Source: Apibacter sp. B3706
GTDB lineage: Bacteria > Bacteroidota > Bacteroidia > Flavobacteriales > Weeksellaceae
NCBI RefSeq assembly: GCF_011082725.1
Contig: NZ_CP049715.1
Coordinates: forward strand, 992,001-1,056,000
Direction: 5' to 3'
Length of the DNA: 64,000 nucleotides
Of this stretch, positions 1 through 64,000 are shown piece after piece; position 1 is the stretch's first letter, and every line of letters starts with the position of its first letter. The position numbers were made by a program, and so were the translations under genes. The notes beneath the pieces are model-generated. The model was given only the letters and a program-made list of their open reading frames with translations, had not been told where the DNA came from and made no database searches.

Positions 1-939
1 TCGATGAAAGGAGCTTATGACGGACGAGGACGAGAAAAAGGGCAAGCTACCGTTGATAATCGAACTTCAATTACAAATGTTAATTCATCTTTAATATATG
101 CCGGTCAATATTATCCGGTACGCGATGATAATTCCTTAGCTACCAGATCTTTACTTTTATCTTTCATTAAAAAGCCTTATACAACGGAAGAAATTCAAGA
201 ATATAATTTATTAAAGAGTTGGGAAGAAACCGGTTTATCCTCGCTTATTTTAGATATTATCAGGCATAGAGAAGTTGTTGTAACTAAATTTCACGAAATG
301 TACGCATTAATTGCCAAAAATCTTAAAATGGATTTAGCAGGAACAGAAGTTCAAGAACGAATGATTAATAATTATCTGGCAATATTAACGCCGATCTATA
401 TTTTATGGGATAATTTTAATTTTCCTTTTACGCAAGAATATTTTTACCGTCTTTGTAAAGAATTGATAATTAATTCTTCAGATATGATAACAGAAAGTGA
501 AGGTTTAGCAGATTTTTGGTCAATGTTTGAATATCTAGTACATGAAAATAGAATAAAAGAGAATGAAGATTTTAAAATAATTTCACCTAAAACCGTAAAA
601 TTAGGCGTAAAAAAAGGAGGTAAAACCATAACGGAAGAATGGTATAACACTAATTCAGATAAAGTTTTATATATTTATTTTAAGAAGATTTATCAAGATA
701 TGCTTAGAGAATCTTCACGAAGAGGTACGTCTTTAATGAATGAAACTACGTTAAAAAATTACTTTCGAGCTAAAAAATATTTAATTGGTGGATCTGCAAC
801 AACCAGACTGGGCGAAAGATCACAGAGTTGCTATGCTTTTAATTATTCTTTATTACACTCTCAGGGAATATTAAATATTGAAAAAACTTACATTTTAGAT
901 ACTTCTTTAAGTTCTAAAGAAAAAGAAATTCCTTTTTAA
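1..939 (+). CDS. Phage replication primase/helicase, C-terminal part (5' end cut by window)
   Basis: The reading frame is open from the first base, so the ATG at 4 is probably internal. The visible 312 residues contain a GRGREKG stretch, then a segment ending in DDNSLATRS that resembles the region after the ATPase core in Bacteroidota phage primase-helicase proteins, where the arginine may act as an arginine finger. An alpha-helical C-terminal domain follows. By family knowledge such proteins couple a CHC2/toprim primase to a helicase ATPase; neither domain is inside this window, so the function is inferred from the C-terminus and from the early-gene context. Confidence 0.6.
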   Translation, partial: SMKGAYDGRGREKGQATVDNRTSITNVNSSLIYAGQYYPVRDDNSLATRSLLLSFIKKPYTTEEIQEYNLLKSWEETGLSSLILDIIRHREVVVTKFHEMYALIAKNLKMDLAGTEVQERMINNYLAILTPIYILWDNFNFPFTQEYFYRLCKELIINSSDMITESEGLADFWSMFEYLVHENRIKENEDFKIISPKTVKLGVKKGGKTITEEWYNTNSDKVLYIYFKKIYQDMLRESSRRGTSLMNETTLKNYFRAKKYLIGGSATTRLGERSQSCYAFNYSLLHSQGILNIEKTYILDTSLSSKEKEIPF

Positions 940-944
940 TTGAA

Positions 945-1169
945 ATGAAAAACCCGTATTTAACAGAGATTGAGGAATTTTTTGACAATTTAATTAATTA
1001 TCCAAAAAATATAAAAATAGATGGTCATTTATATTCTGAAAACGCGATTAAAAAACTTATTAAAGCTGAAATAATCATCCTTAAAAATCAATCGGGTAAA
1101 AAAGGATATCTACCGTATTATTATAGACTGCTTAAAATTTATAACATCATAAAAAAAGAAAAACCATGA
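945..1169 (+). CDS. Small phage protein of unknown function
   Basis: 74 residues, basic, no recognised domain. It starts 5 bases after the primase/helicase stop and its TGA overlaps the ATG of the next small gene, so the three are probably co-transcribed. The C-terminal half is lysine and tyrosine rich (YYRLLKIYNIIKK). A nucleic-acid-related early role is possible from position only. Confidence 0.55.
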   Translation: MKNPYLTEIEEFFDNLINYPKNIKIDGHLYSENAIKKLIKAEIIILKNQSGKKGYLPYYYRLLKIYNIIKKEKP

Positions 1170-1273
1170 AAAATTTAAAAATGACCTTGAAGTTTACTCC
1201 CGGAGACGTTGAAAAAGCAAATTTCATCATTGCTCAATTTATTGAGCGTTTAGAGAAAAGTAAATCTTTATAA
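1166..1273 (+). CDS. Very small phage protein (35 residues), unknown
   Basis: ATG overlaps the upstream stop in an ATGA arrangement, typical of translational coupling. The predicted peptide begins MKNLKMTLKFTPGDVEKAN and then forms an amphipathic helix ending in IERLEKSKSL. No family is recognised. The overlap and the sensible composition support it as a real gene. Confidence 0.45.
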   Translation: MKNLKMTLKFTPGDVEKANFIIAQFIERLEKSKSL

Positions 1274-1310
1274 ATAAATCAAGATAAAAATATAGCTAAA
1301 TTATAAAAAA

Positions 1311-2000
1311 ATGGAATACTCAAAAAAACAAATTACAAAAAAAAATAATAATCCTACTATCGGTTATAATGATTATACAGAGTATATAACTGAAGGAGAA
1401 GGATCCTGTAACGTTATAATGGGTAGTACTTCAAAGGGTTTAACGTTAGGGTATAAATCGCATAGCATTGCTATTGGTGATAATTCGGACAGTAAAACAA
1501 ATGGAGATAACGCATTTAGCGTAACAATGACTAATTATACGGAAAGTATAACTAAAGGTCCGGCATCACATAGTGTTACCATGGCTTTTTATTCAACTAG
1601 TAAAACAATAGGTAATATTGCTCACAGTGCAGTTTTTGGATATAAATCTACAAGTATCACTACAGGTAAAGAGTCTCATAGTGTAGCTATGGATACTTGT
1701 TCACAGAGTTATACATGGGGGGAAAATTCACATAGTGTGACGCTTAGTGATGGTTCTCTATCTTATGCAAAAGATGAAAATTCCACAGCAATTGCTATGG
1801 GTAAATATTCTCGAGTTAAATCTGAAAAAGGTTTTATTGTTATAGCACGATATGACAAAGCCGGAAATTTAAAAAAAATTTACAGCGCGAAGGTAGGTAA
1901 AAAGATTTTAGGAGTAAAAATTAGATCAGATCGATGGTATGGATTTAATAAAAAAAGGAAATTTAAAGAATATATAGACGAACAAGTAATAATTGACTAA
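1311..2000 (+). CDS. YadA-head-like repeat protein without signal peptide
   Basis: 229 residues. Residues about 15-165 are built from repeats of roughly 14 residues with an HSVTMxxYSxSxTxG pattern (for example SHSIAIG, FSVTMTN, SHSVTMA, SHSVAMD, SHSVTLS, STAIAMG). This matches the left-handed parallel beta-roll repeat of YadA-type adhesin heads (NSxAxGxxSxAxG). The last 65 residues are a non-repeat lysine-rich domain (GFIVIARYDKAGNLKKIY). There is no signal peptide, membrane anchor or stalk, so surface secretion in the usual trimeric-autotransporter way is unlikely. It lies among early phage genes. Function unknown; a cytoplasmic trimeric scaffold is one possibility. Confidence 0.65.
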   Translation: MEYSKKQITKKNNNPTIGYNDYTEYITEGEGSCNVIMGSTSKGLTLGYKSHSIAIGDNSDSKTNGDNAFSVTMTNYTESITKGPASHSVTMAFYSTSKTIGNIAHSAVFGYKSTSITTGKESHSVAMDTCSQSYTWGENSHSVTLSDGSLSYAKDENSTAIAMGKYSRVKSEKGFIVIARYDKAGNLKKIYSAKVGKKILGVKIRSDRWYGFNKKRKFKEYIDEQVIID

Positions 2001-2010
2001 ACCATAAAGA

Positions 2011-2109
2011 TACCGCGATGAAGTTATTCAAGTTGCTGCATTGGCCGTTTCAATGATTGAAAGTTTAGACAAGGATTATAACTTTAAAGAATTGTTAAAT
2101 AAACAATAA
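2011..2109 (+). pseudogene. Remnant of a MazG-like/nucleotide-hydrolase C-terminus
   Basis: An open frame of 32 codons reads YRDEVIQVAALAVSMIESLD and ends LLNKQ-stop. The pattern resembles the C-terminal helix of MazG-like phage nucleotide pyrophosphohydrolases. A stop at 2005-2007 lies just upstream in frame and there is no suitable start codon, so this looks like the leftover 3' end of a deleted gene. The family assignment rests on memory of the motif and is weak. Confidence 0.35.
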
Positions 2110-2147
2110 ATTATAAAATATAAATAATAATTTAAAAAACTAAAACC

Positions 2148-2504
2148 ATGAAACATTCTAATAACAACGAAAAATTTTATTTTAAAATAAATAAAAATAA
2201 AGACAATTTATTCTATTTCCTATTAAAAGACGATGATGGTAACTTTTGTCTAGTAAGCCTTCCATATACACTAAAAACAAATTGTAAACACGGAATAAGA
2301 TCTATAATAAGAAATTCTAAAAATGAAGAGCGGTTTGAGGTAGAACAAGATTCTTTTGAAGATTGGTTCTTCTGGCTAAAAGGCGGAAACGGTCGAATAA
2401 TAGCAAAATCACAAGAATTTGTTACAAAAGAAGAACTTAAAAACTTAATTAAAGATTTAAAAAGCTTATCTCTTAAAACTCCTGTTATTGACAATACTAA
2501 ATAA
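2148..2504 (+). CDS. Small phage protein, first of a tandem paralogue pair
   Basis: 118 residues, no recognised domain. The next gene is a clear paralogue: both open with a HSNNN motif, share SVIRNSKNEERFEV-like cores and end in KSLSLKTPVIDxTK, and both have 118 codons. The last about 40 bases of the two genes are nearly identical. Mixed alpha/beta composition with several aromatic residues (FYFLLKDDDGNF). Unknown early-region function. Confidence 0.6.
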   Translation: MKHSNNNEKFYFKINKNKDNLFYFLLKDDDGNFCLVSLPYTLKTNCKHGIRSIIRNSKNEERFEVEQDSFEDWFFWLKGGNGRIIAKSQEFVTKEELKNLIKDLKSLSLKTPVIDNTK

Positions 2505-2515
2505 TAATTAAAATC

Positions 2516-2872
2516 ATGACACACTCAAATAACAACAAAAAATACTTTTTTGAAATAAACAAAAATGAAGACGACTTTTTCTATTTCCAATTAAAAGACG
2601 AAAAGAGTAAAATTTTACTTAAAAGCCTTATATATACGCACAAAACTGATTGTCAAAAGTGGATAAAATCAGTAATAAGAAATTCTAAAAATGAAGAACG
2701 TTTTGAAGTAGTACAAGGTCCAAATGAAGCATGGTCGATCTGGCTAAATACAAAAAACGGTCTGGTATTAGCAATCTGTCCATCTTTTCGTACAGAAAAA
2801 GAAGCTAAAAACTTTATTGAAGATTTAAAAAGCTTATCTCTTAAAACTCCTGTTATTGACAAAACTAAATAA
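2516..2872 (+). CDS. Small phage protein, second of a tandem paralogue pair
   Basis: 118 residues and paralogous to the gene just upstream, 11 bases away. The middle part has diverged (SIWLNTKNGLVLAICPSF against FWLKGGNGRIIAKSQEF), while the ends are strongly conserved, which indicates a tandem duplication followed by divergence. No domain recognised. It is followed 12 bases later by the next gene, so probably the same transcript. Confidence 0.6.
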   Translation: MTHSNNNKKYFFEINKNEDDFFYFQLKDEKSKILLKSLIYTHKTDCQKWIKSVIRNSKNEERFEVVQGPNEAWSIWLNTKNGLVLAICPSFRTEKEAKNFIEDLKSLSLKTPVIDKTK

Positions 2873-2884
2873 AAAACTAAAATC

Positions 2885-3352
2885 ATGAAAAAAGAAGAAT
2901 TAGCACAATTATTAAATGGCCGACAATATGGAGAAGTAATGATGACCACTGAAGAACACTTACAAGCCGAAAAAAATGGGCTTTTGGTTTGTTTCGGGGT
3001 TGCTGATGATTTATTGTTATTAAGAGGGTTAATATTTGATGAGAATGTAGTTTATGAAAAAGATACTAAATATCTATATATAGGTAACGACGGAGATTTA
3101 ACCTATATATCACAAAAAGAAATAAATGAAATAAAAGTATTCTTAGAAGATTACAATATTGATTTTATTTTACCAAATATTCCTATTAAAATTCAATGGA
3201 GCCCAAAAGGACGAGCCTTTACATGGTTAATAAAAACAAATATCCCTCATGCAACATTTGATGTTTATGAAGATGAAGATTTGTATAGCCGTGGGATCGT
3301 ATTAGAATTATCAGATATTGAAAATTACTTAAATAATAAATATAAAAAATGA
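2885..3352 (+). CDS. Conserved-looking phage protein of unknown function
   Basis: 155 residues, acidic, no membrane segment. The C-terminal part (WSPKGRAFTWLIKTNIPHA then YSRGIVLELSDIENYL) is well structured, but I do not recognise the family. The stop overlaps the ATG of the next gene by four bases, placing it in the early operon. Confidence 0.55.
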   Translation: MKKEELAQLLNGRQYGEVMMTTEEHLQAEKNGLLVCFGVADDLLLLRGLIFDENVVYEKDTKYLYIGNDGDLTYISQKEINEIKVFLEDYNIDFILPNIPIKIQWSPKGRAFTWLIKTNIPHATFDVYEDEDLYSRGIVLELSDIENYLNNKYKK

Positions 3353-3582
3353 AAAATAATAAAATCACAATTACATACAGACAAGCAGAGGAATTCAATT
3401 TAATGTTAGATGCTCTAAAGAAAATATCAAAAGATTTTCAATCCACAGATCAATTACGTGAAGATTGTAATGAAGATTATGGACTTGATTATGAAGAATG
3501 CTTAGAAATGTCTTATGAAAATATCCAAAGTTTAGCGGAACAAACGTCAAAAGGAATAAGAAAAATAAATATAAAAAAATGA
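3349..3582 (+). CDS. Small acidic phage protein, unknown
   Basis: 77 residues; ATG overlaps the upstream stop (ATGA) and its own stop overlaps the next ATG in the same way. Mostly helical and acidic, with a DCNEDYGLDYEECLEM stretch. No domain recognised. The chain of overlaps on both sides is the main support that it is translated. Confidence 0.5.
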   Translation: MKNNKITITYRQAEEFNLMLDALKKISKDFQSTDQLREDCNEDYGLDYEECLEMSYENIQSLAEQTSKGIRKINIKK

Positions 3583-4265
3583 AAAAAACTAAAAACACCT
3601 ATATACCAATTAATTTTTCAACTCTGATGATTCAAGCTATACTAGAGGGGAGAAAAACCCAGACAAGAAGACTAATTAAACCACAGCCAACAAAACAATG
3701 GGCAGTAGAACAAGGGGAAAAATATCTGTCAGGAGCAACTGAGGAGGGAGTAACAAGCAAAGATAAGGCGAATGTAGATATTAATATTGATGATTTGTTA
3801 GAAGATAATCCAACAAAAAAAGGAGTTATTCTGTGGGTAAGAGAAAAATGGGAGTATAGTGACGATCTAGAAGAACCATATTTATATGAACAAAAATATA
3901 ATTCCGATTATTTGGAAGAATACCATAATTTAATTAAATGGAAATCTTCTACACATATGCCAAAAGAAGCCGCGAGGACATTTCTTAAAGTAACAGATGT
4001 AAGGGTTGAGAGACTGCAAGATATTACAGAAGAAGAAGCTATGCAAGAGGGAATTGAAAGATTCTATGAGGGGTATGGTGGGCCTTCTGCTGGTTTTCTG
4101 TATAATGATTATAATCATGGACGTCAATTTCATTTACCATCCGCTAGAAAAGGATTTCAATCCCTTTGGCATTCCATATACGGAATTGAATCGTGGGATG
4201 AAAATCCGTGGGTATGGGTATATAGCTTTGAATGGATTGACAAACCCAAAGATTGGAAGTATTAA
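3579..4265 (+). CDS. ASCH/PUA-fold-like phage protein
   Basis: 228 residues. Hallmarks of a common phage family are visible: an N-terminal MIQAILEGRKTQTRR motif, a LWVREKW motif in the middle, MPKEAARTFLKVTDVRVERL, and a C-terminal SWDENPWVWVYSFEWI. Proteins of this kind are annotated as ASCH-like or unnamed phage proteins and probably adopt a PUA-like nucleic-acid-binding fold (family knowledge). An insert at residues about 38-78 is less conserved. Last gene of the overlapping early run; a 73-base gap follows. Confidence 0.6.
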   Translation: MKKTKNTYIPINFSTLMIQAILEGRKTQTRRLIKPQPTKQWAVEQGEKYLSGATEEGVTSKDKANVDINIDDLLEDNPTKKGVILWVREKWEYSDDLEEPYLYEQKYNSDYLEEYHNLIKWKSSTHMPKEAARTFLKVTDVRVERLQDITEEEAMQEGIERFYEGYGGPSAGFLYNDYNHGRQFHLPSARKGFQSLWHSIYGIESWDENPWVWVYSFEWIDKPKDWKY

Positions 4266-4338
4266 ATCTAAAAACATAATTATTATATAAGTAATCTAAA
4301 AAATAACAGAGCCGGTAAAAAGAATACTAGCATAAAAA

Positions 4339-4809
4339 ATGGAAAATAAAATAATACTAGATGCCTGTTGTGTTCCAAAAATGATGTGGTTTGACAAAAA
4401 AGATCCACGTGCTGTTTACATGGATATACGCAAAGCTGATTTTATTGCTTGTGATGGAAGACGTGCGCATATTGATCCCGATATTATAGGAGATTTTAGA
4501 AAAATGCCATTTGACGATAACTCATTTAAAATGGTAGTATTTGATCCTCCACATTTAAAAAAACTGGGTCAAAATTCCTTCACAGCCCAAAAATACGGCA
4601 AATTATTTCCTTCATGGGAAGACGATTTAAAATCAGGATTTGAAGAATGTATGAGAGTATTGCAAAATGAAGGCTTTTTAATTTTTAAATGGAATGAATA
4701 TCAAATACCCCTTTCAAAAATAATTCAAATCTTTGGAGTTCAACCCCTTTTTGGACACAAGTCCGGCAAACAATCATTAACCCATTGGCTGTGCTTTATT
4801 AAGGATTAA
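4339..4809 (+). CDS. SAM-dependent DNA methyltransferase (DPPH type), early region
   Basis: 156 residues. It begins with a short N-terminus containing LDACC, has an acidic loop (VYMDIRK) and a catalytic-type DPPHL motif near residue 73, followed by SFEECMRVL-like helices and HWLCFIKD at the end. A DPP(Y/H) motif marks amino-methyltransferases acting on adenine or cytosine in DNA, so this is likely a small phage DNA methylase that could protect phage DNA. The target site cannot be predicted. A second, unrelated-size methyltransferase lies in the late region. Confidence 0.65.
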   Translation: MENKIILDACCVPKMMWFDKKDPRAVYMDIRKADFIACDGRRAHIDPDIIGDFRKMPFDDNSFKMVVFDPPHLKKLGQNSFTAQKYGKLFPSWEDDLKSGFEECMRVLQNEGFLIFKWNEYQIPLSKIIQIFGVQPLFGHKSGKQSLTHWLCFIKD

Positions 4810-4865
4810 ATATCTCTAATTAAAAAAGTTAGTTTTTAAACTGTATAACTTAAAACTTATTTTTT

Positions 4866-5051
4866 ATGGAAAAAGCTATAAATGAAATTTTAAAAAATAT
4901 GGAATTTTACCAAAAAGAACTAGCAAAAAATGAAAAAGCTTTAAAGGTATTACAAGATATTTGTTTACATAAAAAAGAATATCAAGCAACTAATCCATCA
5001 GGAATAATTAAAAGCAAATGTACTAAATGCGGTAAAATATTTTACAATTAA
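4866..5051 (+). CDS. Small zinc-ribbon-like phage protein
   Basis: 61 residues. An N-terminal helical segment (residues 1-33) leads into DICLHKKEY and a C-terminal CTKCGKIF. The Cys-x-His and Cys-x2-Cys pairs could bind one zinc ion. Proteins of this sort are common in phage early regions with unknown roles. The early transcript ends just after it at the hairpin near 5075. Confidence 0.5.
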   Translation: MEKAINEILKNMEFYQKELAKNEKALKVLQDICLHKKEYQATNPSGIIKSKCTKCGKIFYN

Positions 5052-5074
5052 TAAATAATTTAAAAATAATCATG

Positions 5075-5103
5075 GCACTTAGTTTTACTAAGTGCTTTTT
5101 TTT
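5075..5103 (+). terminator. Rho-independent terminator closing the early block
   Basis: An 8-bp perfect stem GCACTTAG/CTAAGTGC (5075-5082 and 5088-5095) with a TTTTA loop is followed by an eight-T run. It stands 23 bases after the zinc-ribbon gene and separates early genes from the gene-free region that precedes the head genes. Confidence 0.85.
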
Positions 5104-5176
5104 GCAATATACTTTATCTCATCCCCCCGCACCCCCTATAAAAAAATGTATACGGTTGGACGACTCATCACTTTTA

Positions 5177-5388
5177 GTTCAACGGTTCAACAGTTTATTA
5201 TATTTAATATAATTATATATTAAATATATAATTATTAGCTACTTACATTAATAAAATTGTGTGATATTTCTGTTGAACTTTGTTGAACCTTTTTTACTTC
5301 ATTTAAAAAAGTTCAACAGGTTAAATTACATTTTTTATATTTAAATAATTGATTTTAAAAAGATTGGATGCCTGTTGAACTGTTGAAC
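5177..5388. repeat. Cluster of seven GTTSAAC boxes around an AT-only palindrome
   Basis: GTTCAAC occurs at 5177, 5185 and 5311, and its complement GTTGAAC at 5272, 5282, 5374 and 5382. Pairs are spaced 8 or 10 bases apart, about one helical turn or slightly less. Between the first and second pair lies an AT-only stretch with an inverted repeat (arms 5201-5210 and 5217-5226). The layout resembles an iteron-type replication origin with an unwinding element, or a cooperative operator. The gene-free region 5052-5485 otherwise holds only the terminator at 5075 and the promoter box at 5457. Confidence 0.6.
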
Positions 5389-5456
5389 TTTTTTTATCAA
5401 AAAAAAGTATATAGTATTTAAAATATGAAAAATTCTTACTAGGTATGAAATTTTCG

Positions 5457-5464
5457 TATTTTTG
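5457..5464 (+). promoter_or_regulatory. Bacteroidota-type -7 box TATTTTTG
   Basis: Matches the flavobacterial consensus TAnnTTTG and lies 21 bases upstream of the ATG at 5486. No convincing TTG -33 element is seen at the usual distance, so strength is uncertain. Confidence 0.5.
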
Positions 5465-5485
5465 TGTTTTAAATTCTTTTATTAT

Positions 5486-5962
5486 ATGGTAACAATTGAT
5501 ATTCCTGTATCTTCTTATGTTAAAAAATTTATGACAACTTTATACGGAGATAATTATACCTTAAGTTTAACCGATACTCTAGGTAATGCGATCTCTGCAT
5601 TATTGATGAAAAAAACTAATAATTTTAATAGTTTATACAAAAAAGAAAGGGAATGCGTATATACAATTCGTATTTCTTTTTCAAAGATGAAAAATGAGGG
5701 ATGTATTATCAGTAAAAATAATATTCATCTGATCGGCCAATTTTGTGATAAATATTTTCGCGAAACCATTTTTTTAGCAATCCTTACTAATTCAAATAAT
5801 GGAAAAGATAATGTAAAAGATACCATGCGTAAAGCTTTAGGTACTTATAATATAACTGAAGATGATATTGCATTGGATACTTTATATAGGGATTATTTAA
5901 GAAAAAGATCTTCACCGCCTTTTTCAAAATTGTATACTCAAAAAATAGCCGCAAAAAGCTAA
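5486..5962 (+). CDS. Phage protein of unknown function at the head-block start
   Basis: 158 residues from the ATG at 5486 (a TTG 24 bases earlier is in frame but overlaps the -7 box, so it is rejected as start). Starts MVTIDIPVSSYVKKFM; helical, basic at the C-terminus (YLRKRSSPPFSKLYTQKI). No domain recognised. It precedes the capsid genes and could be a regulatory or structural protein. Confidence 0.5.
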   Translation: MVTIDIPVSSYVKKFMTTLYGDNYTLSLTDTLGNAISALLMKKTNNFNSLYKKERECVYTIRISFSKMKNEGCIISKNNIHLIGQFCDKYFRETIFLAILTNSNNGKDNVKDTMRKALGTYNITEDDIALDTLYRDYLRKRSSPPFSKLYTQKIAAKS

Positions 5963-5977
5963 AATATTCATTTATTT

Positions 5978-6061
5978 ATGAAAGAAGATGATAATTTAAT
6001 TAAAGAATTATATAAAAATTACGTCCCTAAACTACTAACATACTGTAAATTAGCAACTTAA
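5978..6061 (+). CDS. 27-residue ORF resembling the start of an ECF sigma factor
   Basis: ATG at 5978 to TAA at 6061. The peptide contains LIKELYKNYVPKLLTYCK, which looks like the first helix of sigma-70 region 2 in ECF sigma factors (pattern L-x-x-x-YxxYxxxLxxYxxxxT). The frame then stops with nothing sigma-like downstream, so it is either a truncated relic or a chance match. Low confidence. Confidence 0.25.
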   Translation: MKEDDNLIKELYKNYVPKLLTYCKLAT

Positions 6062-6121
6062 ACACGTTAAAAGTGACATAAAAAATTTTTCCATTATTTG
6101 TTACCTTTATTTTATATCATT

Positions 6122-6568
6122 ATGTTAAAAATATGTAATACTATTGATGATTTTTCAAATGAAATACGCGAAGCCTGGATTATACCTTTAGATGAAATAA
6201 ATGTGTATTTAGAGGATGTCTTAAATGATATTTCATTTATGGAAAATATAAATAAAATTCCTGAAGATAAGATAGTAAAGATAAGGTTACTTTTTGATGA
6301 TGTTGCGATTAACTGCGTTCAAAAGAAATCTAATTCCGGAATACTTTACACCCATTCGTATACAATAACTTTACTTCCAAATAAAAAGGAATATTTAATT
6401 AACCTTACCGGTTTACTCCATAAAAAAATTGTATTGCTGCTTTTTAGTCCACTTAATAATTTTCTTTTAGGTATACATTCCGGTCTTACATTAACATTTA
6501 CGGAATCAACAGATTATTTAAGATTACTAATTTCCGGAGATTCATATTTTCCGGCACTTAGGCGTTAA
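6122..6568 (+). CDS. Phage protein of unknown function
   Basis: 148 residues from ATG 6122 (MLKICNTIDDF). A longer start at 6098 would overlap the AT-rich leader and has no support. Predicted alpha/beta with a beta-rich centre (YTHSYTITLLPNKKEYLINL). No domain recognised. It ends two bases before the TGTCC box of the promoter ahead of the capsid protease. Confidence 0.5.
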   Translation: MLKICNTIDDFSNEIREAWIIPLDEINVYLEDVLNDISFMENINKIPEDKIVKIRLLFDDVAINCVQKKSNSGILYTHSYTITLLPNKKEYLINLTGLLHKKIVLLLFSPLNNFLLGIHSGLTLTFTESTDYLRLLISGDSYFPALRR

Positions 6569-6570
6569 AT

Positions 6571-6606
6571 TGTCCTTTTTTGAAGTAATCTGTAATTTGA
6601 TATTTG
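6571..6606 (+). promoter_or_regulatory. Late-promoter element 1 (TGTCCTTT ... ATATTTG)
   Basis: TGTCCTTT at 6571 and a T-rich box ending in TTTG at 6606, a total of 36 bases. The same two boxes at the same or one-base-different spacing recur at 9865, 13382, 16010 and 26615. The downstream box is one base off TAnnTTTG (GATATTTG). The head gene ATG lies 30 bases further on. Confidence 0.6.
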
Positions 6607-6636
6607 TATATCAATTATAGTCTTAGCTATCATACA

Positions 6637-7890
6637 ATGAATAAAAGTATTATTACTTCACTTTTTACAGAACCGTGGTATCTGGATAAGCCTTTTCGAG
6701 TTATAGGGAATTTATATGCAGATTTTATTATGAAAAATAAGGAAAAAAATGAAGCAGAATATTTGGCTTCCATCAATTATTTTCCTTATTCGGAAAGCAA
6801 TAAAAAAATAGCCATAATTCCTTTATCAGGTATCGTTAGAAAATATGGCTACGGATCCACTTCCGCAATATCCGATTTACTCGATGGGATGGAGCAGGAC
6901 GATAGTATAGCCGGGGTGGTTTTTTTAACTGACAGCCCGGGGGGTATGGCTAGTGGTACAGGAATGTTGGCAGAAAAAATTTTTAATTTTAAAAAGCCTA
7001 CCGCCAGTTATATCAAGGGGTTATCTTGCTCTGCAGCTTATTATATTAATGCTGCTACCGATAAAATTTTTGTAGATAAAAATGCCGATTGGGTCGGTTC
7101 GATAGGAACGCTTATATCTTTTGTTGATTGGGTACCTCTTTTTGAAAAATTCGGTGCTAAATATTATGAAATATATTCCTCCTTTTCTTCTGAAAAAAAT
7201 AAATCTTTTCGTGATTTAGTTTCCGGTAATCCTGAAAAATTAAGAGAAGAAATAGACACTTACGCAAAAGATTTTATAACACACATGCAAACATTCCGTA
7301 AAAATATGGATGAGGACGTCTTTAAAGGGGGCACATGGAGGCCTAAAGAAGCCGTAAAAAAAAGACTTGCGGATGCTATAGGTAATTTACAGGATGCAAT
7401 TGATTATATCGCTCAAAAATCAAAAATTAATTCAAATCAAAATAATATGGCAGAAAAAAAATATCCTAAAATAGCCTCTATTTTAGGTTTAGAGGTTTCG
7501 TTAAAATCCGGTTTTTTATTTGGTCAAAAAACCGTAAACTTATCAGAAAATCAGTTAGATTTAATTGAAAATGCTTTAAGTTCTAATTTAACCGATGAAA
7601 CGGTTAATTCATTGTCAACCGATAAAAAGAATCTGGAACAAAAACTTTCGGATAATTTAAATCAGATTGAAAATATTAAAAAAGAAATTGCCACTTCTTT
7701 AAAAAATTGCAATTTAACCGGTACCGGTACTATTGTCGAAGATATTAAATTACTTTCTTCAAAAGTTATAGAGTATGGACGAAAGGATGGCGAAATTCCT
7801 ACTTCAGTTTATTCATCAAAGGATAAAGAAGATGCGCCATTAGAAAATGATATTCTTACTAATAATTATAAATTTTTATATAACAAGTAA
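6637..7890 (+). CDS. S49-family capsid maturation protease with C-terminal scaffold-like region
   Basis: 417 residues from ATG 6637. Residues about 55-260 form an SppA/phage-protease-like S49 domain: LTDSPGG, then SCSAAYYINAA where the second serine (about residue 132) is the likely nucleophile, then VGSIGT, and a lysine-bearing SSEKNKSFRD stretch that may supply the general base. From about residue 265 the protein is helical and charged, as in proteases fused to an internal scaffold. It cleaves capsid precursors during head assembly (family knowledge). TAA overlaps the ATG of the capsid gene (TAATG), so the two are translationally coupled. Confidence 0.85.
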   Translation: MNKSIITSLFTEPWYLDKPFRVIGNLYADFIMKNKEKNEAEYLASINYFPYSESNKKIAIIPLSGIVRKYGYGSTSAISDLLDGMEQDDSIAGVVFLTDSPGGMASGTGMLAEKIFNFKKPTASYIKGLSCSAAYYINAATDKIFVDKNADWVGSIGTLISFVDWVPLFEKFGAKYYEIYSSFSSEKNKSFRDLVSGNPEKLREEIDTYAKDFITHMQTFRKNMDEDVFKGGTWRPKEAVKKRLADAIGNLQDAIDYIAQKSKINSNQNNMAEKKYPKIASILGLEVSLKSGFLFGQKTVNLSENQLDLIENALSSNLTDETVNSLSTDKKNLEQKLSDNLNQIENIKKEIATSLKNCNLTGTGTIVEDIKLLSSKVIEYGRKDGEIPTSVYSSKDKEDAPLENDILTNNYKFLYNK

Positions 7891-8912
7891 TGCCCAGTAT
7901 AAATTTAGACGGTTTAGCTAAAGCAATAGCTACCTATGCGAAAGTAGAAAAAAAATTAGTGTTAGCAGAATTTGCTAAGGCCTTGAAAGTTTCTGTTGAC
8001 AAGTATTGCAAAATAGTAACTAAAGTTAATGGAGAGTATCATTTATATAATACTGTGATGAGCCATGTCGTACAGGGTTTTGAGCCTAAATGGCAAGAAT
8101 TGGGTGAATGGTACGCAAGAGAATCTATTTTAAAAAGTTATCGTCAAAAAGTTAATTTTTCAATCGTTCCTGCTAACGTTTTAGGAACGGCTTTAGCAGA
8201 ATTATACCAGGAAAATAAAGAGCCTACCGTTAAAGAAATAGTCAGGGTTATCATTAAGGATTTGCTTATTCAAATAACGGATGATTTGGAGCTTTTATCC
8301 ATGCAAGGGAGTTACGATCCTGCTAATAAATCCGGTAAGTTTGGGTTTTCTTTAGAGGGTTGGAATCAAATCGTTAAAAATTTGCTTAAAAATACAAACA
8401 ATCCGGCTTATAAAATTCCTTTGGATCCTTTAACCGAAGTTAATATTTACGATCAACTATTAAAATTTGAAAAGGGTATACCAAAAAAGATGAGAGCTAA
8501 GATAAAATACATTCACATGTCAACCAATAATGCCGATAATTACACCATCGAGTATGAGTCCAGAAAAGGACAAGTGGTTACCTATAAGGATTCGGACAAG
8601 ACTAAGTCGCCATTAGGAAAACGAGCCATTATTGGATATGATAACATGGATGACGATATTATTTTTGCTACCATTGAAGGAAATATGGTTAAACTTATAG
8701 ATTTAATAGAAAATCCGGCAACTATCAATGATGTTCAAAAAGAAGATTATAAAATTAAGCTTTTTTCAGATTTTGAGTTAGGTTATGGTTTCGCATTAAA
8801 TGAGGCTGTATTGGTAGCTAATTTCACCGATAAAACTAAAGGATTAGGGGATGAAAAATTGATGGAATTGTACTATCCTCACGAATCAGGTATTAAAAAA
8901 AATAATGTTTAG
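7890..8912 (+). CDS. Major capsid protein (HK97-fold candidate)
   Basis: 340 residues immediately after the maturation protease, the usual place of the capsid gene. Contains a long helical N-terminus, an acidic middle (ITDDLELLSMQGSYDP) and beta-rich C-terminal segments (FSDFELGYGFALNEAVLVANF). Sequence motifs of the HK97 fold are too diverged to recognise by eye, so the call rests on position, length and composition. Confidence 0.7.
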   Translation: MPSINLDGLAKAIATYAKVEKKLVLAEFAKALKVSVDKYCKIVTKVNGEYHLYNTVMSHVVQGFEPKWQELGEWYARESILKSYRQKVNFSIVPANVLGTALAELYQENKEPTVKEIVRVIIKDLLIQITDDLELLSMQGSYDPANKSGKFGFSLEGWNQIVKNLLKNTNNPAYKIPLDPLTEVNIYDQLLKFEKGIPKKMRAKIKYIHMSTNNADNYTIEYESRKGQVVTYKDSDKTKSPLGKRAIIGYDNMDDDIIFATIEGNMVKLIDLIENPATINDVQKEDYKIKLFSDFELGYGFALNEAVLVANFTDKTKGLGDEKLMELYYPHESGIKKNNV

Positions 8913-8914
8913 TT

Positions 8915-9481
8915 ATGGATAAAAAAAAGAATTGTTTTGATGATGTTGCCGTTGAAAACTTATTGTATTGTGCAAACGATGAAACAGACGCCGGGTTGTC
9001 AGAAAATAACATCTATTATATAACTGAAAAAGATGTTAAGACTCTGGAAATACCTTTAAAATCAGGAAACTATAAAGAGGCAGGCACTATTTCTAAAGAA
9101 ATCGTTACCGAAACCGGTAAAGGTTTTGTACGGTTGGATTGTTTAATTGATGAAAACGAATTAACAACTGCTTTGGCAGGAAAAACGGGTAATAAGAAAC
9201 AATCGACCTCTTTAGATATATTCATCCCCGGAATTAGAGCGGAAGTATTAGGTTTTATACGAAAATTTAAGAGTGACCGTTTAATTTTTATAGTTACAAC
9301 CAGGGACGGAAGGAAATTTGTAATAGGTAATAAAATAAATTCTGCTTATATGGAAGATGCTAAAGGGTCTTCAGGTAAAGGACAAGATGATAACAACGGA
9401 GTTTCTGTTACATTAACCGCCAGAGCTCCGTTATTAGAATATACCGGCTCAATTCCTTTAAAAGTTGAAAAAAATGATTAA
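8915..9481 (+). CDS. Virion protein, possible tail-tube or head-decoration protein
   Basis: 188 residues directly after the capsid gene. Beta-rich, with RDGRKFVIGNKINSAYM followed by a glycine/serine/aspartate loop (SSGKGQDDNNG) and VSVTLTARAPLLEY, which resembles the strand-loop-strand pattern of tail-tube proteins. The alternative is a head-stabilising protein. Its 3' end overlaps the start of the next gene by 8 bases. Confidence 0.45.
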   Translation: MDKKKNCFDDVAVENLLYCANDETDAGLSENNIYYITEKDVKTLEIPLKSGNYKEAGTISKEIVTETGKGFVRLDCLIDENELTTALAGKTGNKKQSTSLDIFIPGIRAEVLGFIRKFKSDRLIFIVTTRDGRKFVIGNKINSAYMEDAKGSSGKGQDDNNGVSVTLTARAPLLEYTGSIPLKVEKND

Positions 9482-9806
9482 ACAAGAAATTCCGGCAAAT
9501 ACAGGTATTTATTTTGAGCTTTTTAATACAAATTCTACCAGTTTTATTATGCCGGATAATACCACGATCAATTTTTCGTTAGGTATGCCTTATAATTCAT
9601 TGGACATTTACAAAATGGGTAATTTTCCTTACTTAGGCTTGAAAGAAGGAGCCGAAATACTCTTTAAAGATGAAAGTATAGAAAATATAATTAAGTATAT
9701 TTCACAAGCAAAGCGTAAAGGTGATGTTCTTATTTTAAGTAAATCTTCAACTTCTGAGAAAGTTAAAAAAGCAGCGGATGAAAAGCTGAAATTTTTTATA
9801 ACATAA
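9474..9806 (+). CDS. Small virion-block protein, unknown
   Basis: 110 residues from ATG 9474 (MIKQEIPANTG); an in-frame TTG at 9465 is a weaker start. Beta-rich N-terminal half, helical lysine-rich C-terminal half. Ends the first head transcript, 19 bases before a strong terminator. No family recognised. Confidence 0.5.
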   Translation: MIKQEIPANTGIYFELFNTNSTSFIMPDNTTINFSLGMPYNSLDIYKMGNFPYLGLKEGAEILFKDESIENIIKYISQAKRKGDVLILSKSSTSEKVKKAADEKLKFFIT

Positions 9807-9825
9807 TTATTTATATTGTTAACAG

Positions 9826-9857
9826 AATAACCGCTAAACAGGCGGTTATTTTTATTT
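9826..9857 (+). terminator. Rho-independent terminator ending the capsid transcript
   Basis: 9-bp perfect stem AATAACCGC/GCGGTTATT (9826-9834, 9842-9850), seven-base loop, then a T-rich tail. The next late-promoter element begins seven bases after it. Confidence 0.85.
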
Positions 9858-9864
9858 AATTAAA

Positions 9865-9907
9865 TGTCCTTTGAGTCAAGATAACAAATTTTACAATTTT
9901 GTAAAAT
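9865..9907 (+). promoter_or_regulatory. Late-promoter element 2 with a 20-bp perfect palindrome
   Basis: TGTCCTTT at 9865 and ATTTTG ending at 9901 (37 bases in total, one longer than the other copies). The downstream box lies inside a perfect palindrome at 9888-9907 (ATTTTACAA-TT-TTGTAAAAT) which overlaps the ATG at 9906. A transcript starting after the TTTG box would be leaderless or nearly so. The palindrome could be an operator, though AT-rich palindromes can arise by chance. Confidence 0.6.
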
Positions 9908-10640
9908 GGATAGTAAAAGTGCTATAAAGGAATGGTTTAAAAATGGTTGCGAATATAAAGCCGGAATACAATTATATTCTCAGATACCACACAATAAAAG
10001 ATTATTAAAAATTTTTCAATCAAAAAATACCCCCTTTACTTGTCAAAAATTATCCTATGAATTAACTAATTTTTTAAATGCTTCTAACTCATCTTCTACA
10101 GGTGTTACCGATAGTTTAAATAATGCTAAGCCAAATAAAGTTGATATAAAAACTAATATTTCCATAAAAAAGCCTATTTCTTTTTATCCTGTAGAGCTAC
10201 ATAATGTTTATAAAAAAAGAATTTCTTCTTATTATGATGCATGCACGTTAAAAATTCAATTGAATGAATTACAAGAGGAATTATATGAGGAGGCCTTAGA
10301 TCTTCAATTAAAAATTTTTAAAACTTGGGAGATTAATGATAAATGCTTTAAAATTCTTGAGCATTATGAAAATTATAAACGCGTTTTACCCTTTGAAACT
10401 CAAAAACAATACGAAAATTTAAGTCCAATGTCTCTAGTTAATGAACGACAACGGCTATATAGCAGGGTAACAAAAAGAAAAAAAACACTTTTAAATTTAG
10501 AAAGCAAATATTCAGTAATGCCTGAAGGTCCCTTAAAAAATAATTTGCTGACTAAAATTAATAATAAAAGGGAAGAATTGCAGGAATTAACCCTTCAAAT
10601 TGAAAAGTTAAGCAATACAATTGAAACTAATGAACGCTAA
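9906..10640 (+). CDS. Coiled-coil phage protein of the terminase block, unknown
   Basis: 244 residues. The N-terminus has an AIKEWFKNGCEYKAGIQLY motif; residues about 110-240 are long amphipathic helices with strong coiled-coil character (QRLYSRVTKRKKTLLNLE and QELTLQIEKLSNTIE). No domain recognised. The 3' end overlaps the SufE-like gene by 11 bases, so the two are coupled. Confidence 0.5.
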   Translation: MDSKSAIKEWFKNGCEYKAGIQLYSQIPHNKRLLKIFQSKNTPFTCQKLSYELTNFLNASNSSSTGVTDSLNNAKPNKVDIKTNISIKKPISFYPVELHNVYKKRISSYYDACTLKIQLNELQEELYEEALDLQLKIFKTWEINDKCFKILEHYENYKRVLPFETQKQYENLSPMSLVNERQRLYSRVTKRKKTLLNLESKYSVMPEGPLKNNLLTKINNKREELQELTLQIEKLSNTIETNER

Positions 10641-11025
10641 AATTGAATCCTTAATACAGCCAATACTCGCATTAAATACGTGGGAAGAAAGATACCGGTA
10701 TTTTATTGATTTAGGAAAAACCGGTCTTGATTTTCCGTCTAGTTTAAAAACTAATGAAAACGTTATTAAAGGTTGTCAGTCGGAAGCTTGGTTGTATATA
10801 GAAAGTGTTAATGGTACAGTATATATTTCCGGCTATTCGACTTCAATTTTTGTAAATGGCTTTATCCGTTTATTAATAAATATATATTCCGGTGAAAATA
10901 ATATTGATATAAAAAATAATTCTTATCCGTTTTTAGCTTTAATTGGTATGCAGGAAATGGTTACACCTATGCGTGGGAATGGATTATTAGCTATTCACAA
11001 TAAAAAAAAAAGGTTTCACGAATGA
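10630..11025 (+). CDS. SufE-like iron-sulphur/sulphur-transfer protein encoded by the prophage
   Basis: 131 residues from ATG 10630. It matches SufE across its length: TWEERYRYFIDLGK near the start, then NVIKGCQSEAW with the conserved sulphur-accepting cysteine (Cys49 here), a glycine-rich beta segment (YISGYSTSIFVNGFIRL), and a C-terminal MVTPMRGNGLLAI. In cells SufE accepts persulphide from SufS and passes it to the SufBCD scaffold. Here it sits between virion genes and has no SufS, SufB or SufC neighbours. Its role in the phage is unknown; it could divert host Fe-S assembly or be a co-opted structural protein. Confidence 0.8.
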   Translation: MNAKIESLIQPILALNTWEERYRYFIDLGKTGLDFPSSLKTNENVIKGCQSEAWLYIESVNGTVYISGYSTSIFVNGFIRLLINIYSGENNIDIKNNSYPFLALIGMQEMVTPMRGNGLLAIHNKKKRFHE

Positions 11026-11039
11026 TTAGTTACTAATAT

Positions 11040-11585
11040 ATGATCGTTAAATTTAATAAAGACAGTACTCTTAATAAGTTAAAAGCTGCTTATTTGGATG
11101 ATAAAGTGAAATTAACAGCTTTTGAAGAAAAATTATTAGAGCAGCTTAAATATATTTTTAGTTTGCGACTTAAGAATAAGTATACAAAGGGACAGGCTAT
11201 TGATAAATTTATGACTGAATACGGCGTATCTCGAGCTACTGCCTACCGTTATTATTCTAAAAGCGTATACTTATTCGGGGAACTTGAGGATATTAATTTA
11301 AAAGCAGAAAAAATTTTTTTAGCAGAGCAATATTGGTTTTTGTATCAAATGCAGGTTCGTGATCGTGCATGGGATGATGCTAGAAAGGCCTTAGATTCTT
11401 ATAAGGACCTTTTCGATTTTTCTAATAGTACATTGGATGCTGATATAGATAAATTGAAAGCTAGTAATTATCGACTTGTTATTCCTAAGGAATTTTTGGC
11501 CTATATGAAGGAAATATCATCAAAAGGTGTAGTTAATATGAACATGACGGCCGAAGACATCGGGTATGAAGAATTAGGAGAATAG
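11040..11585 (+). CDS. Terminase small subunit candidate
   Basis: 181 residues, directly upstream of the large terminase (16-base gap). Residues about 50-80 look like a helix-turn-helix (KFMTEYGVSRATAYRYYSKS), as expected for a DNA-recognising small terminase; a helical C-terminal part would mediate oligomerisation. The call rests on the motif plus position. Confidence 0.7.
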   Translation: MIVKFNKDSTLNKLKAAYLDDKVKLTAFEEKLLEQLKYIFSLRLKNKYTKGQAIDKFMTEYGVSRATAYRYYSKSVYLFGELEDINLKAEKIFLAEQYWFLYQMQVRDRAWDDARKALDSYKDLFDFSNSTLDADIDKLKASNYRLVIPKEFLAYMKEISSKGVVNMNMTAEDIGYEELGE

Positions 11586-11601
11586 TTTTACATCAAGATG
11601 T

Positions 11602-13119
11602 ATGATTATAAATGAAAAAAAAATAGAACTCAACGTACCGCAAATGCAAGCAGTTGCGGAGGTTGAAATTTTTAGAAAAAAATATATTTATTTAGAATAT
11701 GCCAGGGGTACCGGAAAGTCTTTCATTTTAGCTTTTTTTATTTTAAAAGCAGTAAAGGAGATGCCCCGAGCTACAGGGGTTTTGGTTGGATCTAGCTATG
11801 TTCAAATATTGTCACGAACTTTGCCCTCCACTAAAGAAGGCTTATCTAATTTCGGAGTTCATGAAAATATAGATTATGTAATCGGAAAGTCCGGTGTTTC
11901 TAAAGGTTTTGAATTACCTTTTCAAGCTCCCTCCAATTGGCGTAATGTGATTCACTTTCGTAATGGGCATATTATTATAATGGTTTCATTAGATATGACC
12001 GATGCCGGACGGGGTATAAATTCTTATTATGTATTAGGAGATGAAGCAGCATTATTGGATAAAGAAAAACTTTTTTATAATGTTCATACTACTAATAGAT
12101 CTTATAAAACTGAATTTAAACACTCACCAATGTTGAATTCACAAATTTTCGTATCATCAACTCCGTTAACTCGTAAGGGAAAATGGTTTGTTGAAATGGA
12201 AAAGGAAGCTTTAAAAAATCCTAAAGAATTTGCATTTTTAAAAGCTAATGCTTACGCTAATTATAAAAATTTATCACCTCAATGGTTTAAGAAGATGTTG
12301 TTAAACTCCCCTTCTGATATCCATTATAATGCTGAAATATTAAATATACGTCCTCCTTCTATTCAAAATGGGTTTTATTCTAATCTTAATCCGGATATCC
12401 ACTATTATGGTAATAAATATGATTTAATCTATTTAGAAGAAGTAGGTAATAATTACAGTAAGAAACATAATACCTCACGTCAAGATACAGATATAGTTAA
12501 AACCATTGGACTTCAGTTTAATTTAGATTTTGGAAAAAGAATTAATTCAATTTCTGTATCTCAATATCTTAGGTCCATAAATGAGGTTCGTTTTGTTAAG
12601 GAGTTCTTTAATAAAGACCCTCTTGATATGTTAGATTTATTGCCTGAAGTTGTACATTATTTTAATAAACATGAGGAAAAAACTGTTGAGCTCTATCACG
12701 ATGTTTCAGGCTATGCAAAAGAAAAAGGAGCTAAAGAATCTTTAGCTGAAAAGGTAATGAAATATTTTCGCTCTCAGGGATGGCGTGTTATTAATAAAAC
12801 TCCTAAAACCAATAATCCGGGACATATGGCGAAGTTTTTGGTTTTAAAAGAAATTTTGTCTGAGAGAAACAAAAATTTACCTAAAATACGTATTAATAAA
12901 GACAATTGTCCAAACCTTTGTATTTCTCTTGAAAATGCAGAAGCAAAAATAAAAGAGAATAGCGAATATGGTAAAGATAAATCTTCTGAATTATCTCTTA
13001 CCATTCCTCAAGAACAAGCAACGCACCTTTCTGATACTTTAGATTATAATATTTATTGGCAATTTCATTTAGCCGTTAAGCATGGTTATAAAGATCCTTT
13101 CACTTTTCCTATTTCATAA
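11602..13119 (+). CDS. terL: Terminase large subunit (DNA-packaging ATPase/nuclease)
   Basis: 505 residues. Walker A ARGTGKS at residues 34-40 and Walker B VLGDEA with D147 and E148 define the N-terminal packaging ATPase. A coupling motif-like VSSTPL follows near residue 190. The C-terminal half includes LQFNLDFG and LYHDVSG, acidic strands of the type forming an RNase-H-like nuclease. It packages and cuts phage DNA at the portal. A gene-free 300-base stretch follows. Confidence 0.9.
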   Translation: MIINEKKIELNVPQMQAVAEVEIFRKKYIYLEYARGTGKSFILAFFILKAVKEMPRATGVLVGSSYVQILSRTLPSTKEGLSNFGVHENIDYVIGKSGVSKGFELPFQAPSNWRNVIHFRNGHIIIMVSLDMTDAGRGINSYYVLGDEAALLDKEKLFYNVHTTNRSYKTEFKHSPMLNSQIFVSSTPLTRKGKWFVEMEKEALKNPKEFAFLKANAYANYKNLSPQWFKKMLLNSPSDIHYNAEILNIRPPSIQNGFYSNLNPDIHYYGNKYDLIYLEEVGNNYSKKHNTSRQDTDIVKTIGLQFNLDFGKRINSISVSQYLRSINEVRFVKEFFNKDPLDMLDLLPEVVHYFNKHEEKTVELYHDVSGYAKEKGAKESLAEKVMKYFRSQGWRVINKTPKTNNPGHMAKFLVLKEILSERNKNLPKIRINKDNCPNLCISLENAEAKIKENSEYGKDKSSELSLTIPQEQATHLSDTLDYNIYWQFHLAVKHGYKDPFTFPIS

Positions 13120-13187
13120 TTATTTATATAAAAACTAATTTTCTTCATTAAAAAATATTTTTTTTATGGTTTTTTATTAAACATTAT

Positions 13188-13380
13188 TAACATTTAACAA
13201 TGTTCTTATCTCATATTTCGATTTGTACAAATAGGGAAAGTGAACATGCAGCTAAGGAGCTGCCGTGCCTCGGCTTGAAAATTTGAGACAAAAAAGTCAA
13301 AATTAAAATATAATTTATTGACTTTAAGAAATATAAACTTTATTATTTGAGAAAAACTATAAAAAAATAGCCCTTTTTTT
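13188..13380 (+). ncRNA. Candidate structured RNA between terminase and portal genes
   Basis: The 300-base region 13120-13418 has no gene. Inside it, 13209-13218 pairs with 13279-13288 (10 positions, one T-T mismatch), enclosing a 6-bp hairpin GCAGCT-AAGG-AGCTGC (13248-13263), a self-complementary ATTTGTACAAAT (13221-13232) and a short CCG/CGG hairpin. The enclosed part is unusually GC-rich for this genome. A second long hairpin follows (13293-13325, 8+5 bp). A T-run at 13374-13382 could end the transcript. No known riboswitch or ribozyme core was matched. Confidence 0.4.
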
Positions 13381-13381
13381 T

Positions 13382-13417
13382 TGTCCTTTTACTCTCCTAT
13401 TAATTAAAATAGATTTG
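13382..13417 (+). promoter_or_regulatory. Late-promoter element 3 (TGTCCTTT ... TAGATTTG)
   Basis: TGTCCTTT at 13382 and a perfect TAnnTTTG box (TAGATTTG, 13410-13417), 36 bases overall. It abuts a T-run. The ATG codons at 13419 and 13425 are only 1 or 7 bases downstream, which points to a leaderless message. Confidence 0.65.
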
Positions 13418-13418
13418 T

Positions 13419-13763
13419 ATGTATATGAAAAATACAATCTTTCTAACCGAAGCTTTAAAAATCATGCACTCTAAAAATTCAGATGGAACGCCCGTCCATT
13501 TTGATGTAGAAATAAGAGAGTTTTCACGTCAAAATAAAACGGGCGGTAAATACAAAATATATAATGACGCTAAACTATTATCTCAAAATAAATCTTCAAA
13601 AAAAGGCATAATTAAAAGATATAATTATATCAATGAAAAAGATAAAAGAAAACAAAACCATTGGGAAAATCGAACCAGAAATTTAGAGCTGGCAAATGGA
13701 GAAATCAAAAGAATCAACATTTTGTTTATAATAAAATTTAACGGTAAAAATGTAATTTATTAA
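13419..13763 (+). CDS. Small basic phage protein ahead of the portal gene, unknown
   Basis: 114 residues from ATG 13419, or 112 from ATG 13425 which sits at a more natural distance from the -7 box. Very basic, with GGKYKIYNDAKLLSQNKSSKK and a predicted RNA/DNA-binding character. No family recognised. One base separates its stop from the portal ATG. Confidence 0.5.
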   Translation: MYMKNTIFLTEALKIMHSKNSDGTPVHFDVEIREFSRQNKTGGKYKIYNDAKLLSQNKSSKKGIIKRYNYINEKDKRKQNHWENRTRNLELANGEIKRINILFIIKFNGKNVIY

Positions 13764-13764
13764 T

Positions 13765-15075
13765 ATGGTAAAAGAAATCGCTAAAGGTATTTATATATCA
13801 TCTCATTCAATATACAATATAGGGTCCTCATCGGGTTATGATACAACCAATTTAAAAATTGATAACTCCAACTACCTTACTGAAGAAAAAGCGGTTGTTT
13901 GGGGAGGTGACAATAATTATCCACAAAAAGTGCTTAGAGACATACGGTTAACCGGAGTCTTAGGCGCTGCAATACAAGTGCGCACCACTGCTCATTTTGG
14001 GTCAGGGCTAACGCTATATATAGAAAATGAAAAAGGGCAAAAAGAATTAAAATCGTACTCATCAGTACCGGGGCTTAAACAATTTGATAAAATAAATAAT
14101 TTAAATCGCTTTTTCATTGATGTAGTACACGATTTAGAAATTTACTCTATTGCCTTTGTAGAGTACGTTTTAAGTCGCGATTTTACCAAAATAAATAGAA
14201 TAAAAAGGCATGCCGTCCCTTTTTGTCGATTCGAAGAAATGTCCAAAAACGGGACTATTCAAAACGTATATCTAAATGCCGATTGGTCCAATTATAGAAA
14301 AGAATATACACATAAAATACCTGCTTTTAGCTTTTGGTCAACAGCCGAAGATATAAAAACCTATTGCAGACAAAGAAACATACATAAATTTATTATTCCC
14401 ATACATTATACAATGGATAATGAAATATATTATCCCAAACCCTACTATCAATCAGTATTAAAAAACGGTTGGGCATTAATTGCACAATCCGTGCCGGCCG
14501 TAAATAAAGCAATACAAGAAAACCAATTACATTTTAAATTTTTAATATCAATATCAGAAGCCTATTTTACATCGGTTTATGAAGAATGGGACACGCTTAA
14601 ACCGGAAGAAAAAAAAGCGAAACATGAAGAGGTAATTGATCGTATCGATAACCACATGTCGGGTATGAAAGCCGGGGGGCGTTCATTTACAGCTCCGATG
14701 TATATGGATGATACAGGAAAACCTGTAAAATCTATTATGATAGAACCCATAGATGATAAATTAAAAGACGGAGCTTTTCTCCCAAATGCTACGGCCGCTA
14801 ATTCTGAAATATTATTTGCCCTTCAAGTGGACCCCTCACTAATCGGTCAAGGAATCCCGGGCGGTAAAAGTTTAAGCGGTTCCGGCTCTGACAAGCGCGA
14901 GGCGTACACTATTCTTTGCGCTTCTCTGGTAACCAACCGGTCAACCTCTCTCCTGCCCTTTTATTTTCTTAGAGATTGGAACGATTGGGGCGATGATTTA
15001 GACGCAACCTTTCCAAATACCGCTTTGACAACCTTAGATAAAAATCCGTCTGGAGCTGAAATCATTATAAATTAA
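13765..15075 (+). CDS. Portal protein
   Basis: 436 residues, after the terminase block. Typical portal features are seen: an N-terminal NNYPQKVLRDIRLTGVLGAA region, an EIYSIAFVEYVL core, and a C-terminal ANSEILFALQVDPSLIGQG followed by a glycine/serine loop and AYTILCASLV, similar to the clip and wing region of Bacteroidota phage portals. It forms the dodecameric vertex through which DNA is packaged. Function assigned from motif resemblance plus position. Confidence 0.75.
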   Translation: MVKEIAKGIYISSHSIYNIGSSSGYDTTNLKIDNSNYLTEEKAVVWGGDNNYPQKVLRDIRLTGVLGAAIQVRTTAHFGSGLTLYIENEKGQKELKSYSSVPGLKQFDKINNLNRFFIDVVHDLEIYSIAFVEYVLSRDFTKINRIKRHAVPFCRFEEMSKNGTIQNVYLNADWSNYRKEYTHKIPAFSFWSTAEDIKTYCRQRNIHKFIIPIHYTMDNEIYYPKPYYQSVLKNGWALIAQSVPAVNKAIQENQLHFKFLISISEAYFTSVYEEWDTLKPEEKKAKHEEVIDRIDNHMSGMKAGGRSFTAPMYMDDTGKPVKSIMIEPIDDKLKDGAFLPNATAANSEILFALQVDPSLIGQGIPGGKSLSGSGSDKREAYTILCASLVTNRSTSLLPFYFLRDWNDWGDDLDATFPNTALTTLDKNPSGAEIIIN

Positions 15076-15085
15076 AATTTAAAAT

Positions 15086-16006
15086 ATGCCACTAATAAAA
15101 AATTTAGAAGAATTATTAAAATATGTAGTCGTTGACAATGGAATTGATTATAATATTTTGTCAATATTTACGGCAAAGGCAGAACGAAAAATAAAAACTT
15201 TAATTGGTAAAGAACAATATAATGAATTTGTTTCCATGACGAAAGATGACCCCGCAAAAGAATTACTGACATCTGCGGTTGCTCAGCTTTCACTGCTGTA
15301 TGCCTTGCCCTCTTTAAAATTAAGAATAACAAATTCCGGTATTTTTACAACGGACACTTCCGAAACCCGTGTTCCTGAATGGTGGGAAATCCGAGATTTA
15401 CATAACTCTTTAAAAAATAATTCTTTTTCAGATGTAGATGAAGCTTTAAAAGAAATGGAAACAGATCCGACCACTTATCCCAAATTTATATATTCGGAGA
15501 ATTACACCCAAATTAAAAATTTAATAATCACTCATGCCGGAGCATTTCAAAGATATTTTAATATAGACGACAGTCGATTAACCTATTTAGCTTTAGTTCC
15601 GTCCATTCGTGAGTGTATAGATGAATACTTGTTACCCTGGATGGGACAATGTATTTATGATATTCCGAATACATCAAAAGGTGATTATCTTCTTGAGCTT
15701 TTACAAAAAGCATTAGTGGCATTTACCGTGGCTAAGATAGCCCATACAGGATCATTTTCTTTAACTAATAATACATTAGTGGTGAAATGGGAATTAATGC
15801 CGTGGGAAAAAGCCGAAAAAATCGCTGAAAACTTATTAGAAAACTTAAAAGATGATCGGTTTAAAATGGGTACAAAATATTTAAATCTAGCTAAAAAATA
15901 TGTAGCAGATAATTTCGATGATTTTAAATGTCTTCAAGATCAAATAAATGAGCAAAAAACAATTTCAAAAATTTTTTTAAGAAAATCAGGGATATACCTG
16001 GGATAA
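15086..16006 (+). CDS. Head-tail connector candidate with internal duplication
   Basis: 306 residues. Two halves look alike: residues about 15-90 (AERKIKTLIGKEQYNEF ... LTSAVAQLSLLYALPSL) and about 165-235 (SIRECIDEYLLPWMGQCIYD ... LLQKALVAFTVAKIAHTG). Both are short helical bundles of the type seen in head-completion proteins; the family may be DUF6712, common in Bacteroidota phages, though I cannot confirm this. Lies 10 bases after the portal gene. Confidence 0.55.
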   Translation: MPLIKNLEELLKYVVVDNGIDYNILSIFTAKAERKIKTLIGKEQYNEFVSMTKDDPAKELLTSAVAQLSLLYALPSLKLRITNSGIFTTDTSETRVPEWWEIRDLHNSLKNNSFSDVDEALKEMETDPTTYPKFIYSENYTQIKNLIITHAGAFQRYFNIDDSRLTYLALVPSIRECIDEYLLPWMGQCIYDIPNTSKGDYLLELLQKALVAFTVAKIAHTGSFSLTNNTLVVKWELMPWEKAEKIAENLLENLKDDRFKMGTKYLNLAKKYVADNFDDFKCLQDQINEQKTISKIFLRKSGIYLG

Positions 16007-16009
16007 TGC

Positions 16010-16045
16010 TGTCCTTCTTTTTTTTTATATCGGCTTTTAATTTTG
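16010..16045 (+). promoter_or_regulatory. Late-promoter element 4 (TGTCCTTC ... AATTTTG)
   Basis: TGTCCTTC at 16010 and ATTTTG ending at 16045, 36 bases overall. It drives the fibre block, whose first ATG is at 16062, 16 bases beyond the box. This is the only copy with C as eighth base. Confidence 0.55.
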
Positions 16046-16061
16046 GTTAAAATATTTTTTC

Positions 16062-16490
16062 ATGGGTAAACATATTTTTCAAACCAAAGAAGATAAACTT
16101 TTTTATAATGGCACCCGAATATTAAAAGCATTAAAGGTATCGTACAATTCCAGTACCTATAATGTAACCCTTTTTAATGCTTTTGATACAAAAGATGTTC
16201 TTATACGGCAAGCTAAAGTACAAGACTTTGAAGTAAATGGTTTAACATTTAATTCTTTCAATGAATTATGCGAAGTATTAAACGAAATACTTTTTAAAAA
16301 AGGAGGAGGGAGGGTAAGTGAAAACAACGGAACTGCTACAAGCGGGACTTTGGAAGAATTAAGAGCAGGAGTATCCACAACCTCTGTTTTATGGTCTCCT
16401 TTAGTGCTTTCAACCTGGTTAAAAGAAACCATTAATCATCAAGAGGAAGATCCTCTAAAAATATATCAAGAAGAATTATTAAAAAAATAA
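16062..16490 (+). CDS. Small virion/fibre-associated protein with shared C-terminal tag
   Basis: 142 residues. Beta-rich N-terminal part (KLFYNGTRILKALKVSYNSS), then a glycine-rich GTATSGTLEELRAG region, and a C-terminal EDPLKIYQEELLKK that is identical to the end of the next gene and similar to the end of the third one. The start of the fibre operon. Probably a fibre-attachment or baseplate protein; function not proven. Confidence 0.55.
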   Translation: MGKHIFQTKEDKLFYNGTRILKALKVSYNSSTYNVTLFNAFDTKDVLIRQAKVQDFEVNGLTFNSFNELCEVLNEILFKKGGGRVSENNGTATSGTLEELRAGVSTTSVLWSPLVLSTWLKETINHQEEDPLKIYQEELLKK

Positions 16491-18370
16491 AAAACTATGA
16501 GCTTATTATACCTACCCGAATGGCTTAAAAAAGCCAATGAAACCTTTAAACAAATAGGTAATAACATTAAAAAATTATATGAAACTCTTAACAACAAAGT
16601 AGACAAAGAAGCTGGAAAAGGCCTTTCAGAGCAAAACTTTACCAAACAAGAAAAAGACAAACTAAAAAGTCTTTCCAACAAATATTTAGGAACTTATGCT
16701 TCCTTTGAAGCCTTGTGTGCGGCTTATCCCGAAACCGAAACCAACGCCCAAAAGTGGAACCCTTCCAAAGAAGGCGGGTTTTATGCCGATGTAGACGAAG
16801 GAAAAGGCAAAAAAGTATCTCGTTACATTTGGGACACTAACGATTTTACATGGACTAAACAGGGGGGTACATCTGCCGCATTAACGGCATCCCAAATAAA
16901 GGAAATGTACGAGTCCAATGCAAACACCAATGCCTTTACCGATAAAGAAAAACAAACGGTAAACACGGTAGAAAAAGATATCGAAAGTTTAAAAAACGTC
17001 AAAATTGGAACAAGAAATTTACTATATGTAGGAAAATCCGAAAAAGAAAAATTATTTGGATATATAAACAGTGACGGTTCAGTAATGAATGGTGAATATG
17101 ATATTTATACGGATTTAATTTTAGTTGAAGATTACAAAAAATTAACCGTTAAAGTATGGGAAAAACCCCTTACCGGTTATGCCTCTCTTGCCTTTTACGA
17201 TAAAGACGAAAAATTTATTAAAAAAGTAGATTTTAAAGGAAATACATATACTGAAAGCACTGTTGATATACCTGCTGATACTTTTTATTTACGAATATCA
17301 ACCCCGCGTCCATTAACTAAAAAAGGAAAATACAAAGTAGAATTTGGAGACAAAGCAACCGATTATACGGCCGCTCCGGAAGACTTTGTGCTTGACACCG
17401 AAATAGAAGACCCCTTAAAAATATATCAAGAAGAATTATTAAAAAAATAAAAAACTATGAGCTTATTATACCTACCCGAATGGCTTAAAAAAGCCAATGA
17501 AACCTTTAAACAAATAGGTAATAACATTAAAAAATTATATGAAACTCTTAACAATAAAGTAGATAAAGAAGCAGGAAAAGGCCTTTCAGAGCAAAACTTT
17601 ACCAAACAAGAAAAAGACAAACTAAAAAGTCTTTCCAACAAATATTTAGGAACTTATGCTTCCTTTGAAGCCTTGTGTGCGGCTTATCCCGAAACCGAAA
17701 CCAATGCACAAAAGTGGAACCCTTCCAAAGAAGGCGGGTTTTATGCCGATGTAGACGAAGGAAAAGGCAAAAAAGTATCTCGTTACATTTGGGACACTAA
17801 CGATTTTACATGGACTAAACAGGAAGGAACATCTACCGCTTTAACGGCATCCCAAATAAAGGAAATGTACGAGTCCAATGCAAATACCAATGCCTTTACC
17901 GATAAAGAAAAACAAACGGTAAACACGGTAGAAAAAGATATCGAAAGTTTAAAAAACGTCAAAATTGGAACAAGAAATTTACTATATGCAGGAAAATCCG
18001 AAAAAGAAAAATTATTTGGATATATAGGTGATGACGGTAAAATAATGAACAATGAGCGAGATATTTATACTGATTTTATAGAGGTTAAAGACTACTTGAA
18101 AATAGTCGTGAAATGTTGGAGTAAGCCTTCAGGAGGACACCCTGTCATAGCTTTTTACGATAAAGATAAAAAATTTATCAAAAAAGAATATTTTAATGAA
18201 AATACTTATTACGAACTGATACTTGATATACCTGCTAATACCTTTTATTTACGAATATCGGCCCCGCGTCCATCAACTACAAACGGGAAATACAAAGTAG
18301 AATTTGGAGACAAAGCAACCGATTATACAGACGCACCGGAAGACTTTGTGCTTGATTTCCAAACAGAAGA
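16457..18370 (+). repeat. 960-bp tandem direct repeat in the fibre genes
   Basis: From about 16460 the sequence recurs 960 bases later (16501 onward equals 17461 onward with few changes). The first about 540 bases of each copy are nearly identical, with mostly synonymous differences; the last about 400 bases differ strongly. The repeat includes the end of the small fibre-associated gene and one whole fibre gene, so it is a gene duplication. Confidence 0.95.
16497..17450 (+). CDS. Tail-fibre protein, copy A
   Basis: 317 residues. Order: an N-terminal helical attachment segment (MSLLYLPEWLKKANETFKQI) with LYETLNNK coiled coil; a conserved domain (YASFEALCAAYPETET ... WDTNDFTWTKQ, about 70-125) seen in many phage fibres; a helical linker; and a beta-sandwich-like C-terminal domain starting at GTRNLLY (about 182) and ending in the GDKATDYTAAPED motif, a common fibre or carbohydrate-binding arrangement. 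Ends in the EDPLKIYQEELLKK tag. The C-terminal domain is the part most different from copy B, which suggests receptor-range variation. Confidence 0.75.
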   Translation: MSLLYLPEWLKKANETFKQIGNNIKKLYETLNNKVDKEAGKGLSEQNFTKQEKDKLKSLSNKYLGTYASFEALCAAYPETETNAQKWNPSKEGGFYADVDEGKGKKVSRYIWDTNDFTWTKQGGTSAALTASQIKEMYESNANTNAFTDKEKQTVNTVEKDIESLKNVKIGTRNLLYVGKSEKEKLFGYINSDGSVMNGEYDIYTDLILVEDYKKLTVKVWEKPLTGYASLAFYDKDEKFIKKVDFKGNTYTESTVDIPADTFYLRISTPRPLTKKGKYKVEFGDKATDYTAAPEDFVLDTEIEDPLKIYQEELLKK

Positions 18371-18404
18371 TCCACTAAATGTTTATCTAGAAGCCTTAAA
18401 ATAA
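17457..18404 (+). CDS. Tail-fibre protein, copy B
   Basis: 315 residues. Residues 1-185 are almost identical to copy A; changes include EGTSTA for GGTSAA and LLYAGK for LLYVGK. The C-terminal domain then diverges (VVKCWSKPSGGHPVIAF against LTVKVWEKPLTGYASLAF) but keeps the NTFYLRIS and GDKATDYT anchors. Ends EDPLNVYLEALK, a variant of the tag in the two preceding genes. Likely a second receptor-binding fibre. Confidence 0.75.
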   Translation: MSLLYLPEWLKKANETFKQIGNNIKKLYETLNNKVDKEAGKGLSEQNFTKQEKDKLKSLSNKYLGTYASFEALCAAYPETETNAQKWNPSKEGGFYADVDEGKGKKVSRYIWDTNDFTWTKQEGTSTALTASQIKEMYESNANTNAFTDKEKQTVNTVEKDIESLKNVKIGTRNLLYAGKSEKEKLFGYIGDDGKIMNNERDIYTDFIEVKDYLKIVVKCWSKPSGGHPVIAFYDKDKKFIKKEYFNENTYYELILDIPANTFYLRISAPRPSTTNGKYKVEFGDKATDYTDAPEDFVLDFQTEDPLNVYLEALK

Positions 18405-18411
18405 TTAAAAG

Positions 18412-19308
18412 ATGAGCTTAATAAACCTAAAATCTTTCTGTCAACAAACTAATCAAACTTTTTCAGTAATAGCAAAGGATTATAAAAGATTCCGAACACA
18501 TGTCAATAGTATGTTTGAGTCCTTAACAATCGGAGGTCGAAATATTCTATGTGAAAAAAAATGTTTAGAGGAAAAACGTTTTGGTTATTTAGGTGAACAA
18601 GGAGAAATAATTACAGATGATAATTATATATATACTGATTATATACCGGTATATGATTATGAATATATTACAATAAAGTTATGGGGAGGTAGTAATAGAA
18701 ATTTTAGAGCTTCGTTATCTTATTATCAATCTAATAAAGAATATGCAGGCTCACGAACACTTCCTTCTGATTCATATTCAGTAAATACGTTTAATATACC
18801 CGGAGTGGCATATTTCGTAAGAATATCCGTTCCTCATCCTAGATTTCAAGTCAAGTACAAAGTAGAATTTGGAGATAAAGCAACCGATTATACTCCTGCC
18901 CTGGAAGATTACCCATACTTAAATCAAAAAATTTATGACAAAGAAACTCTCAACTGGAATTTTCATCCGAAAACTGACGTAATTTCTTTTTTAGCTGTAA
19001 AAGAAGGAGGCTTGGTTGTAATTACGGCAACAATATACATTAAAAACGCCGAAGAAAAAGAGGTAATAACCTTATTTAAAGTCCCGGAAGAATTGAAAGG
19101 CAAGACTGATGTAAACCAATTAATAAATGTCGTTCGGTTGAGTACAATCATGGGTAACAGAAGTACCCTCAGAGAGCTAGATTATTTCTGTGAGAATGGT
19201 AGCGTAACTATTTCTAATACTAAATTCGAAGGAGTTAATGATTCCTTTAACGATTTCAAAGACAGTAAAGTACGAATAACTTTAACGTATCCCTGCTTAA
19301 AAATTTAG
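18412..19308 (+). CDS. Third fibre-family protein, diverged
   Basis: 298 residues. It starts MSLINLKSFCQQTNQTF, echoing MSLLYLPEWLKKANETF of the two fibres, lacks the middle FEALCAAYP domain, and keeps the C-terminal fibre domain (IGGRNILCE ... YIYTDYIPVYDY ... GDKATDYTPALED). A further beta-rich domain (WNFHPKTDVISFLAV onward) is added at the end, and the EDPL tag is missing. Probably another tail fibre or its tip. Confidence 0.7.
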   Translation: MSLINLKSFCQQTNQTFSVIAKDYKRFRTHVNSMFESLTIGGRNILCEKKCLEEKRFGYLGEQGEIITDDNYIYTDYIPVYDYEYITIKLWGGSNRNFRASLSYYQSNKEYAGSRTLPSDSYSVNTFNIPGVAYFVRISVPHPRFQVKYKVEFGDKATDYTPALEDYPYLNQKIYDKETLNWNFHPKTDVISFLAVKEGGLVVITATIYIKNAEEKEVITLFKVPEELKGKTDVNQLINVVRLSTIMGNRSTLRELDYFCENGSVTISNTKFEGVNDSFNDFKDSKVRITLTYPCLKI

Positions 19309-19341
19309 AGACAGCCCGTAAGTAATTGAGAGAAAATAAAT

Positions 19342-20157
19342 ATGAGATGTAAAAACAAAGTCCTGAAATTAGCTTTTTCGGGATCAAAATACAGAAGAAT
19401 ACCGGATATATATGATTTAATAAAATCAAAAAAATACAATAGAATAGTAGAAGTTTTTGGCGGCTCGTGTTGTATTTCTAATAATATGTTGAGAGATAAG
19501 GTCGTCAATCAGGCCGTTGCTAATGATTTTGACGGATATTTTGAAAAATTCGAAGAAAATATAATTTTTAAAGAAAATCTTATAAAACAACTGTTACAAA
19601 AAGGATTTAAAAAATCAGAAAGCATGCTTTCCACGGAAAAACAAGAATATCTAAAAAAATTATTAAGCCCGATTAAAGAAGATAAAAACTTACTTGCATT
19701 TCTCGCCAAAAATTTTGCGCATAGTGCGGTCCGTGCAACTGAAACTATAGATATAAAAGATTTCAATTATTTAAGGGGTGAGTTGTCGACACGTCAAGAA
19801 AGACTTTATTATGAAGAATTAAAAAATGTACAGCTTTATCGATTACATTATGAAGATTTTATCAGTAAATACGTGCAAAATGACGACAAAACCACTTTGG
19901 TAGTTTTGGATCCCCCCTATATGAACGCGCGACAAAAACAATATCAAAATACCACGTATTTCGGTATCACGGAGACGTTAAAACTATTAAATCTAATGAA
20001 GGATAAAAGAAATGATTTTTTATTTTTTAACATGCGTAAAGACGATACTACTGCTTTATTGGACTTATTAAATCTTAAATATACCTACCAAACGCGCCTG
20101 ACATCAATTTCAAAAAATAATGTACGGGAAGATTTTTTAGCTTATATAACCTTTTAA
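19342..20157 (+). CDS. D12-class adenine-specific DNA methyltransferase
   Basis: 271 residues. SAM-binding motif I appears as VEVFGGSCCIS and the catalytic motif IV as VVLDPPYMN, in the Dam/D12 order. LAFSGSKYRRI at the start takes the place of the usual KWAGGK-type motif. It methylates adenine N6, probably modifying phage DNA against host restriction; the recognition site is unknown. Its place between fibres and lysis genes in the late transcript is unusual for a methylase and suggests modification shortly before packaging. Confidence 0.8.
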   Translation: MRCKNKVLKLAFSGSKYRRIPDIYDLIKSKKYNRIVEVFGGSCCISNNMLRDKVVNQAVANDFDGYFEKFEENIIFKENLIKQLLQKGFKKSESMLSTEKQEYLKKLLSPIKEDKNLLAFLAKNFAHSAVRATETIDIKDFNYLRGELSTRQERLYYEELKNVQLYRLHYEDFISKYVQNDDKTTLVVLDPPYMNARQKQYQNTTYFGITETLKLLNLMKDKRNDFLFFNMRKDDTTALLDLLNLKYTYQTRLTSISKNNVREDFLAYITF

Positions 20158-20160
20158 CGA

Positions 20161-20571
20161 ATGAAAGAAATAATAGATAAAATAATGTCTTTCGGCGATT
20201 GGTTTATAACCAACGCTTTCAAAAAAGAATTTTTATTTCTGTTAGTCTGCGCCTTAATGCTCATCCCCGCCTATATATTCCACGATGAGTTGGAAGATAA
20301 AAAAAGAGAAAAGATAGAATGCGACAAAAACAGAGAAGAGGAAAAAGACGAGTATTATTTAGAACTGAAGAAAAAAGATGAAAAATACGATGAACTGGAA
20401 AAAAAGTACATAGAACAAAACCAAAAATGTTATGAGAAATGGGTGGAATACTTAGGCGAAACCAAAAAAGAATATCACCATATAACCAAAGATATTCAAG
20501 ATAACGAAAAAATAATTAGAGAAGCAAACGAAGCTATTTTAAGATTAAAAAAACTAAAAAAAGAAAAATAG
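20161..20571 (+). CDS. Membrane-anchored coiled-coil lysis protein (holin- or Rz-like candidate)
   Basis: 136 residues. One hydrophobic segment (FLFLLVCALMLIPAYIF, about residues 22-40) is followed by a long charged coiled coil (residues 45-136). This N-in membrane protein with a coiled-coil body directly upstream of the amidase fits a lysis cassette. A holin usually has more membrane segments, so an inner-membrane spanin-like part is also possible. Confidence 0.5.
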   Translation: MKEIIDKIMSFGDWFITNAFKKEFLFLLVCALMLIPAYIFHDELEDKKREKIECDKNREEEKDEYYLELKKKDEKYDELEKKYIEQNQKCYEKWVEYLGETKKEYHHITKDIQDNEKIIREANEAILRLKKLKKEK

Positions 20572-20572
20572 T

Positions 20573-20953
20573 ATGAAACTAAAAATTATCATATCGGCCC
20601 TTGTAGTACTCCTTTTTTGTTATTTACTCAAGCCTTATCCTTTAGAGTATAAGACGCATCACAGAAATACAGAAAGTAAGAAAAACCGCTTTGCTGTTTC
20701 TGAGTTGCCGAATATCGATTCCATAAAAACCATAACAAGCAAAAATGTAAATAACATCAAAGCGAAAAGAAAAATTTTTTGGAATTCCGAAAAAAGAAAA
20801 AATAGAGTTCTGTCTCAACTAGAAGAGGAAATAGCCTTAGCACAAAAAGAAATTACAACAGAATTGAATAAAGATAAAGAAGATAAAAATTTAAAAAATA
20901 TATCTACAGATCCAATAAAAAAAAAACAAAATAAAAAAACTTCAAAAAATTAA
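20573..20953 (+). CDS. Signal-anchored lysis-cassette protein, unknown
   Basis: 126 residues. A hydrophobic N-terminus (IIISALVVLLFCYLL) acts as a signal anchor; the rest is highly basic and disordered, with a KKKQNKKTSKN end. One base separates its ATG from the upstream stop region. It may be a pinholin-like or inner-membrane accessory; no domain is recognised. Confidence 0.5.
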   Translation: MKLKIIISALVVLLFCYLLKPYPLEYKTHHRNTESKKNRFAVSELPNIDSIKTITSKNVNNIKAKRKIFWNSEKRKNRVLSQLEEEIALAQKEITTELNKDKEDKNLKNISTDPIKKKQNKKTSKN

Positions 20954-20956
20954 ACA

Positions 20957-21493
20957 ATGAGAAAAGTAGCGATAGTTGTCGGGCATGCCAAAAACAATCC
21001 GGGCGCTTTTTCTAAATGGTTAAAGCCCGAATGGGAATATAATTTAAACGTGGCCGAAGAACTAAAAAAAAATAATTCTTCCTTATATAGTATTTTTTGC
21101 CATGAAGGATATGACGGCGGTTATTATGCGATGGAAAAACGAACCGCCAATAAAATAAATGCAGAAGCATTTGATTTAGTTTTGGAATTACACTACAATT
21201 CGGCTTCTCCTATGGCTCACGGAACCGAATGTTGTTACTGGTTCGCCAGTAAAAAAGGGAAAGAATATGCGCAAAATATATCTTCCGAAATTAGCCGTTA
21301 TTTTTACACTACGAATAGGGGTATAAAAGCATTATATAATAAGAATGATCGGGGCTATTGGTTCACCTACTTAATGAAAGCGCCTGCTGTGATTGTTGAG
21401 CCGTTTTTTGGTTCCAATGAATTTGATTCCTTAAAATTTCAAGATCCTGTAAAATACGCACAAGCATTACATAAAATTATTGCCTCCTTATGA
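20957..21493 (+). CDS. N-acetylmuramoyl-L-alanine amidase (endolysin)
   Basis: 178 residues, amidase_3 fold. Zinc-binding His10 in the AIVVGHAKNNPG motif and His79 in LELHYNSA, with catalytic Glu148 in VIVEPFFGS; a second zinc ligand may be a Glu near 25. It cuts the amide bond between muramic acid and L-alanine. There is no signal peptide, so it needs a holin to reach the wall, which fits the two membrane genes upstream. Its stop overlaps the next ATG. Confidence 0.85.
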   Translation: MRKVAIVVGHAKNNPGAFSKWLKPEWEYNLNVAEELKKNNSSLYSIFCHEGYDGGYYAMEKRTANKINAEAFDLVLELHYNSASPMAHGTECCYWFASKKGKEYAQNISSEISRYFYTTNRGIKALYNKNDRGYWFTYLMKAPAVIVEPFFGSNEFDSLKFQDPVKYAQALHKIIASL

Positions 21494-21990
21494 ATTATAC
21501 ACTGCTTTTTTGGTCGTTAATTTTAGTTCTTGTGCACACTTCTTGTTCCACAAGAAAAAAAGTTTTGCAAAAAGATCACCGGTTGGTAATACGTGATACC
21601 TTTATTAAAAAAGACAGCATTTACGTGGTTAAAGAAAAAATCAGTATTTTACCTTCTGTAAATGCCGATATAATTGCCAATCCTTGCGATTCAACCGGGC
21701 GATTACACGTATTTAAAAAGGTGATCCCCTTCCCTTTCGGTCGCATCGAGCTAACCTCTGAAAATAATAACATACTGGCAAAAGTAAATACCGACAGTAT
21801 TAATTCCGTTTTTCAAAAACAATATGAAGAGCGCCATAAAAAACAAATCGACAGGATTTCAGAACTTGAAAAGGTCAACAAAACGTTAAAAAATACCCCT
21901 TTCAATGGGTGGAAAATTGGTTGTTTGGCTTCTTTATTTTTACATATGATTGCCATTTTCTATTTAGTTAAAAATAACCCTTTCCGATGA
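21490..21990 (+). CDS. Spanin-like lipoprotein with C-terminal membrane segment
   Basis: 166 residues. A hydrophobic N-terminus ending in HTSC looks like a lipoprotein signal with a loose lipobox (Cys19). The middle (DSIYVVKEKISILPSVNAD ...) is beta-like with a short coiled coil (ISELEKVNKTLK), and the C-terminus has a hydrophobic segment (IGCLASLFLHMIAIFYLV). Outer-membrane lipid plus inner-membrane anchor in one chain is the topology of a unimolecular spanin such as T1 gp11 (family knowledge), which disrupts the outer membrane last. Context after the amidase supports this. Confidence 0.55.
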   Translation: MNYTLLFWSLILVLVHTSCSTRKKVLQKDHRLVIRDTFIKKDSIYVVKEKISILPSVNADIIANPCDSTGRLHVFKKVIPFPFGRIELTSENNNILAKVNTDSINSVFQKQYEERHKKQIDRISELEKVNKTLKNTPFNGWKIGCLASLFLHMIAIFYLVKNNPFR

Positions 21991-22769
21991 AATTAAACTT
22001 TCAAGTGGCCGAACAATGGGACGAATTAAACGAATATCAATTAAGTCAAATTTCCGGTTTACTTTTTAAAAAAAAATTAGAGGAAAAAGAACTTCAATAC
22101 CGACTAATCTTTTATTTATTTGTTAAAAAAAATACTTTAAGAAATTATTTTAAATTTAGAAAGCTTATCAATCGGGTTTCAATTAATGAATTAATCCCCT
22201 ATACTGAATTTATAATTAAAAATGTACGCCGTACGGTTTTTCCTGAAAGTATTAAAATAAAAGGGAAAAAATTTTATTCTCCTTCTCCCCGATTAAGCAA
22301 TCTTACCATAGAGGAATTTGCAACCGCGGATCTGTTTTTTTATCAATGGAAAACAAAAAATTCTTTGGTAGATCTTGAACGCCTGATTACCGTTTTGTAC
22401 AGAGAAAAAAGCAATATCGAAATTATCGGAGATATTCGCAAACCTTTTTCAAAATTGGACCTGCCCCGGCGCGGCAATTATATTCCTTATCTAGATTTGA
22501 ATACAAAATTAGCGATTGGATTAACCTATTTAAGCTGTCGTAATTTAATAATCAAAAAATACCCGGTCTTGTTTCCTCCCGCTAAAAACAATACTGAAAA
22601 TAAAAAATACCAATCTTTTTACCCGGCCTTACTTTCTACATGTTTAGGAGAAATACAGCCCCTGGGAAACTTTAACGAAGCTAAAAATACCTTGATTGAT
22701 AATTTTTTTTCCATAGTAACGGAAAATATTTTGCTTTACAGAGAACGGGAAAAAGCAGCTAAAAAATAA
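21987..22769 (+). CDS. Tail-block protein, possible tail-assembly chaperone
   Basis: 260 residues, overlapping the upstream stop by four bases (ATGA). Helical, with an LTIEEFATADLFFYQW motif in the middle and a basic C-terminus. Similar proteins lie before tail genes in Bacteroidota prophages, but I recognise no named family. Tail-assembly or tail-chaperone function is a guess from position. Confidence 0.45.
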   Translation: MKLNFQVAEQWDELNEYQLSQISGLLFKKKLEEKELQYRLIFYLFVKKNTLRNYFKFRKLINRVSINELIPYTEFIIKNVRRTVFPESIKIKGKKFYSPSPRLSNLTIEEFATADLFFYQWKTKNSLVDLERLITVLYREKSNIEIIGDIRKPFSKLDLPRRGNYIPYLDLNTKLAIGLTYLSCRNLIIKKYPVLFPPAKNNTENKKYQSFYPALLSTCLGEIQPLGNFNEAKNTLIDNFFSIVTENILLYREREKAAKK

Positions 22770-22773
22770 ATGT

Positions 22774-23298
22774 ATGAAAAAAAGAGACGGATCCTACCGG
22801 ACTATTAAAAATTACCTGAAAAATTTAGTTTCTCAAACCGACCATATAAAAGAGGTGATCGGCTTGTCTCGTACCGAATTGAATAACAACTTATCCTCTC
22901 GCACAAAACCGGAAGATCCTTTGTTGGTGCTTTGGGGCTATGAAGCAAAATTAGACGGAAACAATAAGCAACACACGCGAGGAGTGCGCAAAATTACGTT
23001 TTCCATAGTATACCGATGTAAACCCTCCGATTATGCGGCGCAAGAAAAAGCATATGAACTTAGCGAATTATTCGGCGTAAATCTCATTTCAAGAATACAT
23101 TGGGATGCAATCACTCATCAATACCGTTGGTTGTCTCATGAGTTCGACAAAGACAGCGTTACCTGGAATTTAGTGGAATACGACACGGCTAATGGGTTGT
23201 TTGGGTGTGAATTTACCGTAACACTTACCATTAAAGACTCCTTATCCGTTGATCCTGATTTTTGGAAGGATAAAAAAGATTATTGTAATTATATTTAA
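22774..23298 (+). CDS. Tail-completion-like protein, unknown
   Basis: 174 residues. Compact alpha/beta protein with LWGYEAKLDGNN, then FSIVYRCKPSDYAAQEKA and a C-terminal NGLFGCEFTVTLTIKD strand pair, a pattern that recalls tail-terminator or tail-completion proteins. It ends the transcript from the lysis cassette; the next gene has its own -7 box. Confidence 0.4.
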   Translation: MKKRDGSYRTIKNYLKNLVSQTDHIKEVIGLSRTELNNNLSSRTKPEDPLLVLWGYEAKLDGNNKQHTRGVRKITFSIVYRCKPSDYAAQEKAYELSELFGVNLISRIHWDAITHQYRWLSHEFDKDSVTWNLVEYDTANGLFGCEFTVTLTIKDSLSVDPDFWKDKKDYCNYI

Positions 23299-23383
23299 AT
23301 GATAAATATCAGTAAAAAAAATAGTATTTTTTTAATAATTGTTACTTATATCTTAAAATAATTATAATATTGATAATTATTTG

Positions 23384-23391
23384 TATTTTTG
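23384..23391 (+). promoter_or_regulatory. TAnnTTTG box before the 94-residue accessory gene
   Basis: TATTTTTG, four bases upstream of the ATG at 23396, so the message would be nearly leaderless. No TTG at the usual -33 distance is seen. Confidence 0.4.
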
Positions 23392-23395
23392 GAAC

Positions 23396-23680
23396 ATGAA
23401 AAAAGAACTAGCTAAAAAAATGTCTGAAGAAGAGCTTTTTATTGAAAATTTGCTTTTCATTTTAGAACCTATATATACTAAAGGTCTTCCTATCGATGAA
23501 TTTAAAAGAACCCTGTTATATTTATCCTCTTTGGAAATGAACTCCAAAAAAAATAAAAATAAAATTATGAACAACTGGGTTTTTCCGTATATAGAATCTC
23601 TTTTTGTCTTTTTTGACAGGCTGCAACGAAATGAAGAACTAAAAAAAGAAAACAGATATTTCATTGAAGATCTTAACTGA
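23396..23680 (+). CDS. Accessory small protein, paralogue of the gene at 25943
   Basis: 94 residues from ATG 23396 (the in-frame ATG-less extension upstream is ignored). All-helical, with NWVFPYIESLFVFFDRL as a conserved core. The gene at 25943 has NWTVPYIESLLIFFSEL and matching positions along the rest, so the two are paralogues on either side of the repressor. Unknown function; a role in lysogeny or superinfection immunity is possible from position. Confidence 0.55.
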   Translation: MKKELAKKMSEEELFIENLLFILEPIYTKGLPIDEFKRTLLYLSSLEMNSKKNKNKIMNNWVFPYIESLFVFFDRLQRNEELKKENRYFIEDLN

Positions 23681-23702
23681 TGAAATAAATTAACTGCTTC
23701 TC

Positions 23703-23747
23703 AACTAATTAACCTACTTTTTTATTTTATCTAATTAGTTTTTTTTT
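23703..23747 (+). terminator. Rho-independent terminator after the first accessory gene
   Basis: 9-bp stem AACTAATTA/TAATTAGTT (23703-23711, 23732-23740) with a 20-base loop and a seven-T run. Its T-run runs straight into the TATTTTTG box of the next gene. Confidence 0.75.
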
Positions 23748-23754
23748 ATTTTTG
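23747..23754 (+). promoter_or_regulatory. TAnnTTTG box before the HIRAN gene
   Basis: TATTTTTG, 16 bases upstream of the ATG at 23771, directly following a terminator T-run. Confidence 0.5.
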
Positions 23755-23770
23755 CTAATAATTAAAACTA

Positions 23771-24292
23771 ATGAAAATGTTCATCTATTTTGTCTTTTTT
23801 ATAATAATATTTCTTATAATTATTATAGAAATAAATAAAAGCAAACCTTCTAAAAACCTAGTTGAAAACAACAAGGAAGCTACCTGCAAAGAAGTACCCA
23901 AATACTATAAAAATAAAAAATTAAATCCCTATTCATACCCGTGCCCCGAAAATAAACGGGGGGTGTTAAATATAGAATTTTTTGTTACAGGTACTCATTA
24001 TAAAGCCATGAGGGTAGATAAAGAAAGGCAAACAATTATACACCAAATGAAAGTCCACAATACCGTAACGATTGAAAAAGAACCGGATAACCCTTACGAT
24101 CCCCGCTCAATAGTAGTTTTAAATGAAAAAGGAGAAGATCTGGGATATATTAGAAAGATAGACCAATTTAAACTGCTTCCTTATTTGGATGCGAATAAGT
24201 TTATAATTGCTGCCCATATATACCGATTTTATACTAATGAATACGGAAAAAACGTAATTATACGCGTGTCAATCGGCGAAATATTAAAATAA
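23771..24292 (+). CDS. Membrane-anchored HIRAN-domain protein
   Basis: 173 residues. The first 24 residues are a single hydrophobic anchor (FVFFIIIFLIIIIEI). The C-terminal half has a HIRAN-like core: FFVTGTHYKA, then HNTVTIEKEPDNPYDPRSI and GEDLGYIRK. HIRAN domains usually bind DNA ends in helicases such as HLTF; a membrane-tethered form is unusual. A lysogenic-conversion or exclusion function is a guess, since the gene is in the accessory island. Confidence 0.65.
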   Translation: MKMFIYFVFFIIIFLIIIIEINKSKPSKNLVENNKEATCKEVPKYYKNKKLNPYSYPCPENKRGVLNIEFFVTGTHYKAMRVDKERQTIIHQMKVHNTVTIEKEPDNPYDPRSIVVLNEKGEDLGYIRKIDQFKLLPYLDANKFIIAAHIYRFYTNEYGKNVIIRVSIGEILK

Positions 24293-24327
24293 AAGTTACC
24301 ATTATAAATCTCTAAAACTTTGTATAT

Positions 24328-24894
24328 ATGAAAGCATTATTATTTTTATTGGGAGCATTACTATTAATTTCTTGTAATAAAAAAAATTCCGATACTAAAA
24401 CTCTTACGAAAGATGAAATCCTTACTTATCAACTGGATTCCATAAAAAAAAATTTACCTGAAGAAAAAAAGAAAATCTATAGTTTATTTAAGATTGACGT
24501 ACTAAAAATTCCCGACAGCTCATTTATACGTATTGAGGAGACCGAAAAAGGAATAACATACAGAAAAGTACTTGATTATAAAGAATTAAATCTCTTTAAA
24601 GTTATTAAGATTGTTGTCCACAAAGAAACTCAATATGGTAAAAATGTAATTTTTTTAAGTGATACTAATAAAGATGAATGGGCTAATATTTTAAATATGT
24701 CTGATCAAATATATTCCATAATGGGAATGGATGATGATAAAAAAGGCCCCCTAAGCTATGTTGAAAAAAATAAATACGATATGGGGAGACTAAATATTCT
24801 TAGAACTTGGGAAAAAATACAATGGGCTGTTGGATATTCTATTAGTCCACAAGATATAAAATTAACAATATGGAATGTAGAAAATATAGATTAA
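24328..24894 (+). CDS. Prophage-encoded lipoprotein (moron)
   Basis: 188 residues. A clear lipoprotein signal ends LLLISC with Cys16 as the lipid site. The mature part is helical and charged with no recognised domain. An own weak -7 box (AAACTTTG) lies just upstream. Prophage lipoproteins in accessory islands often act in surface exclusion; this is only inferred. Confidence 0.6.
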   Translation: MKALLFLLGALLLISCNKKNSDTKTLTKDEILTYQLDSIKKNLPEEKKKIYSLFKIDVLKIPDSSFIRIEETEKGITYRKVLDYKELNLFKVIKIVVHKETQYGKNVIFLSDTNKDEWANILNMSDQIYSIMGMDDDKKGPLSYVEKNKYDMGRLNILRTWEKIQWAVGYSISPQDIKLTIWNVENID

Positions 24895-24985
24895 AAGCAA
24901 TTACATAAAATATAAAACATACTCACTTAAGAAAAGTAACTTTTTGGTTTTTAACAGGTTTATCAGATACTATAAATGTTTAGTT

Positions 24986-25375
24986 TTATTTCTTTTCATA
25001 AGCTGACAAATCATTCTTCAACTCATTGATTTCTTCCCTGTATGATTCATTTAACGCTTCTAACCTTTTTACTTTCAACTCTAAAGAATTAATTTTTTTT
25101 TGTATTTGTACAGAATCCGTTAAAACTACAACGGCTGTTTTTTCATTATTCTCATTAACTGTTTTTAGCATCTCTCCTTTCCCCGTTAAAAGCCATTCAG
25201 GATTAATCTCAGGGAATAAGTGTAAGATATTTTCTACTTTGTCTACGCCTATTGTTTTATTTTTCCTATACTGACTAGCAAAAGAGCCATTTGAAAACCC
25301 AACAGTTTCTTCAAATTTTCTTACAGAAATGCCCTTATAATCAATAAAAGACTTAATTCTTTTAACGGTATTCAT
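24986..25375 (-). CDS. Helix-turn-helix repressor with coiled-coil C-terminus
   Basis: 129 residues on the minus strand, the only leftward gene between base 1 and the integrase. HTH XRE-like N-terminal domain (SVRKFEETVGFSNGSFASQY, then FPEINPEWLLTGKGEML, a hallmark of Bacteroidota phage repressors). The C-terminus (residues 85-129) is a coiled coil, and the S24 autocleavage domain is absent, so SOS-type self-cleavage is not expected. It sits in the middle of the tail region facing away from the gene-free stretch at 25376-25484, its likely operator. Confidence 0.75.
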   Translation of the reverse strand: MNTVKRIKSFIDYKGISVRKFEETVGFSNGSFASQYRKNKTIGVDKVENILHLFPEINPEWLLTGKGEMLKTVNENNEKTAVVVLTDSVQIQKKINSLELKVKRLEALNESYREEINELKNDLSAYEKK

Positions 25376-25484
25376 ATATTCTTAATTAAAAAATATAAAA
25401 TATTTCTTACATTTTATTTTTTGTGTAGAAAATATCTTATATATTTGTACCAAATAAAGTACAAAAAGTATAACAAACAAATAT
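25376..25484. promoter_or_regulatory. Divergent control region upstream of the repressor
   Basis: TATATTTG at 25440-25447 with TTG at 25421-25423 (16-base spacer) forms a rightward promoter of flavobacterial type. An imperfect inverted repeat (AATATTTCTTAC against GTAGAAAATATC, about 25401-25436) overlaps it and could bind the repressor. GTAC repeats follow (25447-25471). Confidence 0.5.
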
Positions 25485-25559
25485 ATGAGAAAATATAATA
25501 TTTATAATCAAGAAATTATCAATCTATTAATGAGAAGACATATTTTAAATAAAATTTAA
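25485..25559 (+). CDS. 24-residue ORF after the divergent promoter
   Basis: ATG 25485 to TAA 25559, peptide beginning MRKYNIYNQEIINLLMRR. Placed like a small lysogeny regulator directly opposite the repressor, but too short to assign. Could be a truncated HTH protein or a leader peptide. Confidence 0.3.
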   Translation: MRKYNIYNQEIINLLMRRHILNKI

Positions 25560-25563
25560 ACCC

Positions 25564-25953
25564 ATGAAAAAAACTATACCATACAATGAGCAAGAAAGAT
25601 TTCAACCGATAGGCACACAAATTCTTTTTTTATTGAAAAATACCAAACATTTCATTCATTTAATGCAGGAAGCCGAAGCAAGCGAATTAACGGAAAAATT
25701 ATTTCCAAAAGCAGATCTTAAAGAAAAAAAGATACTTCACAGCTTTTTTGGGTTTTACAACAATATTTCGGTCTTAGATGTTTTTAAAGAAAAACCATCC
25801 TATGAAATGATGCGGCAACTGGCCCATATAATCAATACGTATGATTCTTCCTTTCAACCTTTTGTTGAAATTGTTCAACAAACGGTAGATCATACAAAAA
25901 AGGAACATGTAAAATATATAGGAAAAAAATATACTCCATCTTATGAGCCATAA
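25564..25953 (+). CDS. Accessory protein of unknown function
   Basis: 129 residues, helical and without recognised domain (HFIHLMQEAEASELTEKLF, then LHSFFGFYNNISVLDVF). First complete rightward gene after the repressor region; its 3' end overlaps the next gene by 11 bases. It could belong to the early lysogeny or immunity functions. Confidence 0.5.
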   Translation: MKKTIPYNEQERFQPIGTQILFLLKNTKHFIHLMQEAEASELTEKLFPKADLKEKKILHSFFGFYNNISVLDVFKEKPSYEMMRQLAHIINTYDSSFQPFVEIVQQTVDHTKKEHVKYIGKKYTPSYEP

Positions 25954-26218
25954 AAAAAACTATGAATCATCGGCGGAAATACGCGAAGCACAATATCAAG
26001 AATTACTTTCTTCCATTTACGCGAGCGGGTGTCGTATAGAAGATTACTCAAAAGTATTGCTTTATCTTCAAAGCATCCTTCTGGCTCAAAATAAAGAGAA
26101 AAAAGAGGTGTTGGATAATTGGACGGTCCCCTACATAGAATCCCTTTTAATTTTCTTTTCCGAATTAAAAAAAGATAAGGAAATTATGGATGCTAACAGA
26201 AATTACATTAAATTTTAA
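25943..26218 (+). CDS. Accessory small protein, paralogue of the gene at 23396
   Basis: 91 residues, helical, with NWTVPYIESLLIFFSEL and LLYLQSILLAQNKEKKE matching the gene at 23396 (LLYLSSLEMNSKKNKNK, NWVFPYIESLFVFF). Both are short paralogues flanking the repressor, suggesting a duplicated accessory unit. Function unknown. Confidence 0.55.
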   Translation: MSHKKNYESSAEIREAQYQELLSSIYASGCRIEDYSKVLLYLQSILLAQNKEKKEVLDNWTVPYIESLLIFFSELKKDKEIMDANRNYIKF

Positions 26219-26231
26219 TTAAATTTAAAAT

Positions 26232-26528
26232 ATGGTAGAATATAAAGAAGAAATTAAAAAATTGTTAACCTCTCTTTACGAACAAGGTAACCCGGTTGAT
26301 CATGACGCTCAATTGACGACCCGGGAAATATATTACGATTTACTCTCTTTGCTTCCCGAAAAAGCCATAGACGAATACGACGTATATGAAGTGCTTTCCT
26401 CGCTTTATACCCCTTTTTACGTGTCTTCTTCTAAATATGAAGTGGTAATGACTGCAGAAGGAACCCCGAAAATTATTGAAAATAAACGGGAAGGAGTCAA
26501 ATTCCTTTGGCATTTAAAAAGAATATGA
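26232..26528 (+). CDS. Accessory protein of unknown function
   Basis: 98 residues with an LTTREIYYDLLSLLPEKAIDEYDVYEVL region that looks like a helical domain followed by two strands (YEVVMTAEGTPKIIEN). No family recognised. It is the last gene before a strong terminator at 26583. Confidence 0.5.
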   Translation: MVEYKEEIKKLLTSLYEQGNPVDHDAQLTTREIYYDLLSLLPEKAIDEYDVYEVLSSLYTPFYVSSSKYEVVMTAEGTPKIIENKREGVKFLWHLKRI

Positions 26529-26582
26529 CCTACTACGTATCTAAAAATAGAAATTCAAAAAGATAAAATAAATAGAATTCAT

Positions 26583-26615
26583 ATACCGCTTGAGAAATCA
26601 AACGGTATTTTTTTT
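26583..26615 (+). terminator. Rho-independent terminator closing the accessory island
   Basis: Stem ATACCG/CGGTAT (26583-26588, 26603-26608) with an inner TTGA/TCAA helix capped by a GAAA tetraloop, then eight Ts. The last T is the first base of the TGTCC box of late-promoter element 5. Confidence 0.85.
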
Positions 26616-26650
26616 GTCCTTTCTTTTCATCGCATTATTCCTTCATTTTA
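26615..26650 (+). promoter_or_regulatory. Late-promoter element 5 (TGTCCTTT ... ATTTTA)
   Basis: TGTCCTTT at 26615 and ATTTTA ending at 26650, 36 bases overall; the final G of the TTTG box is replaced by A. It drives the tail-completion and tape-measure genes, with the first ATG 10 bases downstream. Confidence 0.5.
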
Positions 26651-26660
26651 CATAAAAAAA

Positions 26661-27089
26661 ATGCAGGAAAAAGAAATAGGCAAAGCAGCGGCCTCCATGG
26701 TTAAAACTGCTTTACAAGAAAAAATCAGAAATTCCGGTTTGCACCTGTCCGATAAAAAGAAAAACTCTTTGGTGAAAGCTACCGGAGCGCCCAGAATGTC
26801 CAAAATTTACCCCGGTGAATTATACGGAATAGCAGTAAAAATGCCCAAACACGGATTTGTTTTAAACTTTGGAGCAACTACCCAAAGAAGAACCGGTATC
26901 GTCAAACGCGAAACGCCCCGCACGACTTTTTACAAAAGAAAAGCCCATCCGTTTCATTTAGAGCCTCGTTCTTTTATCGATGATGCCATAACGGATAGCG
27001 GGGCCGTTGACTATTTAAGTGAAAAAATAGGGGAAATTCGAGCCGAAGCCGTCGTAAATCAAATAGGAAAAGCCTTCAGTCATGAGTAA
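26661..27089 (+). CDS. Tail-completion protein candidate (HK97 gp10-like)
   Basis: 142 residues ahead of the tape measure, which it overlaps by 8 bases. The KMPKHGFVLNFGATTQRRTG motif, then a loop and EPRSFIDDAI, recalls HK97 gp10-like proteins (tail-completion, minor tail). Alpha/beta with basic N-terminal helix. Assigned by motif resemblance and place in the tail module. Confidence 0.6.
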   Translation: MQEKEIGKAAASMVKTALQEKIRNSGLHLSDKKKNSLVKATGAPRMSKIYPGELYGIAVKMPKHGFVLNFGATTQRRTGIVKRETPRTTFYKRKAHPFHLEPRSFIDDAITDSGAVDYLSEKIGEIRAEAVVNQIGKAFSHE

Positions 27090-30000
27090 ATCAAATGTCA
27101 CCAACCAACAAATAAAAATTAAAATTAACGGCAAAGAGATTAAAAACACTCTGGCCGATATGGGGTTGGAAATTGGTAAATTAACCAAAGAACTGCGGAA
27201 TTTAGACAAAACCGACCCGCAATTTAAAAACAAAGTAGCCGAACTAAAAAAAGCTAAGGAAGCCTACGCCGATTTAAAAAATGAAATTAAAGGAGTCCCC
27301 GGCTTTTTTGATAAAATGACCTTAAGCGTCAAGAGTTTTTATTCGGCCTTAGGATTAGCGATTGGAGTACAAACATTCGTAACGGCCCTTTCCAATGCTT
27401 ACTCCATAGTCAAAGACTTTGATTCGGCACAATCCGAATTGGCCGCCATACTGGGTAAAAACAAGATAGAGATTGCCGGGCTGACGGCCTTAACTCTGAA
27501 ACTAGGAGCAACCACGGCCTTTACGGCAACTCAGGCTACACAAGCAGCTACAGAATTGGCTAAATTAGGTTTTTCCGTAAACGAAATAAAACAATCTCTG
27601 GGAGGCATTATAGACGGAGCCGTTGCGTTAGGTTCCGAAATTCCCGAAACAGCAGAATTGGTAGCCGCTACCTTGAAAGCGTTCGGCTTGCAAGCGCAAG
27701 ATACCACGCGGGTAGTGTCTGTTTTGGCTGCCGGAGCTAACGCCACTTCTCTGGGGTTTGAAAGCCTGAAAACTTCTTTGGGAAATGTTGCCCCGGCAGC
27801 AGCGGCAGCCAATTTAAGCATTGAGCAAACAGTGGCTTTATTGGGTTTAATAACCGATAATGGTATTGATGCTTCAACGGCGGGCACTTCGTTGCGTAAT
27901 ATGCTAATTAAACTGGCAGACAGCGGGATGCCTTTACAAGAAGCGTTAAATCAAATTGCCGATTCTCAAAACCAATTAACTAAGGCCACGGAATTGTTTG
28001 ATGTGAGATCTGCCGTATCGGCCATTGCTCTGGCTTCTCAAAAAGATAAAGTTACGGAGCTTACCGATGCCTTAACCGGTCAGGAAGCCGTATTAAAACA
28101 AATGGCTAAAACCCGACTGGACAATCTGGAAGGAAGCGTGACACTCTTTAAATCGGCGTGGGAAGGATTGGTTTTATCCATTGAAAAAGGCGACGGGATC
28201 ATCGGAAGTTCAATTCGAAATTTCGTTGATCTGGGTACTTCTTTGCTCAATCTAATAACCCCTGTACAAGGTTTGTCGGGTGAATTACAAGAACAACAAG
28301 TGCAAATGAATTTGTTGGCCATAGAGGTTTTAAGAGTTTCCGAAAAAGAGGAACAAAGACATGAAGCCATCGAACGTTTAAAATCTTCTTACCCTGAATT
28401 TCTGAACTATTTATCGGATGAAAATATAAGCAATAAACAACTGATGGAAGCATTGGATAAAATCAATGCGCAATATGCCCGCAAAATATCAATAGCAAAA
28501 GGACAGGAAGAATTAACCCGTTCCCTGAAAAATCAAAAAGAGACTACGGAAGAGCTGGGAAAAGCTCAACAAGAATTATTAAAAACATTACTCGATATTT
28601 CCAACACAATTCCGGAAATTAAAGTAAATTTTTCTGCACAAGATTTAGCTGCCGAAACCCAAAGAGTATTGGATGAAATGTATAAATTGGGGGAAGGATG
28701 GAGCTTGAATTATTTTAAATTGCAAAGATTATCTACTAAATATGTAACGGCTGCTCATGCGTTAAATGGATATAATAAAGAAGTTGATGAAGCAAGAACC
28801 AAAAATGACAGGTTAGTTAATGCGGTAGAAAAACAAGAAAGTGCCCATTTATCTACCATCATTACCTACAATAAAGCCTCTGAAGTAATTGAAAAATACA
28901 AAAACGGATTACTCACACAAGGAGAGGCTTATTTTTCTCTGAGTAAAAATCAAACGGCCTCTTCTGCAGAACTTCTAGCCTTTGAAAAATTGGTGTCAAA
29001 TTTTTCAAATAATACCTTACAATCTTTTATCACACAACTGGCCAAAGAAAATATGGCCGTGGAAAGCTCGCGAGAAGTGATAAAAAATGCAGCGGTTACC
29101 TATCAATCACTTCAAGATGCTAAAAATAAATATATAGCCTTATTCCCTGAATCCATCCAAAAAACTAAGGAATTAAAAAAATCCATTGATGGGTTAACTC
29201 TCTCTGAAATTTTGGAAAAAACACAGTTGTTAGAACGCATTACCTATTTAGATAAAAATATTCAAATGAATACGTTGATGGGGGCATCCTTAGACGCATT
29301 AAGGGGTAAATACAATGAAATAGCTAAAACCCAAGACGATCTAAGTTCCATAAACGGGGTAAAAAGTAAAATAAACGATTTAAATGCAAAATATAATAGT
29401 GCAAATACGTCAGAAGAACGCTCAAAACTTAAAAAAGAAATAGCAGAACTTCAAAAAATAGAAGATGAAATGACCGGAAAGGCCGAAGAGCAAAGAAGGA
29501 AAAAAGCAGAAGAATCGATGAAAAAAGCAGCACAAGCGGCAAAAAAATTAGAAGAAAAAAACAATGCTGAAAGAAAAAAATTGCAAGAAGCGGCAAAGAA
29601 TGAAGCAGAAAAATTTCAAAAACAATTGCTTACTGCTGAAAGAAAATATCAGGATGAACATTACTCGCTTTTAAAAAACGGCTACGATAAAGACCTGATC
29701 CTTTTAAATATTGAATATACACGGAAAAAAGAAGATATTTCAAATGAAATTAAATCTTTGGAGGCCTTGTCAAAAGAATATGAAAAAAAAGCTTCCATCG
29801 CTTCAAAATTAGGGGACCGAGACACTTCGGATAAATTCAAAAAATTAGCCGAAGAACAAGTTCAGATTATCCAAATAAAAGAAGAAACGATAACCGCTTT
29901 AGAAAAAAAACATGCCGCTCAAAGACTTAAATTAATTTATGATTATCGCCGAAAAGAAATTGAAAAAACAAAAGAGAATTATGAAAATGAAATACGTAAT

Positions 30001-31278
30001 CTTCAAATCAGATATGAGGAGGAATTATCATTTATTACTGATTTAGAAACAGCAAAAATTATTCTTTTAAAATACTATGGTGAAAATGAAATAAAAAATC
30101 TGCGTACCATTAACGAGGCTAAGAAAAAATTAATTTATGCCCAAGAAAAAGAATTATATGAAATGCAACTTGAACAATTGAACGAATTACGTACACAATT
30201 GAATGACGAATTGCAAAAAAATGCCGATAATGAATACAACGGGTTAGATATTATTTTTACGGAAGAACAACTCGAAGAAAAAAAGAAACAATTGAATGAT
30301 GTCATTTTACTGATGAATAAAATCCAATCCATTTTAACGGGTAAAAAAGTTGATAAAGATAAAGAAGATAAGGAGGAAAAGGATAAAGAACGTTCAAAAA
30401 TCCTTTCAGGAATTGACTTACTCGGTTTTTCCGGTGACGAATGGGAAAACGCTTTTAAAAATTTAGACACATGGAGTGGAAAATTAAAAGCCGTTACCAT
30501 GTCGGTACAAGCTCTGCACAACGTTTGGGATTCTTTATATCAAATGCAAGCCGCATCAACTCAAAAATCAATCAAATATTACGAACGCGAAACCTCACGA
30601 AAAAAAGAATTGCTTAAAAATCAGTTAGAACAAGGATATATCAATCAATCACAATACGATGCAAAGGTTCAAAAATTGGAAGAAAAAATGGCTGAAAAAC
30701 GGGCGGATCTAGAGTATAAATCTGATCTTCAAAAATACCGAATGGATATATCTAAAGCTATTTCAAATACAGCTTTAGGGGTTACCCGGGCATTATCGTC
30801 CGCTAATTTTGTTTTAGCTTCCTTAGTTGCTGCGCAAGGAGGTCTTCAAGTAGGCATCATAACTAATAATAAACCGCAAAAAGGATATGTCGACGGGGGG
30901 GTAACTACCGGCTTAGGCTTTACGGACAATTCCGGCCATGAAGTAGCGGGAATCGTTCACGCCAAAGAATATGTAATTCCTGAATGGTTGCGACAGGATC
31001 CTCAAATAGCCCGTTTAGAAAAATATATTGAATATAAAAGAACCGGAGGTAAAAACTCCATAGAAGCCGAAGAGATTACCCCTTCAGCGCCTTCAGCAGC
31101 CTCTCAAAAATATACGGATGACTTAGGGGTGTTTTTGAAAGAAAATATAGCCTTACTTCAAAATTTAAAAAATAACGGAGTAATAGCCTATGTGTCGGAT
31201 GATTTTAAAACTACCACACATTTAATAGACCGACAGAAAAAAGTTAAAGAAATTTTAAATAACGCTAAAATAGTTTAA
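27082..31278 (+). CDS. Tail tape-measure protein
   Basis: 1398 residues, the longest gene in the window. The N-terminal third has the TP901-type pattern (LAKLGFSVNEIKQSLGGI, then AAAAANLSIEQTVALLGL), followed by long charged coiled coil (residues about 800-1110, rich in K and E) and a hydrophobic patch (NTALGVTRALSSANFVLASL) near 1230. Tape-measure length sets tail length; about 1400 residues would give roughly 200 nm by the usual ruler (family knowledge), which fits a siphovirus. Encoded on the transcript of late-promoter element 5. Confidence 0.9.
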   Translation: MSKSNVTNQQIKIKINGKEIKNTLADMGLEIGKLTKELRNLDKTDPQFKNKVAELKKAKEAYADLKNEIKGVPGFFDKMTLSVKSFYSALGLAIGVQTFVTALSNAYSIVKDFDSAQSELAAILGKNKIEIAGLTALTLKLGATTAFTATQATQAATELAKLGFSVNEIKQSLGGIIDGAVALGSEIPETAELVAATLKAFGLQAQDTTRVVSVLAAGANATSLGFESLKTSLGNVAPAAAAANLSIEQTVALLGLITDNGIDASTAGTSLRNMLIKLADSGMPLQEALNQIADSQNQLTKATELFDVRSAVSAIALASQKDKVTELTDALTGQEAVLKQMAKTRLDNLEGSVTLFKSAWEGLVLSIEKGDGIIGSSIRNFVDLGTSLLNLITPVQGLSGELQEQQVQMNLLAIEVLRVSEKEEQRHEAIERLKSSYPEFLNYLSDENISNKQLMEALDKINAQYARKISIAKGQEELTRSLKNQKETTEELGKAQQELLKTLLDISNTIPEIKVNFSAQDLAAETQRVLDEMYKLGEGWSLNYFKLQRLSTKYVTAAHALNGYNKEVDEARTKNDRLVNAVEKQESAHLSTIITYNKASEVIEKYKNGLLTQGEAYFSLSKNQTASSAELLAFEKLVSNFSNNTLQSFITQLAKENMAVESSREVIKNAAVTYQSLQDAKNKYIALFPESIQKTKELKKSIDGLTLSEILEKTQLLERITYLDKNIQMNTLMGASLDALRGKYNEIAKTQDDLSSINGVKSKINDLNAKYNSANTSEERSKLKKEIAELQKIEDEMTGKAEEQRRKKAEESMKKAAQAAKKLEEKNNAERKKLQEAAKNEAEKFQKQLLTAERKYQDEHYSLLKNGYDKDLILLNIEYTRKKEDISNEIKSLEALSKEYEKKASIASKLGDRDTSDKFKKLAEEQVQIIQIKEETITALEKKHAAQRLKLIYDYRRKEIEKTKENYENEIRNLQIRYEEELSFITDLETAKIILLKYYGENEIKNLRTINEAKKKLIYAQEKELYEMQLEQLNELRTQLNDELQKNADNEYNGLDIIFTEEQLEEKKKQLNDVILLMNKIQSILTGKKVDKDKEDKEEKDKERSKILSGIDLLGFSGDEWENAFKNLDTWSGKLKAVTMSVQALHNVWDSLYQMQAASTQKSIKYYERETSRKKELLKNQLEQGYINQSQYDAKVQKLEEKMAEKRADLEYKSDLQKYRMDISKAISNTALGVTRALSSANFVLASLVAAQGGLQVGIITNNKPQKGYVDGGVTTGLGFTDNSGHEVAGIVHAKEYVIPEWLRQDPQIARLEKYIEYKRTGGKNSIEAEEITPSAPSAASQKYTDDLGVFLKENIALLQNLKNNGVIAYVSDDFKTTTHLIDRQKKVKEILNNAKIV

Positions 31279-31280
31279 TT

Positions 31281-33749
31281 ATGAATGTACAATTACCTGA
31301 AAAAAACAAGGAAACAGGGGTTTATTTTACCGGTGATTCTCTTGCAACAACGATCCAGTGCCAAAAAAACTCTTATATTCAAATGAAGGCTACTATGCGC
31401 GTATATCCATTTTCGGGCGGTGCTCAACCCCTCCATTATTCCTCTGATTATGAATACTACCCGTTTAATGGTAAGACTACCGTATACTTAGGGAAAATTG
31501 CAGATTCATATTTTTATATTCCGGAATTACTTACCGAGGTATTTAATTTCGGCAAAATACAGGAGGGTATGAATGCTATACCGCTCTATCGTCCGTTGGA
31601 AATGGATATCACTTTCCATGAAATTAATTTAGAAAATGAAAAAGTCATTCATGAGCTTTCCTTTACTAATATTAAATTTATTAAAGGCTACTCTAACTCC
31701 TTATTGAAAAACAAACTCTATACTTCACGTTTAGGAAGTAATTCTTTAGTGTCTTACAGTTCCTTTTTGCCAATGTCGTTGTATAAAAATAATCAACTGT
31801 TGTATAAAAATAATACTAAAAATGATGTGTTATACGCTAACCTATATAAAGATTCCTTAAAAAAAAGCGGGGATGTATTTAATTTAAAACATTCGGACTC
31901 TTCTGCTGTAGTTCAAAAATGGATTTCTTTTCCTCAATCGCTACAATCTGTACATATCGTTTGGCTGGATGAAAATTTGACACTTCAAATTTTCGAAATG
32001 ACCGGTGAATATTTAACCAACTTGCAACATGAATTATTAACTAATGTCTTTATACGCGATCAAGTCGAAATAAAAAAGGTGTTATCTTCTGAGATCACTA
32101 AAAAAATAACCCTCAACAGCGGTTATATTTTAGAGGACGATATAAACATTTTATCTTCAATTATTAAATCTGCCAGGTCCTGGATAAGCTTTGATCATTT
32201 AAAATCGTTTACTTCTTTTATTTGTAATACTAAAGAGTTGGAGAAAAAAAGCGATCAATCGATACATTCATATGAATTAGAGATCATCTTAAATGACAAC
32301 GTTGAAATTCATAAAAAAATAGAAATTGAATCTGACTTTGTATTCGATTTTATAGCTGATGGAACTAATGATAATACCCTTAATTTAACGTCTGCTTTTC
32401 CTTCCGGTAAAATAGAAATTATTGATTGGGGGGACGGAACGGTTAATTCGGAATTATCGCATCGTTATCTTTCCTCTCAAGAATATAGAATTCAAGTTAA
32501 AATACCGAATCTTACAAGTGTTCATATGGACCATCTAAAGATTAGATCGGTAATTAAACTTCCAAAAACATTAGATCAATTGAGCTTTACCGGTTGTTGT
32601 TTCACTTCAGAATCTATTCATAAGCTTTTATCTTTAGTTTTAGCCCATAATCCGAAAAGAGGACTTTTTGGGGCTACTTCCGGAAATCTAATATATCGAA
32701 TTGCCTTTTATAGTTTTATCTGTATTGATGAGCAAAAACCGGGAGTGATTTTGACTCCTGAATCCATAGAGTTAGCTAACAAATTATCCAACAATCGCTG
32801 GTTTATTGATTACCATTATGCGAATTCGGAAAATCATATAACAAGCTCACGATATCAAGACCCGGATAATGCACTTAAATATTGGAATGATGAACCGTCT
32901 TTTGAAATAGATTTAAATCCTAGATTTTTGGTAGAAGGCGAAATTAGAACTACAAATGCTGAAATAATAAGCAGATCATCCGGAGTTAATGCAGATGATA
33001 CCATGTTAAATTATTTTGGCGCAATATGGCAGCATCCTGACGACTTTTGGTTAGTTGAAAATCTCATGTCGCAACCGGTAAAATCTCAATTTCAATTACC
33101 CATGTCTTTTTATTCCAAAGGTTGCTATAATTTAAAAATCGGGCAAATGATGAAGCCTGTTAAAATAAATAATTTTTATGAATATAATCATATGTCTATG
33201 AATGATTTTGTACTTGATGTAATAGCTGCAAATGAAGTATTATTTGCTTATTATGACAGAGACTATACAATAGAGGTTTCCGGAGCCCCTTCAATTAAGT
33301 CATTTGATGTTTTACCTTTAAATAATGCATTATATAAAGGATTAGGAAAAACAAATGATACTATGACTCCTAAACTGGTTTTTGACAGTCAACTTAAAGA
33401 TACTACCATAAATAATATTTGTTGGGAAGCAGAAGAATCGGGCGAATATGAATTTTCATTTATAAATTTTATAGTGGATTTCAAAAGTTTAAGAGAAAAA
33501 ATGTCCGGAATCCCCGGTTTTTATTTAGCGTATTATAAAGAAAACGGAGATTTTGAATTGTCAAATAATATGGGGATTAATGAGTGGGTTAATTATAGAG
33601 TGGAAATAAATCGAGTTATAACTTTAAATATAAATAAAGGGGATAAAATTATACCTCTGTTAAACGGAACCTGGGATACTCCTTTAACGCCTGTTAAAGG
33701 AACTATTAAAATTTTGGCGGGGTCAAGATTAATTATATCAAAAAAATAA
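31281..33749 (+). CDS. Large tail protein with PKD-like and leucine-rich-like segments
   Basis: 822 residues, two bases after the tape measure. Middle region has KIEIIDWGDGTVN, a PKD-like loop, followed by short leucine-rich-like strands (PNLTSVHMDHLKIRSVI). The N-terminal part is beta-rich. Such domains are found in adhesive tail proteins. Distal-tail or receptor-contact role is inferred from position next to the tape measure. Confidence 0.6.
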   Translation: MNVQLPEKNKETGVYFTGDSLATTIQCQKNSYIQMKATMRVYPFSGGAQPLHYSSDYEYYPFNGKTTVYLGKIADSYFYIPELLTEVFNFGKIQEGMNAIPLYRPLEMDITFHEINLENEKVIHELSFTNIKFIKGYSNSLLKNKLYTSRLGSNSLVSYSSFLPMSLYKNNQLLYKNNTKNDVLYANLYKDSLKKSGDVFNLKHSDSSAVVQKWISFPQSLQSVHIVWLDENLTLQIFEMTGEYLTNLQHELLTNVFIRDQVEIKKVLSSEITKKITLNSGYILEDDINILSSIIKSARSWISFDHLKSFTSFICNTKELEKKSDQSIHSYELEIILNDNVEIHKKIEIESDFVFDFIADGTNDNTLNLTSAFPSGKIEIIDWGDGTVNSELSHRYLSSQEYRIQVKIPNLTSVHMDHLKIRSVIKLPKTLDQLSFTGCCFTSESIHKLLSLVLAHNPKRGLFGATSGNLIYRIAFYSFICIDEQKPGVILTPESIELANKLSNNRWFIDYHYANSENHITSSRYQDPDNALKYWNDEPSFEIDLNPRFLVEGEIRTTNAEIISRSSGVNADDTMLNYFGAIWQHPDDFWLVENLMSQPVKSQFQLPMSFYSKGCYNLKIGQMMKPVKINNFYEYNHMSMNDFVLDVIAANEVLFAYYDRDYTIEVSGAPSIKSFDVLPLNNALYKGLGKTNDTMTPKLVFDSQLKDTTINNICWEAEESGEYEFSFINFIVDFKSLREKMSGIPGFYLAYYKENGDFELSNNMGINEWVNYRVEINRVITLNINKGDKIIPLLNGTWDTPLTPVKGTIKILAGSRLIISKK

Positions 33750-33750
33750 T

Positions 33751-35571
33751 ATGGCAACAAAAATAATATATCCGGGCGTTTGGGAACTTGATATTTCTCA
33801 TATTAAACTGGAACGCGTTGAAAATAATTCATATTTTTCAGATACCTTTTGGGGAACATCCTCGTATCCTTTTGAACTGCATATCGACAGTTTACATCCT
33901 CAATTTATATATACTCCAAATACAAAAGGTTTTAAACGGGAATATTCGGAAGTTATTCTAATGGAAGACGGAAAAATTGAAGCTGCAAAACTGATTGTCT
34001 TAGAATGTCAAGGCAATAAAGTATCTTTTCAATTTATTGTTGGTTTTGATGATTTACCAAATTCCAACAAAAAATTATCTGAATTTGATTTTCCTACAAT
34101 AAAAACGAAGGATTTATATACTCATGCGGAAAGTTTACTTCCAAAAAAATATCCGGATGTTAAATATAATTTTCCGGCGGTGCACACCTCAATGGTAGAT
34201 ACTACCAATAAATTATTTAAAGATTTTAAAGGAACATATAACCTCTATAAGGATGGAAAGTTTGTTAAAAACAGGATAGATTTTGAGGACAGTAAAATAA
34301 TAAATGAAAACATTATGAATCCTTCCTTATATCTTTTGTATATACTAGAAAAGGGTATTGAAGAAGCCGGATATCTTTTAGAAGGAAATATTTTTAACGA
34401 CCAATTATTAAAATCGGTAATGGTTTTTAAAGGATTTAATCAAATTTATGATTTAAAATTTCCTGATCCCATGCTCTGGCATATTCAAAGAGATGACTAT
34501 GATAGAATGGATACTCACGGGGTTTATCCAAATACTTATTTTTATAATAAAGTATGTGATAATAATATACACGGTATTTTTAAAGTTAAAGGAGATTTTG
34601 ATTTTGAAACAAACGTTCCACGAGGAGGACAAGGAGAATTTACTTTTAAATTAGGTGATGAAGTTTTATTTACCGTTAAAGGAAAAGAAGGTTATCATAA
34701 ATTCGAATTTGCTTATACAAATGATCCAAAGTCTAATCGATTGTTATCCGTGGAAGGTAAATATTTATGCCATCCTACAGATTTACGAAGAAGAATAATG
34801 ACGGCTGAAGTCAGTCCGATAGGAATTTTTGATGAGGATAATAATATTATTAATCCGAATTTTGATTCTTCCGAAATTGATCTTTCCAAATATGTCCCGG
34901 ATATAACTTTTGGTGATTTTTTGAGAAAAATAAAAAATACCTTTAATCTTGATATTTTCAGAAGGAAAGGTAGGATTATAAGCATGGATTTAATAAATAA
35001 TAATCTTAACAAATATGAAAATATTAAAGACATTAGCGAATATGATGTGTTACATCCGAAAATTACTTTTAACGCCTATAGTTCGTTTTTGCTAAAATTT
35101 CAATACGAAAATGAACAATATCCGTTGTCTTCTCTATATGTTGATAAGACCGGTTGTTATTCCGACAGATACGTTACACAAGAAGATACCATAGAAATAA
35201 TTTCGCAAGCTATACCCCTCCCCTTAGAATCTAAAAATAATATAAATTCGGCTAAATATATTTCTGATGATGATTCCTATATTTCATTAATTATTTTTAA
35301 CGGATTGGATAATGGACAAAATAATACTCAAGATAATAAGCCGTTACTTTGGAATAATTTATATTCAAAATATTGGCAAAAATGGTTAAAATTTAGAATC
35401 AATGCCATTTCTTTTACCTGGAATTTTACGGCACTTAAAGAAAAAATAAAAGATATTACCGTTAAAAAGAAATTATATGCATACCATAAAGTACATATTC
35501 CTAAAAAAATAACCCGTACGGATTTATCCGATCAGGTAGTTAAAATTGAAGTAGAGACCTATTCAGAATAA
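33751..35571 (+). CDS. Tail-hub/baseplate-like protein
   Basis: 606 residues, one base after the upstream gene. Starts PGVWELDISHIKLERV, with FWGTSSYPFELHIDS and a C-terminal SFTWNFTALKEKI and KVHIPKKITRTD. Similar position and size to Bacteroidota tail-hub proteins. The 3' end overlaps the convergent integrase gene by 9 bases. No catalytic motif seen. Confidence 0.6.
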   Translation: MATKIIYPGVWELDISHIKLERVENNSYFSDTFWGTSSYPFELHIDSLHPQFIYTPNTKGFKREYSEVILMEDGKIEAAKLIVLECQGNKVSFQFIVGFDDLPNSNKKLSEFDFPTIKTKDLYTHAESLLPKKYPDVKYNFPAVHTSMVDTTNKLFKDFKGTYNLYKDGKFVKNRIDFEDSKIINENIMNPSLYLLYILEKGIEEAGYLLEGNIFNDQLLKSVMVFKGFNQIYDLKFPDPMLWHIQRDDYDRMDTHGVYPNTYFYNKVCDNNIHGIFKVKGDFDFETNVPRGGQGEFTFKLGDEVLFTVKGKEGYHKFEFAYTNDPKSNRLLSVEGKYLCHPTDLRRRIMTAEVSPIGIFDEDNNIINPNFDSSEIDLSKYVPDITFGDFLRKIKNTFNLDIFRRKGRIISMDLINNNLNKYENIKDISEYDVLHPKITFNAYSSFLLKFQYENEQYPLSSLYVDKTGCYSDRYVTQEDTIEIISQAIPLPLESKNNINSAKYISDDDSYISLIIFNGLDNGQNNTQDNKPLLWNNLYSKYWQKWLKFRINAISFTWNFTALKEKIKDITVKKKLYAYHKVHIPKKITRTDLSDQVVKIEVETYSE

Positions 35572-36750
35572 ATTGTCCAATAAAAAAATAGACTCGTCCT
35601 CCTCGGCTTCTACCATATGTACATAAATCATGGTTTCTTTTATTGAGGTATGATTGAGCAGTTTTTGTAACTGCTCAACTTTGCCTCCGGCGCGTAAATA
35701 ATTGGTGGCAAAAGTATGTCTTCCAACGTGTAATGAAACTTCTTTTTTTATATTTAATTTTTGGGTCACTCTTTTTATAACCTCATTTATATTTTGTTCT
35801 GCTATCCATCTGGTAAATAATTCGGGGACCTGCTCAACAATCGATAAGGCTTTGTTATTGACTCGTACGCGATGCATATACGGTTTTGACAGTTCTGTTT
35901 TTACCGGTATAAACTCTAATATTCCGGTAAATATTTGTTCTCTTGTTAATTTTTTAAGGTCGGATATCCTCAATCCGGTATAGCATGAAAACAGAAAAAT
36001 TCCGATCGGTATTTTTTCTCCCGGTAATATAAATTCCGATACATAAAAATTGTACAATTTCTTTACTTCTTCCGGGGTTAATGCTACCCGATTGGATCTT
36101 ATATTTTTTATTTTAATGGTATCTATGTCTATCTTTAAAGGGATTCCTTTTTTGGATGCTTTCCTTAAATATTTCTTTATTACTTTTAGGTTGGAGTAAT
36201 AGGTATTGTAATTTCTTGTTTTTAAAAAATAGCTTTTATAATTATCTAAAAAGGTTTCGTCTATTTCTGAAAAATAAATTTCCTTTTTAAATTTTCTTAA
36301 ATTCATAAGAATGCTTTGATGTCTACGATATGTGCCATCTTTTAAAATGGTTTTCTCTTGACTTAATTCATACTCAAAAAAGGAAGTAAATTCTCCTCTG
36401 GGTATGTTATTTTTTAATTCTTCTATTAATTTTTCGGGGGTTAATATTTTGTTGGAAAGCCAATAAAAAGTTTTTACGGCGGTTACTTTAGACTGCACAT
36501 TATCCAGTAAAAGCTGTAATTCTTTATGTCTTGATTCTTTGCCGATAATTTTTTGAGTTGATGAATCAAACTCATTATCTTTTACTGTAAAGCCTAAAGA
36601 TAACTTTAGTTGCTTTCCATTACCACATACATGAAGATACATAAGGTATTCTCCGTTTTTATTTTTATTCTTTCTTCTGTAAAATCTGGCTTTCATAGCT
36701 GTGTATATACCTGTACACGTTTGAAAATGTTTATTTCTAAGTTCTTCCAT
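35563..36750 (-). CDS. Tyrosine-family site-specific integrase
   Basis: 395 residues from the ATG at 36750, or 377 from the ATG at 36696 (MKARFYRRKNKN), which may be the true start. N-terminal arm-binding domain, core-binding helices, and a C-terminal catalytic domain with R261 (TGLRISDL), H341 and R344 (LHVGRHTFA), H367 (LNHTSI) and Y376 (MIYVH). All five are present, so the protein should be active. It catalyses integration at the adjacent tRNA-Arg. Convergent with the tail genes and facing away from the tRNA. Confidence 0.9.
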   Translation of the reverse strand: MEELRNKHFQTCTGIYTAMKARFYRRKNKNKNGEYLMYLHVCGNGKQLKLSLGFTVKDNEFDSSTQKIIGKESRHKELQLLLDNVQSKVTAVKTFYWLSNKILTPEKLIEELKNNIPRGEFTSFFEYELSQEKTILKDGTYRRHQSILMNLRKFKKEIYFSEIDETFLDNYKSYFLKTRNYNTYYSNLKVIKKYLRKASKKGIPLKIDIDTIKIKNIRSNRVALTPEEVKKLYNFYVSEFILPGEKIPIGIFLFSCYTGLRISDLKKLTREQIFTGILEFIPVKTELSKPYMHRVRVNNKALSIVEQVPELFTRWIAEQNINEVIKRVTQKLNIKKEVSLHVGRHTFATNYLRAGGKVEQLQKLLNHTSIKETMIYVHMVEAEEDESIFLLDNLF

Positions 36751-36777
36751 ACTATCTAACTTATTAATTTAGATAGT
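36751..36777. promoter_or_regulatory. Inverted repeat just upstream of the integrase ATG
   Basis: ACTATCTAA (36751-36759) and TTAGATAGT (36769-36777) form a 9-bp perfect inverted repeat with a 9-base gap, directly before the integrase start. It could be an operator or a hairpin that affects translation if the longer start is used. Confidence 0.45.
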
Positions 36778-36819
36778 GTTACAGTTAGTGACAGATAAAA
36801 TCGAACAAACCTTTTTTTA

Positions 36820-36862
36820 TTTTAGAACAAAAAAATTTCTTGTTCTATATTCTGTTCTAAAA
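36820..36862. repeat. Three TGTTCTA-type boxes near the attachment site
   Basis: TTTTAGAACA (36820-36829, inverted), TGTTCTA (36841-36847) and TGTTCTAAAA (36853-36862). The outer two are perfect inverse complements. They lie about 100-140 bases from the tRNA 3' end, where integrase arm-type sites normally sit; this is a suggestion only. Confidence 0.4.
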
Positions 36863-36961
36863 ATTTAAAAAAAGCCAAATTATAACTCAACGAATTTTAC
36901 TTATATACCCTATTATTTCAGTAGGTTACTTGAATTTTAGTGTTTTTTTTTTCTTGTTTTG

Positions 36962-36985
36962 TGACCACGGAGGGATTCGAACCCC
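36962..36985. other. Candidate prophage attachment site (3' end of tRNA-Arg)
   Basis: The 3' part of the tRNA gene is the likely target of the integrase 212 bases away, and the tRNA itself is intact. The second copy expected at the left end of the prophage is outside the window, so the exact core cannot be set. Confidence 0.35.
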
Positions 36986-37035
36986 CAACCCTCAGAGCCG
37001 AAATCTGATATTCTATCCAGTTGAACTACGTAGCC
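36962..37035 (-). tRNA. tRNA-Arg (anticodon TCG)
   Basis: 74 bases on the minus strand. Acceptor arms GGCTACG and CGTGGTC pair, the anticodon stem TCAGA/TCTGA holds a loop TTTCGGC with anticodon TCG (arginine, CGN codons), and the T arm contains GGTTCGAATCC. The discriminator is A; CCA is not encoded. An upstream TATACTTG resembles a -7 box. Likely prophage integration site. Confidence 0.92.
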
Positions 37036-37065
37036 GAAAATATTTTCTGCAAGTATACTAATAAT

Positions 37066-40000
37066 TTAGTCTAACTTCATAATAATATTTGAAATTTCTT
37101 CTGCTTTTTCTTTTTCATATACAGAATCAATAGGATGCAAAACTTGAAGCATCTGTCCGTAGGAATACATCAAATTCTGAAGAGATACTTTTTGATCTTT
37201 CGCATTATTTTTACCTAACATCTCAAAAGTTTTTAATCTTTTATCTAAAGGTTTCATTGATTCTGTGATATATGCTATAGCTTTATCTCTTTGATTTAAT
37301 TCCAGATAAGTATTTACAATATTATCAACAATAAGTGTATAATAACTAGATAGTTTACTCATATCATCGGTAGCAAACGTTTGATCGTGTAGTGGTAATG
37401 ATAAATAATAATTTAATTCCTTAAAAATTTGATCTTTATATGCTTCTGCTAGTTTTAACCCTTCTTTTTCTTTTCCAATAAGAAAATAACCGGATATGAT
37501 TGAGTTATAAGAAGGCGTAGCGGGATACATAGATATTGGAATCTCTTTATTGATTAACTCTAAAATATCTTTGGCCCTTTTTTTGTCTCCACTTTTAGCT
37601 AAAGCGATAGCAGCTCTTCCACAAGACATTCTATAATTTAAAATATTACTTCTACAAGTTTCATCAAAATAAGCTTTCGGATCTTTTAAATTTCCAAATT
37701 TATAATTCATAACTAAGTTATAAATCGTATTAGGATTTATTCTACCTTGTTCCCCGTTATTGGTTTCGGGAGTGTATATAGGCACTAATTTTGAAATTAA
37801 ACCTTGATATTCCAAGTAATTTTGTGCAAACATGATATTAGATTGAGAATAGGTTCCCCCTGAACTAAAATAAATGGAACGATCCCAATTGTAATTGGCA
37901 AGTAAATCCAACATAGCTAAACCGTCTTTATATAAAGCTTGTTTATTTATTGATAGTACTACCTTGTTTACCATCAATTTAGAATCTTCGGGTTTAACTA
38001 TTCCATATTTTAACGCATTCTCCTTGTTTACAGGCAAAGATATTTTGTTAACAGGAATAAATCCAACATCTGTTCCTCTATAATCCCTTTCAGTTACATA
38101 TGTATATAAATCTTTAATAGCAGATTGTTCTTTTTTATTTCTAAGAAAATTAATGGCTTCTTTAGCAGATATAGTATCAGAAATTGCATATTTCTTAAAT
38201 GGAAGAATATCCGCAGGTATACTGTCTGCCGGAAGATTATCAAAAATTTGCTTCCAAAAATCTCTATTTAATAAAATAACCTGATCATTAACGCCATCTC
38301 TGAATTCATCATGAGATAAAGAAGAAGGAATACCGGGTGCTTTATAAGTTCTTCTCTGAACCTGATCAATATACCATGCAGTACCCAACAAAGTAAAATT
38401 AACCACTTTGGCATCTGATCTAAATTCTTCGGTTTCTTGTAATGCCCATAACGGATATGTATCGTTATCTCCATATACAAAAAGTATAGGATGATTTGCA
38501 TCTAAACTTTGTAAATAGCTTTTTGAAAAATCATAAGCCGTATATCTCCTGCTTCTATCATGATCGTCCCAATTTTGGAATCCAACCAAAACAGGAACTC
38601 CTAAAGCAAGAAAACCAATAATAAGACCTATTTGCCTTTGTTTAAGTTTATTTAATAAAAACATAATTGCTGTCACTCCCATCCCTATCCAAATAGCAAA
38701 AGTGTAAAAGGAAGTTACTAATGCATAATCACGTTCCCTGGGTTCAAATGCTTTTATACTGGTGTATAAGATAATACCCACGCTGGCTAATAAAAATAAA
38801 GCTATTAAAGAAAAGTTTCTACCCGGATCTCTGTTTAGTTGAAAGAAGAATCCTATTAAACCTAATAACAATGGTAAAAAATAATATTTATTGGTAGCTT
38901 TGTTCACATATGCTTGTGGTAATTTGTCTTGGTCTCCCAAACGTAAATTGTCTAAAAATTTAATACCGCTGATCCAATTTCCTTTGGTGGATTCATAATT
39001 TCCTTGTAAATCATTTTGACGACCGGCAAAATTCCATAGAAAATATCGTATAAACATATATCCCATTTGATAGGTCATCATAAAATCCAAGTTTTGGCCT
39101 AAGGTTGGTTTTTTAACATTAATTAGCTCATTTTGTTTAGCCATTTGATAATCACGAACAGATATTTCTCCCGTTTTCTTTTTCCTCACTAACTCATCAA
39201 AAACCTTTTGTGCTTCAGGATTACCAATATATTTCGAATTTAAAGTAAAATCGGGGTATCCTTCCATTAATCCGTAATTTTCAATAACACTAGGATCAGG
39301 ATTATACATTCGTGGAAATATACTGACTTGCTCCGGATTAAACTTATAATTAACCCTTCTGCCTGTTTCAATATACCTGCCTGAGTTTTCATCCTTTTCA
39401 TAAATAGGGCCATTATCCTCGGTTCCAATAATTCCGTTAGGATCTAAATATGCAGTATAATTAGCTCCGTAAAACACCGGCCAATCACCATATTGAGCCC
39501 TGTTATAATAATCCAACATACCTATTGCATTGTCGGGATCATTTAAATTTATAGGAGGATTTGCTTTAGCACGTATAGGAAGTACTACCCAACTTGAAAA
39601 ACCGATAAGCATAAACAAAATCGATAAAATAATGGTATTTCCTGTTTTATATCCATGATTGGATGTATATCGTAAGGCAAAATAAAAAGCAACAATTAAA
39701 AGTATGAATGCCACTATTGAACCTGTATTAAATGGCATTTGAAGATTATTTACAAAAAATATTTCACATTTTCCGAAGAAAGACATCGTAAAAGGAAATA
39801 TAATTTTGAAAACGGCTAAAAATACACCGCCAATAGCAATATTGGCCCATATAAAACTTTTCCAAGTAAAGGTATATTTTTTAGCATAATAAATATATCC
39901 TAATGTAGGAACCACTAATATTACCATTAAATGGATTCCAACCGACAGACCGATAAGCAGGGATATTAAAATAAGCCACTTATTGGATCGGGAATCAGAT

Positions 40001-40515
40001 AAATCATTTTCCCACTTACACATAAGCCACAACAGCAAAGCGGTAAAACAGGAAGCTGCCGCATAAACTTCTCCTTCAACTGCTGAAAACCAAAAAGTAT
40101 CGGTAAAAGTAAAAGTTAACGCCCCTACTGCCCCACTTAATAAGATGGTAGCGATCTGATAGGAAGTAAATTCTTTAGGTTCGGTATGTAAAAACAGAGT
40201 TTTACGAACCATATGAGTAATTGTCCAGAATAAAAATAATATGGCAAATGCACTCATAATAGCAGACATAGCATTTATAACTATGGAATATTTGGTGGGA
40301 TCGCCAAAGGCTAAGATCGCCCAAACGGCTCCCAATATTTGAAAAAATACGGCTCCCGGTGAATGAGTAACTTCCAGCTTAACCGCTGAAGATATATATT
40401 CACCACAATCCCAAAAACTGAAATTGGGTTCAATTGTTAATAAATAAGTTATTGCTGCTATAATAAAAACAAACCATCCGGTAAGGTTATTTAATTTATT
40501 GTAATTTAACTTCAT
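37066..40515 (-). CDS. DUF2723 (TMEM260-like) membrane glycosyltransferase candidate
   Basis: 1149 residues. About ten or more membrane segments in the N-terminal half, with the family-typical FSFWDCGEYISSA near the start, where acidic residues sit in the first loop, as in GT-C enzymes. The C-terminal half is a large soluble region with helical repeats. Homologues (human TMEM260) are protein O-mannosyltransferases; Bacteroidota members are common but poorly understood. Codirectional with, and ending 30 bases from, the tRNA gene. Confidence 0.85.
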   Translation of the reverse strand: MKLNYNKLNNLTGWFVFIIAAITYLLTIEPNFSFWDCGEYISSAVKLEVTHSPGAVFFQILGAVWAILAFGDPTKYSIVINAMSAIMSAFAILFLFWTITHMVRKTLFLHTEPKEFTSYQIATILLSGAVGALTFTFTDTFWFSAVEGEVYAAASCFTALLLWLMCKWENDLSDSRSNKWLILISLLIGLSVGIHLMVILVVPTLGYIYYAKKYTFTWKSFIWANIAIGGVFLAVFKIIFPFTMSFFGKCEIFFVNNLQMPFNTGSIVAFILLIVAFYFALRYTSNHGYKTGNTIILSILFMLIGFSSWVVLPIRAKANPPINLNDPDNAIGMLDYYNRAQYGDWPVFYGANYTAYLDPNGIIGTEDNGPIYEKDENSGRYIETGRRVNYKFNPEQVSIFPRMYNPDPSVIENYGLMEGYPDFTLNSKYIGNPEAQKVFDELVRKKKTGEISVRDYQMAKQNELINVKKPTLGQNLDFMMTYQMGYMFIRYFLWNFAGRQNDLQGNYESTKGNWISGIKFLDNLRLGDQDKLPQAYVNKATNKYYFLPLLLGLIGFFFQLNRDPGRNFSLIALFLLASVGIILYTSIKAFEPRERDYALVTSFYTFAIWIGMGVTAIMFLLNKLKQRQIGLIIGFLALGVPVLVGFQNWDDHDRSRRYTAYDFSKSYLQSLDANHPILFVYGDNDTYPLWALQETEEFRSDAKVVNFTLLGTAWYIDQVQRRTYKAPGIPSSLSHDEFRDGVNDQVILLNRDFWKQIFDNLPADSIPADILPFKKYAISDTISAKEAINFLRNKKEQSAIKDLYTYVTERDYRGTDVGFIPVNKISLPVNKENALKYGIVKPEDSKLMVNKVVLSINKQALYKDGLAMLDLLANYNWDRSIYFSSGGTYSQSNIMFAQNYLEYQGLISKLVPIYTPETNNGEQGRINPNTIYNLVMNYKFGNLKDPKAYFDETCRSNILNYRMSCGRAAIALAKSGDKKRAKDILELINKEIPISMYPATPSYNSIISGYFLIGKEKEGLKLAEAYKDQIFKELNYYLSLPLHDQTFATDDMSKLSSYYTLIVDNIVNTYLELNQRDKAIAYITESMKPLDKRLKTFEMLGKNNAKDQKVSLQNLMYSYGQMLQVLHPIDSVYEKEKAEEISNIIMKLD

Positions 40516-40709
40516 TTTACCTTAATTCTTGTTTGCGAATATACTAATAATATTAATTTTAAAAGTTTTCATTTTATATTTTATTCTCTTTTTATATTAA
40601 TTGTTAGAAAGTTATTTATAAAAAATTATAAGTTTTATTATTCTTTAGATTTTAACATACTAAAATTAAATTACGATATTTGTTACGTGATAAATTCATA
40701 CTAGTTACC

Positions 40710-42212
40710 ATGGGTTTTTTAAAAAAGAAACTGGCACAAGGGTGGGCATCCCTTCACCATAAAAAAGAGCAAAAATGGATTGACAATCCGGTGGAAACAC
40801 AAAACTATTGGTTTGAAAAACTCATTAAAGAATCTCAAAATACAAATTTTGGCGTTGATTACTCTTTTTCTAAAATAAGTTCTATTTCAGATTTTCAAAA
40901 AAATGTTCCTGTTCAGAATTATGAAACGTTAAAACCTTATATAGAAAAAATTAAATCGGGACAAGTTAATATTTTATGGCCTAATAAGCCCCTTTATTTT
41001 GCAAAAACCTCAGGTACCACCTCAGGCACTAAATACATTCCTATTACTAAAGAATCCATGCCCTTTCATATAGAAGGAGCTAAAAGTGCTTTACTTCACT
41101 ATATATATAAAAGAAAAAATCCTAATTTTATCAATGGTAAAATGATTTTTTTACAAGGAAGTCCTGTTTTGGAAAATAATAATGGGATCATGACGGGAAG
41201 GCTGTCAGGAATTTCCGCCCATTTTGTTCCGAAGTATCTTCAATACAATCGTATGCCTTCATGGAAAACCAATTGCATTGAAGATTGGGAAACTAAAGTT
41301 GATAAAATTGTAGAGGAAACTGTTGATAAGAATATGACTTTAATCAGCGGCATTCCTCCTTGGCTGGTTATGTATTTTGAAAGATTGATTGCAAAATCAG
41401 GTAAATCCATAAGTAAAATTTTTCCCAATTTACAGCTTTTAGTAACAGGAGGTGTAAATTATAAGCCGTATGAAGATAAAATAAATGAATTAATTGGTAA
41501 AAAATTGGATATTATCCAAACCTATCCGGCTTCGGAAGGATTTATTGCCTTTCAGGATGATGTGGACCATGAAGGATTGTTGCTTATGTTGAATCATGGT
41601 ATTTTTTATGAATTTATACCTTCAGAAGATATTGGTAAAAGTAAGCCGAGACGTCTTACTCTGGAACAAGTGGAATTGAATACAGATTATGCTATACTAT
41701 TGACAACGAATGCCGGATTGTGGGCTTATGAAATAGGCGATTTAGTCCGATTTATCAGTAAAGATCCGTATAAAATTCTTGTGACCGGAAGAACTAAACA
41801 TTTTACTTCTGCATTTGGTGAACATGTCATTTCATTCGAAGTAGAAGAAGCTATTAAAGAAACCATGGAAGTAACGGGATGTATTGTTCAAGAATTTACT
41901 CTTGCTCCTCAGGTCAATCCTTCGGAAGGGCTGCCCTATCATGAATGGTTCATAGAATTTGAAAAACCGCCGATCAACATTGATGAATTTGAATCAAATT
42001 TAGATCAGGCTCTTAGAAAAAGAAATTCTTACTATAATGATCTTATTACGGGTGCTATCTTAAGACCTTTAAAAATTTCAATTATCAAAAAAGGTGGATT
42101 TAATGAATATATGAAAGAAATCGGTAAGTTAGGAGGTCAAAATAAACTTCCTCGTTTGTCTAATGATCGAGCTATTGCCGATAAACTTGAAAAATATGTT
42201 TTGAAAGGTTAG
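40710..42212 (+). CDS. GH3 auxin-responsive-promoter family protein (acyl-adenylating)
   Basis: 500 residues from ATG 40710 (MGFLKKKLAQGW); an in-frame TTG 30 bases earlier is not preferred. GH3 hallmarks: AKTSGTTSGTKYIPIT (ATP/phosphate loop), LVTGGVNYKPYE, and LTTNAGLWAYEIGDLVRF. GH3 enzymes join acyl acids to amino acids through an acyl-adenylate in plants; the bacterial substrates are unknown. First gene of a run of surface-related genes. Confidence 0.85.
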   Translation: MGFLKKKLAQGWASLHHKKEQKWIDNPVETQNYWFEKLIKESQNTNFGVDYSFSKISSISDFQKNVPVQNYETLKPYIEKIKSGQVNILWPNKPLYFAKTSGTTSGTKYIPITKESMPFHIEGAKSALLHYIYKRKNPNFINGKMIFLQGSPVLENNNGIMTGRLSGISAHFVPKYLQYNRMPSWKTNCIEDWETKVDKIVEETVDKNMTLISGIPPWLVMYFERLIAKSGKSISKIFPNLQLLVTGGVNYKPYEDKINELIGKKLDIIQTYPASEGFIAFQDDVDHEGLLLMLNHGIFYEFIPSEDIGKSKPRRLTLEQVELNTDYAILLTTNAGLWAYEIGDLVRFISKDPYKILVTGRTKHFTSAFGEHVISFEVEEAIKETMEVTGCIVQEFTLAPQVNPSEGLPYHEWFIEFEKPPINIDEFESNLDQALRKRNSYYNDLITGAILRPLKISIIKKGGFNEYMKEIGKLGGQNKLPRLSNDRAIADKLEKYVLKG

Positions 42213-42260
42213 AATGAAAATGTTATAGTAAATTAAAATCATATTAAAAGAACATACTAT

Positions 42261-43115
42261 TTGAAAATTTTAGTTGTAATACCGGTATTTAATGAGTCTA
42301 AACATATATTGAAATGTTTACAATCTTTCTATGAACAATCCTATAAAAATATTGATTGGATTTTAGTCAATGATTCTTCAACGGATAATTCAAAGGAAAT
42401 TATTGAAGAATTTATTAAAGATAAACCTACTTTCCGCCTTATTAATTTAATTAATAGCTCTGAACATATTCCAGGTGCAAAAGTCGTTAAAACGTTTTAT
42501 GCCGGATTAAATTCAGCTAATTGGAAACAGTATGATGTTTTAGTTAAACTGGACGCCGATATAATTCTCCCTGATAATTATTTTGAACTCATTGTAAATG
42601 AATTACATAACAATCCAAAAATTGGCATTATCGGTGGATTGGTTTACATAAAAAAAGGGAATCAATGGGTTTATGAAAATATTTCAAATAAAAATCACGT
42701 ACGCGGTCCCATAAAAACTTATAGAAAAGAATGTTTTAGTGATATTGGTGGCCTTCGTATGACATTGGGTTGGGACAATCTCGATATATTACTTGCCCGT
42801 ATGCATCATTGGGAAGTTAAAGTCTTAAAGAATCTTTTCGTAAAACACTTAAAACCAACTGCACACGTTTATCAAGAAACTAAATCTCGAAAATTGGGTG
42901 AATATTTTTACAATATCGGACTATCCAAAAAATTAGCCTTTATATCCTGTTCAAAATCTTCATGGAAAGAAAAATCTTTACGACATTTTATAATTTCATT
43001 TAAAACTTTTATTTCTTTAGAAAAAGAAAAAAAAGAACGAGTGATCACTCAAGAAGAAATGAATTTCATTCGCAAATTTCGATGGAATGAAATGATTAAA
43101 AAATTCAAAAGGTAA
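42261..43115 (+). CDS. Family-2 glycosyltransferase
   Basis: 284 residues, TTG start at 42261. VVIPVFNESKHI at the start, VNDSSTDNS, and a KLDADI acidic motif mark the GT-A fold of family 2. A GGLRMTLGWDNLD stretch is typical of the acceptor side. It transfers a sugar from a nucleotide donor, probably to a surface glycan with the neighbouring genes. Confidence 0.8.
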   Translation: MKILVVIPVFNESKHILKCLQSFYEQSYKNIDWILVNDSSTDNSKEIIEEFIKDKPTFRLINLINSSEHIPGAKVVKTFYAGLNSANWKQYDVLVKLDADIILPDNYFELIVNELHNNPKIGIIGGLVYIKKGNQWVYENISNKNHVRGPIKTYRKECFSDIGGLRMTLGWDNLDILLARMHHWEVKVLKNLFVKHLKPTAHVYQETKSRKLGEYFYNIGLSKKLAFISCSKSSWKEKSLRHFIISFKTFISLEKEKKERVITQEEMNFIRKFRWNEMIKKFKR

Positions 43116-43157
43116 ACTTTTCAACTTTCCTTTTATACTATTTTATATGAAAAATTA

Positions 43158-43874
43158 TTATTCCTTTCCTAAAAAAATTTCAATGGGTACTAGATTTAAA
43201 AGTTCTTTTCTATGTGAAGCCAAAAAAGAGTATTCCAATTGTGGAATATCTTCATTTGATATTGAATCAAAAACAGTAGGTAAAACTTCTTGTGTCGGAA
43301 TTTTTTTGACTACTCCTAATCCATGATCGGTATCTAAAACACTTACTGTTAATTCAGGATGATTTTTTCTAAGAAAAACGATCGTTTTCCATACATCGCC
43401 GTTCCAAATATTTTTCCAACTTTTATGAGATGAAAATTTAATTCTTGCGTCTTCAATATTACTCGCAGGAAAGGCTGCAATTTTATCCTGAGGATTACAA
43501 TCATGTAAGATTATAATTCCTTGATCAGACAAATACTTAAGCGAATTTAGCGTATCTTTGAGAGATTGACTGAAAGTGTGTAATCCATCGATAAAGGTAA
43601 GATTTATCGGATTATTTTTAAGAAATTTATGATGGCTGTCAAAGAAACGATCACTGGTCATCTCAAAATATTTGTTTTTAAAATTATGGGGATTTTTAAC
43701 TAAATATCTAATTTTTTTGATAAAGCTAAAATTAAAATAAGGATCCACTGCAATTCTTTGTTTTGCTCCTTTGATATTAAAAAAACATTTTCCTCTGTTT
43801 ACACCGATTTCCAAATAATTTTTAACATCATTAACTTTTATTAAATAATTTAAAACATCAACTCTAGTAATCAT
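43158..43874 (-). CDS. Class I SAM-dependent methyltransferase
   Basis: 238 residues on the minus strand. YLEIGVNRGKCFF resembles SAM motif I, with LTFIDGLHTFSQSL and IIILHDCNPQD later, as in Methyltransf_24 proteins encoded beside glycosyltransferases. It probably methylates a sugar or lipid in surface-glycan synthesis. Divergent from the next gene. Confidence 0.7.
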   Translation of the reverse strand: MITRVDVLNYLIKVNDVKNYLEIGVNRGKCFFNIKGAKQRIAVDPYFNFSFIKKIRYLVKNPHNFKNKYFEMTSDRFFDSHHKFLKNNPINLTFIDGLHTFSQSLKDTLNSLKYLSDQGIIILHDCNPQDKIAAFPASNIEDARIKFSSHKSWKNIWNGDVWKTIVFLRKNHPELTVSVLDTDHGLGVVKKIPTQEVLPTVFDSISNEDIPQLEYSFLASHRKELLNLVPIEIFLGKE

Positions 43875-43899
43875 AAGGTTTCTACTATTTTATTATTTA

Positions 43900-43907
43900 T
43901 ATATTTG
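43900..43907 (+). promoter_or_regulatory. TAnnTTTG box before the second glycosyltransferase
   Basis: TATATTTG, 22 bases before the ATG at 43930, in the 55-base gap between divergent genes. Confidence 0.5.
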
Positions 43908-43929
43908 TAATAGGTTTTATATCATGTAA

Positions 43930-44817
43930 ATGTACAACATTGTAAGTGTAATTGTTACATATAATGGGGAAAAATGGATAAAAAAATGTTTGGATTCTTT
44001 ATTGGCATCTAGCATACACACAGATATTTACCTTATAGACAATGGATCGACCGATAGTACTTTAAAAATTGTCGAAAATTATCCCGCTGTAATTTATACG
44101 GAAAGTGGCCGTAATGTAGGGTTTGGACAAGCTAACAATATCCTTTTAAAAAAACTATATAAAGAAAAAAACTATACCCATTATTTTCTTATCAATCAAG
44201 ATGCTTGGATAGACAAAAATTGTCTACAATATTTAGCTGATGTTTCCATCAAAAATCCAAAGTATGGTATACTAAGTCCAATACATTATAACCATGATTT
44301 CTCTGAAATGGATTTTAATTTTAAGGAATATTTAGCGAAAAGTAAAAAGAAAAATCAAGTTATTTTAGAAACTAATTTCGTTAATGCCGCTTTTTGGTTA
44401 ATTAGTAAAAAATGCTTGGAAAAGACGGGAGTTTTTAATCCTTATTTCAGCCATTACGGAGAAGATAAAAATTATTGTAATCGAGTTATTTATTCCGGAT
44501 TAAAAATAGGAATTGTTACCACAGCTAAAGCCAATCATGATAGGAATAAAACAACAGATTTTAGTAAAATACAAAGATTATCAAAAATAAAATTGGATTG
44601 TATACTTTTAAATCCAAATATTAATCTTTACAAAGCATATTTTGAAGCTTTTATTAATGTTTTGGGAATACCTAAATATTATTTTAAAATGCTCTCTACT
44701 AAAAATACATCCATATTATTTTATAAATTAGGGATTCACTATATACATTTGCTTTTCTCTAAAAAGATCCGATTGAATCGTAAACAACAAAAGGAAAACT
44801 TATTTAGCATATATTAA
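43930..44817 (+). CDS. Family-2 glycosyltransferase, rhamnosyltransferase-like
   Basis: 295 residues. VIVTYNGEKWI at the start, LIDNGSTDSTL, and the NVGFGQANNILL motif typical of rhamnosyltransferase-like GT2 enzymes; INQDAWI carries the acidic pair and HYGEDKNYCNRV the second acidic site. Directly followed by the flippase gene without a gap, so the two are co-expressed. It extends a lipid-linked or surface glycan. Confidence 0.82.
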   Translation: MYNIVSVIVTYNGEKWIKKCLDSLLASSIHTDIYLIDNGSTDSTLKIVENYPAVIYTESGRNVGFGQANNILLKKLYKEKNYTHYFLINQDAWIDKNCLQYLADVSIKNPKYGILSPIHYNHDFSEMDFNFKEYLAKSKKKNQVILETNFVNAAFWLISKKCLEKTGVFNPYFSHYGEDKNYCNRVIYSGLKIGIVTTAKANHDRNKTTDFSKIQRLSKIKLDCILLNPNINLYKAYFEAFINVLGIPKYYFKMLSTKNTSILFYKLGIHYIHLLFSKKIRLNRKQQKENLFSIY

Positions 44818-46299
44818 ATGGGAATAGTAGCACGTCAAGGGATAAAATACAGTCTAATTAGTTATCTAAGTTTTTTACTGGGTACATTTTCAACCATTTT
44901 TATCTATCCTTCCAATCCTGAATTTTTGGGTAAATTAAGGTTCATTCAGCCATCTGCTGAACTGATCTGTCCCTTCATCCTTTTTGGACTTAGTTATGCA
45001 AACATAAAATTCCATCAAAAACTTAAAGCAAAAAATCAACAGGTCGACTTTCTTTATGCTTCAATTAAGTTTGTGTGTCTCAATTTTATTTTTATCTCAT
45101 TAGTATATTGGATAATCACTCGAGTGATTCCAAGTATTCAAGAATCTGATTCCTGGAAAATGAAACAGTATGTTTTGCCGGTCGCTTTGTCTCTTGCGTT
45201 AACTCAATTACTTTCAAAATATATCTCTAATTTAAAAAGAATAACAGTTCCCGGAATTTTTGAAAATTTTTTTCCTAAACTGGGAGCTCTTACGGCTTTT
45301 ATCTCCTGTGTGTATATAGGAATATCACAAAAAAATGCTCTATATATATTCGTATTATTTTTTGTGATTGCTATGATTGGGCTGGTATATTATTTTGTAA
45401 AATTAAACAAAGATCATAAGAGCGGATCATTAGATATATTTAAAGATAAAAATTTTAGACTTAACTTATTAAATTTCTGTATATTTTCAGTTCTTGGAAG
45501 TATTGGAAATAGATTGGCTCTACAAATTGACAACCTGATGATTCCCGAAATGTTGGATTTTAAACAAAACGGGATCTATTCTATTTTAACGTCTATTGTG
45601 GGTTTTCTTACCGTTCCTTTGATGGGTATTTTCACCATATCCGGTCCTATAATTGTTGAAAAGCTGGAAAATAATAAATTAGATGAACTAAATGATTTCT
45701 ATAAAAAAGTATCCAAATTTTTATTCTTATTTGGCACGGTCTTGTTGTCTTGTATTTTAGTCGGAATAGACTATCTATTCTTATTCATGAAAAACGGAAA
45801 AGAATTATCGGATTCAAAAGTTATTATTTACATTCTAGGAGCAGCCACCTTATTTGATTTGGCAACAGGTTTTAACAGTAATATTATTTCCTATTCAAAA
45901 TATTTTAGATTTAATATTTATGCAATGCTATTTTTAGCGATGTTTACAATTATTTCAAATATTATTTTTATTTCGTATTTCAAATTAGGAATCGAAGGTA
46001 TTGCTTTAGCAACGGCCCTATCTTTAACATTGTTTAATTTAATAAAATTAGGCTTTAATTACCGTAAGTTCGGCATTCAACCGTTTTCAAAAGAGTATAC
46101 GTATATAATTTTAACCGGAATAATGGGTGTTTTACTAGTAAATTATATACCCGATTTTTCCAATAATTTATTTAATTTAATTACTAAGCCGCTACTTATT
46201 TTATGTATTTTTTTCGTCGCCAATAGTGTATTTAAATTTATTCCGATAAAAGAAATATTATCCACAAATATTAAATCTTTTTTAACGGGTAAAAAATAA
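44818..46299 (+). CDS. Polysaccharide flippase/MATE-like transporter
   Basis: 493 residues with about 12-14 hydrophobic segments and no soluble domain, as in Wzx-type flippases. Start GIVARQGIKYSLISYLSF matches the N-terminus of this family. It flips lipid-linked glycan units across the inner membrane and fits the glycosyltransferase just upstream. Confidence 0.8.
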   Translation: MGIVARQGIKYSLISYLSFLLGTFSTIFIYPSNPEFLGKLRFIQPSAELICPFILFGLSYANIKFHQKLKAKNQQVDFLYASIKFVCLNFIFISLVYWIITRVIPSIQESDSWKMKQYVLPVALSLALTQLLSKYISNLKRITVPGIFENFFPKLGALTAFISCVYIGISQKNALYIFVLFFVIAMIGLVYYFVKLNKDHKSGSLDIFKDKNFRLNLLNFCIFSVLGSIGNRLALQIDNLMIPEMLDFKQNGIYSILTSIVGFLTVPLMGIFTISGPIIVEKLENNKLDELNDFYKKVSKFLFLFGTVLLSCILVGIDYLFLFMKNGKELSDSKVIIYILGAATLFDLATGFNSNIISYSKYFRFNIYAMLFLAMFTIISNIIFISYFKLGIEGIALATALSLTLFNLIKLGFNYRKFGIQPFSKEYTYIILTGIMGVLLVNYIPDFSNNLFNLITKPLLILCIFFVANSVFKFIPIKEILSTNIKSFLTGKK

Positions 46300-46367
46300 A
46301 ATATATAATTTTTTCAATAATAATAATTAATTTTTGATGAGTTGATAGATAATTGTAGTATTTAATG

Positions 46368-46375
46368 TATTTTTG
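46368..46375 (+). promoter_or_regulatory. TATTTTTG promoter box before the secreted protein gene
   Basis: TAnnTTTG consensus 17 bases before ATG 46393, with a TTG at 46342 (23-base spacer), near the flavobacterial -33/-7 arrangement. Confidence 0.55.
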
Positions 46376-46392
46376 TTAGGTAATTTCAATAC

Positions 46393-47217
46393 ATGAAACT
46401 TTTCTATACTTATTTTTTACTTTTATTTACCATAATCATCTTTTCTCAAGATAGAAAACAAATTAAAGGAAAAGTATATATTCTTGATAAGTATCATGAA
46501 ATGGTTTCCGGTATTTATGTTAAAAATCTTTCAACCAATTACACAACGTTAACCGATATAACCGGTAATTTTTCCATTCCTGCACTTATTGGAGATGCCA
46601 TTACTTTTCAATCATTCAATATCGAAAAAAGAACTATTTTGGTTACCCAAGACATGTTTGATCATTTGCAAATGAAAATTCAATTAGATCTTAAAGAAAA
46701 GCAATTAGAGGATATTTATGTTACTCCTTTTAAAACTTTTGGAAGCCTTGAATTGGATGTCAAACGAATTCCAATGATGAATAAAACCAACGAGATTTTA
46801 AAAAAATTAGGCAGTTTAAATCCATCACAAAAAATGGATGGAAGTACAGATGTTGATTCCGAAGCTGCAAAGTTATCTTCCATGAAATTTGGTATTGAAG
46901 GTATTTTGGATTTTATATCCGGAGAGGGTAAACGTAAAGAGCGTTTATCAATTTTTGAAGAACAGTCAACCATAATCAAAAATGTTAGAGACTATTTTGG
47001 AGATGCTTACTTTGAAGAATTAGGTTTGAAAAAAAATGAAATCAATGATTTTATATTGTATGCTTATTTAAATCATAATTTAAAGTTTTATTACGATCAT
47101 AATAATTACTTCCAGATTTTAAATATTTTCGATAAAAATATTCTTATCTACAAATCAAGAAAAAACAACGAGAAAAAGATTACACCTAAAATTGGCAAGC
47201 CTTATTTTCCTCAATAA
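46393..47217 (+). CDS. Secreted protein with CarboxypepD_reg-like domain
   Basis: 274 residues. A signal peptide (LLLFTIIIFSQ) is followed by KQIKGKVYILDKYHEM ... YTTLTDITGNFSI, the beta-sandwich seen at the front of TonB-dependent receptors and other Bacteroidota surface proteins. The rest is helical with no domain recognised. A cell-envelope function is likely. Confidence 0.7.
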   Translation: MKLFYTYFLLLFTIIIFSQDRKQIKGKVYILDKYHEMVSGIYVKNLSTNYTTLTDITGNFSIPALIGDAITFQSFNIEKRTILVTQDMFDHLQMKIQLDLKEKQLEDIYVTPFKTFGSLELDVKRIPMMNKTNEILKKLGSLNPSQKMDGSTDVDSEAAKLSSMKFGIEGILDFISGEGKRKERLSIFEEQSTIIKNVRDYFGDAYFEELGLKKNEINDFILYAYLNHNLKFYYDHNNYFQILNIFDKNILIYKSRKNNEKKITPKIGKPYFPQ

Positions 47218-47291
47218 TGTACCCTTTTTCAATCAATTTGTATAAATAATTTTTTAACTCTATTTTTATAGGGTTAAAGACATCAATTGGT

Positions 47292-47810
47292 ATGTACAAA
47301 AAAATATATAAGCTCCTTACTACTTTGTTTAAACCCTCAACCATTTATAAATATTTTTTTAACATTTCTCCTCTTTACATAAGGACAACAGGAAATATCA
47401 AATATGTTTCAGATGATGTACATAAAATAATAGTCGAAATTCCTCTTACGTACAAAAACCGAAACTATTCCGGTACTATGTTTGGCGGAAGCATACTTTC
47501 AGCTACGGATCCTATCTATATGTTGCAGCTCATACATATTCTGGGAACTAATTATATCGTTTGGGATAAATCTGCTTATGTTGATTACATAAGGCCGATT
47601 AATAAAAAAGCCATAGCTGTATTTGAATTTCAAAAAGAAGAAATAGAAAAGATAAAAGAAATGGTTAAAAATGATAATGAAATATTTATCAAAAAGCAAA
47701 TGAACATTACCAATTCAGAAGGTCAAATTTATTGTTATTTAGAGAAAAAAATCTATATAGCAGACAGTCAGTTTTATAAAGCAAAATTAAAAAGTAAAAC
47801 TCACAGATAA
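47292..47810 (+). CDS. DUF4442-like hotdog-fold protein
   Basis: 172 residues. NYSGTMFGGSILSATDPIYM matches the N-terminal motif of the DUF4442 hotdog proteins (thioesterase-like), and VDYIRPINKKA the following strand. Catalysis by this group is not well known. The gene stands alone between terminator-like hairpins. Confidence 0.65.
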   Translation: MYKKIYKLLTTLFKPSTIYKYFFNISPLYIRTTGNIKYVSDDVHKIIVEIPLTYKNRNYSGTMFGGSILSATDPIYMLQLIHILGTNYIVWDKSAYVDYIRPINKKAIAVFEFQKEEIEKIKEMVKNDNEIFIKKQMNITNSEGQIYCYLEKKIYIADSQFYKAKLKSKTHR

Positions 47811-47826
47811 ATAAGTATAAATAAAA

Positions 47827-47855
47827 AGAATCAGCTTTGTAATTAAACTGATTCT
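47827..47855 (-). terminator. Hairpin terminator, likely for etfA
   Basis: 8-bp stem AGAATCAG/CTGATTCT with a 13-base loop; on the minus strand a T-run follows, so it should stop transcripts from etfA. Confidence 0.65.
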
Positions 47856-47886
47856 ATATAATTATGTATAGAGTAAAGACGCACAA

Positions 47887-48840
47887 TTAATGAGCATCTT
47901 TAAAAGCTTTTAATTTTTTAGTCAATTCCGGTACAACTTCGAATAAATCACCAATTACACCATAATCAGCCGTTTTAAAAAAAGGTGCTTGCGGATCGTT
48001 GTTTATAACGACTATGGTTTTACTTTTAGTAATCCCGGCAACATGTTGAACAGCTCCCGAAATACCGATTGCTATATATAGTTTAGGAGAAATAGTTTTC
48101 CCTGTTTGTCCTACATGTTCGGCATGAGGTCTCCATCCTAAATCGGCTACCGGTTTAGTACAAGCTGTAGCTGCTCCAAGTACATTTGCTAAATCTTCAA
48201 TTATTCCCCAGTTTTCCGGTCCTTTCATTCCTCTACCCGCTCCAACTACCAATTCAGCCACTTTAACATCTAACTTCCCTGTAGCTACTTCTTGTTGTTT
48301 TACTTGATACGTTGGATCTGCAACTGTGGTTACCGTAATTTTTTCTTCTGTACCGGAAACGGGATTTTCTTTTGCTCCCACAGAATTAACGGAAAGGGTT
48401 AAAACTATAGTAGGTTCTTGAGTTTCAACAACAGCAATTCCTTTTCCTGAAAAAACGGATCTTTTCACCTTAAACGGTGTTACGGACAGCGGCTTCGAAA
48501 TGGCTTGTGTAATATAAGCCGCAGATTTTTCTTTGACAATATAAGGAGCTATAGAAACACTTTCATTAGTATGTGCAAAAAGAATATAGTTACCGTCAAT
48601 TATTTTTGATAAAACCGAAGCGTACACTTTTGGATTAAAAGATCGCAAAGATTCATCTTGAATATTTATAACTTTAGTTGCTCCAAATTTATATAAGTGT
48701 TCTGAAGAATCTTCAGAATTTATAGTTAGTGCCGTTACTGAATCTCCAATTTCATCTGCCAAAATTTTAGCGTATGTTATTAATTCGTAGGCCTCTTTTT
48801 TATATTTTCCTTTAGAGTTTTCTATATATGCGTAAATCAT
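47887..48840 (-). CDS. etfA: Electron-transfer flavoprotein alpha subunit
   Basis: 317 residues. C-terminal FAD-binding segment GISGAVQHVAG ... VINNDPQAPFFKTADYG is typical of EtfA, and WGIIEDLANVLGAATACTKP the middle motif. With EtfB it accepts electrons from acyl-CoA dehydrogenases. Downstream of etfB in the same operon (43-base gap). Confidence 0.95.
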   Translation of the reverse strand: MIYAYIENSKGKYKKEAYELITYAKILADEIGDSVTALTINSEDSSEHLYKFGATKVINIQDESLRSFNPKVYASVLSKIIDGNYILFAHTNESVSIAPYIVKEKSAAYITQAISKPLSVTPFKVKRSVFSGKGIAVVETQEPTIVLTLSVNSVGAKENPVSGTEEKITVTTVADPTYQVKQQEVATGKLDVKVAELVVGAGRGMKGPENWGIIEDLANVLGAATACTKPVADLGWRPHAEHVGQTGKTISPKLYIAIGISGAVQHVAGITKSKTIVVINNDPQAPFFKTADYGVIGDLFEVVPELTKKLKAFKDAH

Positions 48841-48883
48841 TTATTTCAACGTTTGTATTACAAAATTGATTGTAAGTTTATAC

Positions 48884-49630
48884 TTAAATTACTTTCGCTT
48901 CTTCATGAAGCAAGCGAACCAATTCATCTAAGTTATTTTTATCTACATAAACCACTTGAGATCTTGTCTTTGGCTTTTCAAATTCTGCAATGATAACCTT
49001 ATTTCCGGAAAATTTAGGTTCAACAACCGTAAAGGGTTTATTTTTAGCAGTCATAATACCTCTAATATTAGGAATTTTTAATTGATTTTCAGGAACAAAA
49101 CCTTCTTGACCTGCTAAAACAGCAGGTAATTCAATTGAAATTGTTTCTTTTCCATTATCTATTTCCCGTACCACCTGTATGGTTTTTCCTTCAACTTCCA
49201 AACCGGTAACGGCATTAACAAATGGGTAATCTAATTCAGCAGCCACTAAACCCGGAACCAATCCTCCGTTATAATCAATCGATTCTTTACCTAAAAGTAA
49301 CAAATCATAAGCTCCCTCTTTTGCTACTGCTGCAATTTCTTTAGCCACTAATTCACTGTCCGTAGGTCGAATATTAACCCGAATGGCATTATTAGCACCG
49401 ATTGCCAAGGCCTTACGCATTACCGGCTCAACAGTAGTATCTCCAACTGTAATAATAGTTACTTCAGCTCCCTGTTTTTCTTGAAAATATAATGCTTTGC
49501 TTAGGCAATATTCATCTTGAGGATTAATTATATATTGAATTCCATAAGTATCGAATTCTTTTTGATCATTCGTAAAATTAATTTTGGATGTAGTATCCGG
49601 TACGCTACTTATAGCTACTAATATTTTCAT
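48884..49630 (-). CDS. etfB: Electron-transfer flavoprotein beta subunit
   Basis: 248 residues from ATG at 49630 (a TTG one codon earlier is not preferred). MKILVAISSVPDT, GADNAI-like nucleotide motif (AIGANNAIRVN) and LLLGKESIDYNGG match EtfB. It binds AMP and pairs with EtfA. First gene of the etfB-etfA operon. Confidence 0.95.
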   Translation of the reverse strand: MKILVAISSVPDTTSKINFTNDQKEFDTYGIQYIINPQDEYCLSKALYFQEKQGAEVTIITVGDTTVEPVMRKALAIGANNAIRVNIRPTDSELVAKEIAAVAKEGAYDLLLLGKESIDYNGGLVPGLVAAELDYPFVNAVTGLEVEGKTIQVVREIDNGKETISIELPAVLAGQEGFVPENQLKIPNIRGIMTAKNKPFTVVEPKFSGNKVIIAEFEKPKTRSQVVYVDKNNLDELVRLLHEEAKVI

Positions 49631-49745
49631 CAACGTATTTTTTCCTGTAACTAAATTAAGTAAAAATAATAAAGTATTTTTATTTATTTACTTCTTTTAC
49701 TAAGAAATTAAAGTAAATAAAAAAATATAAGAATGTTTATATAAT

Positions 49746-50033
49746 TTAGACAATTTGTGAAGAAAGCCCTTTTTTCAATAATGCTTGATGGATCGGAGTT
49801 AGTTTTTCTAAAGATCCGGTTTTAACTTCACATTTTCCTTTGTAATGAACTAAAAAAGTACATTGTTGGGCTTGTTCTAAAGTATGTTCACATATCTCTA
49901 TTAAGCAATCGATGACATAATCAAATGTATTAAAATCATCGTTATGCAAAACAATTACATGAGGAGCAGCTTCTTTTACCAACGTATCAACACTCTCCTG
50001 CTCTTTCCAATGGGGTTGATTATTGTAAATCAT
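49746..50033 (-). CDS. clpS: ATP-dependent Clp protease adaptor ClpS
   Basis: 95 residues from ATG 50033, which overlaps the prmA stop (ATGA); the longer frame start at 50060 is less likely. HVIVLHNDDFNTFDYVI is the ClpS motif including the asparagine/aspartate residues that bind N-end-rule substrates, and GKCEVKTGSLEKL the C-terminal part. It delivers substrates to ClpAP. Confidence 0.92.
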   Translation of the reverse strand: MIYNNQPHWKEQESVDTLVKEAAPHVIVLHNDDFNTFDYVIDCLIEICEHTLEQAQQCTFLVHYKGKCEVKTGSLEKLTPIHQALLKKGLSSQIV

Positions 50034-50860
50034 ATTTTGTTTAATAATATTGAAATCCAATTATTTTTACTTAATTTCTGAACAAATTTTAAGCCATTCC
50101 CGGTAGCTTCTGCAATAATGTCATCAAAATCATGTTCAAAGATACCACTTACCAAAACGTATCCATTAGGACGCAGATTTTCAACGTATTTTGATATATC
50201 TTTCAATAAAATATTTTTATTGATATTGGCTAAAATTATATCAAATGAGTGATTTCCTAATAATTCGGCATCTCCCAATTTAATATCTATATCTACTTCA
50301 TTTTTTTTAGAATTTTCCAGAGCATTACCGTATGACCATTCATCAATATCTATTGCTTCAACATAATGGGCTCCCCTCTTTTTTGCAAAAATTGCCAACA
50401 CTCCGGTTCCACTGCCCATATCTAAAACATCTTTACCTTCAAAATTCATTGTCAACATTGCATGAAGCATGTTATAAGTGGTTTCATGATGCCCCGTACC
50501 AAAAGACATCTTCGGATCAATTTTAATAGAAAAAGGAAGATCGTTTCTGACAGGATGAAAATCTGCATGTAAATAAATTTGATCTTCAATGACTACCGGT
50601 GGAAAATTTTTTTCCCATTCTTCATTCCAATTGATATCGGGAGATAATTTTTTTTCGTAAGATATTTCAACTTCAGGAGAAGACATAATAGGTAATTCCT
50701 TAATTAATTGCTCATCTTCTTCTTCAACCTTAATATAAGTTAAAAAACCCTGTTCGGTTTCTACAAAACTTTCAAAAGGCAACTCTGATAAAAACGCGAT
50801 TAAAATGTCTCTCCAAGGTTCTAATGGTTTTACGTTGAAATGGTATTCTGTATATTTCAT
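50030..50860 (-). CDS. prmA: Ribosomal protein L11 methyltransferase
   Basis: 276 residues from ATG 50860 (MKYTEYHF); a TTG seven codons earlier is not used. SAM-binding VLDMGSGTGVLAIFAKKRGA, then IKLGDAELLGNHSFDIILAN with the family-typical NINKNILL; DPKMSFGTGHHETT is the substrate-side motif. It trimethylates L11. Coupled with clpS. Confidence 0.93.
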   Translation of the reverse strand: MKYTEYHFNVKPLEPWRDILIAFLSELPFESFVETEQGFLTYIKVEEEDEQLIKELPIMSSPEVEISYEKKLSPDINWNEEWEKNFPPVVIEDQIYLHADFHPVRNDLPFSIKIDPKMSFGTGHHETTYNMLHAMLTMNFEGKDVLDMGSGTGVLAIFAKKRGAHYVEAIDIDEWSYGNALENSKKNEVDIDIKLGDAELLGNHSFDIILANINKNILLKDISKYVENLRPNGYVLVSGIFEHDFDDIIAEATGNGLKFVQKLSKNNWISILLNKI

Positions 50861-51086
50861 GGAATCATTTAAGTATCGCAAATTTAAAAAATTAATATCT
50901 TATTCTCTTAAGGATCTATAAAATTCATCCACGTTATATATTATAGCTACGCTTTGTTAATGGTTGATAATCTATAGCTGAAAATCCCTATCCAATTATT
51001 GAAAATTATTTTCTTTGAGAAGATTTTTTGGAATCAAACAAGTAAAATTATTTTTTTACTTTTACTTTATATTTTTTGAAATTTCA

Positions 51087-51920
51087 ATGTCACGATTCAT
51101 CAATTTGCTGGTTTTAGTACTATTTATCAATATTTCATTGGGACAACAATTGGTTTTACAAGATAGTATTAAAATTGAAGTTCCCGAATCGTTTAATTTT
51201 CAACAAGCAGATATCTTCAATTCTTTATATTTCGTTTCTCAAAAGGATAATACTTTATTAAAATACGATCCAACTTCACAAAAAAAATTTATACTTAAAA
51301 ATTTTAATACATCCAAAAAGCTGTTTATCGTAAATCCTTTATTTTTAGTAACTTTTGATAAGATGAACCAAATTCTTGAATTTTATGACGATAAGTTGAT
51401 AAATACTCAGGATAATGTTTCTATTTTAACCGATCAACTTATAAATCCAGACTTAATTTATGTTCAAGACAACCATTCATTATTATATTTTGATGAGTTG
51501 AACTCTCAAAGCTTTATTCAATACGATTACAGATCAAAAAATACCATACTTTTTTCAAATACTTTGTCTGAAGAACTTTCAGATAATTTTATACTAAAGG
51601 ATATCTACAATTCTAAACAATCAAAATTTCTTCTTTTAAAAAGTAACAACGAATCCAACGAAGCTTATCAATACAAAATTTGTAAGCAAAATAATCAAAA
51701 TGTTTATACTTATGTAATACCCGAAATGGAAGACTATGGATGGATGGTACAAAATTTTTATTGGATACATAAAGGTTATTTATATATCTATGATTTTGAA
51801 AACAAACCCGTTCAAATACCCTTGCCGAATTTAGGTGAAAAATATTATATTTTAAATAAACATTTATTTCTATGGAAATCTAAGGTTATGTACCTTTACA
51901 CATTAGAAACTAAAAAATAA
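51087..51920 (+). CDS. Secreted protein of unknown function
   Basis: 277 residues from ATG 51087, which starts a clear signal peptide (RFINLLVLVLFINISLGQ); an earlier in-frame start would bury it. Beta-rich, possibly a propeller-like protein, with no domain recognised. It is followed 11 bases later by the deoxynucleoside kinase, so likely one operon. Confidence 0.6.
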   Translation: MSRFINLLVLVLFINISLGQQLVLQDSIKIEVPESFNFQQADIFNSLYFVSQKDNTLLKYDPTSQKKFILKNFNTSKKLFIVNPLFLVTFDKMNQILEFYDDKLINTQDNVSILTDQLINPDLIYVQDNHSLLYFDELNSQSFIQYDYRSKNTILFSNTLSEELSDNFILKDIYNSKQSKFLLLKSNNESNEAYQYKICKQNNQNVYTYVIPEMEDYGWMVQNFYWIHKGYLYIYDFENKPVQIPLPNLGEKYYILNKHLFLWKSKVMYLYTLETKK

Positions 51921-51931
51921 ATTTATTAAGA

Positions 51932-52546
51932 ATGCATATTGCTATAACCGGAAATATCGGCGCAGGAAAAACTACATTAACTAAATTATTATCAAATAAT
52001 TACAATTGGATTGCACAATTTGAAGACACCGAACAAAATCCATATCTAGACGATTTTTATTACGATATGGCAAAATGGTCATTTAATTTGCAAATCTATT
52101 TCTTAAGTTCTCGTTTTAAACAAATAAAAGAAATTAGAGAAAATAAGAAAAATACAATCCAGGATAGAACTATTTATGAAGATGTATATATTTTTGCTTC
52201 AAATCTTCATGAAATGGGATTGATGCAAACTCGAGATTATGACAATTATTTGAATCTTTTTAATTTAATGAAAGAGTATATACAAGCTCCGGATCTTCTG
52301 ATCTATCTTCGCGCCACCGTTCCTACTTTAGTAAATCAAATTCAAAAAAGAGGAAGAGAATATGAAACGTCCATTAGCATTGATTATCTTCAAAGATTAA
52401 ATGAAAAATATGAAGAGTGGATTTCTAATTATACTGAAGGAAAATTATTGATCATCGATGTGGATAATATGGATTTTGTTGACAATAAGGAAGATTTAGG
52501 AAAAATTATTGATAAAGTAGAAGCTAATATTCACGGTTTATTTTAA
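51932..52546 (+). CDS. Deoxynucleoside kinase
   Basis: 204 residues. P-loop GNIGAGKTT at residues 7-15, DRTIYEDVYIF (catalytic and substrate-binding arginine) and a lid-like RGREYETSI. It phosphorylates a deoxynucleoside for salvage, likely dAdo or dGuo. The exact substrate is not clear from sequence. Confidence 0.88.
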   Translation: MHIAITGNIGAGKTTLTKLLSNNYNWIAQFEDTEQNPYLDDFYYDMAKWSFNLQIYFLSSRFKQIKEIRENKKNTIQDRTIYEDVYIFASNLHEMGLMQTRDYDNYLNLFNLMKEYIQAPDLLIYLRATVPTLVNQIQKRGREYETSISIDYLQRLNEKYEEWISNYTEGKLLIIDVDNMDFVDNKEDLGKIIDKVEANIHGLF

Positions 52547-52596
52547 AAGATTTTCGTATATACGATTGAAATTTATACACTCTAAAATTTAAAAAA

Positions 52597-52630
52597 AATA
52601 GTAAATAATTTATTAAAATTATTTACTATT
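52597..52630. terminator. Bidirectional terminator between kinase and recQ
   Basis: 15-bp perfect stem (52597-52611 and 52616-52630) with a four-base loop, in the gap between two convergent genes. Confidence 0.8.
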
Positions 52631-52671
52631 TATAGTTTATAGGGTGAATGATCGTATATATCCAACTAAAT

Positions 52672-54867
52672 TTAGTTAGCAACTTCGCTAATAAATTTAA
52701 TCCTCATAATTCGTAATTCATCTTCTGAATAGTCTTCTCCAAATTCATCCAACAAGACGGACATTTTATCACTTTCAGACTCCATCAAAAAATCTATAAT
52801 TTCGTCTTGTTGCTCTTCATCCAATAATTCATCTACATAGTAACCAATGTTTAGTTTAGTTCCTTGATAAACAATACTTTCCATTTCATTAAGTAAATCA
52901 TTGATTGATAAATCTTTTGCTTTTGCAATATCTTCAAAATCCAATTTTCTATCCGTACTTTGAATTATGAATACTTTATGAGACGATTTATTGGCTACTT
53001 GCTTAATGACTAAATCATCAGGACGTTCAATATCATTTTCTTCAACATATTTGGCTATATATTCAACGAAATCTTTTCCAAATTTCTTTGCTTTACCCTC
53101 TCCTACACCAAACACATTGGAAAGTTCTGAAAGAGTGGTCGGATAATGTAAAGCCATATCTTCCAAGCTGGGATCCTGAAATACGGCAAAAGGAGGAATT
53201 GCATTTTTCTTGGCAACTCTTTTTCTGATATCTTTTAAATCATCAAATAATTTTTTATCTAATGCTGTGCTACCCGCCGCTTGAGGAGTAACGATCGGAG
53301 TTTCCATTTCTTTTTCAAAATCAACATCCTCGGCTATAAAAATTTCCTTAGGATCATTAATAAATGTTTTGCCTAATTCAGATAATTTTAATAATCCGTA
53401 AGTTTCTATATCTTTAGTAAGAAAATTATGGACAATGGCCTGTCTGATGATGGATTTCCAAAAATTATCCGATTTATTTTTACCAAAACCAAAATAATCT
53501 TCAAATCCCAACTTATAGGATTTGGTAATGGCTGTTTCTTTTCCAACAGCTACATTAACCAGATCTTTTAATTTTAATTTTTCTTTCGTTTTTTCAACTA
53601 CGGTAAGGATTTGTTTCATTTCTTCCGCAACATTTACCATTGTTTTCGGATTCATGGAATTATCATCCATTTTTGCTCCCAAGCCATTTTTTTCGTCAAA
53701 ATCTTCTCCAAAATAATGAAGTAAATATTTTCGTCTGGACATGGATGTTTCCGCATAACCTACCACTTCTTGTAAAAGTTGTAAGCCTACTTCTCTTTCG
53801 GAAACAGGCTTTGAAGCTAGAAACTTTTCTAATTTCTCAACATCTTTATAATCGTAGAAAGCAAGACAATAACCTTCTCCTCCATCTCTTCCGGCTCTTC
53901 CGGTTTCTTGATAATAACTTTCTAAACTTTTGGGTATATCATAATGAATTACAAAACGCACATCCGGCTTATCAATACCCATTCCGAAAGCTATGGTTGC
54001 ACAAATTACATCCGTTTCCTCCATTAAGAATTTGTCTTGATGGGCTGCTCTGGATTTACTGTCTAATCCGGCATGATAAGGCAAGGCGTTTATTCCATTG
54101 ACTTTTAATAATTCAGCTAATTCTTCTACCTTTTTTCTGCTTAAACAATAGATAATTCCGGATTTACCCGGATTGTCTTTTATATATTTTATAATTTGTT
54201 TTTCAGGATTTATTTTAGGTCTGATTTCATAATATAAATTCGGCCTGTTAAAAGAAGATTTGAAAATTTTAGCATCCATCATTCCTAAGGTTTTTTGGAT
54301 ATCATCCTGAACCTTTGGCGTTGCTGTAGCCGTTAGGGCTATTATAGGTGTTTTACCGATTTTTTCAATTATGAATCGTAAATTTCTGTATTCAGGACGA
54401 AAATCATGTCCCCATTCAGAAATACAATGCGCTTCATCAATCGCAAAAAATGATAATTTTATAGTTTTTAAGAACTCTATATATTCTTCTTTAGTTAAGG
54501 ATTCGGGAGCTACGTAAAGCAATTTGGTTGTCCCGGATAATATATCATCTTTAACTCTTTTTATTTCTGTTTTATTTAATGAAGAATTAAGGACATGTGC
54601 TATTCCTTCACTTGAGGATATACCTCTGACAGCGTCAACCTGATTTTTCATTAAGGCTATTAAGGGAGAGACAACAATCGCTGTACCCTCTAATAATAAG
54701 GCAGGTAACTGGTAACACAAGGACTTTCCGCCACCTGTAGGCATCAATACAAATACATCGTTGCCGCTCAACAAATTCGTAATTACTTCTTCTTGCGGCC
54801 CCTTAAATGAATTAAAACCAAAAAATTTTTTTAATAATTTAGGCAAGTCTTTTTCCAAAGATTTCAT
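52672..54867 (-). CDS. recQ: ATP-dependent DNA helicase RecQ
   Basis: 731 residues. Walker A GGGKSLCYQLPAL, DEAH box FAIDEAHCISEWGHDFRP, motif VI QETGRAGRDG, then RQC and an HRDC domain (FQDPSLEDMALHYPTTLSEL). Length and order match RecQ. A 3'-5' helicase in recombination and repair. Confidence 0.95.
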   Translation of the reverse strand: MKSLEKDLPKLLKKFFGFNSFKGPQEEVITNLLSGNDVFVLMPTGGGKSLCYQLPALLLEGTAIVVSPLIALMKNQVDAVRGISSSEGIAHVLNSSLNKTEIKRVKDDILSGTTKLLYVAPESLTKEEYIEFLKTIKLSFFAIDEAHCISEWGHDFRPEYRNLRFIIEKIGKTPIIALTATATPKVQDDIQKTLGMMDAKIFKSSFNRPNLYYEIRPKINPEKQIIKYIKDNPGKSGIIYCLSRKKVEELAELLKVNGINALPYHAGLDSKSRAAHQDKFLMEETDVICATIAFGMGIDKPDVRFVIHYDIPKSLESYYQETGRAGRDGGEGYCLAFYDYKDVEKLEKFLASKPVSEREVGLQLLQEVVGYAETSMSRRKYLLHYFGEDFDEKNGLGAKMDDNSMNPKTMVNVAEEMKQILTVVEKTKEKLKLKDLVNVAVGKETAITKSYKLGFEDYFGFGKNKSDNFWKSIIRQAIVHNFLTKDIETYGLLKLSELGKTFINDPKEIFIAEDVDFEKEMETPIVTPQAAGSTALDKKLFDDLKDIRKRVAKKNAIPPFAVFQDPSLEDMALHYPTTLSELSNVFGVGEGKAKKFGKDFVEYIAKYVEENDIERPDDLVIKQVANKSSHKVFIIQSTDRKLDFEDIAKAKDLSINDLLNEMESIVYQGTKLNIGYYVDELLDEEQQDEIIDFLMESESDKMSVLLDEFGEDYSEDELRIMRIKFISEVAN

Positions 54868-54962
54868 TCTTAAACTTTAGTTTTTTATTAAATTTGCTGT
54901 TTATTAAATTAAATATACAACAAATTTCTTAAACAAAAAAATTATTTATTTTGGATGATCAA

Positions 54963-55913
54963 ATGATTTTAAAAGCAGGCAAAGATACTATTTTATTTGA
55001 AACAACCGAATTACAATCCTTATATAATCGTTTAGGTGATGATTTTGTTAAAGCGGTACGTTATATACTTGATTCTAAGGGTAAACTTGTTTTGTGCGGA
55101 GTCGGAAAAAGTGCACATATAGCCAATAAATTAGTAGCCACCTTTAATTCTACCGGAACACCGTCACAATTTTTACACGCCGCCGAGGCAAAGCATGGCG
55201 ATTTAGGTATTATTTCTAAAAATGATGTGGTCATCTGCATTTCTAACAGCGGTACTTCCTCAGAAATTCAAGGAGTAGCTCCTTTTCTTAAAGAATATTC
55301 TTCGGTATTAATAGCCATGACCTCTAATAAAAATTGCTTATTGGCAGAACTTGCTGACGTGGTTTTAGATACTCAAGTGGCAAAAGAAGCTGATCCTAAT
55401 AATCTGGCACCCACCACTTCCACTATAGTACAATTAGCTATGGGGGATGCTCTCGCAGTTGCCTTACTTCAGGCTAAAAATTTCACTTCTTCCGATTTTG
55501 CAAAATATCATCCGGGAGGCGCTTTAGGTAAAAAACTGCTTCTAAAAGTGGAACAATTGGTAAAACCTGACCGAAGACCTGAAGTTCAACTATCTGCTCA
55601 TCTTAAAGAAATTATCAATTCCTTAACGTATTCATCTTATGGTATCACTGTTGTTATTGAGGATCATAAGGTTAAAGGAGTAATTACTGACGGAGACGTA
55701 AGAAGGACCTTAGCTAAAGATGTGGATTATAACCAAATTACAGCTAAAGATATAATGTCTGTTACACCTAAAACCATTCAAAAAAATGAATTAGCCAGTG
55801 TTGCTTTTGAAGAGCTTAAAAATAATCAAATAGGTCAATTAGTTGTACTTGATGCAGAAAATTATGTAGGAATTATAGACCTGCACATTCTTTTGGATAA
55901 TGGATTTAAATAA
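54963..55913 (+). CDS. kdsD: Arabinose-5-phosphate isomerase (KpsF/GutQ/KdsD)
   Basis: 316 residues from ATG 54963; a TTG start at 54951 is possible. SIS domain with GVGKSAHIANKLVATF and SNSGTSSEIQG, ending with two CBS domains (GVITDGDVRR, VGIIDLH). It turns ribulose-5-P into arabinose-5-P for Kdo synthesis, which fits a lipopolysaccharide-bearing cell. tatC follows. Confidence 0.9.
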   Translation: MILKAGKDTILFETTELQSLYNRLGDDFVKAVRYILDSKGKLVLCGVGKSAHIANKLVATFNSTGTPSQFLHAAEAKHGDLGIISKNDVVICISNSGTSSEIQGVAPFLKEYSSVLIAMTSNKNCLLAELADVVLDTQVAKEADPNNLAPTTSTIVQLAMGDALAVALLQAKNFTSSDFAKYHPGGALGKKLLLKVEQLVKPDRRPEVQLSAHLKEIINSLTYSSYGITVVIEDHKVKGVITDGDVRRTLAKDVDYNQITAKDIMSVTPKTIQKNELASVAFEELKNNQIGQLVVLDAENYVGIIDLHILLDNGFK

Positions 55914-55957
55914 TTTTATTTAAATTAGAATCTTCTTTATTTAACTAAAAAAATTCA

Positions 55958-56779
55958 ATGGCTCAAAAAAAAGAGAATGATAATGCGAATATGCCGTTTC
56001 TTGCTCATATTGGCGTTTTAAGAAAGCATATTTTACGATCGTTAGTGGCTATATGTTTAGGGGCATGTTTCGTTGGATATAAAATTCATTTTGTAATGGA
56101 CCATATTATATTCGGTCCGATACATAAGAATTTTTTGACCTTTAAACTTATGAATTTTTTCGGTCGGATCTTTGGTTCTAATGATGTATTTGACATGCCT
56201 GACGAATTTCCCATCCAAGTGCGTAAAATTTTTGAGCAATTAAATACAGCCTTTTATGTGTCTATTGTTGGAGGCTTTATATTGGTATTTCCTTATGTTA
56301 TTTATGAATTATGGAAATTTATTTCTCCCGGACTAAAACCAAATGAAAAGAAAAATTCTTTGACTTTTTTCATATCAACTTATTTTCTCTTTATTCTCGG
56401 ATGTTGTTTCGGCTATTTTTTTGTTACTCCTCTGACAATGCACTTTGGTTATTTTTTTAATATTTCCGAAACCATTAAAGTTAACATTGATCTGTCCAGT
56501 TATATACGAATTTTATTACAAACCGTATTAGGAATGGGCTTGATTTTTTTATTGCCTGTTATTGTATATGTTCTTACCAGTATCGGTATTTTAACTCCAA
56601 ATTTCTTAAAAAAATACAGAAGACATGCCTTGGTTATTATTTTAATAATTGCCGGATTTATCACCCCCGGTGATATTCCTTCAATGCTCGTTGCCTCTTG
56701 TCCTTTATATTTATTATATGAAGCCAGTATATTGGTTTCTTCCTTGGTTTACAAAAGAAATAAAAGTGAAGCTTCTTAA
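55958..56779 (+). CDS. tatC: Sec-independent protein translocase TatC
   Basis: 273 residues with six membrane segments. MPFLAHIGVLRKHILRSL carries the conserved N-terminal basic motif, then FPYVIYELWKFISPGLKPNEKK, the family signature, and FITPGDIPSMLVA near the end. It binds twin-arginine signal peptides. Located 45 bases after kdsD. Confidence 0.95.
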   Translation: MAQKKENDNANMPFLAHIGVLRKHILRSLVAICLGACFVGYKIHFVMDHIIFGPIHKNFLTFKLMNFFGRIFGSNDVFDMPDEFPIQVRKIFEQLNTAFYVSIVGGFILVFPYVIYELWKFISPGLKPNEKKNSLTFFISTYFLFILGCCFGYFFVTPLTMHFGYFFNISETIKVNIDLSSYIRILLQTVLGMGLIFLLPVIVYVLTSIGILTPNFLKKYRRHALVIILIIAGFITPGDIPSMLVASCPLYLLYEASILVSSLVYKRNKSEAS

Positions 56780-56815
56780 TTACGCAATATTGTAAGCATT
56801 TGAGATTCTAATAAT

Positions 56816-57664
56816 CTAAAAAACACTTAAAATACTTTTAACTTCCTCTAAATAATAATTGCCGAATAAAATAGAATGAACCAGCAAAGGGTATAATTGG
56901 GTATAGGGTATACGTTTCTCCCATCCTTTTTCTAAAGGGTATTTAGAATTGTAACCTTCATAAAAATCGACGGAAAATCCTCCAAACAGGCGAGTCATGC
57001 CCAAATCCATTTCTCTATGTCCATAATAAACGGCCGGATCTAAAACCACCGGATTACCGGTATCTGATATTAAGAAGTTGCCACTCCACAAATCTCCATG
57101 GACTAATGAAGGAGTTTCTTTAGGAAAAATATCATCAATTTGTTGATAAAAATTTTCTGCCGCTCGTACTTCTTGATTACTTAAAGCATTCATATCAGTC
57201 AATTTTTTTATTAAGGGTTGCAAATGATATTGAGCATAGAATTCACCCCATGTAGACGATTTAGTATTTTTTTGAGGTAAACGTCCCACATAATTATCGC
57301 TACTGAATCCAAAAAACGGTTGAGGAATTTTATGCATCGAAGCAAGAGATTTTCCAAAATTTTCCCATATTTCTTCATTGGCTTCCCCTTTGGAAATTAA
57401 TTCTAGAATCAAATATTGCTCATTGCCACTATCATCAATTTTAATAATCTTAGGGGTTCTTAATGTATGGGTTTCCTCTATAGATTTTAGTCCTTTTGCT
57501 TCCTCTCTAAGCATTCCGGGAAATTCTTTTGTACTATTGGTTTTCATAAAAAAATTTCCCTCTTCAGATTGTAAAACGTATGACTTATTTGTGTCTCCGC
57601 CCGAAATAGGTTTATAAGTAGTTATCTTAATCGGTAAACGTTTCAGTATATTCTGCAGATTCAT
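56816..57664 (-). CDS. Fructosamine-kinase-family protein
   Basis: 282 residues from ATG 57664 (MNLQNILKRLPI); a start at 57709 adds an unsupported hydrophobic stretch. GGDTNKSYVLQ (nucleotide loop), LVHGDLWSGNFL (catalytic HGD) and DPAVYYGHREMDLGM (Mg2+-binding) are the hallmarks. It likely deglycates fructosamines. Confidence 0.88.
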   Translation of the reverse strand: MNLQNILKRLPIKITTYKPISGGDTNKSYVLQSEEGNFFMKTNSTKEFPGMLREEAKGLKSIEETHTLRTPKIIKIDDSGNEQYLILELISKGEANEEIWENFGKSLASMHKIPQPFFGFSSDNYVGRLPQKNTKSSTWGEFYAQYHLQPLIKKLTDMNALSNQEVRAAENFYQQIDDIFPKETPSLVHGDLWSGNFLISDTGNPVVLDPAVYYGHREMDLGMTRLFGGFSVDFYEGYNSKYPLEKGWEKRIPYTQLYPLLVHSILFGNYYLEEVKSILSVF

Positions 57665-57923
57665 GTTTGATTTTTTATAATTCAAAATAATATTTATTAA
57701 CAATATCAAAAAATATACAAAAATGTATTACTATTTTATAATATTCTAACATACTAATATATCAATATAAAAAACAAATAAAACTTTAAAATAATTGGAT
57801 ACATGCAACAATTAATACTCAACTAACTTTATTTATTATATCATTTTTTATATAAATATTGATTTTTATCGATATATTAATTATAAATAGCTAATTTTAA
57901 ATTTTATTCTAATAAAAAATTAC

Positions 57924-57931
57924 TAATTTTG
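57924..57931 (+). promoter_or_regulatory. TAATTTTG promoter box before the azurin gene
   Basis: TAnnTTTG match 83 bases upstream of ATG 58015. The gene-free region 57665-58014 shows no other structure; it is very AT-rich. Confidence 0.45.
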
Positions 57932-58014
57932 AAGAAACTAATTTTATACTCTTTTACATTTACTTTTCCTTAAAATCTGAACACTTTTAGTCAACCCTAA
58001 AATTTTAAGAATTT

Positions 58015-58557
58015 ATGAAAAAAAAGATTATTCTATTAGCACTATTTTTAATAAGCTCATTAAATATTTATACTTCTTGTAATAAAAAGGATTCATCGCA
58101 TAAAATTGATCCTTTATCTGCAGCCGCTTCTATGACAAAAGAAGATATTCAAAAATCCAAAGAGGAAGAGATTGCTAATCTTCCTGAAAATACTTTTATA
58201 GTAGAGGGAGATGATGCAATGCAATTTAATATACACGAATTAAAAGCAAAAGCAGGAAAACCCATTACCCTTACACTTAAACATGTGGGCAAAGCTAGTG
58301 TTAAAGATATGGGACATAATATAGTAATTATAAAACCGGGTACCAATTTTAATGATTTTGCAAATCGAGCAGCTAAGGATGCGGCTGATGATTATATTCC
58401 TAAAAATAATCCGTCAATTGTTGCCCATACCAAATTGTTAGGAGGAGGTGAACAAGATACGATAACCTTTACAATTAATGAAAAAGGAACTTATGAATAT
58501 TTATGTACATTTCCCGCGCATAGTGCGACAATGAGAGGTAAACTTATCGTAGAATAA
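58015..58557 (+). CDS. Lipoprotein azurin (type I copper protein)
   Basis: 180 residues. Lipoprotein signal with Cys22 (IYTSC). Copper ligands are in place: H101 (DMGHN), C164, H169 and M173 (CTFPAHSATM). A linker precedes the cupredoxin fold. It carries electrons in the cell envelope. Confidence 0.92.
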   Translation: MKKKIILLALFLISSLNIYTSCNKKDSSHKIDPLSAAASMTKEDIQKSKEEEIANLPENTFIVEGDDAMQFNIHELKAKAGKPITLTLKHVGKASVKDMGHNIVIIKPGTNFNDFANRAAKDAADDYIPKNNPSIVAHTKLLGGGEQDTITFTINEKGTYEYLCTFPAHSATMRGKLIVE

Positions 58558-58579
58558 ATTTTTAACTTTTAAAATAAAA

Positions 58580-58604
58580 AAAACAGGAAGTATATTCCTG
58601 TTTT
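58580..58604. terminator. Terminator after azurin
   Basis: 10-bp stem AAAACAGGAA/TTCCTGTTTT with loop GTATA; shared in both directions by the two convergent genes around it. Confidence 0.85.
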
Positions 58605-58627
58605 ATTATTTTATATAAAAATTAAAT

Positions 58628-59395
58628 CTATTTAATTTTTGGCGCTTGTAAATAAAAATTATGGGCCGTTTTTAATATATATTCCTCATTTATATCCGAA
58701 TAGTCTATACAACTGACTTGAGAATTTACATCATCATTATATAATTGGCGATACACATTGGATCGAACAAATGGATAATATTTTCCTTTTTTAACTAATA
58801 GCATTAACACCGTTAATAAATCTTTATCATTTTTATCTGTTGAATTATAAAAATCAACAAGAAATGGTATGGACTCAATAGCATTAATTTCCAATAAAGC
58901 TTTTTTAAAGTTGAGACCCATATATTGATTTTTTAAAGAGGTTTCACGTATAAATTCTTGAATATTTTTTCGATATTGTTTTAAAAACTTTTTTTGTCTT
59001 GCACTCCATTTGGGATCATTAACCGAAGTAGGCAGCTTTCCGAAAATTTTATTTTCCTCATAGATCGCTAGGGAATCCATATCTTCGCTTGAAGATTTAA
59101 TTTCGGGATAAACCATAGTATAGGTAAATTTTTCTTTGATTGTCAATTTATCAAAATCTTTTTCCGATAAGTACCTATCATTATATTCATTTGATTCAAT
59201 ACCATTGATAGATGATAATTTTGAAATCAACTTTTCAATTTTTGATAAATTATAAGATGGTATTGAATTTTTTAAACGTTCTTCTTGATTTATACTTTTT
59301 ATATTAGTTGAATCAATCGAAATGTTATTTTCAGTTTCTTGAGCAATATAAATATTAAAAATCAATAGAATAATAAGTAAAAATTTTTCTCTCAT
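58628..59395 (-). CDS. Secreted protein of unknown function
   Basis: 255 residues. Signal peptide (FLLIILLIFNIYIA) followed by a polar segment with ENNISIDSTN, then helical. Contains a YSDINEEYILKTAHNFYLQA end. No domain recognised. Its promoter region is the long AT-rich gap to 59976. Confidence 0.55.
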   Translation of the reverse strand: MREKFLLIILLIFNIYIAQETENNISIDSTNIKSINQEERLKNSIPSYNLSKIEKLISKLSSINGIESNEYNDRYLSEKDFDKLTIKEKFTYTMVYPEIKSSSEDMDSLAIYEENKIFGKLPTSVNDPKWSARQKKFLKQYRKNIQEFIRETSLKNQYMGLNFKKALLEINAIESIPFLVDFYNSTDKNDKDLLTVLMLLVKKGKYYPFVRSNVYRQLYNDDVNSQVSCIDYSDINEEYILKTAHNFYLQAPKIK

Positions 59396-59976
59396 AAGCG
59401 CATATAATATTAGTTTATTTCATAATAGTAATCAATATTACATTAAAAAGCAATATAAACCGTTCGAAACATTTTATATAAAAACTCGCTTTTAATAGTA
59501 ATGTTTTAGAGTAAATCTTATGGATACAGATTTATTCTCTCAAATACTTTGCAATATAAACAATAATTTATCATAAATAGCAATTTATTTTCATAAAATA
59601 GAATAATATTTGTCCTATAATTAGCATTTTGAAATGAAAGATTAAGAACATAGAAATATTCAATTTATATTTTTTATATAAAAAAAATCATTTATAAAAA
59701 TTTATAATATACAATTATGATTTTTACAGCTATAATTATTTTTTATATTTTAAAAACTAAATATTTGATATAAGACATACAACTATATCAAATAAAATAA
59801 GTAAATAATATAAAAAGGAGAATGATATCAATAATATTAGATTTCATTCTCCTTTTTAGTATGTTAAGTGAATATATTTATGATTCAATTATTAATTCTT
59901 CAATAAAATACAATGTTCAATATATTATTTAAATTTTATATATAATTGCTTGAACGGAGTACTTGAAAAATAAGAA
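59396..59976. other. Gene-free AT-rich region holding the purA terminator
   Basis: No open reading frame of note. The only clear structure is the hairpin at 59812-59857. The rest holds promoter material for the secreted-protein gene at 58628 and nothing else recognisable. Confidence 0.6.
59812..59857 (-). terminator. Terminator of purA
   Basis: 14-bp perfect stem (59812-59825, 59844-59857) with an 18-base loop; on the minus strand it ends in a T-run. It lies about 120 bases after the purA stop. Confidence 0.75.
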
Positions 59977-61263
59977 TTATTTTAAATTAGATTTAATTAT
60001 ATTTTGCGATCTTTCAGGACCTACAGAAACTAAATATATTTTAACTCCAAGAAAATTTTCAATAAATTCTAAATATTTTTTAGCTAAAATAGGTAATTCT
60101 TCATAAGAGGTAACTTTTGAAATATCTTCTTTCCAACCGTCTAAATCTTGGTAAATAACTTCATAGTTTGCTAATTCTTCAATAGTAGACGGGAAAATAT
60201 CTGTTATAGTACCTTCAGGCGTTTTATAGGCGGTTCCCACTTTAATTTTATCAAAATCACTTAATACATCCAATTTGGTTATTACTAAATGTGTAATCCC
60301 ATTAATCATGCATGAATAGCGTAAGGCTACTAAGTCTAACCAACCACAACGACGCGGACGACCGGTTGATGCCCCATATTCATTACCAATTTTACGTATA
60401 AGTTCTCCTGTTTCGTTTTCCAATTCAGTGGGAAAAGCCCCGTTACCAACCCGTGTACAATATGCTTTGGATACTCCTATTAAATTTTTTAAACTGGTTG
60501 GTGGAACCCCAGCTCCTACGGTTGTGCCTCCGGTAGTGGGAGACGATGAAGTTACATAAGGATAGGTTCCGAAATCTATATCTAACATAAGTGCCTGAGC
60601 ACCTTCAAACAGAACATTTTTATCTTCTTTTATCGCATGATTTATTTCGTATTCTGAATCTATAATGCGATTTTTAAGTTTTTCTCCAAATTCAAGATAT
60701 TTTGTGTAAATATCATCAAATTTTAATGGTTCTTTGTTAAACAGCTTTTCAAATAAAACATTTTTGACGTTAAGATTTTCCTTTATTTTAGTTTTTAAAA
60801 CTTCAGGATTTAATAAATCAATGGCTCTGATTCCTGTTCTTGAAATTTTATCTTCATAACAAGGTCCTATCCCTCTTTTGGTTGTTCCAATTTGAGAACT
60901 TCCTGCAAATTCTTCTCTATAGGTATCAAGTAAAATATGATACGGCATAATGATATGAGCCCTGCTGCTGATAAAAACATGATCGGTATTTAAACCTCTT
61001 TTTTCAATTTGTTCTATTTCATTGAAAAAAGCTTCAGGATTTACTACCACCCCATTTCCTATGATACATTTTCCTTTACATTGAAGAACTCCGGAAGGCA
61101 AAAGATGTAATACAAATTTATCTTCTCCTACGTATACTGTATGTCCTGCATTATTTCCTCCTTGATAGCGTACTACATAATCTGATTTTTCCGCTAAAAC
61201 GTCTGTAATTTTTCCTTTTCCTTCGTCGCCCCATTGTAAGCCGACAACAACATATGTTGACAT
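59977..61263 (-). CDS. purA: Adenylosuccinate synthetase
   Basis: 428 residues. GLQWGDEGKGKI at the start binds GTP/IMP, GNNAGHTVYV and QIGTTKRGIGPCYEDK follow, and ALMLDIDFGTYPYVTSSSP is the family signature. It makes adenylosuccinate from IMP and aspartate in AMP synthesis. Full length. Confidence 0.97.
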   Translation of the reverse strand: MSTYVVVGLQWGDEGKGKITDVLAEKSDYVVRYQGGNNAGHTVYVGEDKFVLHLLPSGVLQCKGKCIIGNGVVVNPEAFFNEIEQIEKRGLNTDHVFISSRAHIIMPYHILLDTYREEFAGSSQIGTTKRGIGPCYEDKISRTGIRAIDLLNPEVLKTKIKENLNVKNVLFEKLFNKEPLKFDDIYTKYLEFGEKLKNRIIDSEYEINHAIKEDKNVLFEGAQALMLDIDFGTYPYVTSSSPTTGGTTVGAGVPPTSLKNLIGVSKAYCTRVGNGAFPTELENETGELIRKIGNEYGASTGRPRRCGWLDLVALRYSCMINGITHLVITKLDVLSDFDKIKVGTAYKTPEGTITDIFPSTIEELANYEVIYQDLDGWKEDISKVTSYEELPILAKKYLEFIENFLGVKIYLVSVGPERSQNIIKSNLK

Positions 61264-61515
61264 ATATAGTTTAATTTATAATAGTTTTATTATTTTATAG
61301 AAATTACTTAAAAAAAGCAACTCTTTTTGCAAAATTAATTGATTATTATTAATAGCTGCTATTTTACTTAAAAAGTAATTGACATTTTATTACCATATAT
61401 TAAAATATGAGCTTATTAAAATTAATTTATTTAAGCATCTTACGGATCATTATTTATTTAATGATGGTATATCTGCAAAAAATCACTTCTTCTTAACAAG
61501 CTCATAAAAGAAATT

Positions 61516-62976
61516 TTATTTTACCGGAATGTTTTTAAGAATTTCCAGTAAGAAATCCCAAAATTTTTGAACCGATGATATACTAACTCTTTCTTTAGGA
61601 GAGTGGGCTCCTTTAATAGTTGGCCCGAATGAAATCATATCCATTGATGGATATTTTTCACCAATAATTCCACATTCCAACCCTGCATGACAAGCCTGAA
61701 CAGAAGGTTTCTCCCCGTATTTTTTTTCATAAATACTTTCCGCCAGTTTTAATATTTCTGAAGAGGGATTGGGCTTCCATCCGGGATATGAACCGGTTAA
61801 TTCAACTTTCATTCCTCCTAACTGTAATGCAGCTTCAAGTGACGTTGCCACCCACATTTTAGAACTTTCAACTGATGATCGCGTTAAACATTGTATTTCA
61901 GCCTTTCCTTTTTCCAATTTTACTCTTGCAATATTATTTGAGGCTTCTACTAATCCTTCGATATCCGGACTCATTCGAAATACTCCGTTAGAAGCAGCTT
62001 GTAGACTTGAGATAAATTTTTTACTGTCTTCAACGCTTAATCCTTTTTCTACATGGTCTATCTGAGAAAGATGAATAGTCAGATTACTATCTATACTACT
62101 AAATTCTGATTTGATCTCTGAATATAGATGATTAAATTGTTCTTGTAATTTGCTTTCAAATTCAGAGGATATTGAAAATATTGCAGAAGCTTCTCTGGGT
62201 ATAGCATTTCTCAAGCCTCCTCCATCAACAGAAATCAATTGAATATTAAATTTTAAAAAATCATATAAAAAACGGTTTAATAACTTATTAGAATTACCTA
62301 AACCTTTATGAATTTCCATTCCGGAATGACCTCCATGTAAACCGGACAAATTAATTCGGTAAGTTTTAGAATTTTTATTGATTTCTTTTTCTTCATAATT
62401 TGCTTTCGCTGTAACATCAATTCCTCCCGCACAACCTATGTCAATTTCATCATCTTCTTCTGTATCCAAATTAAGCAAAATATCTCCTGATAATATATCT
62501 TTACTTAATTCGAATGCTCCGGTTAAACCGGTTTCTTCGTCAATGGTAAATAAAGCTTCTATAGCCGGATGCTTAATATCTTTTGAAGATAAAACACTCA
62601 TTATGGCAGCGACTCCTATTCCGTTGTCTGCCCCTAAGGTTGTACCTAATGCATGAACCCAATCTCCTTCATAAGTCATTTGTATTCCTTGGGTTTCAAA
62701 ATCAAAATCAACATCATTATTTTTTTGGCAGACCATGTCCAAATGGGATTGTAAAACCACCTTTTTTCTATTTTCATATCCCGGAGTTGCCGGTTTTTTT
62801 ATTACCACATTTCCACAGATATCTTCAATAGTTTCTAAATGTAAAGATGCTCCAAAGTCTTTAATAAATTTGATAACTTTTTCTTCTTTTTTAGAAGGTC
62901 TTGGTACGGAGTTCAAATCTGCAAAATGATTCCATATAGACTCGGGTTTCAATTTCTTAATAGTGTTGTTATTCAT
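61516..62976 (-). CDS. pepD: Aminoacyl-histidine dipeptidase (PepD, M20 family)
   Basis: 486 residues. Metal-binding motifs LQSHLDMVCQ, TLGADNGIGVAA, TIDEETGLTGA and the glycine-rich GLHGGHSGMEIH are present in order. It cleaves dipeptides such as carnosine (Xaa-His). Divergent from pepP. Confidence 0.93.
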   Translation of the reverse strand: MNNNTIKKLKPESIWNHFADLNSVPRPSKKEEKVIKFIKDFGASLHLETIEDICGNVVIKKPATPGYENRKKVVLQSHLDMVCQKNNDVDFDFETQGIQMTYEGDWVHALGTTLGADNGIGVAAIMSVLSSKDIKHPAIEALFTIDEETGLTGAFELSKDILSGDILLNLDTEEDDEIDIGCAGGIDVTAKANYEEKEINKNSKTYRINLSGLHGGHSGMEIHKGLGNSNKLLNRFLYDFLKFNIQLISVDGGGLRNAIPREASAIFSISSEFESKLQEQFNHLYSEIKSEFSSIDSNLTIHLSQIDHVEKGLSVEDSKKFISSLQAASNGVFRMSPDIEGLVEASNNIARVKLEKGKAEIQCLTRSSVESSKMWVATSLEAALQLGGMKVELTGSYPGWKPNPSSEILKLAESIYEKKYGEKPSVQACHAGLECGIIGEKYPSMDMISFGPTIKGAHSPKERVSISSVQKFWDFLLEILKNIPVK

Positions 62977-63075
62977 ATCTTATCTTATTAAGAGGAATTT
63001 TTATTGAACAAATTTCGCTTTTTTTTATAAAAAAAACCTGCAATTTTTGCCTTTAAATACATAAAAAAAGAAAAA

Positions 63076-63107
63076 CCTAATTTAAATTTTAATAATTAAC
63101 AATTAGG
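63076..63107 (-). terminator. Orphan minus-strand hairpin with T-rich tail
   Basis: CCTAATT (63076-63082) pairs with AATTAGG (63101-63107); on the minus strand a T-rich tail follows. No gene ends here, so a small minus-strand RNA from the pepP side is possible but not supported otherwise. Confidence 0.35.
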
Positions 63108-63275
63108 CTATTTAATGTTTATTGATAATATTTAGAAATATAGCCTTTCATTTTATTAATAATGCATTTATATGCTCTTTTGTAATAATAAATTTATCTA
63201 TATAACAATAAAGTAAATAATCTAAAAAAGCTCATTTAACTTTTCTAAAATTATAAAGAGTTGAAGTATTATTGT

Positions 63276-63283
63276 TATTTTTG
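63276..63283 (+). promoter_or_regulatory. TATTTTTG box before pepP
   Basis: TAnnTTTG match 19 bases before ATG 63303. Confidence 0.5.
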
Positions 63284-63302
63284 ATAAATAAAAATTAGTT
63301 AA

Positions 63303-64000
63303 ATGAATACCAGATATAATGCTTTAGACAAAGATTTATTTATTAAAAATAGAAAAAAATTTGTCCAAAGAATGGCCCCAAAATCAGTTGCAATATTCAA
63401 CAGCAATGATATTTATCCTATCAGTGCAGACAGTACTCTCCCTTTTCAACAGCAACGAGATTTATTTTATCTTTCGGGAATAGATCAAGAAGAATCAATT
63501 TTAGTATTATGTCCCTATGCTTATTTAGAGGAACATAGAGAAATGCTTTTTTTACGGGAAACTAATGAACATATTGCCATTTGGGAAGGAGAAAAATATT
63601 CTAAAGAGCAAGCAACTGAGGTTTCAGGAATTAAAAATGTGTATTGGTTACAAGATTTTGATAAAATTCTTGAAATGGTTATTGTTCAAATGGATAATAT
63701 ATATATAAATATTAACGAACATTACAGAGCCGAAAAAGTTGTTGAAACCCGAGAAGACAGATTCATAAAAAAATTACAAAATAAATACAGAGGTCATTGT
63801 TATTTACGAAGCAATCCTATCTTACAACACCTACGCTCAATTAAAGAACCTGAAGAAATAAATGCTATTCAACAAGCTTGTGATATAACGGAAAAAGGGT
63901 TTAGAAGGATTCTTCCATTTATTAAACCGGGAGTTTGGGAATATGAAATTGAAGCGGAGTTAATTTATGAGTTTATTAAAAACCGTTCTAAAGGTTGGGC
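63303..64000 (+). CDS. pepP: Xaa-Pro aminopeptidase, N-terminal part (cut by window end)
   Basis: 233 residues visible. The N-terminal creatinase-like domain starts MNTRYNALDKDLFIKN and includes NDIYPISADSTLPFQQ; the catalytic pitta-bread domain has just begun (SIKEPEEINAIQQACDITE). It removes N-terminal residues before proline. The metal-binding part lies outside the window. Confidence 0.9.
   Translation, partial: MNTRYNALDKDLFIKNRKKFVQRMAPKSVAIFNSNDIYPISADSTLPFQQQRDLFYLSGIDQEESILVLCPYAYLEEHREMLFLRETNEHIAIWEGEKYSKEQATEVSGIKNVYWLQDFDKILEMVIVQMDNIYININEHYRAEKVVETREDRFIKKLQNKYRGHCYLRSNPILQHLRSIKEPEEINAIQQACDITEKGFRRILPFIKPGVWEYEIEAELIYEFIKNRSKGW

Follow-up and report, generated by a model that had tools for sequence, protein, structure and literature searches.

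A conserved TGTCC box marks predicted late promoters of a Leef_1-type prophage in Apibacter and is probably read by a phage factor

Results

Late-gene blocks and box pairs in the prophage

The window analyzed here is a 64,000-nt stretch of Apibacter sp. B3706 (NZ_CP049715.1, positions 992,001 to 1,056,000), which contains a prophage bounded on its right by an integrase gene. Its protease, capsid, terminase, portal and tail genes are homologous to those of Leef_1 and follow the same order, which identifies it as a Leef_1-type (Helgolandviridae-like) prophage. The features considered in this study are as follows:

5457-5464, plus strand: -7 box TATTTTTG of host type, in the presumed promoter of ORF-A
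5486-5962, plus strand: ORF-A, 158 aa, candidate late activator that would read TGTCCTTT; present in all intact relatives, directly ahead of the late block
6122-6568, plus strand: ORF-B, conserved neighbor of ORF-A; the window copy matches its family weakly (E 0.055)
6571-6606, plus strand: predicted late promoter 1, TGTCCTTT at 6571-6578 and -7 box GATATTTG at 6599-6606; precedes the head protease gene 6637-7890
9828-9853, plus strand: intrinsic-terminator-like hairpin (TAACCGC-loop-GCGGTTA) followed by TTTTT, read from the sequence, upstream of late promoter 2
9865-9901, plus strand: predicted late promoter 2, TGTCCTTT at 9865-9872 and -7 box CAATTTTG at 9894-9901; precedes the 9906 gene and the terminase genes
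13382-13417, plus strand: predicted late promoter 3, TGTCCTTT at 13382-13389 and -7 box TAGATTTG at 13410-13417; precedes the 13419 gene and the portal gene 13765-15075
16010-16045, plus strand: predicted late promoter 4, TGTCCTTC at 16010-16017 and -7 box TAATTTTG at 16038-16045; precedes the fiber and lysis block
26583-26614, plus strand: intrinsic-terminator-like hairpin and T run, adjoining late promoter 5
26615-26651, plus strand: predicted late promoter 5, TGTCCTTT at 26615-26622 and -7 box CATTTTAC at 26644-26651; precedes the tail and tape-measure block
35563-36750, minus strand: tyrosine integrase at the right end of the prophage (Pfam PF00589, E 8e-17; PHROG integrase)

The five plus-strand TGTCCTT(T/C) boxes of the original prediction (6571, 9865, 13382, 16010 and 26615) were all located again by a sequence scan and, as proposed, each lies in a non-coding gap ahead of a late-gene block (5/5). 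Such gaps make up 5.8% of positions 6001-36750, giving a probability of ~7e-7 that all five sites would fall there by chance. The distance from the first T of the box (T1) to the end of the -7 box stayed within the proposed range of 36-37 nt, but alignment with the family matrix places three sites at 36 and two at 37 instead of four and one. With a matrix built from relatives only, the five sites rank 1st and 3rd-6th among all plus-strand positions of the window. The octamer count is marginal (9 found vs. 4.1 expected, with 3/100 shuffles reaching 9), and it is positions and spacing that carry the signal in the window. Contrary to the claim that no plus-strand copy occurs within genes, a sixth one is found at 56699, inside the host ORF 55958-56779. 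Three reverse copies had been described as lacking the second box; one of them (28498-28505) is in fact accompanied by one at the appropriate distance (score 22.4), and another, assigned to 8575, really occupies 8565-8572.

The same gene context recurs in relatives. A site ahead of the protease gene, as in late promoter 1, is also present in Leef_1, G141, G147, G151, G166, G209 and G357, and Leef_1 has a site at 34590 ahead of the homologue of the gene behind late promoter 2. The homologue of the 13419 gene is preceded by a site in all ten relatives and in Leef_1, and relatives carry sites ahead of the tape measure, like late promoter 5.

Conservation in related phages

Had related phages not conserved the TGTCC box, this would have spoken against the original prediction. 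We found the box pair with the same spacing in ~100 relatives, comprising Leef_1-type phages and prophages in Riemerella, Capnocytophaga, Chryseobacterium, Flavobacterium, Mesonia and other Flavobacteriales. In 91 dereplicated loci, the -7 box ended at a distance of 36 from T1 in 236 cases and of 37 in 23, vs. 0-12 at any other distance; in the same test the 167 other octamers with identical composition averaged 1.3. A chance origin of the sites is already excluded by this count.

The sites of relatives are always directed into late genes, and where the head/tail genes are inverted relative to the terminase, the boxes switch strand too, including divergent back-to-back pairs 9-10 bp apart. The sites of one clade are altered in concert to TGTCCTAT, and one phage has TGTCATTT instead; at one locus (L281) the altered sites number only two. 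The phages with TGTCCTAT probably form a single clade and thus count as one event. The box changes phage by phage inside one host genus, and no chromosomal excess of the code was seen in 320 host genomes. Conserved spacing, strand flipping, concerted change and the lack of a chromosomal excess support the earlier suggestion of a phage-specific factor, and a phage-specific box at fixed spacing ahead of several late operons is what characterizes factor-dependent phage late promoters. Lone pattern matches in two genomes (G006, G099) fall within ordinary genes or on short contigs, and we took them as chance; the matches listed by a viral-contig scan with 14 fixed bases were single-hit loci at chance level and were left unused.

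Promoter architecture and terminators

Sigma-A promoters of Bacteroidota have a -33 TTTG and a -7 TAnnTTTG element (PMC6847099, PMC2483708), of which the -33 element is itself weak (PMC6847099). At the late sites the place of the -33 TTTG is occupied by TGTCCTTT, and a G at position 9 is found in ~1% of sites. The late -7 boxes match the full TAHHTTTG in 27/246 sites and retain the core A..TT.

A same-strand ATG lies within 200 nt of 243/271 intergenic boxed sites, and in 96 of those exactly at offset 40. The next ATG thus comes exactly 4 nt past the -7 box at ~40% of sites, late promoter 2 among them. The distance from TGTCCTTT to the ATG varies, whereas that to the -7 box is fixed. The ATGs at offset 40 fit the rule for Flavobacterium johnsoniae that 4-5 nt separate box and start (PMC6847099), implying that late mRNA would be leaderless at many sites, with the predicted start at the ATG.

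An intrinsic terminator was found upstream of or within the promoter at 35/75 sites vs. 2.75 expected from composition shuffles only. Most of these terminators precede TGTCC.

ORF-A as candidate reader of the box

ORF-A is the sole non-late family common to all 11 intact phages first compared. A genome search by ORF-A alone revealed four new loci, three of which carry 6-9 boxed TGTCC sites; among its results no phage pairs the code with another kind of terminase, and the linkage of ORF-A and code could reflect shared phage ancestry only. A single-protein scan with Leef gp39 matched solely Leef itself. Full TAHHTTTG is present upstream of 21/38 ORF-A genes vs. 2.4 expected.

The AlphaFold2 model of ORF-A (pLDDT 88) has C-terminal helices resembling a helix-turn-helix. 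Pfam scans gave no recognizable family, including sigma-factor families, and Foldseek and VIA-align gave no confident fold match. Weak rows relating residues 89-158 to winged-helix or MntR-like proteins (Z 3-4.7) and residues 1-95 to an F-plasmid relaxosome chain (Z 3) were not accepted as homology. The motif R(N/Q)YQRH occurs in the second C-terminal helix of 4/4 readable ORF-A proteins from TGTCCTAT phages. A strict coupling of the D-to-N/Q change in ORF-A to the box change was rejected, as several TGTCCTTT phages likewise do not have that D. ORF-B is probably a beta-rich structural protein, and because of this structural-like pattern the idea of a second regulator beside ORF-A was dropped. 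The uncharacterized ORF-A is the best candidate reader of TGTCCTTT.

Discussion

We propose that this Leef_1-type prophage uses the five sites as late promoters, on which the host polymerase acts together with a phage factor, most likely ORF-A, and assign this reading a probability of about 0.7. TGTCCTTT would lie at about -40 to -33, in place of the host -33 element, and the degenerate host-type -7 box would end 4-5 nt ahead of the start site. This -7 box, presumably too weak to work well alone, would be read by the host RNA polymerase carrying sigma-A. The phage factor would be produced earlier from an ordinary host-type promoter, and by binding TGTCCTTT ORF-A may recruit or position the polymerase, so that all late blocks are turned on together. 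Transcription would start at the A of the ATG in many sites, and late mRNA from these would be leaderless. Terminators that lie upstream of the promoters or inside them would block read-through from the preceding block, thus making each late block its own unit. We favor an activator working with host sigma over a sigma factor because the host-type -7 box is retained, though degraded.

The late promoters could instead be read by another protein, such as a phage sigma factor recognizing both boxes, ORF-B, an unrecognized early protein or a host activator, which we consider unlikely. ORF-A is a candidate binder, a sigma factor contacting both boxes would likewise yield rigid spacing, and ORF-B is equally well positioned; yet only ORF-A is shared as a non-late family by the intact phages first compared, it matches no sigma-factor family in the Pfam scans, and the structural-like ORF-B is poorly conserved in the window. 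Variation of the box within one host genus and its disuse in chromosomes argue against a host factor.

A role of TGTCCTTT at the RNA level, in which the leader of a read-through transcript would carry it as a signal for processing or for boxA-like antitermination, seems very improbable to us. The box resembles boxA (TGCTCTTT) and terminators are nearby, but its word differs from the boxA consensus, it keeps its distance to the -7 box rather than to the ATG, and it lies upstream of the predicted start site. As most terminators precede TGTCC, terminated RNA would not contain it, and divergent pairs 9-10 bp apart are also difficult to reconcile with such a signal. Just as improbable are an origin by chance and plain sigma-A promoters of the host in which the upstream word is accidental. 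The marginal octamer count in the window and the frequency of -7-like boxes in AT-rich DNA would suit this explanation; the conservation, spacing, strand flipping and concerted change in ~100 phages do not, and the late boxes are weaker than the host consensus, which the ORF-A promoters match.

In the literature searched, neither a late activator nor a code of late promoters is described for any phage of Bacteroidota; the code found here is a new promoter/regulator family of a kind already known. We see an even chance that ORF-A is the founding member of a new phage transcription-factor family, with a predicted beta-alpha-alpha repeat and a C-terminal helix-turn-helix. On this reading it would retarget Bacteroidota sigma-A polymerase by replacing the -33 contact, and its recognition helix would co-evolve with the box. 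The late mRNAs that it drives would be leaderless, and their promoters could accommodate the preceding operon's terminator within the spacer. The code is defined to the base in ~100 phages spread over many genera. A candidate factor is available, and the natural variants TGTCCTAT and TGTCATTT make recognition of the code testable. As a signature, the code can guide the annotation of late operons and start codons where flavobacterial prophages are poorly annotated, and it may offer an orthogonal expression tool in flavobacterial hosts.

In phages Mu and P2, a small pre-late phage protein (C and Ogr/Delta, respectively) activates several late operons with host polymerase. The arrangement proposed here is alike in this; the host phylum, box and spacing differ, and ORF-A has no match to those families in Pfam scans. 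The late sites share the position and core of the -7 box with Bacteroidota sigma-A promoters, from which they differ in the replacement of -33 by TGTCCTTT, a degenerate -7 and many predicted leaderless starts. At T4 middle promoters (MotA box, AsiA/MotA sigma appropriation; PMC6755090), a phage box likewise stands in for the upstream sigma element, the host -10/-7 is kept, and many scattered promoters are activated together. Here, by contrast, late genes are concerned, the box is near -36 (T4 -30), no MotA/AsiA homologue was recognized in the Pfam scans of ORF-A, the -7 box is weak where T4 needs a good -10, and there are predicted leaderless starts and nested terminators. The paper on Polaribacter phage Leef_1 (NC_062750.1, Helgolandviridae; PMC8776804) contains no mention of such a promoter or regulator, and gp39 is annotated as hypothetical. 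Leef_1 has the same late gene order, a terminase ~45% identical, six TGTCCTT sites on the late strand and, in gp39, a homologue of ORF-A.

Promoter-like sites precede the late-gene blocks

The original prediction placed TGTCCTT(T/C) on the plus strand at 6571, 9865, 13382, 16010 and 26615, and all five copies were verified. Each lies in a non-coding gap before a late block; non-coding gaps make up 5.8% of positions 6001-36750. The blocks were annotated by annotation searches, BLAST against the Polaribacter phage Leef_1 (NC_062750.1) and inspection of translations; the features are as follows:

5457-5464, host-type -7 box TATTTTTG upstream of ORF-A
5486-5962 (+), ORF-A, 158 aa, candidate late activator
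6122-6568 (+), ORF-B, its neighbour
6637-9806, block after site 1: head protease and capsid
9906-13119, block after site 2: terminase
13419-16006, block after site 3: portal
16062-26528, block after site 4: fibres, methylase-like gene and amidase
26661-35571, block after site 5: tail with tape measure
35563-36750, tyrosine integrase, prophage end

Counted from the first T of the site to the last base of a -7-like box, the predicted distances of 36 and 37 both occur; the split of four to one does not hold, as the family matrix gives 36, 37, 36, 36 and 37. A reverse copy listed at 8575 is actually at 8565, and the one at 28498, described as lacking the second box, has it. This antisense TGTCCTTT in the tape-measure gene (28468-28505, minus strand) with its correctly spaced box is either a chance match or an antisense promoter. 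The claim that no plus-strand copy lies within genes is true of the five late sites; a sixth copy (56699-56735, plus strand), with a box at spacing 37, sits inside a host ORF beyond the prophage and is probably due to chance. The octamer count in the window is marginal (9 vs. 4.1 expected), so the case depends on context and relatives.

Two further features of the late operons were observed. A SufE-family Fe-S assembly gene (PF02657, E 3e-27; 10630-11025, plus strand) directly precedes the terminase genes, a position where none of the relatives carries one; the host's own SufE copy is 40% identical to it. Two tandem fibre-like genes (16497-17450 and 17457-18404) are nearly identical and diverge mostly towards the C-terminal part.

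The two boxes and their spacing are conserved in related phages

Leef_1 matches the window prophage in gene order, and terminase homologues of approximately 50% identity were found in 10 same-family genomes. To these were added 27 loci from GTDB species (Riemerella, Capnocytophaga, Chryseobacterium, Flavobacterium, Aquimarina, Galbibacter, Mesonia, Zunongwangia, Aequorivita, Pricia and others), and viral contigs contributed a further 79. Leef_1 and the first ten relatives together have 68 copies of TGTCCTTT on the late strand vs. 6 on the other. As predicted, box and spacing are conserved: among 91 dereplicated loci, related by shared ancestry, 236 TGTCCTTT sites have a box A..TT.[GC] whose end lies exactly 36 bases from the first T and another 23 have it at 37, every other distance within 20-59 having 0-12 box ends. 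For the 167 other octamers of identical composition, the mean number of such pairs is 1.3. A site matrix made without conditioning on any second box has A at position 30 (88%), T at 33 (96%) and 34 (100%) and G/C at 36 (96%), and a scan of the window with the relatives-only matrix places the five sites at ranks 1 and 3-6 of the plus strand. Outside these prophages, TGTCCTTT-N20-22-ATNTTTG is no more frequent than its reversed counterpart in 320 family genomes, so the sites are not a chromosomal promoter class. Judging from these sequence comparisons, we put the probability that the sites form a promoter family at about 0.95.

Predicted starts and terminators

Transcription in Flavobacterium johnsoniae starts 4 or 5 nt past the -7 box, and leaders exceed 10 nt in 87% of predicted transcripts (PMC6847099). 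With positions 30, 33 and 34 fixed by the box definition, 243 phage sites are followed by an ATG; in 96 of these its A falls exactly 4 nt past the box, and a second peak is seen 50-55 bases from the first T. If the F. johnsoniae rule holds, we infer that about 40% of late mRNAs would be leaderless, and TGTCCTTT would lie at about -40 to -33 from such a start, in the place of the host -33 element. Under the same definition, a G after TTT, making TTTG, follows in ~1% of sites. The full host-type box TAHHTTTG serves as late -7 box in only 27 of 246 sites, as expected of a promoter needing help. At the tape-measure promoters of four genomes (G141, G151, G209, G166) the start codon sits within an inverted repeat made by the -7 box and start region (CATCTTGC ... 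GCAAGATG), a possible operator or translation control.

A hairpin followed by a T run was found at 35 of 75 sites (2.75 expected in shuffles). At 22 of them it lies upstream, in most cases directly against TGTCC, and at 13 it lies in the spacer or extends across TGTCC. In nested cases (e.g., G239 at 23722 and G357 at 33442) the T run doubles as the -7 box. Such placement, upstream of or within promoters, indicates that each late block is insulated from the preceding one.

Sites change in concert within a phage

Approximately 18 loci have their head and tail genes in inverted orientation with respect to the terminase, and the boxes are inverted along with these genes, leaving a divergent pair (AAAGGACA-N9 or N10-TGTCCTTT) between the two blocks; no convergent pairs were seen. 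Back-to-back late promoters with TGTCC boxes 9-10 bp apart lie at L222 9325-9335, L271 9383-9394 and L287 9377-9387. In five loci (L224, L283, L294 and the independently found G604 and G434) the sites have jointly changed to TGTCCTAT with the spacing kept, and one phage type (L281 and L282) has two TGTCATTT sites. Since TTT and TAT versions both occur in phages of Flavobacterium hosts, the change tracks the phage. Alteration of many sites in concert speaks for a single trans-acting reader in each phage, and a single phage-specific reader is very probable.

ORF-A is a candidate reader of the box

ORF-A (Leef_1 gp39) is the sole non-late gene family in all 11 intact genomes of the 12 compared; it directly precedes the late block, with ORF-B next. 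Among 320 family genomes it is confined to those with a Leef-type terminase, except for a stop-riddled remnant. The latter (L193, G008:C6:5642-6070), in another genome of the window's genus, is a decayed ORF-A with six stop codons, a relic of a related prophage. In one genome (G356) the terminase occurs without ORF-A; the prophage there is truncated next to a transposase-like ORF, and protease and capsid are also lost. Two loci seemingly without ORF-A carry it elsewhere in the same genome. As an independent check, 396 genomes of the order were searched using ORF-A by itself, which gave four new loci: three have 6-9 boxed sites each, and the fourth, on a short contig (G581), has one TGTCCTTT site, located 40 bases ahead of an ATG.

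Pfam and PHROG gave no assignment for ORF-A. Its AlphaFold2 model (51 sequences, pLDDT 88) comprises a beta-alpha-alpha-beta-alpha-alpha part followed by C-terminal helices 107-120 and 130-141, predicted to be arranged like a helix-turn-helix; comparison with the PDB gave no confident match. In most TGTCCTTT phages the second of these helices is (R/K)DFxRKK-like, and all four TGTCCTAT phages whose ORF-A is readable have R(N/Q)YQRH there, two of the four having been found after the pattern was noted; the four phages are probably one clade, thus one event. Of 38 ORF-A genes, 21 have a full host-type TAHHTTTG upstream (2.4 expected), among them the window gene with TATTTTTG. ORF-A of the inverted clade often has its own TGTCC promoter (L223, L271, L284, L287, G592), suggesting autoactivation. 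In the simplest cascade, host sigma factor would transcribe ORF-A, which would then activate the late promoters. On present sequence evidence ORF-A is the likely reader, with less assurance than the existence of a single reader.

Comparison with known systems

Pfam scans found no protein relationship between ORF-A and the T4 middle, Mu C or P2 Ogr systems. The Leef paper makes no mention of promoters, and our literature search, with most subscription journals outside its reach, yielded no account of the motif. Mu C and P2 Ogr are phage late switches, which the proposed switch resembles functionally. The architecture of the late sites is similar to that of T4 middle promoters, where a MotA box near -30 stands in place of the -35 element (PMC6755090). 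We regard this as a new promoter and regulator family representing a kind of system already known.
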